Shown: positions 1 through 35,815 of the stretch, piece after piece
Numbering within the stretch: the stretch's first letter is position 1
Layout: the number at the start of each line of letters is the position of its first letter
Assembly: GCA_903923175.1 (NCBI GenBank)
Contig: CAIXWQ010001307.1
Span: forward strand, 1 to 35,815
Direction of reading: 5' to 3'
Origin: an uncultured delta proteobacterium
GTDB lineage: Bacteria; Myxococcota_A; Polyangia; Polyangiales; JADJMO01
DNA: 35,815 nt
The notes under the pieces: model-generated
The model's database searches: none
What the model was told of the DNA's origin: nothing
What the model saw: the letters and a program-made list of their open reading frames with translations, nothing else
Position numbers and translations under genes: made by a program

Positions 1-716
1 GCCGACGCCAGCGCCGGCCCGCCGCCGACGAGGCTCGCAATCGTCGCGGGGTTGCGCGCGTCGTCGGGCTCGATGCCGGGCTCCACCAGCGCGAGCCGGC
101 GCTCTGCGTCGGCCGCGCCCGCCGAGAACGCCGCGCCGCCCGTCTGCGCGGCGGCGCCGTGCAGCGCGACGCCGAGCGGGAAGCCGAGGAGCACGCGTGC
201 GGCGATGAACGGCGTGTCGTCCACCTGCAGCACCACCACCGCGATCCCGAACAGCACGGCCAGCGCCAGGAGCGGCAACGCCGCCGCCAGCACGGCCGCG
301 GCGACCGCTCCACGGAGCGCGATCTCGAGCGCCTGCTCGCGCGACACCCCGTGCGTGGCCGCGCGCGCCGCCGCCCGCGCGGACACGAACGCGCCGAGCT
401 GGCAGGCGCCCCACGAGACGAGCGCGCCGAGGACGAGCGAGGCGAGCGCCCAGATCGCCGTCTCGAGCCGCGCGGCGTGCAGCCCCCCCTCGCCCAGCCA
501 CGCGTGGAGCCCGAACACCGCGGCCGCGAACACGACCAGCGGCAGCGCGAGCACGCGCGTCGCGCGCGCCGTCATGGCAGCCGCGCCTGCACGCAGCAGC
601 CGCTCGAACGTACGCGCGCGCTCGCTGGCCGCGCGCCCTCCGAGCCAGCGCGCGGACGACACGGCGAAGGCCAGCGAGAGGGCGGCGATGCCGCCGATGA
701 GAGCGATCTCGTCCAT
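1..716 (-). CDS. Divergent membrane pyrophosphatase-like protein, 3' end beyond window
   Basis: An open frame of 238 codons begins at ATG 716 and runs off the left edge. The translation is a multi-pass membrane protein that follows the membrane-bound pyrophosphatase pattern. It has an N-terminal hydrophobic helix, then a segment like the family's SER-E--R-IQ-GA--YL-RQYR stretch (RAASERARTFERLLRAGAAA), a helix pair around VSARAAARAATHGVS, and finally VEPGIEPDDARNPATIA, matching the family's VExGIPEDDPRNPATIA. Active-site residues are missing. The family's D-x3-D-x3-K-x-E run keeps only the VE, with Arg and Leu at the second Asp and the Lys. The DNVGDNVGD run that follows RNPATIA reads SLVGGGPAL. 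An upstream in-frame ATG at 752 is possible; neither start has a clear ribosome site. It lies downstream of hppA but behind a terminator. Probably a non-catalytic homologue; the missing C-terminal half prevents a firm verdict. Confidence 0.75.
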   Translation of the reverse strand, partial: MDEIALIGGIAALSLAFAVSSARWLGGRAASERARTFERLLRAGAAAMTARATRVLALPLVVFAAAVFGLHAWLGEGGLHAARLETAIWALASLVLGALVSWGACQLGAFVSARAAARAATHGVSREQALEIALRGAVAAAVLAAALPLLALAVLFGIAVVVLQVDDTPFIAARVLLGFPLGVALHGAAAQTGGAAFSAGAADAERRLALVEPGIEPDDARNPATIASLVGGGPALAS

Positions 717-925
717 GGAGGCGACAGCGCCCCGGACCCAACCGGGACGCATCCGTGAGGGCGGCGGGGCGATGCGGCCGCGACAGAGGCCCGAGCGCCG
801 CCGCCTCGGACCGCGACGGCCCCGACCGCCCCCCATAGCCCGAGCACGGCCGCGCGGGGACCGTGCAGCGGCCCGGCCAGCGGTCCGGCAGCCAGGAATC
901 CCGCGACGCGGGCGCGCGACGCGAC

Positions 926-974
926 AAAAAACACGAGTCCCGCGCTCATTCGATCGAATGAAGCGCGGGACTCG
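926..974 (-). terminator. Rho-independent terminator of hppA
   Basis: A perfect 13-bp stem (934-946 with 962-974) is extended by an inner CATTC/GAATG stem. On the minus strand it is followed by six T (complement of A 926-931). It lies 37 bp past the hppA stop, so hppA and the degenerate homologue at 1-716 are probably not simply co-transcribed. Confidence 0.85.
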
Positions 975-1010
975 CACCTGCGACCCGGTCATGCCGGGCG
1001 CGCCGTCAGC

Positions 1011-3563
1011 TCACTCGGCCGGAGCGGCCTTGGGAGCCGGCGTCTCGTCGGACGCCGACACGATGCGCATCGCGTAGAACGAGCGCCAGACGAAGACGAG
1101 CGAGCAGAGGAAGAACACCGCCGACAGGATGCGGGGCAGCTGCGACGAGCCGACCTTCATCTGCTCCGCGAGCTCGACGGCGAGGAGGCCGAACAGCGTC
1201 GTGAACTTGATGACGGGGTTCAGCGCGACCGAGGACGTGTCCTTGAATGGATCGCCGACGGTGTCGCCGACGACGCACGCCGCGTGGAGCTCGCTCCCCT
1301 TCTCCTTCAGCTCGACCTCGACGACCTTCTTCGCGTTGTCCCAAGCGCCGCCGGCGTTCGCCATGAACAGCGCCTGGAAGAGGCCGAAGAGCGCGATCGA
1401 GATCAGGTAGCCGATGAAGAAGAAGCTGTCGTAGAACGCGAACGCGAGGGTCGAGAAGAAGATCGTGAGGAAGATGTTGAACATCCCCTTCTGCGCGTAG
1501 ACCGTGCAGATCTCGACGACCTTCTTGCTGTCCTCGACGCTCGCCTTCTCGGCGCCGTCGAGCTTGATGTTCGCCTTGATGAACTCCACCGCGCGGTACG
1601 CGCCGGTCGACACGGCCTGCGTCGAGGCGCCCGTGAACCAGTAGATCACGGAGCCGCCGGCGATGAGGCCGAGCAGGAACGGCGGGTAGAGCAGCGAGAG
1701 CTTCTCGACGTCGTGCGAGAACTGTCCGGTGAGGCCGACGATGATCGAGAAGATCATCGTCGTCGCGCCGACGACGGCCGTGCCGATGAGCACGGGCTTC
1801 GCGGTCGCCTTGAACGTGTTGCCGGCGCCGTCGTTCTCCTCGAGGAAGTGCTTCGCCTTCTCGAACTCGACGTCGAAGCCGAACTGCTTCTTGATCTCGG
1901 CAGGCGCCTCGGGGAGCGACTCGATGATCGAGAGCTCGTAGACCGACTGCGCGTTGTCCGTGACCGGACCGTACGAGTCGACGGCGATGGTGACCGGGCC
2001 CATGCCGAGGAAGCCGAACGCGACGAGGCCGAAGCCGAACACCGCGGACGGGTCGAACGGCGGCTTGCCCTCGACCGCGATCATCATGATCGAGCCGACG
2101 CCCATCAGGCTGACGTAGTACGCCGTGCCCATCAGGCCGAGCAGGATCATGCCCATCCAGTAGGCGCTGAAGTTGCCGGCCGTGAGGCCCGCGAGGACGT
2201 TGAGCGAAGCGCCGCCCTCTCGCGAGGCCGTGACGACCTCCTTCACGTGACCCGATTCGGTCGAGGTGAAGACCTTGATGACCTCGGGGATGATCGCGCC
2301 GGCGGCGGTGCCGCACGTGATGATCACGGAGAGCTTCCACCAGAGGGTGCCGTCACCGAGCGTCGGGATGAGCACCTTCGAGACGGCGAAGGTCGCGATG
2401 ATCGAGATGGCCGACGTCAGGATGACGAGCTGCGTGAGCGGCTGCTCGAAGTTCATCTTGTCGGAGTTGAGGTAGCGGCCCTTCGCGATGATGTCGTTGA
2501 TGAAGTACGAGACCGCCGAGGCGATCACCATCACGATGCGCATCACGAAGATCCAGACGAGGAGCTGGACCTGGACCGTCTGGTCCTTGACGGCGAGGAG
2601 GATGAACGAGATCAGCGCGACGCCGGTGACGCCGTAGGTCTCGAAGCCGTCCGCCGAGGGGCCGACCGAGTCGCCCGCGTTGTCACCGGTGCAGTCGGCG
2701 ATGACGCCCGGGTTGCGCGCGTCGTCTTCCTTGATCTTGAAGACGATCTTCATCAGGTCGGACCCGATGTCGGCAATCTTCGTGAAGATGCCGCCGGCGA
2801 TGCGGAGCGCCGAGGCGCCGAGCGACTCGCCGATCGCGAAGCCGATGAAACAGGGGCCCGCGAGCTTGCCGGGGATGAAGAGCAGGATGCCGAGCATCAG
2901 GAGCAGCTCGACCGAGATCAGCAGCATGCCGATGCTCATGCCGGCCTTCAGCGGGATCGCGTAGCAGGGGAACGGCTTGCCCTTGAGCGCGCCGAACGCC
3001 GTGCGCGAGTTCGCGAAGGTGTTCACGCGGATGCCGAACCAGGCCACCGCGCAGGAGCCGGCGATGCCGACCAGCGAGAACACCAGGATGATGCCGACCT
3101 TGAGGGCCTGCCCATCGGCGAAGTAGTGCTGCGCGACGCCGAAGTAGTAGACGATGATCGCGCCGATGAACGCCTCGAGGACGAGGATGAACTTCACCTG
3201 CGTCACGAGGTACGTCTTGCAGGTCTCGTAGATCAGCTCGCTGATCTCGAGCATCGACTTGTGCACCGGGGCGTTCTTCAGCTGCCCGTACATCACGAGC
3301 GCGAAGACCATTCCGAGGGCGCAGACGACGAGCCCGCCCGTGAGCAGCGTGTGCCCCGACGTGCCGCCGAGGAAGCTCGCGATCTTCGTGTCCGCGAGAT
3401 CCGGGACGATGAGGTTGGCTTCGCCGCCCCCCTTATGCGCGGGGGCTCCTTCGCCCGCCCAGGCGACGCCGCCGACGAGGGCGAGCACGAGCGCGACGAG
3501 CAGGCCGAGCCACTTCGGGCCCGCCCGGCGTGCGCCCGGCGTCAGGATGTTCGAGTTCATCAT
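1011..3563 (-). CDS. hppA: Membrane-bound proton-translocating pyrophosphatase (divergent subclass)
   Basis: An 850-residue integral membrane protein that hydrolyses PPi and pumps H+ (possibly Na+) across the inner membrane. Family motifs are plain: TKIADIGSDLMK (261-272), KEDDARNPGVIADCTGDNAGD (about 278-298), DSYGPVTDNA, AGNTFKATAK and VVGDTVGDPFKDT near the C-terminus. In the usual DVGADLVGKVE substrate site, GKVE is replaced by KIVF. This resembles a known divergent clade of bacterial PPases that includes Na+-regulated H+ pumps. Lys in GNTFKA is at the position associated with K+ independence, which suggests but does not prove it. The N-terminus has a hydrophobic leader (17-37). AGGAGAGG lies just upstream, and ATG 3563 or ATG 3560 could start. 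At 850 residues it is longer than most relatives. It has its own terminator and lies beside the motor operons, so supplying motive force to them is an inference. Confidence 0.95.
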   Translation of the reverse strand: MMNSNILTPGARRAGPKWLGLLVALVLALVGGVAWAGEGAPAHKGGGEANLIVPDLADTKIASFLGGTSGHTLLTGGLVVCALGMVFALVMYGQLKNAPVHKSMLEISELIYETCKTYLVTQVKFILVLEAFIGAIIVYYFGVAQHYFADGQALKVGIILVFSLVGIAGSCAVAWFGIRVNTFANSRTAFGALKGKPFPCYAIPLKAGMSIGMLLISVELLLMLGILLFIPGKLAGPCFIGFAIGESLGASALRIAGGIFTKIADIGSDLMKIVFKIKEDDARNPGVIADCTGDNAGDSVGPSADGFETYGVTGVALISFILLAVKDQTVQVQLLVWIFVMRIVMVIASAVSYFINDIIAKGRYLNSDKMNFEQPLTQLVILTSAISIIATFAVSKVLIPTLGDGTLWWKLSVIITCGTAAGAIIPEVIKVFTSTESGHVKEVVTASREGGASLNVLAGLTAGNFSAYWMGMILLGLMGTAYYVSLMGVGSIMMIAVEGKPPFDPSAVFGFGLVAFGFLGMGPVTIAVDSYGPVTDNAQSVYELSIIESLPEAPAEIKKQFGFDVEFEKAKHFLEENDGAGNTFKATAKPVLIGTAVVGATTMIFSIIVGLTGQFSHDVEKLSLLYPPFLLGLIAGGSVIYWFTGASTQAVSTGAYRAVEFIKANIKLDGAEKASVEDSKKVVEICTVYAQKGMFNIFLTIFFSTLAFAFYDSFFFIGYLISIALFGLFQALFMANAGGAWDNAKKVVEVELKEKGSELHAACVVGDTVGDPFKDTSSVALNPVIKFTTLFGLLAVELAEQMKVGSSQLPRILSAVFFLCSLVFVWRSFYAMRIVSASDETPAPKAAPAE

Positions 3564-3686
3564 GTCCTCTCCTGGAGCTTCAGCGCCCGGGCGCGCGCCT
3601 GCCTACGAGCAGACGGCTACACGGCCGCGTCTCTCGAGGGGTTGGCCGCCTGCATCGGCAGACGCTTCAGCACGCCTCGTCGGCAG

Positions 3687-3708
3687 GGCGGAGTCGCACG
3701 ACTCCGCC
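3687..3708. promoter_or_regulatory. Perfect 10-bp inverted repeat upstream of hppA
   Basis: GGCGGAGTCG, a 2-nt spacer, then CGACTCCGCC. It lies about 125 bp upstream of the hppA start, in the 302-bp gap between hppA and the TolR gene at 3866. It has no following T-run, so an operator or leader hairpin is more likely than a terminator. The regulator is unknown. Confidence 0.45.
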
Positions 3709-3756
3709 ACGTGCGTCGAGGTGCGTTTATCCGATTCCGGGGCGGCTGACCACTGC

Positions 3757-3775
3757 GTTACGACTGAGGCGTAAC
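3757..3775. promoter_or_regulatory. Palindrome GTTACG-N7-CGTAAC upstream of hppA
   Basis: A perfect 6-bp inverted repeat with a 7-nt spacer, about 195 bp upstream of the hppA ATG. The same architecture, GTTACA-N7-TGTAAC, overlaps the -10 element of the small secreted gene at 27710-27955. A common DNA-binding regulator is inferred from these two sites only. Confidence 0.45.
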
Positions 3776-3804
3776 CCATGCAGGAGGCGCCAAGTCCGCC
3801 GCGC

Positions 3805-3847
3805 AAAAGCAGCGCGCCCGGCCTCGCGTGAGCGAGCGCCGGGCGCG
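3805..3847 (-). terminator. Terminator of the left motor operon
   Basis: The stem CGCGCCCGGC (3813-3822) pairs with GCCGGGCGCG (3838-3847). An inner CTCGC/GCGAG stem (3823-3827 with 3832-3836) extends it, and TTTT follows on the minus strand (complement of 3805-3808). It lies 18 bp beyond the stop of the last TolR gene and separates the motor operon from hppA. Confidence 0.7.
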
Positions 3848-3865
3848 TCGTCCGAAAAGGCTGGG

Positions 3866-4504
3866 CTACTTCTTGCCGCTCAGGGCCAGGAAGTGGAACT
3901 TCGAGATCTTCGCCTGCATGAGGGTGAACATCACCTCGGTCATCACGCGGAAGCTCGTGTAGCGATCGAAGACAACCATCGCCTCCACGCCCTTCTTCTT
4001 CTTCTGCTTGGCGACCTCTTCAGCGACCTTCACCGGGTTCTCGAGCGCGCTCAGGAGCGGCGTGATCTCGATGTCCTCCGCCTTGCCCCGCGCCTTGAAC
4101 TTCTTGTCGAAGCCGCCGCGCGAGTCCCCGGAGCAGAACGCGAGGTGGTAGTTCTCGTTCGGCTTCGGCTGCTCGGCGGCCGACTGGAAGCACTTCGGGA
4201 CCTCGACCCCCTTGAGCTCGTTGCCGTTGACGAGGATCCGGTCGGACGAGACGACGACCTGAATGCCCTCCGTCGCGGGCTCGCCCTCGAGGAGCGAGGA
4301 GGGGAGCGCGAGGTCGCTCGTCTGCGGCAAGTTCGCCGAGGACGATGACAGGCTCTTGAGAAGGAACACCAGGATGATGGTCATCATGTCCATCATCGCG
4401 GTGATGTTCAGGAAGTTCGCTTCATGGGGGTGGGCCCGGCGGCGCGTCTCCTTGCGGACGAGCGCCTTGAACTTCGCCGGGGAAACCCCCTTCTGGGCTG
4501 CCAT
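3866..4504 (-). CDS. ExbD/TolR-type motor subunit (second TolR of left motor)
   Basis: A 212-residue single-pass inner-membrane protein of the ExbD/TolR family. After a basic N-terminus (KFKALVRKETRRR) comes one helix, NITAMMDMMTIILVFLLKS. It contains the family's proton-carrying Asp (D39), which sits next to the TolQ/ExbB channel. The rest is a periplasmic domain ending in FDRYTSFRVMTEVMFTLMQA and a final strand, typical of the family. GGAG lies about 9 nt before the ATG. It is third in a TolQ-TolR-TolR operon, 17 bp after the preceding gene, the same gene content as M. xanthus AglR-AglQ-AglS. It most resembles, by position and low Cys content, the second TolR of the opposite motor (8237-8860). 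Its exact partner is unknown. Confidence 0.88.
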   Translation of the reverse strand: MAAQKGVSPAKFKALVRKETRRRAHPHEANFLNITAMMDMMTIILVFLLKSLSSSSANLPQTSDLALPSSLLEGEPATEGIQVVVSSDRILVNGNELKGVEVPKCFQSAAEQPKPNENYHLAFCSGDSRGGFDKKFKARGKAEDIEITPLLSALENPVKVAEEVAKQKKKKGVEAMVVFDRYTSFRVMTEVMFTLMQAKISKFHFLALSGKK

Positions 4505-4521
4505 TCGTGGGTCTCCGTGTC

Positions 4522-5271
4522 CTACTTCGAGCCGCCGAGGACGGTGAAGATGACGTCCGGGAAGAGCTCACTGCATTTCGTCGTGTCGTCGCCGCACTCT
4601 TTCGCGCACTGCCCCTGGTTGCAGACCATGTGAACCTGGTCGCCCGTCGCCGGATCGACCTCGCTCGGGCAGGGCTCCTTGCAGCTACCCGCTTCGTCGC
4701 CGCGGATGGCATCCATCACGCGTACGACCTCCTGGAACGGAACGTTCGGACCGGCTGTGAGCAGCACCTGACGGTCGTGGTGGGCGACGTCGTACTTGTC
4801 CTTCACGTAGCGAAGGCACTTCTGCAGACCGACCGCGTCGTACTTCTTGTTCCCCTCGTTCCCCTCCCCCGCCGCATCGATTCGCGGGATGGCGACGGCC
4901 GAGGAGCCTTCCCGGCACCCCGGACCGATCGAGCCGCCCTTCGCTTTGATGAAGTAGCCGTCGGTGCCGATGATGACCGTGAGGTTGAGCGAGTCGTCGT
5001 TCAGCGGCTTCTGCTGGACGCCGCCCTTGCTGGAACGGGGCGCGTTCGCGTCGAGCGTCACCGTGAAGGTCACGCTGATGCTGGCGAGCACGAACATCAT
5101 CACGTTGGTGATGATGTCGAGGAACGGCACGATGTTGAGCTCGCCCGCCTCCTCCGACTCATCGACCTCCTTGGGGGTCGAGAGCCGACGGATCTTCGAG
5201 CGCTGTGCAGCGGTGACCTTCTCACCCGCCTGCGCGGCTGCCTCGAGATACGGGTTGTTCGTGTTGGACAT
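4522..5271 (-). CDS. ExbD/TolR-type motor subunit with Cys-rich periplasmic insertion (first TolR of left motor)
   Basis: A 249-residue ExbD/TolR-family protein. It has a cytoplasmic N-terminus of about 44 residues and the membrane helix LNIVPFLDIITNVMMFVLAS carrying the proton-pathway Asp D52. The periplasmic domain contains VPFQEVVRVMDAIRG, the usual helix before the last strand. Between that helix and the terminal strand (FPDVIFTVLGG) is an extra loop of about 40 residues with six Cys, not normal for ExbD/TolR. The first TolR of the opposite motor (7559-8230) has a Cys-rich insert at the same place. That pairs the two genes as paralogues. The loop is probably disulphide-bonded and could contact peptidoglycan or a periplasmic Glt-type partner. 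It sits downstream of the TolQ gene in the same operon. Confidence 0.88.
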   Translation of the reverse strand: MSNTNNPYLEAAAQAGEKVTAAQRSKIRRLSTPKEVDESEEAGELNIVPFLDIITNVMMFVLASISVTFTVTLDANAPRSSKGGVQQKPLNDDSLNLTVIIGTDGYFIKAKGGSIGPGCREGSSAVAIPRIDAAGEGNEGNKKYDAVGLQKCLRYVKDKYDVAHHDRQVLLTAGPNVPFQEVVRVMDAIRGDEAGSCKEPCPSEVDPATGDQVHMVCNQGQCAKECGDDTTKCSELFPDVIFTVLGGSK

Positions 5272-5376
5272 CCTCTGCTCCTCGGGGGTCCAAGGCGCGC
5301 TCGCGAAGAGCGTCGCCCTCGGTCGATCGATACGCGCGCGAGGCCTCCGGTCACCCGGGACGCTCGCGCCGCGCGA

Positions 5377-6096
5377 TCAGCCCTGACCGCCGCGCTGGAT
5401 GGCCAGCAGGTTGAAGATCCGCTCCTGCGTCGAGTCGATGTCGTGCTGGATCTTCTTGACGTTGGTGTTGAGGAGCAGGTGGCAGATCATGCAGAGCACC
5501 GCGATGAACAGACCGAAGGCGGTGTTCACCATGGCTTCCGAGATGCCTTCCGCGAGCTTCTGCTGACGCTCGCTGGCGGGCATGTTCGGGTTCGACACCG
5601 CGGCGAACGTCCGGATGAGGCCGAAGACGGTGCCGAGGAGGCCGATCAGGGTGGCGATGTTCGCCATCGACCAGAGCGAGCCGATCCGCTTCTCCACCTC
5701 GGGCTTGAGCTCCGCCGCCTTCTCCGACAGCTGCGAGTCGATCTCGTCCGGTCCGCGGTTCGCGACCGCGAGGCCGCTCTTCACCAGCTGCAGGATGGGG
5801 TAGGAGCCGTTGCCCGCCTCGCAAAGCTTGATCGCGCGGTCGAGATTGTTCGCGTTCACGAGCTTGCGGATCTGCGCGAAGAACTCCTTCGAGTTCACGC
5901 GATACTTCGCGAGCTGGAACACCGTCCTCTCGATGACGATCGTGATGACGATCGCCAGCATGAGGAGGTTGACGTACATCGCGGGGCCGCCGTCTTTGAA
6001 GGCCTTGACGATGAAGCTGCCACCCTGCGCCTCGGACGCCGACGCCGACGCCAACGACGCCAACGCGCTGACCGCCGTATCCACGAGCGAAACCAT
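5377..6096 (-). CDS. MotA/TolQ/ExbB-type proton channel subunit (left motor)
   Basis: A 239-residue inner-membrane channel subunit that, with TolR-type partners, converts proton flow into mechanical work. Three membrane helices are visible at about 39-58, 142-164 and 189-209, with a large cytoplasmic loop between the first and second. The conserved polar threonines of the channel are present: T156 in LIGLLGTVFGLI and T192 in SEAMVNTAFGLF. ATG 6096 is chosen because AAAGGAG lies 6 nt upstream of it; a longer frame from 6120 would put this ribosome site inside the coding region. It heads a TolQ-TolR-TolR operon. This one-plus-two composition matches M. xanthus AglRQS rather than a Tol-Pal cluster, since no TolA, TolB or Pal is nearby. 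Compared with the right-hand motor it has an extended Ala/Ser-rich N-terminus of about 20 residues. Confidence 0.9.
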   Translation of the reverse strand: MVSLVDTAVSALASLASASASEAQGGSFIVKAFKDGGPAMYVNLLMLAIVITIVIERTVFQLAKYRVNSKEFFAQIRKLVNANNLDRAIKLCEAGNGSYPILQLVKSGLAVANRGPDEIDSQLSEKAAELKPEVEKRIGSLWSMANIATLIGLLGTVFGLIRTFAAVSNPNMPASERQQKLAEGISEAMVNTAFGLFIAVLCMICHLLLNTNVKKIQHDIDSTQERIFNLLAIQRGGQG

Positions 6097-6510
6097 TCCA
6101 GGCTCCTTTCCGCCGTCCATCCCGTCCGAGAAGCCGGCCGCGCGCCCTCAACCACCCATAGACGTCGCAGCCAAAAACCTTACGTCATCTTCCGCCGAAG
6201 CGGGTCCGGATGCGATGTACCCCCAGGGGTCACGCCCCAGACGACTGGGCACATACGAGCCACGCCCCGAGGCCGCGTTCAGGCACTGCGGCTCGCAACC
6301 CGTCGTTCGCTCCGACGTCTACTCGCCCCGGGAGGCCGAGACTGTACGCGGCGCGGTCTGAAGGTGTCAACGTCGTGCGCACCCCCAGTATCCCCGCCAT
6401 CGGACCTCGGGCGGAGCCACTCTTGGGGCCCACTCCTCAGCATCGCGATCCGCGCTCGGCGTACGATTCCACGCGAGGCAAAACGATCCTGAGCCATGCC
6501 GAATGCGTCC

Positions 6511-6538
6511 TTGACCAGCATCTCGCCCCGGGTATCCT
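6511..6538 (+). promoter_or_regulatory. Possible sigma70-type promoter for right motor operon
   Basis: TTGACC (6511-6516), 16-nt spacer, TATCCT (6533-6538), about 240 bp upstream of the TolQ start at 6780. The -35 hexamer is identical to that of the better-supported promoter near 28020. Position and match are suggestive only. Confidence 0.3.
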
Positions 6539-6665
6539 CCCCCCAAGACCTCGGTTTCTAGCGTCTTTCAGCGTTTGGACCGGGGCCTCTTCGAGGATCT
6601 TGCGCGATTGAGGCAGACGGGAAACGCCGTCGCCGAGTGGGGTCCTGGGCACCGAAAATACGATT

Positions 6666-6700
6666 GAGCCGTGGCGGAACTTTCCGGAAAGCCACGGCTC
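6666..6700 (+). promoter_or_regulatory. 10-bp inverted repeat enclosing a palindrome, upstream of right motor
   Basis: GAGCCGTGGC (6666-6675) pairs perfectly with GCCACGGCTC (6691-6700), and the loop contains the palindrome TTTCCGGAAA (6681-6690). It lies 80-114 nt before the start codon of the rightward TolQ gene. It could be a leader hairpin controlling motor expression or a bipartite operator. No T-run follows, so it is not a simple terminator. Confidence 0.5.
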
Positions 6701-6779
6701 GTAGATCACTGCACCCGACCGAACGAGAAGAGCCCCCGACGTGGGGAAGCCACCGCGACCTGCGGTGGGGAGGAGCCAA

Positions 6780-7445
6780 ATGAGCGGTATTCTGGAGCAC
6801 TTCAATGCTGGTGGTTGGGCGATGTGGGTCATCCTCGGCTGGTTGAGCCTGGTGTTCGCCATCGTCATCGAACGCTCGATCTACCTGTTCGGCTCCTCCA
6901 TCTCGAAGGACGTGTTCCTGTCGACGATGCAGAAGTGCATCCTCGCGGGTGACGTGCAGAAGGCGATCAAGATGTGCTCGGCGGCGAACGCGCCGCTCGC
7001 GCGCATCGTCCAGGCGGGCCTCATCAAGGTGAACCGCCCCGACGAAGAGGTGCAGGCCGCGCTCGACGAGGCCGCCCTCCGCGAGCTCCCGAAGATCGCG
7101 ACGCGCACCGGCTACCTCGGCCTCCTCGCGAACCTCGCGATGCTCTCGGGCCTCTTCGGCACCGTCGTCGGCCTCATCAAGTCGTTCGGCGCCGTCTCGA
7201 AGCCGGGCGTCGACCAGGCCCAGAAGGCGACGCTGCTCGCCGAAGGCATCTCGGAGGCCATGAACTGCACCGCGTTCGGCCTCATCGTCGCCATCATCGG
7301 CCTCATCGGGTTCGCCGTGCTCAACGGCAAGACCCAGGGCCTCGAGGACGACATCAACGAGGCGACCGTCCAGGTCATGAACCTCATCGTGAACAACCGC
7401 CAGAAGGTCAACCTCGCGAACGTCCAGCCCGCCGCGGCGGAGTGA
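6780..7445 (+). CDS. MotA/TolQ/ExbB-type proton channel subunit (right motor)
   Basis: A 221-residue inner-membrane channel subunit, paralogue of the product of 5377-6096. Helices lie at about 13-32, 113-136 and 161-181. The channel threonines are T128 (GLFGTVVGLIKSFG) and T164 (EAMNCTAFGLIVA). ATG 6780 is used because GGAGGAG lies 5 nt before it; the longer frame from 6741 lacks a ribosome site and adds residues unlike the family. It heads a second TolQ-TolR-TolR operon transcribed away from the first. In M. xanthus one AglRQS motor serves gliding and, through Nfs, spore-coat assembly. Here two motors may be dedicated to separate tasks, or may form mixed complexes; sequence alone cannot decide. 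Confidence 0.92.
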   Translation: MSGILEHFNAGGWAMWVILGWLSLVFAIVIERSIYLFGSSISKDVFLSTMQKCILAGDVQKAIKMCSAANAPLARIVQAGLIKVNRPDEEVQAALDEAALRELPKIATRTGYLGLLANLAMLSGLFGTVVGLIKSFGAVSKPGVDQAQKATLLAEGISEAMNCTAFGLIVAIIGLIGFAVLNGKTQGLEDDINEATVQVMNLIVNNRQKVNLANVQPAAAE

Positions 7446-7486
7446 GTCGTTCTCGGGAACTTTCGGTCGTTTCGTTGGGTCAGTGA

Positions 7487-7528
7487 GAGAGCCCCGAGGC
7501 CTGCGAAGGCGCGGGCCCAGGGGCTCTC
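7487..7528 (+). other. Intercistronic hairpin between TolQ and first TolR
   Basis: GAGAGCCCC (7487-7495) pairs with GGGGCTCTC (7520-7528), with a small GCCT-GCGA-AGGC hairpin inside. It sits in the 113-bp gap of the right motor operon, with no T-run after it. It may stabilise or attenuate the message and set the TolQ:TolR ratio. Confidence 0.45.
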
Positions 7529-7558
7529 GGTGCAGCAGCGAGAGCGAAGGAGCGGACG

Positions 7559-8230
7559 ATGGCTGGTGTTGATACGGGCGGCGGAGGCGGGGGCGGCAGG
7601 CGATCTGTCGACCAGGACATCAACATGGTCCCCTTCATCGACCTGCTGTTGGTGACGATCTCCTTCCTGTTGGTCACCGCGGTCTGGTCGAGCATGGCGC
7701 GCTTGAATGCGAACGCGCAGGTGCCGAGCAACAGCAAGCAGAAGACCGACACCGAGCAGAAGAAACAGCCGTCCGTGCTCCACGTTCGCGTGAGCGACAA
7801 GGACAAGAAGTTCAAGCTCGAGTGGCAGACCGGCACCAAGACCGACGACGTCGCCTCGATCGACATCGAGGAGGTCGGCGGCCGGTACCCCAAGCTCGAG
7901 GAAGAGATCGCCAAGGCCTTCAAGGCCGGCCAGGATCCCGTCCACAACCTGATGGGCGACGACGTGCGCTGGAACGCCGCCGAGGCGAAGGAGCACGGGG
8001 TCGAGAAGCTCAACCAGGCGATCATGCACGTCGACAACGCCTTCCCCTTCAAGGAGGTCGTGAAGGTGATCGACGCGATCTACTCGACTCGCCGCTACGT
8101 CTGCTTCGAGGCGGCACCCGCCTGCTGTGGCAAGCCCGTCGGCAACGGCAACGCCAAGTCGACCGAGGGTGGTTGCGAGCGCGGTGCGGAAGACGTCCCG
8201 GCCTTCAACGTCGCCTTCTCGGCGAACTGA
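7559..8230 (+). CDS. ExbD/TolR-type motor subunit with Cys-rich insertion (first TolR of right motor)
   Basis: A 223-residue ExbD/TolR-family protein. After a Gly-rich start comes the helix INMVPFIDLLLVTISFLLVTAV with the proton-pathway Asp D28. The periplasmic part includes FPFKEVVKVIDAIYSTRR, then an insert with four Cys (CFEAAPACC ... GGC), then the terminal strand AFNVAFSAN. The insert sits exactly where the left-motor paralogue (4522-5271) has a six-Cys loop. AAGGAG lies 7 nt before the ATG. It is the second gene of the right motor operon and is followed after only 6 bp by the next TolR. The domain between helix and tail is longer than in enteric ExbD (about 140 residues), as expected if it has an extra binding role. 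Confidence 0.9.
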   Translation: MAGVDTGGGGGGGRRSVDQDINMVPFIDLLLVTISFLLVTAVWSSMARLNANAQVPSNSKQKTDTEQKKQPSVLHVRVSDKDKKFKLEWQTGTKTDDVASIDIEEVGGRYPKLEEEIAKAFKAGQDPVHNLMGDDVRWNAAEAKEHGVEKLNQAIMHVDNAFPFKEVVKVIDAIYSTRRYVCFEAAPACCGKPVGNGNAKSTEGGCERGAEDVPAFNVAFSAN

Positions 8231-8236
8231 GGAATC

Positions 8237-8860
8237 ATGAGCGGCGGCGGCAAAATCTTCGACGTTCACCACGGCGCGATCTCGAAGCCTGGCAAGCGCC
8301 TCATGCACCACATTCCGCTCGCCTTCGTGCGGCGGAAGGTCGCGGGCGGCGGTCGGCGTGGCATGGGCGGTGCGCTCAGCCTCACCTCGATGATCGACTT
8401 CCTCCTCGTGACCGTCATCTTCCTCCTCTCGACGTTCAGCGCGTCGGGCGAGCAGAGCGTCCCCGACAAGGTGAAGCTCCCCAACGCCAAGAACGTCCAG
8501 GAGCTCCTGGCGGCGCCGATGGTCGCGGTCTCGGGTGACGACATCTACGTCGACTCGAAGCCCGCGGGGACCATCCTCGAGGCGAAGGACGCGATGTCGC
8601 AGGGCAAGACCCAGGCGCCAGCGAAGCTCCAGGACCTCGAGACGAAGCTCAAGTACATGAAGGACACGTGGATGAGCACGCACCCGGCCGGCACGCCGTT
8701 CCCGGGTATGGTCGTCCTCCAGCTCGACGAGAACCTCCAGGCGTTCGTCGTGAAGAGCGTGTTCTACACGTGCGCGCTGAGCGGCTTCAACAACATCTCC
8801 TTCATGGTCAATAAGAAGGGGAAGGTCGGCGGGGGCGCAGAGGGCGGCGAGGCGAAGTAG
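8237..8860 (+). CDS. ExbD/TolR-type motor subunit (second TolR of right motor)
   Basis: A 207-residue ExbD/TolR-family protein. A basic cytoplasmic N-terminus of about 45 residues precedes the helix LSLTSMIDFLLVTVIFLLST with Asp D54. The periplasmic domain (about 70-195) contains VSGDDIYVDSKPAG, a typical family beta segment, and ends in a Gly/Lys tail. It has one Cys in its periplasmic domain, unlike the first TolR of this operon. The ribosome site GAGGA overlaps the upstream stop, so translation is probably coupled. It closes the right motor operon and is followed by a terminator at 8900. By order and composition it corresponds to the gene at 3866-4504. Confidence 0.88.
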   Translation: MSGGGKIFDVHHGAISKPGKRLMHHIPLAFVRRKVAGGGRRGMGGALSLTSMIDFLLVTVIFLLSTFSASGEQSVPDKVKLPNAKNVQELLAAPMVAVSGDDIYVDSKPAGTILEAKDAMSQGKTQAPAKLQDLETKLKYMKDTWMSTHPAGTPFPGMVVLQLDENLQAFVVKSVFYTCALSGFNNISFMVNKKGKVGGGAEGGEAK

Positions 8861-8899
8861 CCCGCTGCAAGCAGTCCGCCCGATGTCGGCGTGACGATC

Positions 8900-8938
8900 C
8901 CGCGCAGGCCTTCCTCGGAAGCCTGCGCGGTTTCGCTT
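8900..8938 (+). terminator. Terminator of right motor operon
   Basis: CCGCGCAGGC (8900-8909) pairs with GCCTGCGCGG (8921-8930), with an inner TTCC/GGAA, followed by TTTCGCTT. It lies 40 bp beyond the last TolR stop and separates the motor operon from the membrane protein at 8992. Confidence 0.75.
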
Positions 8939-8991
8939 AAAGCCCCTCTCCGCGGCCCCGATCGCGCGCCGCGCACCCATTGGATTCGACC

Positions 8992-10035
8992 GTGCCGAAA
9001 GCCCCTCCCCCTCGCCTCCCGCCGCAGCCGCGCCGCTCGCAGATCCCGTGGAAGTGGGTCGGCCTCGTCTTCACCTTCGTCACGGTCGCGCTGGTCTGGT
9101 ACTTCGTGCGCTCCGATCGCCAGCTGCGAGCCGAGCGCTCACGAATCCTGCGCACGTTGAGCGGCATGAAGGGCTCGGTCCAGACCGAGTACGGCAAGCT
9201 GCGCGAGCAGGTGGAGGGCTGGACCTCGAGCGCGGCGACCAAGCCGTACGCGGGGGATCTCGTCGATCGCGATGCGCGCGCTTTGAACTGGCGCGAGCGC
9301 CCTGCGCTGTACCTCCGGCTGCGCGTCGAGGATGCGAAGACCCTCGCCGCGGTGCACACGAACGCGAAGGCCGTGGCGATCGACTCGATCGCGAGCTGCT
9401 TGCTGCGCGCGCGCGCGGGCGGTCCGTGGCCCTACGGTGAGGTCGTCACGCGAATGGAGATGCTCGGCGTCGACTTCATCAACGACGTCAGCACGACCAC
9501 CAACGATCTCCGCATGCGCAACCTCTCGTTCGCGCTCGACTACTACGAGAAGAACGACTTCCCCACCGTCCGCGACGCCACGAAACAGGCCGAATTCTTC
9601 GTGCTCGCGCTCGACGAGGATCCGACGCCGATGCCGACCACGTCGGCCGCCTTCGGCGCGACCGCGACCCCTTCGCAGCGCATCGCCTCGGTGACGCACC
9701 CCATTCAGCTGCACGTCTGGAAGCTGCTCGAGGGCCGGGAGATCCTCCGCGTTCGGCGCACGCCGGAGGCGAACGTCGTGCAGGTGCAGGGCGACGTCGT
9801 CGGGCCTGCTGCGGGCATCGAGCTGCGCAAGGCGCAGGCGCTCGGCTGCTCGCTCGCGACGGAGGCGCTCGATCTTCTGGGAGACACGAAGGTGCCGTCG
9901 ATGACGGCCAACGCGCTCCCCGAGATGGCCGCCCCCGCCCCCTCGACCTCCGCTTCGGCGGTGGCGTCTTCCTCGGCGCCCGCGGCGTCCATGGCGTCCG
10001 CGCCGGCCGCCGGGGCGTCGCTCAAGCGCCCGTGA
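8992..10035 (+). CDS. Membrane-anchored protein of unknown function, partner of CPBP protease
   Basis: I do not recognise a named family. The product is about 347 residues: a Pro-rich basic N-terminus, one membrane helix (about 21-39, KWVGLVFTFVTVALVWYFV), a charged helical stretch, a mixed alpha/beta region (about 80-300) and an Ala/Ser/Pro-rich tail. The topology is type II-like with most of the chain periplasmic. GTG 8992 is used; an in-frame TTG at 8980 is the alternative, and neither has a clear ribosome site. The stop overlaps the start of the CPBP protease gene by 4 bp (GTGA), a strong sign of translational coupling and joint function. Myxobacterial CPBP sorting proteases are reported to have membrane partners, so a partner role is a reasonable inference, not a demonstrated one. 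Confidence 0.7.
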   Translation: MPKAPPPRLPPQPRRSQIPWKWVGLVFTFVTVALVWYFVRSDRQLRAERSRILRTLSGMKGSVQTEYGKLREQVEGWTSSAATKPYAGDLVDRDARALNWRERPALYLRLRVEDAKTLAAVHTNAKAVAIDSIASCLLRARAGGPWPYGEVVTRMEMLGVDFINDVSTTTNDLRMRNLSFALDYYEKNDFPTVRDATKQAEFFVLALDEDPTPMPTTSAAFGATATPSQRIASVTHPIQLHVWKLLEGREILRVRRTPEANVVQVQGDVVGPAAGIELRKAQALGCSLATEALDLLGDTKVPSMTANALPEMAAPAPSTSASAVASSSAPAASMASAPAAGASLKRP

Positions 10036-10754
10036 CGTCGTCGACGCCTCCGCCGTCGTGGTCGCGCGTGCCCCCCGCCTTGCGCGCGCTGCTGCTCGCG
10101 CTGGTCGTGTCCGGGCTCGCCACGGCGGCGTCCTGGCTGGCGCGCGACTCCATCGTCGCGACCCTCGTGGGAGGCATCTTCCTCGGCGCGACGTGGCTGC
10201 TCGTGCTCCGTCGCCGCGAAACCGACGTGCGCGCATGGGGGCTCGCCCTCGGCGGCGTGCTCGAGATCCCGCCGGCGCCCTGGTCCAAGACGGCGAGAGA
10301 GGCACTCTCGGCCCTCGGCTGGGCGTTGCTGCTCGGGGCGCTGATCTTCCCTCCCTTCGCCGTCGGCTTCGCGCGATGGTGGAACGTGCGCAGCCTCGCG
10401 TGGGCCGCGCCTCCCAAGCTCCTCGATGCCGTGCTGGGCCAGCTGGTCGTCGTTGCGCTGCCCGAGGAGGCGTTCTTCCGCGGCTATCTGCAGACGGCGC
10501 TCGATCGGGCATGGCCTCGCAGGTTGCGCGTCCTGGGGGCCGAGCTCGGTCCGTCGCTGCTGGTGACCAGCGCGATCTTCGCCCTCGGTCACCTCGCGAC
10601 GGTGCCGAATCCCGGGCGACTCGCGGTGTTCTTCCCGAGCCTCGTGTTCGGCTGGCTGCGCGCGCGCACCGGTGGAATCGGCGCCGGCCTCGCCTTCCAC
10701 GCCATGTGCAACGTCCTGTCGGACGGCCTCTTCCGCGGAGCAGGCGCGCGCTGA
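10032..10754 (+). CDS. CPBP-family intramembrane glutamic protease (possible myxosortase)
   Basis: A 240-residue multi-pass membrane protein with the CPBP (Abi/CAAX-protease-like) motifs: PEEAFFRGYLQ with E145, E146 and R150; IFALGH with F183 and H187; and AFHAMCN with H223 and N227. This family cleaves within the membrane. In Myxococcota some members are proposed myxosortases that process proteins bearing MYXO-CTERM tails. No MYXO-CTERM substrate is seen in this window, so the substrate is open. GTG 10032 overlaps the upstream stop by 4 bp. The gene converges on the TPR gene ending at 10770, with a 15-bp gap. Prenyl-protein processing or a bacteriocin-immunity role are alternatives within the family. 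Confidence 0.85.
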   Translation: MTSSTPPPSWSRVPPALRALLLALVVSGLATAASWLARDSIVATLVGGIFLGATWLLVLRRRETDVRAWGLALGGVLEIPPAPWSKTAREALSALGWALLLGALIFPPFAVGFARWWNVRSLAWAAPPKLLDAVLGQLVVVALPEEAFFRGYLQTALDRAWPRRLRVLGAELGPSLLVTSAIFALGHLATVPNPGRLAVFFPSLVFGWLRARTGGIGAGLAFHAMCNVLSDGLFRGAGAR

Positions 10755-10769
10755 GGAGCGCCGTGAGAG

Positions 10770-11513
10770 CTACGAGGAGGCGCCCGCCGGCGGCTTCGAC
10801 GCGCCCGGCGGTCGGATGCCTCGGAGCATTCGCAGATACATCTGTGCGGTCTTGTGCTCGGCGTCCTGCGCGAGCACGTCTTGCAGCTCGCTCTCGGCCG
10901 CGAGCTTCTCGCCCGCAGCGATCATCTGCACGGCGAGCGCGACACGCGCGGCTGCGAAGCGCGGGTTCGCGAGCTTCGCCGCTTCGAATTGGGTGCGCGC
11001 TCGAGCAGGCTCGCCGAGGTCCTTGTAGAGCATGCCGAGCCGGTAGCGCAGGTCGGCGAACGTCGGGCAGAGGGAGACGGCCTTCTCGAGCTCGGGCACG
11101 GCCTCTCGGAGGGCGCCGGCATCGAGGTAAGCCTGACCGACCTCGGCGTGCATGTTGGCGATCTTGCCGCGCACGAAGTTGTCGAGCCCGCTGTCGTCGG
11201 CCCGCTTCGCGCTGGTCGCGCGTTCGTGAACCTGACGCGCGAGATCGTACTTCCCCGAGTCGTTGTAGGTGACCGCGAGGTTGAGCGCAGCCTCGGTGTA
11301 GTTCGGGTTGAGCTCGAGCGCGCGCGCGAAGCGCTTCTCGGCCTCGGCGTGATCTCCGCGCTCGTAGGCCGACACGCCCAACATGTTGTGCACGTCGGCG
11401 AAGGCGTCGGTCGCCTCGAGGATCTGGCGCAAGAGCGGCTCCATCTTGTCCAGCTCACGCCGGTCATAGTGCTCGCGTGCGATCCGGAGGATTTGCTTGA
11501 CCCGCTCGTCCAT
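10770..11513 (-). CDS. Small cytoplasmic TPR protein
   Basis: A 247-residue protein with no signal peptide or membrane helix. Tetratricopeptide repeats are visible from about residue 35 to 230, for example DVHNMLGVSAYERGDHAEAE, EAALNLAVTYNDSGKYDLAR and DLRYRLGMLYKDLGEPARAR. A tail rich in Pro, Ala and Ser follows. TPR domains bind protein partners; no catalytic motif is present. It is the last gene of a run that starts with the giant TPR protein and is 12 bp after the formyltransferase-like gene, so co-transcription is likely. A cytoplasmic adaptor for the envelope machine is an inference from position. Confidence 0.85.
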   Translation of the reverse strand: MDERVKQILRIAREHYDRRELDKMEPLLRQILEATDAFADVHNMLGVSAYERGDHAEAEKRFARALELNPNYTEAALNLAVTYNDSGKYDLARQVHERATSAKRADDSGLDNFVRGKIANMHAEVGQAYLDAGALREAVPELEKAVSLCPTFADLRYRLGMLYKDLGEPARARTQFEAAKLANPRFAAARVALAVQMIAAGEKLAAESELQDVLAQDAEHKTAQMYLRMLRGIRPPGASKPPAGASS

Positions 11514-11525
11514 GCGCCGACGAGT

Positions 11526-12443
11526 CTACTCCGAAAGCCCCCCGGCAGGGCCAGCACGCGACAAGAGCGCCACGAACGCCGAGACGTCGGCGTGCCGCTC
11601 CACGTCGTCGTCGCCCACGATCCGCCCCTCGAGCAGGGCGATTCCGCCGACGGACGCCGCGATCACCGCGCGACCGTCCCGCACCACCCCCTCGCCCGGC
11701 TCGAGCCCGCGCGGGCGCTCGACGACCTCGGCGCGCGTGACCACGACCGCCGCGTCGCCGATGAACGTCCAAGCCCCCGGATAGGGCGCGGCCGCCCGCA
11801 CGCGGCGCGCGATGCGCTCCGCCGGACGATGCCAGTCGATCTCGAGCAGCTCGTCCCCAGGGGCTGGGGCCTCCGTGACGAGGCTTTCATCCTGCGACGT
11901 CTCTGCGAGCCGCTCGCCACGGCGCAATCGCTCCGTGAGCTCCCGGAGCAGCGCCAGCGAGGGGCGATCGAGCGCCCGCGCGAGCTGCCACGCGTTCCAG
12001 CCGGGCTCGATGGCGACGACGCGCGTCGCCAGAATCGAGCCCGTGTCGTACTCCGCAGCGAGCCTGTGGGCCGTCACGCCCGTCGCCGCATCGCCCGTGT
12101 CGAGCGCCCAGAAATAGGGATCAGGGCCGCGCCAGCGAGGGAGCAGCGACGGATGCACGCCGAAGCCGCCCAGCGGCGCGAGCGCCACGAGCTCCGAAGG
12201 AATCTTCGTCGTCCAGAACCAGGAGACGAGGAGGTCCGGACGCGCGTCGCGTATCCGCTGCAGGTACGCCTTGCCGAGCGCCGGCCTGCTGTCGACGCGA
12301 GCGTCGCCGATCAATGCCCGGAGGCGCCGGGTGCCGGGCGCGCCGCGGCGACAGATCCCCGCGAGGACGATCTCGTGACCGTCTCTCGCGAGGAGCAGCG
12401 CAGCGAGCGGCAGCCCGAGGAAAGCAATCCTCAGGCGGTCCAC
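11526..12443 (-). CDS. Formyltransferase-fold protein (Fmt-like) lacking the catalytic Asn
   Basis: A 305-residue protein with the formyltransferase N-terminal fold (N10-formyl-tetrahydrofolate-dependent family: Fmt, ArnA, PurN). HPSLLPRWRG (97-106), TGVTAHRL and YDTGSIL (D133) follow the Fmt pattern. The C-terminal part, around LEIDWHRPAERIARRVRAA, matches the Fmt C-terminal domain. The family's catalytic triad is Asn-x-His plus Asp. Here His97 and Asp133 are kept but the Asn position is Gly95 (GVHPS). Normal methionyl-tRNA formyltransferase activity is therefore doubtful, and a dedicated fmt gene presumably exists elsewhere. It may formylate an amino sugar or be non-catalytic. GTG 12443 starts one base after the giant TPR gene's TGA, indicating coupling. 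Confidence 0.8.
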   Translation of the reverse strand: MDRLRIAFLGLPLAALLLARDGHEIVLAGICRRGAPGTRRLRALIGDARVDSRPALGKAYLQRIRDARPDLLVSWFWTTKIPSELVALAPLGGFGVHPSLLPRWRGPDPYFWALDTGDAATGVTAHRLAAEYDTGSILATRVVAIEPGWNAWQLARALDRPSLALLRELTERLRRGERLAETSQDESLVTEAPAPGDELLEIDWHRPAERIARRVRAAAPYPGAWTFIGDAAVVVTRAEVVERPRGLEPGEGVVRDGRAVIAASVGGIALLEGRIVGDDDVERHADVSAFVALLSRAGPAGGLSE

Positions 12444-12444
12444 G

Positions 12445-15400
12445 TCACTGCGTCGCGATCCCGAGGGTCTTGCGGATGAGGAAGTACTGATCGCTGACCG
12501 CGTACTGGATCAGCTCCTTCAGCTTCTCGCTCGGCGCGAGCTCGCCCGCGACGACCGGCTCGGCCCGAATGAGCTTCGCCGCCATCTCGAGGTCGCCGCA
12601 GAGCAGGAAGCCCGCGCGCGCCGCGGTGATCTCGGACGTCTGCATCCACCGCTTGATGTCGGCCTTCGCGCCGGCGTCGACGAAGTGCTTGACGACCAAC
12701 CGCAAGCCGTCGGCCTGGATCGGCTGCATGTACTTCACGAGCTCCTGCGCCACCGGCGTCACGCCCGCCGCGATGTCCGGCGGGAGAGGCATCTCCGGCG
12801 ACACGATCTTCATCGCGGCGAACAGGAGCGTCTTGAGCTCGCTGAGCGACGGGAAGAGCGTCTTCAGGTAGTGCTCGCCACGGTAGTACGTGAGGTGCTT
12901 GCCGATCAGGAACATGAGCTCCTGCGGCGTGAAGCCCGAGAGCACCGAGGAGCCGGCCACCGAAGACGGCGGATCCATCGGGGCGACCGTGAGCGCGCCC
13001 GGCACGTCGTTGCGCACGTACAGCTGCGGCGGCGTGATGTTGAGCACCTGCGCCGCGAAGAAGAACGACTTCGCGAACGTCAGGGTCGTCGACGCGGGAT
13101 CCTGCAGGAACTTGCGCGGAAGCTCGGGGAGCTGGCGCGAGCCCTTCAGCTGCAGCAGCTTTGCCGTGCGGGCCGCGGGGGTGATCATCTCGAAGATCTT
13201 CCCGAGGATCTTGTCCTGCTCCGGGTGGAAGATCCCGCGCACCCAGACGTCGTTGTCGATGCGCGCGCGGAACTGGAGCATCCCCTTCGGGCGACGCTCC
13301 TCGAAGAACGCGCGCTGCTCGCCGTCGGCCTTGTTGAGGAACGCCAGCGCCGCGGCGATGCACCAGGCCTGATCGAACTGACCGGCCTTCATGTAGAGCT
13401 TGTAGAGCGCCTGGTAGGGATCGACGCGCATCGGATCCCGCGCGAGCACGTCCTGCAGCTCCGCGACCGCCTTGTCGATCTGGTTGTTGCGCTCGTACAG
13501 CTCGGCGAGGATCTGCCGCTCGACCATGTCCTCGGGCCGCAGGCGCGAAGACATCTTGAACGCCTCGACGCCAGCGTCGGGCTGCCCGAGTCGATCGCGG
13601 TAGATCAGCCCGAGCCCGTGCCAGAGGTTGAACTCGAGATCGGCCTGGCCCTTGTTCGTGACGCGGTGGAGCATCTTGCGATAGGCGCGCTCGAGCCCCT
13701 TCCAGTCCTTCTGCTGCGTGACGATCTTGTTGATCGCCTCGAAGGCCTTGAGGAACGTCGGGTCCTGATCGAGCGCGAGGTTGAAGTACTCGACCGCCGA
13801 CTCGGCGTTCTCCTCCTTGTCACGATAGAGCTGCGCCATCGTGTAGAAGTACTTCGACTTGCGCTCCGCGTTGTTGTCGAGCTGGGCGATGCGCTCGAGC
13901 ATCGCGATCATGTTCGACCAGTTGCTGGCCGCTTGGTAGTGCTGCAGCAGCTTGTGAAGGAGCTGGTGGTTCTCCGGCTTCAGCTCGAGGGCCTCCTCGA
14001 GGGCCTCGATCGCCTTGCCGATGTTCTTGTCCTGATCGGCCCAGACGTCGCCGATCTCGACGAGCAGTCCGAAGCGCTCCTCACCATCCATCACGTTGTC
14101 GAGGATCTGCCGCTTGTATTCGACGACCTGCTTCCAGTCCTTGTTGTCGGTGTAGACGCCGACGAGGGCCTCGAGCGTGGGTCGGTGCGAGGGATCGATC
14201 TCGAGCGCCTTCTCGAAGTTCGTGATCGCCTGGCGCGCCTGCCCCTGCTTCCGCTTGATCGAGCCGAGGCGGTAGTAGACGTCCGTGCGCGCCTCGGTCT
14301 CGCTCTCGTCGAGGCTCGTGAGCACCTTCTGGTAGTTCGAGAGCGCGGCGGGCCAGTCCTCGAGCGAGAACGACGTGTCGGCGAGGCCGCGGACGACCTC
14401 CATGTCGGTCGGGTCGAAGTGGAACGACTGCTGGAACGCCTTCAGGGCACGGTCGTGCTTCTCGAGCGCCTTGAGCGTCTTGCCGAACATCGCGAAGAGC
14501 CGGTGCTGCTCCGGCTTCTCGCGCTTGGCGGCCTTGCGCGTGAGCAGGTCGAGCAGCGGCTCCGCGCGCTCGTACGCTCCGTTGTTCACGTACTCGTCGG
14601 CGAGCGGGAGCGCCGCGTCCTCGTTCTCGGGGTCCGCCGCGTAGGCGGCCTCGAAGGCCTGGATCGCCGACTCGTGCTCCGTGAGCATCTCGTCGCGAAG
14701 CTTGCCGAGCTCGACGAGCAGCTTGGCCTTCTGCCGGGGCGCCGGCGTGTTGACCTGCTCCTGCTCGTAGAGCTGGGCGGCCTCGTACCAGTCGGCGGTG
14801 TCGAGCGCGATCTGGCGCAAGGCAGCAATCGAAGGCACGTGCGTCGGATCGAGATCGAGCGCCGCTCGGAACTTCTCCTGAGCGGTGACCCGATCGCCGA
14901 GCTTCTCGTCCTGCGCCTTACCGATTCGGTAAAGCATGTCGACCTTCTGAACGGTGTCGAAGGTCAGGTCGGCGACCCGGGTCATCGCGTCGAGCGCGGA
15001 GGCCGTCTCGCCCTGCTTGTCGTATAGCTTCGAGAGAGCCTCGAGCGCCGGCACGTGATTCGGGTCGATGTCGGTGACGTTGCGATAGGCGTCGACCGCG
15101 TGCTCCACGTCGTCGATCTCGTCCGCGTAGACCTTGCCCATCGCCTGGTAGATCTCGATGCGGACCTGATCGTCCGTGGTCGAGGCGATGTGACGGTCGT
15201 AGGCGGCCACGAGATCGTGCCAGCGTCGGAGCTTGCCGTAGCAGCGCTCCACACCTCGGTACGCCTCGTCGTTGTTGGGATCGATCTCCAGCGCCTGCTC
15301 GAGGCGCTGCGCGGCGACGTCCGGCTTGATGAAGTGGTCCTCGAGCAGCGCGGCGAGCTCACGCAGCACCGAGACGCGATCGCGCTCGGTCTGCACGGCC

Positions 15401-18400
15401 TCGAGCTCCGACTCCAGCACCTGGAGCAGGCGCGGCCAGTCCTGCGTGGACTGGTACACGACCTTCAGCCCACGCATCGCGACGAGGTTCTGAGGCTCGC
15501 CTTCGAGCACTTCGCGATACAGCTGACCGGGCCGCTCGAGCTCGCCCTGCTGCTGCACGTAGATCCCGGCGAGCTTGATTCGCGTCGGGTTGAGCTCCGT
15601 CGGCTCGCCACGCGTGCCGACCTTGCGCTCGAGGATCTCGATGACCTCGCGCCAGGCGCCGCGCGGCACCCAGATGGCCTCGAGCAGGTCGATGGCCGGC
15701 TGGAAGGCGGGATCGACGTCGAGCGCGCGCTTGTAATAGACGAGCGCCTGCTCCTGCTGCCCCTTGTGGCGCTCGAGCAGCTCGCCGAGCTCGACGCAGA
15801 TCTCCTTGCGATCCTTCTCGCTGGTCGCGATCTCGAGCGCGTTGGTGAGCGTCTGACCGACCTGGTCGATGTTGCCCGCCTTGCGATACAGGCTCGCGAC
15901 CTGCCGGATGACGCGGACGTTGTGCGGATCGAGCTTCTGGACCTGCTGGAAGTACGGCATCGCCCACTCGGGCTTGCCGATGTCCTCGCCGTACCACTTG
16001 GCGAGGCGAAGCATGAGCGAGATCTTCTTCGGCGTATCGCTCTGGATCTCCTGCTCCTTGAGCCACGTGTTCGCGGTCTGGAGGAGGTCGCCCCAGCGAT
16101 TGGTCGACTGCGCGACCTTCTCGAGGAGCTTCACCGTCGCGTCGTCGTCGAAGTCCTCGCTGAGGGCGTTGACGAGGACGTCGAACGCCTGATTGGCGTC
16201 GTCGAGCTTCTCGTCGAGGACCCTGCCGATCTTGCGGTAGAGCTCCTGTCGCGCAGGCTCGTCCGTCGTCTGCTCCAGCTTGTGGACGTAGAGCTCGGCG
16301 AGGTCCGCCCAGCGCTCCGCCGCGGTGTGGAGCTGCTCGAGCGCGAGGAACGCGCGATCGTCCGCAGCGTCGATCTCGAGGACCTTCTGGTTCGCCTCGG
16401 TCGCGCCGTCGGGCATGCCGACCTGCTCGTGCCAGAGATCGGACACCTCGAAGTACTCGCGGACCTTCTCCGCCGGATCGCCGAGGGCAGCGGCGCGCTG
16501 CATCTTCACGGCGATGACGTCGGTCCACTGCTCGTCACGGCGATAGATCGCCTCGAGCGCGGCCATCGCCTCGAAATCGCCCGGCGCGATGTCGAGGAGC
16601 TTGCGCCACGCGTCGGCCGCCTCGATCGGCTGATCGAGGATCTCGCCGTAGGTCTTGCCGAGCTCGCGGAAGACGGCGACGAGCTCCTCCTCGTCGACGA
16701 GCCGCGAGGCCCGCTCGACGAGGTTCTGGAGCGCCATCACGAGCTCCGCATGATCGCCCTGCCGGCGCCGGATGTCGGCGATCGCCCGGAGCGCGCCGAC
16801 GTGCTCGTAGTTGATGTCGAGCACGCGCTGCCACTCGTCCGCAGCGAGGTCGTCGCGCCCGAGTCGCTCGGTGAAAATCCGCGCGCGGCGCGCGAGGTTC
16901 GAGGCGCGTTCGGCGTCGTCGGTCGAGGCGTCCGCCTGGCGCTCGAGGACGTCGACGAGCTCCGGCCACTGCTGCTGCCGCTCGTAGAGGCCGGCGAGCG
17001 CGCCCAGCGCCTCCGGGTCCTCGCCACGCAGGTCGAGCACGCGCTTCCAGAGCTCGATCGCCTTCGGCACGTCGCCGAGCGCCTCGCTCGAGAGGGTCGC
17101 GATCTTGGCCTGGATCTCTGCCTCGGCGACGTCGCCGACGGCGTTCTTCATCTCGCGCTCGTAGACGACGAGCAGCTCGGGGTACGCCCCCTTCTGCTGG
17201 TAGAGGCGCGCGAGGGCCGCGATGGCCTGCTCGTGCGAGGGCTCGAGCTCGTCGAAGATCTTCCGGTACGCCGCGATCGCGTCGTCGACGCGGCCGAGCG
17301 ACTCCTCGTAGACCTGGCCGAGGCGCGCGTAGAGCTCGACGAGATCGAGCGGCTCCTCGGTCGCCTTCGTGCGCTGCACGAGGATGTTCGCGAGCTGCTC
17401 GTGCGACCCCCACTGCAGGTAGATGCGATCGAGATTCTCGAGCGCGTTGGGCTCCAGCGCGACGACGCTGAGGACGTAGCGATAGCTCTCCTCGGCCTTC
17501 TGCTGATCGCCGAGCTGCTCCTCGAACGTCTTGGCGAGCTTGCTGCCGACGAAACGAACGACCTCGGGGTCGGTCTTCTCGCCGAGCACGTCGGCGTAGG
17601 CGTTCGCCAGAGCGTCGTACGCCGAGATCGCGCTCGCGAGGCGCTCGGCCTCCTCGTGCGCCCGCTCGTCGAGCGGCACCTCACGGAACGCACGCGTGTG
17701 CGCGGCGAGCGCGGCCGTCGGATCGACGAGCTTCTCTTCGTGTAGCTCGGCGATGCGGTAGTACATCGCGAGGCGCTCGGCGACGTCGGTCAGGTGGACG
17801 AGCTGTGCCTCGTAGACCTTGGCGAGCTTCTCCCACTGGTCGAACTGACGATAGAGCGGCTCGAGGACCTCGCCGATCTCCATCTGCTTCTTGCCGGAGG
17901 CGAAGATCGCCTCGAGGCGCCCGAGGGCGCGCTGGTGCTCCGGCTCGACGGCGAGCACCTCCTTGTAAGCAGCGATCGCCTGATCGAGATCACCGAGCCA
18001 GCGCTCGTAGACCTCCCCGAGACGGAACTTGAACTCGAGGATCTCGTCGGGCGTCTGGCCGATCTCGGCCTCGCGCGCGAGCACCTGGGCGAGATCCTGC
18101 CAGCGCTCCGCCTGCGAGAAGAGGCGATCGAGCGAGCGGATCGCGCTCTGGTTGTCGTTCTCGACGGAGAGTACGCGCCGATAGCGTGCGACGGCTCCCT
18201 CGAGATCGTTGAGCTGCACCTCGAAGATCTGCGCGACGCGCAGACCGAGCTCGACGAAGCGCGCGGGATCCTCGGCGAGCTTGTCGAGTTCGGTGTCGTA
18301 CAGCTTGCCGACCTCGGGCCAGCGGTTGGTGCGGTCGGCCAGCGACTCGAGCGCGACGAGCGTGCTCTGGTTCGAGTTGTCCTCGACCAGCGCGCGCGCG

Positions 18401-21400
18401 AACGTGTCGAACGCGCGATTCGGGTCTTGCAGCTGATCGTCGAAGAGCCGCGCAATGCGGTGGAGCAGCTCCACCTTCGAGAGGAAGTCCTCCGCGTGCT
18501 TGACCTGGACCTCGAGGACCGAGACCAAGCGCGCCCACTCGCCAGAGCCTTCGTAGATCGGCTCCAGGGTCGTGGCGGCGGCGAGCGGCTCCACGCCGCC
18601 GTCCTTGAGCCCTTCGAGGCGGCGGAGCGTCGGCGCGTGCGACGGCTCGGCGTTGAGCACGTCGCGATAGAGCTCGATGGCGCGGGCGACGTCGGCCAGG
18701 TGCGTCTCGTAGAGCTCCGCGATCCGATACTGGTAGGAGATCGTCTCGCCCGGGTCGCTGCAGAGCTCGCTCTCGCGCTGGAGGATCGAGAGGAGCTCAG
18801 GCCAGTTCTGTGCGGTCTGGTAGAGGACGTCGAGCCGACCGAGCGCGGTGAGATCCGCCGGGTCGAGCTCGAGCACGCGCTGGTAGGTGTCGATCGCCTT
18901 GGCGATGTCCTTCAGCTCGCGCTCCCACACGGCGCCCATCTGGTACAGGACGCGCTTCTTGTCGTCGGGGTCGCCGACGAGGTCCGCCTTGCGCTGGTAG
19001 ACGTCGAGCAGCTCCTGCCAGCGCTGGAGCTCGAGGAAGTGCTTCATCAGCGCCTCGAGCGCACGCTCGTCCTCGGGGTCGAGATCGAGCACCTTGCGGT
19101 AGACCGCGATCGCCGGGTCCGGCCGCTGGAGGACGTCCTCCTCGATCGAGGCGGCCGAGAAGAGCGCCGCCTTCTTGTCGTCGAGCGCCTCGAGGATCTC
19201 GGCCTTCCTCTGCAGGATGGCCGACAGATCGGCCCAGCGCTCGGAGACCTGGAAGAGCCGCTCGAGCGACTCGGCTGCCCCGAGGTTGATCGGATCGAGA
19301 GTGAGTACGCGTCGGTAGCGCGCGACGGCGCCCTCGACGTCTTGGAGATTCTCTTCGTGCACGCGAGCCGCGGCGGTCTGCAACGTGCTCGCGAGCGTAG
19401 GATCGGTGACCGCCGCCGAGCGGGCGTCGAGCACGGCAGCGAGGTCCTGGTGGCGACCGGTCGCCTCCGCGAGGCGATGCAGCCCGGCGAGCGAGCTCTC
19501 GCTCGCGGGATCCTCGACGAGCGCGCGCGCCATCGAATCGAACGCCTGTGACGGCTGGTTCCCCTGGTCTTCCCAGAGCTGCGCGATCTGATGGAGCAGC
19601 TCCACGCGTCGCGCCGGATCCTCGCTCCTGCGGACCTGCACCTCGTAGACGCCGACCAGCTTCGCCCAGTCGCCGAACGACTTGTAAAGCGGCTCGAGGA
19701 TCTCCGAGATGCCGAGCTCGTGCTTCTCGTCCCGCCCGAGGCGCTCGAGCGCCGCGAGGGCGTCGGCGTTGGCCGGCTCGCGGTCGAGCACTTGACGATA
19801 GATCTCGATCGCCTGATCGACCTCGCCCATCTTCGTCTCGCGCAGCTGCGCGAGACGAAGCATGAAGCCGAGCTGCGCGTCGTCGGTCTCCGCGAGGCGC
19901 AGCTGAGCGTCCAGGTTCTCGGCGAGGTCGGTCCAGCGCTCCTGGCGCGCGTAGAGCCCGTCGAGCGCGGTGAGCGCCACCTGCGAGGCAGGCTCGATCG
20001 CGAGCACCTCGCGGAAGGACGCGATCGCCTCGTCGGGCTTGCCGAGCTTCTCCTCGTAGATCGCCGCCATGCGCGCGTAGAGCGCCTCTCGCGCCGCGGC
20101 ATCGTCCGCGAGATCGATTCGCTTCTGAACGACGTGGATGAGATCGTTCCAGCGCTCGGTGCGGGAGTAGAGCTGCTCGAGCGCGGCGAGCGCCTCGCCA
20201 TCGGCGGGGTCGAGCGCGAGCACCTTGCGATAGCTCTCCGCGGCCGCGTCGACCTGGCCGAGCGCGCCCTCCTGGAGGGCGGCGACGCGGAACCAGTAGT
20301 CACGCTGCAGCGCCGGATCGCCGACCGTCTGCGCGAGCTTCGTGAACACCTCGACGAGCTTGTCGTTGGCGTTGCTGATCTTCGCGTATTGCTCGAGCTC
20401 GCCGCGCGCATCGGCGTGCGTCGGATCGACCGTGAGCGCGCGGGCCTGTGCCTCGAAGGCGCGGGCCGGATCACCGATCATCCCGATCAGCGTGCGAGCC
20501 GACTTGCGCAGCAGCTCGACGCGCTCGGACGACTCCTCGGCCGCCTTGGCGAGGATCTCGAGCACGCCGACCAGCCGCTCCCAGTCGCTTCGTGCCTCGT
20601 AGATCCCCTCGAGGATCGCGGCGACCTCGCCGGTGACCTCCGCGTTGGCGAGCATCCCTTCGAGCGCGGTGCGCGCGCCGTCGTGGGACGCGTCGAGCTG
20701 CTGGATCTCACGGTAGTTGTCGAGCGCACCGCGCACGTCCGAGAGGTGCTTCTCGAGCGTCGACGCGAGGCGGAACTTGAGGTCGACGATCTTCGCTTCG
20801 TCCCCCTCGAGCTCGAGCCGGCTGCGGAGGATGTCGGCGTAGGCCGGCCAGGCCTCGAGCCCACGATAGAGCTCGTCGAGAGCCGCGAGCGCAGTGCCGT
20901 CCTCGGGGGCGTCGTCGAGGACCTCCTTGTAGGTCGCGACCGCTTTCTCGGGCTGCTTGAGCTCTTCGACGTAGACGCGCGCGACCGAGTACAGGATCTC
21001 GCGACGCGCCTCGGCGTCCGCCGCGAGCTCGCGCTTCTTGGCGTAGATGGCGAGCAGGTCCTCGTAGCGCGCGGTCTGGCGATAGAGGCGCTCGAGCGCG
21101 GACAGCGCGCCCGCGTTGGTGGGATCGGCGTCGTAGACCGCCTTGAACTGGGCGATCGCGTCGTCGATCTTCTGCACCTCGTCGACGAACACGCGCCCGA
21201 GCCGCAGGCGCAGGCGCGTCACCAAGTCCGCGTCGTCCTTCGCTGCAATGACGGTCTTGTACGAGGCGATCACCTCGTCCCAGCGGCCGGTCGCCTTCGC
21301 GAGACGCTCGAGGTCGTCCCCGCTGAGGTCGTCCTCCGGTCCGATCTCGAAGGCCGCCTTGAAGCGATCGAACGCCTTGGCGGCGTCGTGGACCTTCGTC

Positions 21401-23826
21401 TCGTAGAGACCGGCGAGATCGCGCAGGAGCTCGAGCCGACCGAACTCGTCCTCGACGTGACCGAGCCGGACCTCGTGTGCCTTCGCGAGCGCTGCAGCGT
21501 TGCCGGCCGCCTGGTAGATCGGGACGAGCGCATCCGCCGCGCGGAGGTTCGTCGGGTCGAGCTCGAGGATCCGCTCGTACGCCTTCGCGGCGCGATCGGA
21601 CTTCTGCTTCCGATCGTTCCAGAGCTGCGCGATCTTGAACAGCAGGCTGGCCTTCGCGTCAGGCGCGGTCTCCTTCGCCTCCTGCGTCTCGAGCACCCGG
21701 ATGAACTCGTCCCACTTGCCGCTCTCGGCGTAGAAGGTCTCGAGGTCGTCCCAGCGGTGCGTCGCCAGGTACTTCTTCTTGAGCGCCTCCTGCGCCTGCT
21801 TGTCGTTCGGGTCGAGCGCGAGCAGTCGTCGCCAGGCCTCGACGGCGCCCTCGTCGTTGTTGAGGCGATCGCCGTAGATCGTGCCGAGCTTCTTCAGCGT
21901 GGCGATCTTCTTCGCGCGGTCCGAGAGCAGCTCGGCTTCCTTCTCGAGGATCCCGGCAAGCGCCTCGAAGTCCTTCGCTCGCTCGTAGAACCCTGCGAGC
22001 TGCGTGATCGCTTCGATGTTCTCGGAGTCGTTGTCGACGACCTCCTTCCAGTACGCGATGCAGACTTCCGGCTTCTTGACCTTCTCGGTCGCGAGGCGGG
22101 CGAGCTCGGCGAACTTCGCGGCGCGCGCGGCGCCCTGCGGGAGCTCCTCGGCCTCGTGGCGACGGAGGGCGAGCAGCTTCTCGAACTCGCGACGCGCCTC
22201 GTAGGCCTTCACCAGGAAATCGATCGCGACCGCGTTGTTCGGCTCGATCGAGCGCACGAGCTCGAAGGCCTTGATCGCCTCGACCTGGTTGCGCAGCTGG
22301 TTCGCGTAGATGTCGGCGGCGCGCAGCGCGGCCTCGACGCGCTCGAAGTCGTCGCCGAGCACCGCCACGATCGCGACGAGCGTCTTGGCGACGTCACCCC
22401 AGCGCTTGGCTCCTTCGAACTTCGCGAGCTGCCCCTTGAGCTCGGCGGCCTTCCCCTCGTCGGGTGCGTGCGCGTGCCCGTCTTCCTTGTGAGCGACCGC
22501 GGCGGGAGCCGGCGTCGCCGCAGGGGCGTCGTGCCTCTCGGCGACGGGCACGACGGGAGCGGGCGTCGGGGTGGGCGCGGGCGCGACCTCGACGTGTGCC
22601 GGCTCGGGCGTCGGCTCGGGTGCCGACGGAGGCGGAGGCGGCGCGGAGGCGACCGGAGGGGGCGCGACCGACACAGCCTTGTGCGCGGCGGCAGGCTCGG
22701 GCGCGTCCGCTGCCAGCTTCTCGCCGATCTGCATCTCGAACGCGCGCAGCTCACGGTTCTCGGGCGCGAGTCCGGCGAGGCGCGTGAAGTACGCGCGCGC
22801 CTTCATCAGATCGCCGACGTGGCGCCAGGCGAGGGAGCCCGCGAGCGACAGGATGAACGAGAGGCCGGGCGCCTCGTTCGCAGCATCGATCGTGCGATCG
22901 GCGAGCTTGAGGGCCTCGAGCCACTGCTCGCGAGCGCCGTAGATCTCCACCAGCTTCGCGAACGCGGCGTCGTTGTCCGGGAACGCCGAGAGCACGTCCT
23001 CGAGGAAGCGCGCAGCGATCTCGGGGTTCTGGTGGCGCATCGCCCAACGGCGTCCGAAGGCGAGCGCCAGCCGGCCGCGCTCGCCGGCGTCCGCCGCGGT
23101 GCCGAGGATCTCGCGCTGCGTCGACTCGATCTCGTCGAAGCGCTTCTGATCCGCGAGGAGCGTCTCGAAGAGCGCCGCGGCCGCGGCGTTGGTCGGCTCG
23201 GCGCGGTACGCCTGCCGAAGGAACCCCTCGGTGGCCTCGGCGCCCTGGAAGCGGCGGAGGATGCGCGCCGCGCGGAGGAAGAGCCGCGTCTTCTCGGCGC
23301 CCGTGGCCGCGTGGGCGGCGCCGACGAGCTCGCCGACGTGGGCGTCCCAGCTCGACTCCTCGACCTGCGCGTCCTCGAGCGCCGCGGAGGCGTTCTTGTT
23401 CCGCCCCTGCGAAGCGCCGAGCGCGCGCGCGTACGTCGGCGTCGCCGCGTCGTACTGCTCGAGATCGCAGAGGACGTCGCCGAGCTCGACGAGCAGGGCG
23501 CTCCCGACGTCACCGTCGGGGTTCGCCTTCAGCTCGAGATCCAGGAGCTTCTGGACCATGTTGAGCTTGCCGAGATCCCAGTAGATCCGACGAGCCTCCT
23601 CGAGCGACTCGATGAGCGCGGGCGCGAGCTTGTATGCGTCCTGGAAGTGCTTCAGCGCCTTCACGCCGAGCAGGAATCGTTCGTCGAGCAGCCGGCCGAG
23701 CTGAAGATGGAGCTTCGCCTTGGTGTCGTTCGAGCCCGCGCCACCGATCCCTTTTTCGAGCTCTTCACGCAGCTCTTGCCAGTCACGAACGGATTCGAGG
23801 TACGCGAGGCGATCCTGCAGTTCCAT
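12445..23826 (-). CDS. gltI: Giant tetratricopeptide-repeat scaffold protein, GltI/AgmK-like
   Basis: About 3,793 residues from ATG 23826 (GGAG 9 nt upstream); a GTG at 23880 would give 3,811. No signal peptide or membrane helix, so cytoplasmic. After a few TPRs comes a Pro/Ala/Glu-rich linker (near 22480-22700), then a very long array of TPR-like units. They form a 72-residue repeat with the core VLxLDPxxxxALxxLxxLY and a Trp near position 26. The last 250 or so residues are not TPR: TPPQLYVRND, then FTPQELMFLIGKHLTYYRGEHY, which resembles an M48-type peptidase segment without its HExxH. Size and repeat type match M. xanthus GltI/AgmK, a gliding-machine protein of about 3,800 residues. Its position after the D-E-small-G block agrees. 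It is probably a cytoplasmic scaffold binding motor and polarity proteins. Confidence 0.8.
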   Translation of the reverse strand: MELQDRLAYLESVRDWQELREELEKGIGGAGSNDTKAKLHLQLGRLLDERFLLGVKALKHFQDAYKLAPALIESLEEARRIYWDLGKLNMVQKLLDLELKANPDGDVGSALLVELGDVLCDLEQYDAATPTYARALGASQGRNKNASAALEDAQVEESSWDAHVGELVGAAHAATGAEKTRLFLRAARILRRFQGAEATEGFLRQAYRAEPTNAAAAALFETLLADQKRFDEIESTQREILGTAADAGERGRLALAFGRRWAMRHQNPEIAARFLEDVLSAFPDNDAAFAKLVEIYGAREQWLEALKLADRTIDAANEAPGLSFILSLAGSLAWRHVGDLMKARAYFTRLAGLAPENRELRAFEMQIGEKLAADAPEPAAAHKAVSVAPPPVASAPPPPPSAPEPTPEPAHVEVAPAPTPTPAPVVPVAERHDAPAATPAPAAVAHKEDGHAHAPDEGKAAELKGQLAKFEGAKRWGDVAKTLVAIVAVLGDDFERVEAALRAADIYANQLRNQVEAIKAFELVRSIEPNNAVAIDFLVKAYEARREFEKLLALRRHEAEELPQGAARAAKFAELARLATEKVKKPEVCIAYWKEVVDNDSENIEAITQLAGFYERAKDFEALAGILEKEAELLSDRAKKIATLKKLGTIYGDRLNNDEGAVEAWRRLLALDPNDKQAQEALKKKYLATHRWDDLETFYAESGKWDEFIRVLETQEAKETAPDAKASLLFKIAQLWNDRKQKSDRAAKAYERILELDPTNLRAADALVPIYQAAGNAAALAKAHEVRLGHVEDEFGRLELLRDLAGLYETKVHDAAKAFDRFKAAFEIGPEDDLSGDDLERLAKATGRWDEVIASYKTVIAAKDDADLVTRLRLRLGRVFVDEVQKIDDAIAQFKAVYDADPTNAGALSALERLYRQTARYEDLLAIYAKKRELAADAEARREILYSVARVYVEELKQPEKAVATYKEVLDDAPEDGTALAALDELYRGLEAWPAYADILRSRLELEGDEAKIVDLKFRLASTLEKHLSDVRGALDNYREIQQLDASHDGARTALEGMLANAEVTGEVAAILEGIYEARSDWERLVGVLEILAKAAEESSERVELLRKSARTLIGMIGDPARAFEAQARALTVDPTHADARGELEQYAKISNANDKLVEVFTKLAQTVGDPALQRDYWFRVAALQEGALGQVDAAAESYRKVLALDPADGEALAALEQLYSRTERWNDLIHVVQKRIDLADDAAAREALYARMAAIYEEKLGKPDEAIASFREVLAIEPASQVALTALDGLYARQERWTDLAENLDAQLRLAETDDAQLGFMLRLAQLRETKMGEVDQAIEIYRQVLDREPANADALAALERLGRDEKHELGISEILEPLYKSFGDWAKLVGVYEVQVRRSEDPARRVELLHQIAQLWEDQGNQPSQAFDSMARALVEDPASESSLAGLHRLAEATGRHQDLAAVLDARSAAVTDPTLASTLQTAAARVHEENLQDVEGAVARYRRVLTLDPINLGAAESLERLFQVSERWADLSAILQRKAEILEALDDKKAALFSAASIEEDVLQRPDPAIAVYRKVLDLDPEDERALEALMKHFLELQRWQELLDVYQRKADLVGDPDDKKRVLYQMGAVWERELKDIAKAIDTYQRVLELDPADLTALGRLDVLYQTAQNWPELLSILQRESELCSDPGETISYQYRIAELYETHLADVARAIELYRDVLNAEPSHAPTLRRLEGLKDGGVEPLAAATTLEPIYEGSGEWARLVSVLEVQVKHAEDFLSKVELLHRIARLFDDQLQDPNRAFDTFARALVEDNSNQSTLVALESLADRTNRWPEVGKLYDTELDKLAEDPARFVELGLRVAQIFEVQLNDLEGAVARYRRVLSVENDNQSAIRSLDRLFSQAERWQDLAQVLAREAEIGQTPDEILEFKFRLGEVYERWLGDLDQAIAAYKEVLAVEPEHQRALGRLEAIFASGKKQMEIGEVLEPLYRQFDQWEKLAKVYEAQLVHLTDVAERLAMYYRIAELHEEKLVDPTAALAAHTRAFREVPLDERAHEEAERLASAISAYDALANAYADVLGEKTDPEVVRFVGSKLAKTFEEQLGDQQKAEESYRYVLSVVALEPNALENLDRIYLQWGSHEQLANILVQRTKATEEPLDLVELYARLGQVYEESLGRVDDAIAAYRKIFDELEPSHEQAIAALARLYQQKGAYPELLVVYEREMKNAVGDVAEAEIQAKIATLSSEALGDVPKAIELWKRVLDLRGEDPEALGALAGLYERQQQWPELVDVLERQADASTDDAERASNLARRARIFTERLGRDDLAADEWQRVLDINYEHVGALRAIADIRRRQGDHAELVMALQNLVERASRLVDEEELVAVFRELGKTYGEILDQPIEAADAWRKLLDIAPGDFEAMAALEAIYRRDEQWTDVIAVKMQRAAALGDPAEKVREYFEVSDLWHEQVGMPDGATEANQKVLEIDAADDRAFLALEQLHTAAERWADLAELYVHKLEQTTDEPARQELYRKIGRVLDEKLDDANQAFDVLVNALSEDFDDDATVKLLEKVAQSTNRWGDLLQTANTWLKEQEIQSDTPKKISLMLRLAKWYGEDIGKPEWAMPYFQQVQKLDPHNVRVIRQVASLYRKAGNIDQVGQTLTNALEIATSEKDRKEICVELGELLERHKGQQEQALVYYKRALDVDPAFQPAIDLLEAIWVPRGAWREVIEILERKVGTRGEPTELNPTRIKLAGIYVQQQGELERPGQLYREVLEGEPQNLVAMRGLKVVYQSTQDWPRLLQVLESELEAVQTERDRVSVLRELAALLEDHFIKPDVAAQRLEQALEIDPNNDEAYRGVERCYGKLRRWHDLVAAYDRHIASTTDDQVRIEIYQAMGKVYADEIDDVEHAVDAYRNVTDIDPNHVPALEALSKLYDKQGETASALDAMTRVADLTFDTVQKVDMLYRIGKAQDEKLGDRVTAQEKFRAALDLDPTHVPSIAALRQIALDTADWYEAAQLYEQEQVNTPAPRQKAKLLVELGKLRDEMLTEHESAIQAFEAAYAADPENEDAALPLADEYVNNGAYERAEPLLDLLTRKAAKREKPEQHRLFAMFGKTLKALEKHDRALKAFQQSFHFDPTDMEVVRGLADTSFSLEDWPAALSNYQKVLTSLDESETEARTDVYYRLGSIKRKQGQARQAITNFEKALEIDPSHRPTLEALVGVYTDNKDWKQVVEYKRQILDNVMDGEERFGLLVEIGDVWADQDKNIGKAIEALEEALELKPENHQLLHKLLQHYQAASNWSNMIAMLERIAQLDNNAERKSKYFYTMAQLYRDKEENAESAVEYFNLALDQDPTFLKAFEAINKIVTQQKDWKGLERAYRKMLHRVTNKGQADLEFNLWHGLGLIYRDRLGQPDAGVEAFKMSSRLRPEDMVERQILAELYERNNQIDKAVAELQDVLARDPMRVDPYQALYKLYMKAGQFDQAWCIAAALAFLNKADGEQRAFFEERRPKGMLQFRARIDNDVWVRGIFHPEQDKILGKIFEMITPAARTAKLLQLKGSRQLPELPRKFLQDPASTTLTFAKSFFFAAQVLNITPPQLYVRNDVPGALTVAPMDPPSSVAGSSVLSGFTPQELMFLIGKHLTYYRGEHYLKTLFPSLSELKTLLFAAMKIVSPEMPLPPDIAAGVTPVAQELVKYMQPIQADGLRLVVKHFVDAGAKADIKRWMQTSEITAARAGFLLCGDLEMAAKLIRAEPVVAGELAPSEKLKELIQYAVSDQYFLIRKTLGIATQ
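14000..22450 (-). repeat. Tandem ~216-bp (72-codon) protein-coding repeats inside the giant TPR gene
   Basis: Hand counts between successive VLxLDP/VLAIEP cores give exactly 72 residues in the clearest part (near 19800-20230). A higher-order block is repeated too: LEPLYKSFGDW (near 19700), LEPIYEGSGEW (near 18570) and LEPLYRQFDQW (near 17865) are about 377 and 234 residues apart. These distances differ by two 72-residue units. The boundaries given are approximate. Confidence 0.75.
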
Positions 23827-23936
23827 CTTCGGCTTCTCCGACCCCGATGTTTCCGGACGCGGGGTCCACGTGCTCGGCACGTCGTCGCAAAACGACTGTC
23901 GACTCCACTACGAAAGGCGTACGGCGGCGGGCGAAT

Positions 23937-23958
23937 CCCAGTGCGGCGTCGCACTGGG
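23937..23958 (-). other. Hairpin between the TPR lipoprotein and giant TPR genes
   Basis: CCCAGTGCG (23937-23945) and CGCACTGGG (23950-23958) form a perfect 9-bp stem with a 4-nt loop, 18 bp after the lipoprotein stop. Only a weak T-rich stretch follows on the minus strand. It is more likely an attenuator or message-processing site than a full terminator. Confidence 0.45.
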
Positions 23959-23975
23959 GGGCGGCCGCCGGGAGG

Positions 23976-24950
23976 CTACTTGCAGCCCCACTGCGCCTTC
24001 TTGCCGGTCGCGTCGGTGTGGTTTGCCGACGACTGCGGGTCCTTGCCGACCGGCGTCTTCTCGTACGCGAGGATCGAGCTGCACGCGTCGTTCGGTCGCT
24101 TGGCCTGGTAGTACGCGAGCGCAAGCTGGAACTCGGCCTCGCGCGCCGCGTTCTTGGGGTTCGGCACGCTGCGCGTCTTCTCGAGCGCCGCGATCTTCAC
24201 GTCGGACTTGTTGAGCAACTCCGCCGCGCGCGCCTCGTCAATCATCAAGTTGTAGAGCGCGCTGTACGCCTCGTCGCGCTCCGCGTCGGTCTTCGGCTTG
24301 ACGTTGTCCTTCTGCTTCTGCCCCTCTTGAGCGACCTGCAGGCCTTCGTCGCCGTAGCCGAGGTTCAAGTAGAGGTTCGCGAGGTCGACGTAGTACGGAA
24401 GCTGATCGCCACGCGTCTGGATGGCGTTGGTGTAGCTCTCGAGCGCGGCCTGCTCGTCGTCGAGCGCCTCCTGCGACTTGCCGAGGTAGTACCAGGCGTC
24501 TGCGAGGTTCTTGTCCTTCTGCAGCGCCTTCTGCACCGGCTCCTTGATCTTCTCGAGGAAGCCCTTCGCGGTCTCGCTCTGCAGCCCACCCGGCTCCTTC
24601 AGCGCCGCCTGCCAGAAGCAGTAGCCGCGATGAAAGTGGTAGTTCGCGAAGTCGTCCGAGCCATGCTGCGCGTCGGCCGCGGCCGCCTTCGCCCACGTGT
24701 CGGCGGCGTCGTTCCACATCTTCTGCTTCTCCTGGAGAAGCGCGAGGTGGCTCAGGATCTCGTGACTGGTCGGGTCGAGCTGGTTGGCCTGCTTGTACTG
24801 CTCGATCGCGTCCTTCGGCGTTTCGCCCTGGATCGACTGCGCCTGCCTCGCCAGCTTCTGGGCGTCGACAGTGTTCTTGTTGCAGCCGATCGACGCGACC
24901 GCGAGCCCCACGACGAGCAACGTTGACGACACCGCACCACGAACGCGCAT
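23976..24950 (-). CDS. TPR lipoprotein
   Basis: A 324-residue lipoprotein. The signal peptide ends VASIGC, with lipidated Cys23 followed by Asn, which does not suggest inner-membrane retention; the outer-membrane inner face is likely. The rest is helical TPR, for example DAIEQYKQANQLDPTSHEI, AWYYLGKSQEALDDEQAALE and YYVDLANLYLNLGYGDEGLQ, and a short Cys-containing tail (QWGCK). GGAGAAGG lies about 4 nt before the ATG. It stands between the GltG-like gene and the giant TPR gene, where I recall M. xanthus having gltH (an outer-membrane protein). It is not a GltH homologue by appearance. A possible promoter lies at 25059-25088, so it probably leads the operon with the giant TPR, formyltransferase-like and small TPR genes. 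Confidence 0.85.
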   Translation of the reverse strand: MRVRGAVSSTLLVVGLAVASIGCNKNTVDAQKLARQAQSIQGETPKDAIEQYKQANQLDPTSHEILSHLALLQEKQKMWNDAADTWAKAAAADAQHGSDDFANYHFHRGYCFWQAALKEPGGLQSETAKGFLEKIKEPVQKALQKDKNLADAWYYLGKSQEALDDEQAALESYTNAIQTRGDQLPYYVDLANLYLNLGYGDEGLQVAQEGQKQKDNVKPKTDAERDEAYSALYNLMIDEARAAELLNKSDVKIAALEKTRSVPNPKNAAREAEFQLALAYYQAKRPNDACSSILAYEKTPVGKDPQSSANHTDATGKKAQWGCK

Positions 24951-25058
24951 CTGGCCTTCTCCTCGATCGAGTGGGGATCGACTGCGTGACGAGCACCCCG
25001 CGCGCGAGCCGCTCTCGCCGCGCGAAATCGCGGCACGCCGGACGCGCGCCGGTCCGGG

Positions 25059-25088
25059 AGCATAGGGGATGCCGTGTCGAGAAGTAAA
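25059..25088 (-). promoter_or_regulatory. Possible sigma70-type promoter for lipoprotein/giant TPR operon
   Basis: On the minus strand, TTTACT (complement of 25083-25088), 18-nt spacer, TATGCT (complement of 25059-25064). It is about 110 bp before the lipoprotein ATG and just downstream of the gltG-like terminator. The rest of the 333-bp gap 24951-25283 holds only that terminator. Confidence 0.35.
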
Positions 25089-25204
25089 CCCCGTTCAGCG
25101 CGAATTTCTGCACGATTCTAGGGCATTTTCGCGCTCGCCACACGAGCGGGCATCGGCGTCGCGCGGGCGGTCGCGGCCGACGCCGCGCGGCCGTCCATGT
25201 ACGA

Positions 25205-25250
25205 CAAAAACGACAAGGGCGATCGCGCCGAGCGCGACCACCCTTGTCGT
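25205..25250 (-). terminator. Terminator of the gltG-like gene
   Basis: ACGACAAGGG (25210-25219) pairs with CCCTTGTCGT (25241-25250), with an inner GATCGCGC/GCGCGACC stem. On the minus strand five T follow (complement of 25206-25210). It lies about 33 bp past the stop and ends the upstream glt-like transcription unit. Confidence 0.85.
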
Positions 25251-25283
25251 TTCCCTTCCGCTATCGAGCGGAGGTCGGCGAGA

Positions 25284-27500
25284 TCACTCGTCGTTCTGGA
25301 AGTCGATCGGATAGGTGACGCGCACCTTTCCGCCCTCGGGCTCCGGGAAGGAGAGCGTGCGATACACGCCCACGACACAGGAGCTGACGCTGCCGTCCGT
25401 CATCGTTCCACCCGCGGACGACGCGGACTCGACCGCGCCGCTCGTGTCGATGATGAACATGACGGAGACGGTGCCCTTCAAGCCCGGGTCACGCTTGAGG
25501 CCCGACTCGTAGCAGGCGCGGAAGCGCGGGTAGTTCGCGCGCACGATGCGCTTGATGACGTCCGGCGGCAGGCGTCCCTGGATGTCGGTGCCCGCCTCGA
25601 TCATCTTCACGGTCTTCGGCTTGCGCCCCTGGCCCATTCGGCCCGAGCCGCCGCCGTAGCCCATTCCGGTTCCAGTGCCGCCGCCGTGGCCGAAACCACC
25701 GACGGTGCCGAGGCCGATGCCGTCGCCCCAACCGCCGCCGCCGGGTCCCGTACCGCTCATCCCGAGGCCGCCGAACCCAAAGCTGTCGCCCGGGTGGTCG
25801 CCCATCAGGTTGCCGTTGAAGTTGTTGGCGTCCTTGCCGACGGTGACGTCGGAGTCGCTGTCGAACGCGATAGGAGCGTTCGCGGTGGAGCCGAACACCG
25901 CCGTCAGTGCGCCGATCGCTCCGTAGTTGCCGCTCTCGATGAGGGCGCGCGTGCGGGCGATCTTGACTTCCTGCGTGTCGGGCGGCCCCTGGATCTGGTA
26001 GTAGCCGCCGGTAGCCTGGCTCGAGGGCGAGCCCATCATGCCTTCGGCGCCACGGTGCTTGGTGCCGGTGCCGCCGCTCTTGTCCTGGTTGTTCTGCGGC
26101 TGCGGAGTATTGTCCTCCTGCTCCGGAACCTCCTGGGAAGAGGCGTTCTTCTGAAGCTGGAGCATGTAGGCCGCGGTCGACTTGTCGAGCTGGGCCTCGT
26201 CGGGATCGAGCGAGTCACCCGGCGCCATGCGGAGCGCCCAGTAGATACCGCCGATCGCGAGCGCGCACGGCAGCCAGTAGCCGCCGAGCGCGGTCAGCCC
26301 GCGCGCCGTCGACGCGAGCGCGCCGGCGACCTTCTTCCCCTTCGGGGCGACGGAGCTCTGGAAGGTGAAGCCGTTGAACTCGACGACCGCCTTCGACCCC
26401 TCGGTCAGCGGGAACTGCTCCGCGCCCGGCGCCTCCGAGCTCGGCTGCAGCAGCCCCTGCGCGCGGGCCTGCTCGATCGACATCGACTGGTCCTTGACCA
26501 CGATGCGACCCTTTGCCCCCTGCGGGATCACCGCCGCCATGCCGCCGCCGGCCTGGGTGACGACCGCCATGCGCGTCACTCCCAGCTTCTCGGCCGGGAT
26601 GATGAAGCCATGGTACGGCGCGTTCTTGATCGCCTTGAGGATGCCGCGGGGCGCCGTGATCGGCGCGCCGAGGACCCACCCCTCGAGCGTGCCGTCGATC
26701 GCGCCGCCGATGACGGCGCTCAGCTTCACGGTCTCGCGAGGGACGTCCTCGCCGACGTAGTACGGCTTGCCGTCGCTGAGCTGCTTGCTGTGGAGGATGG
26801 TGCTCCCCCACATCACGGTCACGTCGACGATCGACTTGCCCGCCTCCTCGACGTCTGCCGGATTGACGTCCGGCCCCGACTTGACGGGGACGTAGGTGTA
26901 TTCGGCGTTCGGATCGTCGTCATCGTGCGCGTGGCCGTGGCCGTGGCCACCGCCGCTCGCCGCGAACGGGTTCGCTGCAGGCGCGGCTGCCGCGAACGGA
27001 TTCGCCGCTGGCGCCGAGCCCGCGAACGGGTTGGCCGAAGGCGCCGAACCGCCGAAGGGGTTCGCCGCGGGGGCCGCCGCGAACGGATTCGCTGCAGGAG
27101 CCGCCGCCGCGAACGGGTTCGCCGGGGCCGTCCCCGCCGCTGCCGCCGGAGCCGCCGCGACCGCTGCGGGCACGCCCGCCGTCGCCGGGACCGCGGCCTC
27201 GAGCACGATGCGCGTCTCCGCAATGCGGATCTCGTCGCCCGGCTTGATCTTGCACTTGTTGATGCGCTGTCCGTTGACCAGCGTACCCGGCTCGTTGCCG
27301 AGGTCGATCAACGTCACGTCGTCGGGGCTCGCCACCTCGACGACCGCGTGCATGCGCGACGCGCTCTCGTCGTCGAGCCGCAGGTGGCTCTTGGGGTCCT
27401 TCCCGATCTTGACGATGTCCTGCGTGATGACCTCCGAGCGAGCGCCACTCGCCGAGGTGATCGCGAACGTCAACGTCGTCTTGGTCTTACCGCCATCCAT
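25284..27500 (-). CDS. gltG: FHA - transmembrane - AgmX/PglI C-terminal domain protein, GltG-like
   Basis: A 738-residue inner-membrane protein. Residues 28-98 are an FHA domain (IGKDPKSHLRL, SASRMH, PGTLVNG), which binds phosphothreonine partners in the cytoplasm. Residues 128-183 hold six NPF motifs in Ala/Pro-rich linker, then a His/Asp-rich patch. A beta-rich segment (about 224-382) precedes the single membrane helix (402-423). The periplasmic part has a Gln/Asn-rich and then a Gly-rich linker. From about 629 comes the TonB-like AgmX/PglI domain (LPPDVIKRIVRANYPRFRACYE ... SSCVVGVYRTLSFPEP) with its two conserved Cys. This architecture is that of M. xanthus GltG, which couples the Agl motor to the periplasm. 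It follows the small secreted genes and ends at a strong terminator. No clear ribosome site precedes the ATG. Confidence 0.85.
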   Translation of the reverse strand: MDGGKTKTTLTFAITSASGARSEVITQDIVKIGKDPKSHLRLDDESASRMHAVVEVASPDDVTLIDLGNEPGTLVNGQRINKCKIKPGDEIRIAETRIVLEAAVPATAGVPAAVAAAPAAAAGTAPANPFAAAAPAANPFAAAPAANPFGGSAPSANPFAGSAPAANPFAAAAPAANPFAASGGGHGHGHAHDDDDPNAEYTYVPVKSGPDVNPADVEEAGKSIVDVTVMWGSTILHSKQLSDGKPYYVGEDVPRETVKLSAVIGGAIDGTLEGWVLGAPITAPRGILKAIKNAPYHGFIIPAEKLGVTRMAVVTQAGGGMAAVIPQGAKGRIVVKDQSMSIEQARAQGLLQPSSEAPGAEQFPLTEGSKAVVEFNGFTFQSSVAPKGKKVAGALASTARGLTALGGYWLPCALAIGGIYWALRMAPGDSLDPDEAQLDKSTAAYMLQLQKNASSQEVPEQEDNTPQPQNNQDKSGGTGTKHRGAEGMMGSPSSQATGGYYQIQGPPDTQEVKIARTRALIESGNYGAIGALTAVFGSTANAPIAFDSDSDVTVGKDANNFNGNLMGDHPGDSFGFGGLGMSGTGPGGGGWGDGIGLGTVGGFGHGGGTGTGMGYGGGSGRMGQGRKPKTVKMIEAGTDIQGRLPPDVIKRIVRANYPRFRACYESGLKRDPGLKGTVSVMFIIDTSGAVESASSAGGTMTDGSVSSCVVGVYRTLSFPEPEGGKVRVTYPIDFQNDE

Positions 27501-27709
27501 GCTGCCACCCGCATCGGCCGCGCAACCGGCCGGTCCAACGACTGCACCCGCGACCCTCGACTCGACGTCGTGGGTCCGAACTCGCGCAACCCTTCATCGT
27601 TGCACCCATGTAGGGCGCAGACGACTCCCTTGCCACTCGCGAACGAGCGGCGCGTCTAGCCTGAGGCCCCGAGCTCACGAGGAGATCGGTGCCGGACCGA
27701 GACACCTCG

Positions 27710-27955
27710 TCAGAGGTTCTCGATCGACTTCAACATCTCGGGGACGAAGGAAATTCGCGGCCGGACGAGGATGGTGCGGACGGGTCCGCTCCGTGTGGAG
27801 ATCTTCCCCTCGTCGGGACCGAGCGACGACGTCGTCAGCTTATCGGCGTCATCGAACTTGATGTCCTCCGGTTCGCTCCCTTTGGGAGCGGCGAGTGCCG
27901 AGCCCTCGAGGACGAGCAAACCCAGGAACGTCAGGACGAGAGTGCGGACACGCAT
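27710..27955 (-). CDS. Small secreted protein, second of a tandem pair (GltF position)
   Basis: An 81-residue protein missed if the longer frame from 27976 is used. ATG 27955 is chosen because AGGAGG lies 7 nt before it. A signal peptide (about 1-22, ending ALA) leaves a 59-residue mature chain that begins APKG and ends RPRISFVPEMLKSIENL. No Cys and no membrane segment, so soluble periplasmic or envelope-attached. By hand count 35 of 59 mature residues are identical, without gaps, to the neighbour at 28210-28458. I do not recognise the fold. In M. xanthus a gene for a periplasmic protein (gltF) lies between gltE and gltG, so a GltF-like role is inferred from position. It has its own promoter with an overlapping palindrome. 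Confidence 0.8.
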   Translation of the reverse strand: MRVRTLVLTFLGLLVLEGSALAAPKGSEPEDIKFDDADKLTTSSLGPDEGKISTRSGPVRTILVRPRISFVPEMLKSIENL

Positions 27956-27984
27956 ATACAGTCCTCCTGAAAACATCCGCCTAC

Positions 27985-28003
27985 GTTACAGTATCAGTGT
28001 AAC
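27985..28003. promoter_or_regulatory. Palindrome GTTACA-N7-TGTAAC overlapping the -10 of the small gene
   Basis: A perfect 6-bp inverted repeat with 7-nt spacer covering the -10 element, 30-48 nt upstream of ATG 27955. A bound protein would block RNA polymerase, so repression is the simplest reading. It matches the palindrome at 3757-3775 upstream of hppA in arm sequence (5 of 6) and spacing. Confidence 0.5.
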
Positions 28004-28024
28004 GGGAACCGGCTGCCTGGTCAA
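27996..28024 (-). promoter_or_regulatory. Sigma70-type promoter of small secreted gene
   Basis: On the minus strand TTGACC (complement of 28019-28024), exactly 17-nt spacer, TACACT (complement of 27996-28001), about 41 bp before the start codon. This is the best promoter match in the window. Confidence 0.55.
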
Positions 28025-28096
28025 GCCGCTTCCCCCATCCGGTACGCGTTGGAACCGACCTCGGGGCTTCGAAAAAGTTCCCGCTGAAAAGTTGAA

Positions 28097-28155
28097 GGCG
28101 TGCGCGACGGCAGGCCAGGTCCTCGGGACCTCGTCGGTATGACGTCGCGCACGCC
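28097..28155 (-). terminator. Large hairpin, probable terminator of first small secreted gene
   Basis: GGCGTGCGCGACG (28097-28109) pairs perfectly with CGTCGCGCACGCC (28143-28155). The loop holds a second hairpin, AGGTCC-TCG-GGACCT. On the minus strand a T-rich stretch with TTTT follows. It lies 55 bp past the stop of the gene at 28210. Confidence 0.55.
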
Positions 28156-28209
28156 TCGAGGCGCTCAGGCGAGCGGAGAAGTGCGTGGGCGGCCCCCGTT
28201 CCCGCAGCG

Positions 28210-28458
28210 CTACAGGTTCTGAATCGAGACGAGCAGCTCGGGCACGAAGCTCACGCGAGGGCGCGTTAGGATGGTCCGAATCGCGGTCGGCCCGCCTTTG
28301 ACGACCCCTTCGCCGGGAGCGAGCGAGCTCGTCGTGAGCTTGTCGGCGTCGGTGAACTTCACGTCCTCGATCTTCGGCTCGGGCGTCGCTGCGAGGGCGA
28401 GCCCTTCGAGTGCGGACAGGGCGACGACGGCGACGATGGCGACTTGGATCACGCGCAT
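28210..28458 (-). CDS. Small secreted protein, first of a tandem pair (GltF position)
   Basis: An 82-residue protein. ATG 28458 is chosen over a longer frame (from 28584) because GGGAGG lies 5 nt upstream and a signal peptide begins there (MRVIQVAIVAVVALSALEG, ending ALA). The longer version would bury it behind 42 Arg-rich residues. The mature chain of 59 residues contains IEDVKFTDADKLTTSSLAP and RPRVSFVPELLVSIQNL, conserved in the tandem paralogue at 27710. No Cys, no repeats, no known domain. Terminators lie both upstream (28583-28621) and downstream (28097-28155), so it is probably expressed as a single-gene unit, unlike the flanking long operon genes. A structural periplasmic part made in higher amounts is an inference. 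Confidence 0.8.
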   Translation of the reverse strand: MRVIQVAIVAVVALSALEGLALAATPEPKIEDVKFTDADKLTTSSLAPGEGVVKGGPTAIRTILTRPRVSFVPELLVSIQNL

Positions 28459-28582
28459 GGGGACCTCCCGTGACGCCGACGGATTGCCGGCGTCCGCAGC
28501 TCGAACTTTCGGGCGTGTGCGCGACCGAGTGTCGCGCGCCCTCGGCAGTGGGACGCCTCGACGACGCTCTCCTTGGGTAGAC

Positions 28583-28621
28583 AAAACGACGAAGCCCCCG
28601 CGCGCTTTTGCGTGCAGGGGC
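28583..28621 (-). terminator. Terminator of the gltE-like gene
   Basis: A 12-bp stem with one mismatch and one G-T pair (28594-28605 with 28610-28621) has a 4-nt loop. On the minus strand TTCGTCGTTTTG follows. It lies 25 bp past the gltE-like stop and separates it from the small secreted genes. Confidence 0.6.
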
Positions 28622-28645
28622 CTCGCGGCGAGGAGCTTCGTCAGC

Positions 28646-30274
28646 TCACTTCGGTTTGGCAGACGCAGGCGGCGCCGCCGACGGCGTCGTGGCGGGCGCC
28701 GAGGACGTCGGCGCGGCCGGGGGTGCCTTCACCTTCGGCGGCGCCGCAGCCTCACGCGCGTAGATCGCGTTCTGCTTGGCATCTGCCCCGGCCTTCGCCC
28801 AGGCAGCGTTCGGATTCCCCGAGAACTTCTGCCCGACCTCGTCGTAGAGCTTGGCGGCTTCGAGGTAGCCATCCGTGCTCGAACCGAGCCCGACGTTGCT
28901 CTTGTACTTCTCGACGAGGAGTGCCCGATCGTAGAACGCCTCCGGCCGGCCGGCGTCGAGCTTGATGCACTCTTCGTAGGTGGCGAGCGCCGCCTTGAAG
29001 AGGTCGAGGAGCTTCGAGGTGTGCTCTTGCTTGGCCTTCGCGACCTCGGCCGGGTTGATGTTCCGGCACGCAGGGTCGTCGCCATTGCCCGCGCACCGGG
29101 ACTCGAGGTTCTCGATCTTCACCTTCGAGGTGAGGTGGTAGTCGAGCTCGCCGCGCGTCGCGACGCCGAGCCCGAGCTTCGCGTCGTAGTCCTTGGCGCG
29201 AATCCCTGCGGCGGCCTTGTACCCCTTGATCGCCTCGTCGTAGCTGCGGAACGAGAGGTTGATCGCGGCGTAGTTCATCCAGGCCTCGAAGAACTTGGCG
29301 TCCTTCTCGGTCGCCTTCTTGAACGCGCCCGTAGCGACGCCGGTGCGCCCGAGGTCGATCAGGATGAGACCCTGCGTGTTCCAGATGCCGGCGTAATCGG
29401 GGTCACGCCGACTGGCTTCCTCGCTCACGAGGAGTCCGAGCTCCAGCGTCTGCTCGTCCGCCTTGACCTTCTTGGCGCCGGTCTTCGCCGCGCTCTTCGC
29501 GCCGACGGCCCGCGCCTTGTCGAGGTAGAAGAGCGCGAGCTGGTTGTAGGCAGGCATGAACGCGTCGTTGATCGACAGCGCGTTCTGAAGCCAGAACTGG
29601 GCGCGCTCGAGGTCGTCCTTGAAGCCGTAGTCGTCGGCCTTCGAGCGCTCCGGGTTCTTCTCGTCCTTGTTCCAGCGCTCGCGATACAGCATGCCGAGGG
29701 TGACGAAGGCTTCGACGTTGGCCGTCGCATCCTCCGCGAACCCCTTCGTCATGATCGTGTTGATCGCCTCCGTGATGCCGGGGACGTCCCCCTTGCGGAA
29801 GCGGATCAGCGCCTTCTGAACGTACGCCTGATGGAACTCGGGGTCCTTCTTCCCAGAGGCCATCTCGCGCCCCTCGGAGAGTGCGGTGTCGAACTCGGAG
29901 CCAGCCTCGGAGTCCTTGCCGCAGCGGACGTACGCGACGCCCGCGTTGTAGTGCGCGGCCGGGAACTTCCCGCCCTGCGCGCGGCCTGCGGCGAGGAACG
30001 ACTGCGCGACCTTCGCGCAGTTGGTCTCGTCCCAGTCACGCGCGGCCTCGTGCGCCTTGAAGTCGCTCACGGCCTGCGTGAAGGCGTCGGCGGCCTCGGC
30101 CTTCACCTTGCCACCGCCCGGCATCTCGCCGGTGGTGATCGTCTTACCGCCACCGATGTCGGTCTTGCCGGCCGGCACGTTCGCAGCGCCCTTGCCGGCG
30201 CCACCGCCGCCCCCGCAACCCATCGCCACGACGAGCGCCAGCGCGCTCGCGGCTCCCACGACGATTCGATTCAT
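28646..30274 (-). CDS. gltE: TPR lipoprotein, GltE-like
   Basis: A 542-residue lipoprotein. The signal peptide ends VVAMGC with lipidated Cys20 followed by a Gly run, so outer-membrane sorting is likely. The body (about 60-500) is TPR-type helical repeat: AAHYNAGVAYVRCGKDSEAG, AFVTLGMLYRERW, AYNQLALFYLDKA, IWNTQGLILIDLGRTGVAT, AWMNYAAINLSFRSYDEAIK. The tail (about 505-542) is rich in Pro, Ala and Ser. GAGG lies 8 nt before the ATG, and the gene starts 21 bp after the GltD-like stop. In M. xanthus GltE is a periplasmic TPR component of the gliding complex encoded directly after gltD, which is the arrangement here. Identity rests on architecture and gene order. Confidence 0.75.
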   Translation of the reverse strand: MNRIVVGAASALALVVAMGCGGGGGAGKGAANVPAGKTDIGGGKTITTGEMPGGGKVKAEAADAFTQAVSDFKAHEAARDWDETNCAKVAQSFLAAGRAQGGKFPAAHYNAGVAYVRCGKDSEAGSEFDTALSEGREMASGKKDPEFHQAYVQKALIRFRKGDVPGITEAINTIMTKGFAEDATANVEAFVTLGMLYRERWNKDEKNPERSKADDYGFKDDLERAQFWLQNALSINDAFMPAYNQLALFYLDKARAVGAKSAAKTGAKKVKADEQTLELGLLVSEEASRRDPDYAGIWNTQGLILIDLGRTGVATGAFKKATEKDAKFFEAWMNYAAINLSFRSYDEAIKGYKAAAGIRAKDYDAKLGLGVATRGELDYHLTSKVKIENLESRCAGNGDDPACRNINPAEVAKAKQEHTSKLLDLFKAALATYEECIKLDAGRPEAFYDRALLVEKYKSNVGLGSSTDGYLEAAKLYDEVGQKFSGNPNAAWAKAGADAKQNAIYAREAAAPPKVKAPPAAPTSSAPATTPSAAPPASAKPK

Positions 30275-30295
30275 CGTACTTACCTCGGCTCCGGC

Positions 30296-33200
30296 TTACT
30301 TGCGGGTAGAGACGTCGAAGGGGATCAACTTCGAGTCGACGAGGAAGGCGCGGTCCTTGAGGCCCGAGCCGACCAAGCCACCCGCCGGACGGAGCTCCTC
30401 CATTCGGCGGTACTCGTTCTTGAAGTTCGCCGAGAGCCAACGCTCGCAGCGCTCCGAGTAGCTGTCGAAGAACTTCGCCTTGGTCGAGACCGTGAGGCAC
30501 TCGACGAACGCGGCCTTCGCCTTCGACTTCACGGGCTCCGCCGCGATGTCGAACTTCGACTTGTACATCGCGATGTTGTCCTTCTTCTTGTCCGCGATGC
30601 TGCGCTTGACGATGGGGCCGCCCTCGTACTCGGCTTCCATCACCATCTTCGCGTCGTCGCCGGGGAAGACGGTCATGTCGTTCGAGAGCGGCGCATCACG
30701 AGCCTTGTCGTACATGTCCGCGTAGAGCTCGCCTGCCTTCGAGGACGACTCGACCACGATGCGAGACGCGAAGACCTCGGCGCGCTCCTTCCAGTCCTTC
30801 GTGCAGCCCTTGCCGGGATCGATGTCCTCGCCGAGGCAGATGACGCGGAGGTACCCCTCGTACGCCTTCTGGTTCAGCTCGTTGCGATCCTTCAAGTACG
30901 CGACGAACTTCGTCTGGAAGTACTTCTGGATGTCCATGAGGTCGCCGTTCCCCGTGTACGCCGGGAACTTCACCTCGTTCGCCTTCACGTAGTCCTTGTC
31001 GGCGAAGTAGATGTACGCCTCCGCGACGGCCGAGTAGCCGTTCTCGCGGATCTTGGACATGTTCGGGTTGGCCTTCGCGGCCCCTTCGATCTGATCGAAG
31101 AGCTTGTCGCGCCCGTCCTTCCAGTCGGCCCGGATGGCGCCGTACTGCGTGTCGGCGGCGGGCGTCTGCTTGAGCGCGCGGTACGCGCGACCGAGCATCG
31201 CGCGGACGTGGAGCTTCTCGTCGAGGCGCGCGTCCGGGTAGTTCTTGATGAACTTGTCGAGACGCTCGGAGCCCTTCACCCACTCTTCGCGAACGATGTA
31301 GTGCTCACCGATCGCGAGGAAGATCTGCCGGGCCTGGTCCTTGCGCTTCGCGCCGAACTGGCGATCGAACACGTTGCTGTTCTTGATCGCCTCCTCTTCC
31401 TGACCGAGACCGAGGCGGAGGACGACGGCGTTCGAGAGCGCAGAGGCGCGCTGCTCTTCGACGTACTCCTTCGCGACGTCCTCGTTCTTCTTCCCGGTGT
31501 ACTTGTCGGGGTGCGACGCGCGCTCCTTGTCGACCTTGTCCATCGCGAGCTCGAGGAGGTTCGGGATGTTCGCCTCCGTCGCGGCGTACTGCTCGTAGTA
31601 GTCGGCAGCCTTTCCGTAGAGCGCGATGCGGCGGTAGTCCTCCGCGAGATCGAACAGGGTCATTCGGTACGTTTCCCGGGTCTTCCAGGACTTGTGACCG
31701 AGGATCTTGTTCTCGCGGAGATCCATCGCGCGCTTGATCTTCGAGGCGCGCTGGTAGTTGAGGGCCGCGTTGTAGAGGTAGATGTCGCCGCGGGTCTCGC
31801 AAGCGCTCTGCTCCTCCTTCGGCACCGGCTTCTTGCTCGCGACCGCGGTGGCGCGCGCGTCGGCTTCCGCCTTCGCCATCGCCCCGCTGCAGACGTCGTC
31901 GGAGAGCTTGACGAAGCGGTCGCCCGCCTCCTCGTACTTCTCCTGCTTCGCGAGGTCGTTCGCCTTGATGGCGTCGAGGTCCGCCTTGGACGAGTGGAGG
32001 CGGTCGCAGAGGTTCGCCGACGTGTCGAGGAACTCCTTCGACTTCTTCTTGTCACCCTTGAGGCGCGCAGTGACCTTGGGCTCGTCGCAGTAGATGTTGA
32101 TCATCTTCTCGACTTCGTCGCCCATGAAGGTGCCGCAGCCCGTACGCGACGGCTCGGCGTACATGTAGATGCGCGCGAGCGCCTCCATGTACATCTCGGC
32201 GTCACGCACGCCGGACTCGCCATCGGGGTAATTCACCGCGATGTCGCGGAAGGCCTCGGCGGCTTCGTCCCAGTGCTTCGCGTCGAAGTACATGAACGCG
32301 CGCTGGTGCTTGATCTCGACGAGCTTGTCGAGGTCCTCCGCGTACGTCTTCGCGCCGGGATCGGGCTTGATGTAACAAACGAAGCGATCGAACGCGCCGA
32401 TCATCTTCGACTGGTAGGCGTCGAGCGGGATCGGGGCGTTCTTGGCCTTGAGCGACGCGTCCGCACCGGCGCCGGTCTTCGAGCCCGCTATCGATCCCTT
32501 GCCGCCGCCTTCCTTCTTCTCTTTTTCCTTGTACTTCTGGTTGTACTCTTGGTCGTAGCAGAGCACCGCGGCGAACGCGGCCTCGCCGGCCTGCGGACCG
32601 TTCGGGTCCATGGCCACGACTTCGTCGAAGGCGGGACCGCACTCGGCCCAGCGCCCCTGACCGTAGAGTAGGTCGGCGTACGCGTACTTGATCTTCGGGA
32701 TCGAGGGCGCGTCCTCGGGGTTCTTGACGTTGAACTTGTAGCCGTCGAACGTCTTGAAGTTCCCGAGGATCAGCTTGAAGACGTCGATCGACGAGCTGAT
32801 CGCGTCCTTGTTGCAGGTACCCGGACGAAGCTTCGGGTTCTTCTCGAGCTTGTCCTTGTCCGGCGGGCAGCCGAGGTCGCCGAGCGCCTCGTACTCCCAG
32901 GCGATCGCGTGCTCGGAGAGCAGCCACGCCGTCTGGTTGCCGCAGGCGAGCTTCTTGTCGTCGGGGTTGCTGCCGCTACGATAGCCGTCGAAGGTGCGGG
33001 TCAAGTTCGCGAGCTGCGCCTTGATCGCCGACTTGTCCTTCGGGTTCATGTTGATCGTGGCTTCGGTGATGCGCGTCTCGTAGAAGCACGCGTTCCCCGG
33101 GTTGTGCCCCTTTAGCTCCGTGAAGAGCTTCTTGGCCTCGCTGGGATGCGCGCGGGCGAGGTACTCCTCGCCGAGCTTCTCGAGCGACCCGATCGTCTTG

Positions 33201-34369
33201 TCCTTGGAGCCGCCGTTGACCTGCTGGAAGAAGCCGTACGCCTCCTCCGCCTTGCCGTATTCGGCGTAGACGGGGATCAGCTCACGGCGCGCTTCGTCGG
33301 CGATCTTCTCGGCCTTCGGTACCGAGGGGTACTTCTGCGCCATGTCGATCGCCGACTTGAAGGACGTGACGGCGTCCTTGTACTGGCCGAGGTTCCAGTA
33401 CGCGAAGCCCTTCTTGTACTGCGCATACATCCACTGCTTGTTCTCGGGCGGCGGACCGGCCTTGATGACGCGGTCGTAGGCCTCGAGCGGGATGGTCCAC
33501 TCGGCGCGCCCGTTGAGCGCTTCCTCGAAGTAGAGGTCGCCGAAGGCGATGTACGCTGCACTGACGTACTTCGACTGCGGGTACTTCTTGACCAGCTCGA
33601 GGTACGTCGCGAGGGCCTTCTCCTTGGCCTCGCGCTCGCGCTTCAGCTGCGCCTTGTCGTTCGGGTCGGTCGCCTTCTGCGACTCGTACTCGTACGCGAG
33701 GTAGTAGAGGACCTCGTCGTTCTTCGCGTAGTCGGTGTGCTTGTCGACGATGTAGCGATAAAGCGTGACGACGCGCTCCTGCGACTTGTCGCGGAGCATG
33801 TTCGCCTTGTCACGCTTCTTCTTCATCTCGTCGGTCGGCTTCTTCGCCTTCTCCGCGAGCACGATGTCGGTCGTGAGCTGAAGGGCCTCGCCCTCCTTCA
33901 TGCGCTCGAGCTCGTAGTACGACTCCGCGAGCCGTCGCGAGAGCGTCACGTGCTTCGGGTCGGAGACCTTCGTCTTCGCGAGCTGCTGCTCGGAGAGGAC
34001 GATCTCCTGCATGAGCGCCGTCTCGATCTTGTTCGAGAGCTGCGGCGACGGACGCTCGGCCTTCAGGTCGTCCTTCGGCTTGTCGAGGTCCTTCTTCTTC
34101 TCTTTGACCTTCTGGGTCTCTTCGAGGAAGACGGCGCCGCGCTTGGCCGGCGCGCCGCGCTTCAGGCCCGGCCCGCCCGGGCACTGATTGAGGACCGCCT
34201 TGGCCTGCCCCGAGATGCACTCGTTCGCAGCCGCCGGCATCCACCCAGCCGAAGCGGGGGCCGCTGAAGACGCTGCCGCCGGCCCGGTCTGGCCGAAAGC
34301 AGCGCCCGTGGAAAACACAGCGATCGCGGCGGTCGAGACCACCGCGGTTCCCAGCCATCGCTTGTTCAC
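30296..34369 (-). CDS. gltD: Large secreted TPR protein, GltD/AgmU-like
   Basis: A 1,357-residue protein with a cleavable signal peptide (about 1-26, ending AAFG) and no later membrane helix, so periplasmic. A Lys/Glu-rich coiled segment (about 75-120, ETQKVKEKKKDLDKPKDDLK) precedes a long series of TPR-like helical pairs such as EVLYYLAYEYESQKATDPND, YVSAAYIAFGDLYFEEA and YAQYKKGFAYWNLGQYKDAV. Many Cys are spread through the chain. GTG 34369 is the start, with GGGAGGAG about 9 nt upstream; that site lies within the last codons of the preceding gene, whose stop is 3 bp before the GTG. M. xanthus GltD/AgmU is a periplasmic TPR protein of roughly 1,200 residues at the head of the same gene order. 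It probably carries force through the periplasm. Confidence 0.75.
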   Translation of the reverse strand: MNKRWLGTAVVSTAAIAVFSTGAAFGQTGPAAASSAAPASAGWMPAAANECISGQAKAVLNQCPGGPGLKRGAPAKRGAVFLEETQKVKEKKKDLDKPKDDLKAERPSPQLSNKIETALMQEIVLSEQQLAKTKVSDPKHVTLSRRLAESYYELERMKEGEALQLTTDIVLAEKAKKPTDEMKKKRDKANMLRDKSQERVVTLYRYIVDKHTDYAKNDEVLYYLAYEYESQKATDPNDKAQLKREREAKEKALATYLELVKKYPQSKYVSAAYIAFGDLYFEEALNGRAEWTIPLEAYDRVIKAGPPPENKQWMYAQYKKGFAYWNLGQYKDAVTSFKSAIDMAQKYPSVPKAEKIADEARRELIPVYAEYGKAEEAYGFFQQVNGGSKDKTIGSLEKLGEEYLARAHPSEAKKLFTELKGHNPGNACFYETRITEATINMNPKDKSAIKAQLANLTRTFDGYRSGSNPDDKKLACGNQTAWLLSEHAIAWEYEALGDLGCPPDKDKLEKNPKLRPGTCNKDAISSSIDVFKLILGNFKTFDGYKFNVKNPEDAPSIPKIKYAYADLLYGQGRWAECGPAFDEVVAMDPNGPQAGEAAFAAVLCYDQEYNQKYKEKEKKEGGGKGSIAGSKTGAGADASLKAKNAPIPLDAYQSKMIGAFDRFVCYIKPDPGAKTYAEDLDKLVEIKHQRAFMYFDAKHWDEAAEAFRDIAVNYPDGESGVRDAEMYMEALARIYMYAEPSRTGCGTFMGDEVEKMINIYCDEPKVTARLKGDKKKSKEFLDTSANLCDRLHSSKADLDAIKANDLAKQEKYEEAGDRFVKLSDDVCSGAMAKAEADARATAVASKKPVPKEEQSACETRGDIYLYNAALNYQRASKIKRAMDLRENKILGHKSWKTRETYRMTLFDLAEDYRRIALYGKAADYYEQYAATEANIPNLLELAMDKVDKERASHPDKYTGKKNEDVAKEYVEEQRASALSNAVVLRLGLGQEEEAIKNSNVFDRQFGAKRKDQARQIFLAIGEHYIVREEWVKGSERLDKFIKNYPDARLDEKLHVRAMLGRAYRALKQTPAADTQYGAIRADWKDGRDKLFDQIEGAAKANPNMSKIRENGYSAVAEAYIYFADKDYVKANEVKFPAYTGNGDLMDIQKYFQTKFVAYLKDRNELNQKAYEGYLRVICLGEDIDPGKGCTKDWKERAEVFASRIVVESSSKAGELYADMYDKARDAPLSNDMTVFPGDDAKMVMEAEYEGGPIVKRSIADKKKDNIAMYKSKFDIAAEPVKSKAKAAFVECLTVSTKAKFFDSYSERCERWLSANFKNEYRRMEELRPAGGLVGSGLKDRAFLVDSKLIPFDVSTRK

Positions 34370-34372
34370 TTC

Positions 34373-35815
34373 TTAGCTCCTCCCGCCACAAGTGCTCACG
34401 ACACGCTGCCGGTAGAAACCGAGCTCGTCGCGCCAGTACTCGCCGTCGAAGGGCCAGAGGTAGTGCTCCTCGTCGGCCTTCACGTCGCCGAGCCCCTTCA
34501 AGGACGTCTGCTGCTGCTTGATCGCCGCAGCCTTCGCTTCGCCCATCTTCTCGAGCTGACCGCGCTCACCCGCGAGGATGTCGATCAGCATCGTCTGGAC
34601 GTTGCCGAGGTGATCGTCGAGCTCGTCGACGGCGCGCAGGAAGCGGCCGCGCGCGAGCGTGCCGGCCTTCGTCTGCGCCTCCGCGAGCGCGTTCTCGAGG
34701 ATCGTGCCGAGCTCGCCGGCGAGCGCCGAACCGCGGATGGGGGCCTTCGCGCCCTTCAGCCGGTCCTGCTCGGACTTGATCAGCTTGATGTACTCGAGGT
34801 GGCGAAGGAGCTCGCGGTCGCTGAAAGCGCCCTCGACGACCGGCTTGATGGCCTTGCCCTTCTCGCCCTCGAGCTCGCGCGCCTTCTTCCCCTCGACCTC
34901 GTTGAGGAACGAGAGGCACTTCTTCGCGTCGTCGGCCGTGAGATCGGCGACCACGCCGCTGTCGTCGGCCTCGGGCCCCGGGCAGCGGTTGCGGAGGACG
35001 TCCTTGAGGCCCTTCTCGACCGGCTCGTACTTCTTGACGAACTTCGCGACGATGATCTTCGCGTTGTCGTACTGGCAGTTCGAGAAGTAGATGATCGCCT
35101 TGAGGAACTCGGCCTCGGGGTAGAACGAGTTCGGGAAGTACGGCGACTCGATCGTGTGGATGTTACCCAGCGCGTGCGGGTAGTCCGACGCCATGAAGTA
35201 CGCCCACGACTCCTCGAAGAGGGCGTCGAGCCAGTACTCGCTCGCGACGTCGACCTTGTTCCAGTAGAGGATCGCGGCGTTGAGCTTGTCCGAGTTGGGG
35301 ACGAACTCGCCCTCGCCCGTCTGCTTGATCGACGCCGAATAGTAGGCGCGAGCGAGCGAGAGGTTCGCGAGGTCCTTGTAGCGCTGCGCGTCGTCGACGG
35401 CGCTCGGGTTCGCATCGAGGTGATCGATGATCTTCTGGAACGCGGCGACCGCGGGGCCGACCTTGCCCTGGCGGACCGAGCTGATGCCGGTGAAGAACTG
35501 CGCCTGCACGAAGAACTTCGTGTCGGCCTTCACCATGCCGAACAGGTTGGCCGCCTTGCCGTAGTCGGCCTTGCGGTACTTGTAGCGGCCGTAGAGGTAG
35601 TAGAGCTGGGCGAGGAGATCCGGCGAGCCCTTCGCGGTCGCCTTGACCTGCTCCTCGGAGTACTTGCCGAGGTGGCCGATGATGTCGGCCGGCTCGGGCA
35701 GCTGCGTCGCGAGGCGCGCCAGCCAGCCGAGGGTCTTCTCGAAATCGAGGTGCCTCGGGTTCTTCGCGATCTCGTAGAAGTACGTGTAAGACGCCTGGTA
35801 GTACTCCAGGTGGTA
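34373..35815 (-). CDS. TPR protein upstream of gltD, 5' end beyond window
   Basis: The frame stays open to the right edge: 93 codons precede the internal Met at 35536, so 480 codons are visible and the true start is outside. The visible part is helical TPR, for example AQLYYLYGRYKYRKADYGKA, AQFFTGISSVRQGKVGPAVA and YFSNCQYDNAKIIVAKF. A Lys/Glu-rich stretch and a C-terminal segment with DGEYWRDELGFYRQ follow. The end TCGGRS carries the ribosome site of the GltD-like gene, so the two are translationally coupled and presumably act together. Without the N-terminus I cannot tell whether it is secreted; the GltD link suggests the envelope. Confidence 0.8.
   Translation of the reverse strand, partial: YHLEYYQASYTYFYEIAKNPRHLDFEKTLGWLARLATQLPEPADIIGHLGKYSEEQVKATAKGSPDLLAQLYYLYGRYKYRKADYGKAANLFGMVKADTKFFVQAQFFTGISSVRQGKVGPAVAAFQKIIDHLDANPSAVDDAQRYKDLANLSLARAYYSASIKQTGEGEFVPNSDKLNAAILYWNKVDVASEYWLDALFEESWAYFMASDYPHALGNIHTIESPYFPNSFYPEAEFLKAIIYFSNCQYDNAKIIVAKFVKKYEPVEKGLKDVLRNRCPGPEADDSGVVADLTADDAKKCLSFLNEVEGKKARELEGEKGKAIKPVVEGAFSDRELLRHLEYIKLIKSEQDRLKGAKAPIRGSALAGELGTILENALAEAQTKAGTLARGRFLRAVDELDDHLGNVQTMLIDILAGERGQLEKMGEAKAAAIKQQQTSLKGLGDVKADEEHYLWPFDGEYWRDELGFYRQRVVSTCGGRS

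Follow-up and report, generated by a model that had tools for sequence, protein, structure and literature searches.

The window, a stretch of 35,815 nucleotides that constitutes the entire contig C1307 of a 10.7 Mb genome in 1422 contigs, probably encodes an Agl/Glt machine in its standard Polyangiales form, a proton-driven envelope machine that moves surface complexes, most likely for gliding. The locus is a known kind of machine with a family-specific arrangement of its genes. Gene content, domains, gene order, conservation and the residues of the proton site are established here, and the Agl/Glt reading is supported by the matches of GltG and GltC to curated gliding models (E 5e-84 and 2e-61, respectively), by the C-D-E-F-G-H-I gene order kept across Polyangiales and in other classes, by the AglRQS-like make-up of both motors (one TolQ and two TolRs, with the Asp in all four TolRs), by the occurrence at this locus of barrels from the family found next to gltC elsewhere, and by the motor TolQs, the only ones of such type among the analysed TolQ-like proteins of the genome. 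Counting against it are the scores of GltG (283 against 650) and GltC (208 against 450, for a truncated gene), which fall below the cut-offs of the gliding models, together with the lack of a GltH-type barrel, a GltJ seen only as a zinc-finger fragment and the lack of a CglB-like match to the single query used.

Gene names follow Luciano et al. (PMC3169522), and likeness to Myxococcus xanthus was judged through NCBIfam models and published descriptions. The operon and both motors were recognized as real genes by their codon-position GC pattern, which in this window tells true genes apart from long shadow frames, and by ExbB/ExbD, FHA and TPR domains above the Pfam cut-offs; the large plus-strand open reading frames opposite gltI, gltG and gltD were discarded as shadows of codon bias. 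On the minus strand the operon reads gltC-D-E-F-F'-G-(TPR lipoprotein)-I, followed by a formyltransferase-like gene and a TPR gene, and to the left of the glt genes lie two divergent TolQ-TolR-TolR sets, with a membrane-protein gene 3' of the second. The gaps separating C from D (3 bp), D from E (21 bp), gltI from the formyltransferase-like gene (1 bp) and the latter from the TPR gene (12 bp) suggest that the genes across them are tightly co-transcribed. The minus-strand order described in an earlier note made from the DNA is thus real, except that the leading "TPR" protein of that description (34373-35815) is GltC and that a second gltF (27710-27976) had been missed. The Rfam search found no RNA in the 35,815-nt window, and PDB sequence searches returned nothing beyond ordinary TolQ/ExbB and FHA chains.

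The gltC homologue (34373..35815, minus strand), which the earlier note had taken to be absent, lies at the right edge of the window, cut by the contig end, and matches the NCBIfam model gliding_GltC (NF033756) over the whole length (476 aa). The first 141 bp of contig C248 overlap exactly with the last 141 bp of the window, and the gene joined across C1307 and C248 codes for 631 aa. Next to ftsY on C248, and some 8 kb upstream of gltC, are two tandem barrels of the TIGR04565 family (OMP_myx_plus), one scoring above the family cut-off (94.7 bits) and the other below it (51.2 bits), and their assignment to GltA/B is made at family level only. In clusters from other Myxococcota classes, gltC has neighbouring barrels of this family, and a barrel pair is found 8-10 kb from gltC in 8 of the 10 further genomes of Polyangiales that were tested; G002 and G004 have the pair on a separate contig from gltC. 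Since the barrels lie some 8 kb past gltC on the adjoining contig, the predicted GltA/B-type parts are absent from the window only and present at the locus, so that their reported absence is true of the former and not of the latter.

Position, signal peptides, TPR domains and homology elsewhere place GltD, GltE and GltF in order between C and G. The gltD homologue (30296..34369, minus), a predicted secreted TPR protein of 1357 aa, was assigned by its signal peptide, TPR and position, and shows 24-33% identity with the genes at the same place in other families and 134 bits to the GltD of G039. The gltE homologue (28646..30274, minus) is a putative TPR lipoprotein with an AMGC lipobox and matches NF033758 below its cut-off (E 9.1e-14). 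Two gltF-like genes for small secreted proteins follow in tandem, the first (28210..28461, minus; 82 aa from the ATG at 28458) with a signal peptide and same-place orthologues, and the second (27710..27976, minus) 56% identical to it. The gltG homologue (25284..27500, minus) combines an FHA domain (E 1.8e-14), a probable transmembrane segment and an AgmX/PglI (TonB-like) tail; its match to gliding_GltG (NF033760) extends over 714 residues, its full length, the cut-off of 650 being an equivalog one, and that to NF033768 is above cut-off. None of the sampled genomes passed the cut-off of the GltG or the GltJ model.

The gltH position is occupied by a TPR lipoprotein (23976..24950, minus; TPR_11 E 2.3e-9) with a signal peptide and a probable lipobox, SIGC, which is found at the same place across Polyangiales; no GltH-type outer-membrane barrel was seen between G and I, as the earlier note had it. 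The gltI homologue (12445..23880, minus) codes for a giant, putatively cytoplasmic protein of 3811 aa, recognized by its TPR families and same-place homologues, and has its equivalent across the Polyangiales clusters inspected and also in G039 (24% identity). The formyltransferase-like gene that begins 1 bp after it (11526..12443, minus; Formyl_trans_N E 1.5e-20) is kept in the family, and the cytoplasmic TPR protein in line with both (10770..11513, minus; TPR E 3.4e-18) occupies the equivalent place in G001, G003 and G004. No GltJ follows GltI in the window, again in agreement with what had been noted, and the fragmented genome gave just a 55-residue zinc-finger match; a GltJ match spanning 1-464 was obtained in the family member G002, and the phylum-wide search returned mostly zinc-finger and TonB-tail matches. 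The search of the window's genome for a CglB-like adhesin, with a vWA adhesin from G039 as the only query, gave no match.

Each motor set consists of a single TolQ, in which three hydrophobic segments were recognized, and of two differing TolRs. Motor 1, on the minus strand, comprises an AglR-like TolQ/ExbB (5377..6120; Pfam MotA_ExbB E 1.5e-25), a first TolR/ExbD at the AglQ-like position (4522..5271; Pfam ExbD E 5.3e-9), with the aligned Asp conserved, and a second at the AglS-like position (3866..4504; Pfam ExbD E 1.3e-9), with the conserved Asp39. Motor 2, on the plus strand, is formed by an AglR-like TolQ/ExbB (6741..7445; Pfam MotA_ExbB E 5.3e-24) and two TolR/ExbD proteins (7559..8230 and 8237..8860; Pfam ExbD E 7.1e-12 and 1.8e-11), both with the Asp conserved, so that all four TolRs share this residue in the membrane helix. 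The make-up matches that of AglRQS at the level of one TolQ and two TolRs. The TolQs of the two motors are 38% identical and belong to two separate, well-supported clades that both extend beyond Polyangiales; the other four TolQ-like proteins analysed from the genome branch far outside both. Between the motors (6341..6538) lies a divergent pair of promoter-like sites (minus 6370-6341, plus 6511-6538), identified by consensus match only, where 2 were found against 0.1 expected in shuffles. Motor 2 is followed by a putative accessory inner-membrane protein (8980..10035, plus) with same-place orthologues of 20-75% identity, which comes after the second TolR in most relatives inspected. It was modelled with fair confidence (AlphaFold pLDDT 79) as one transmembrane helix, a long helix and an alpha/beta domain; it had no family match, and nothing significant came out of the structure search, in which the PelC/LpoB-like matches were weak (best E 0.06).

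The AglRQS motor of Myxococcus, described as one TolQ and two TolRs, is powered by the proton gradient and works through GltG, to which AglR binds; mutants that lack agl or glt genes do not glide (PMC3169522). From the parts present we infer that they assemble, that the window's motors are coupled to its Glt complex and that the output is gliding. The two stator units, each with its TolQ-type channel protein and two TolRs bearing the proton-site Asp, would sit in the inner membrane and pull on GltG, with its cytoplasmic FHA domain, single membrane segment and TonB-like tail. From GltG the work would be transferred through the periplasm by the secreted or lipid-anchored GltC, GltD, GltE, small GltF and lipoprotein of the H position, and the force would reach the outer-membrane barrel pair encoded about 8 kb beyond gltC; the giant GltI would act as a cytoplasmic scaffold. 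Surface complexes would thereby be moved directionally along the cell, with gliding as the most likely output.

The closest named system is that of M. xanthus, in which gltD to gltJ form cluster G1 (MXAN_4870-4862), K-B-A-C form cluster G2 (MXAN_2538-2541) and aglRQS form the motor M1 (PMC3169522). The locus shares with it homologues of GltC, D, E, F, G and I in the G1 order, a TolQ-R-R motor and GltA/B-type outer-membrane barrels. It differs in that gltC heads the D-to-I operon, with the barrels 8 kb off beside ftsY, that a TPR lipoprotein takes the place of the GltH barrel, that gltF is duplicated, that GltJ was not found, and that two motors, head-to-head, are adjacent to gltI.

The same machine may serve an output other than motility, moving surface polysaccharide, lipoproteins or envelope material in surface transport or upkeep, a reading that is possible if not likely. 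The core complex exists in non-gliding bacteria (PMC3169522). GltG was detected in all 38 Polyangiales genomes searched, small ones of 3.1-3.3 Mb included, and GltC homologues are present in 229 of the 284 Myxococcota genomes sampled; such a breadth would suit a general function, and other surface transport is conceivable because GltJ was seen only as the zinc-finger fragment and no CglB-like match was obtained. On the other side, many Polyangiales glide. In addition, none of GltI, the barrels and GltF is missing, and Luciano et al. tie these parts to the step that led to motility.

As regards the motors, the Agl/Glt reading has them drive this Glt complex, a partnership that rests on co-occurrence because they are unlinked to glt in most families. 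GltG is accompanied by one motor or both in 38 of 38 Polyangiales genomes, the motor 1 (Q1-type) TolQ has an orthologue in about 36 of them, and the divergent pair is seen in 35, always head-to-head and 304-906 bp apart; of the remaining three, a contig break separates the partners in one, and the other two have a single partner only. The adjacency to glt pointed out in the earlier note recurs in three further genomes of the window's family, which rules out a misassembly as its source: G003 and G004 carry, on a single contig and as in the window, pyrophosphatase, motor 1, motor 2, membrane protein, TPR, formyltransferase and gltI, and G001 has the same order from motor 2 to gltI. A Glt/Agl-like envelope machine with its own motors at one locus, as had been proposed, is supported for this family. 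The membrane-bound pyrophosphatase (H+/Na+-PPase; 1011..3563, minus; Pfam H_PPase E 1.8e-178, NCBIfam 1383 bits) adjoins the motors only in the window's family (G001-G004) and is probably not part of the machine. Outside the family the motors are apart from glt wherever this could be measured, by 0.1 to more than 4 Mb or on other contigs (positions of 0.585 against 4.855 Mb in G015, 7.25 against 2.69 Mb in G030 and 1.40 against 0.26 Mb in G037). Sorangium cellulosum So ce26 and Minicystis rosea share with the window the C-D-E-F-G-H-I content and order and a twin TolQ unit, but instead of lying beside gltI this unit is about 1.5 Mb from glt in Minicystis and about 0.11 Mb from it in So ce26, provided that record and handle use the same coordinates.

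This limited linkage would also be expected if the twin motors served another system, or two, and had come to lie beside glt in the window's family by chance. In M. xanthus neither gliding nor sporulation requires the second motor set, MXAN_3003-5, whose TolQ showed no binding to GltG or to NfsG (PMC3858216). This explanation is nevertheless unlikely, as the motor TolQs are the only AglR-type ones seen in the window's genome, a motor accompanies GltG in every Polyangiales genome searched and both motors have come to stand beside gltI in this family. Further, one Glt complex might in Polyangiales be driven by two differing motors that stand head-to-head, are regulated together and have an accessory membrane protein of their own, for instance one motor for each direction or cargo, with switching between them setting direction or task; the window's family would then have joined drive and transducer at one locus. 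We regard this proposal as quite unlikely.

In other families of Polyangiales, 14 genomes keep the order C-D-E-F-G-H-I as far as the stretches examined reach, with small F and the gene at the H position sometimes missed there by similarity to the window; the order is also found in So ce26 (L096) and Minicystis rosea (L100), and five Myxococcota genomes from other classes (G044, G113, G134, G173 and G234) have the same C-to-I cluster. Given this synteny in the 14 genomes of other families and the five of other classes, the C-to-I operon is, as judged by gene order, a general glt cluster and not a compact oddity. In the GltC tree the window falls in a family clade (100/100) nested in the Polyangiales clade (99/100), which fits a vertical inheritance. 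A fuller and more similar glt cluster was looked for elsewhere in the window's genome and none was found; the only other notable GltC-like gene, on C732, has no nearby GltI and scores 51 bits, against 207 for the window GltC.

Two variants of the machine suggested in the earlier note are not favoured. An Nfs-type spore-coat machine has the same motor type and paralogues of C, D, E, F, G and the barrels, and the C-D-E-F-G order is common to both; Glt and Nfs are close paralogues, and in M. xanthus the gliding motor also serves Nfs in sporulation (PMC3858216). It is, however, very improbable here, since nfs clusters lack GltI (PMC3169522), whereas the window has it. A second C-D-E-F-G run without GltI, adjoining TIGR04565 barrels, is indeed seen in G044, G113 and G134, and the GltCs of these runs form, with the second GltCs of G173 and G234, a clade of their own (100/99) that excludes the window GltC. 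Within the same genomes the gliding GltC model favours the C-to-I copies (340 against 209 and 414 against 174, for example), the GltC of G039 being the sole one in the tree above the gliding cut-off. A compact ancestral form predating the separation of glt and agl, for which the one-cluster core complexes of Gammaproteobacteria and Geobacter (gltC, D, E, G and aglRQS, with motor and transducer at one locus as in the window) could be a precedent (PMC3169522), is just as hard to sustain: in the GltC tree the window's family is nested within Polyangiales, and sister and outer families have unlinked motors, so that by parsimony the linkage is most simply a later gain specific to this family. Compared with those core complexes, the locus has GltF, GltI and barrels in addition and a doubled motor set.

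Since the C-to-I operon is widespread in Polyangiales and extends to other classes, it seems to be Myxococcus, where gltC stands apart, that has undergone rearrangement. The most interesting feature, worth specialist attention, is the conserved head-to-head motor pair. The presence of two Agl-type motors in 35 of 38 genomes poses the testable question of why one surface machine would have two motors, and the pair of Polyangiales is a natural place to seek a job for the second motor set of M. xanthus, which has no known one.

Beyond the right end of the window, the adjoining contig of the same genome (C248, stretch L282) carries two tandem outer-membrane barrels of the GltA/B type on its plus strand (8555–9136 and 9397–9900), placed beside ftsY and 8 kb upstream of gltC in an arrangement that is conserved in Polyangiales.

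Several features of the locus are seen in the family of the window. A formyltransferase resembling ArnA/Fmt (11526–12443, minus strand) is inserted immediately after gltI, and gltF is duplicated in tandem (27710–27976 and 28210–28461, both minus strand). In the sister genomes G002 and G004, gltE and gltF are separated by an additional GltG-like gene of reduced length; the corresponding positions in relatives are 4859–7190 of stretch L047 and 4911–7770 of stretch L050. Only in this family are the ion-driven motors adjoined by an ion-pumping membrane pyrophosphatase, encoded in the window by a tandem minus-strand pair, the left copy (3–992; Pfam H_PPase, E 5.8e-20) being cut by the end of the contig and the right one occupying 1011–3563.

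Another, divergent Glt-like run was seen in the same genome on contig C732 (L283, 277–12696, minus strand), formed by a GltC-like protein of 808 aa, proteins of 1535, 546 and 201 aa and a GltG-tail protein of 540 aa; neither GltI nor a motor was seen with it. About 25 GltG matches were found in this genome, many to the AgmX/PglI tail only, which points to a sizeable protein family with TonB-like tails. In G044 (L236/L285), a myxococcotal genome of another class, gltG is followed by two additional short GltG-tail proteins before the H-position gene is reached.

A single locus of G039 (contig C25, L234 and L284) encodes a vWA adhesin-like lipoprotein, a barrel, GltC, D, G and I, and the amino-terminal part of GltJ. 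This is a near-complete gliding-type set at one locus, in a class other than that of the window.
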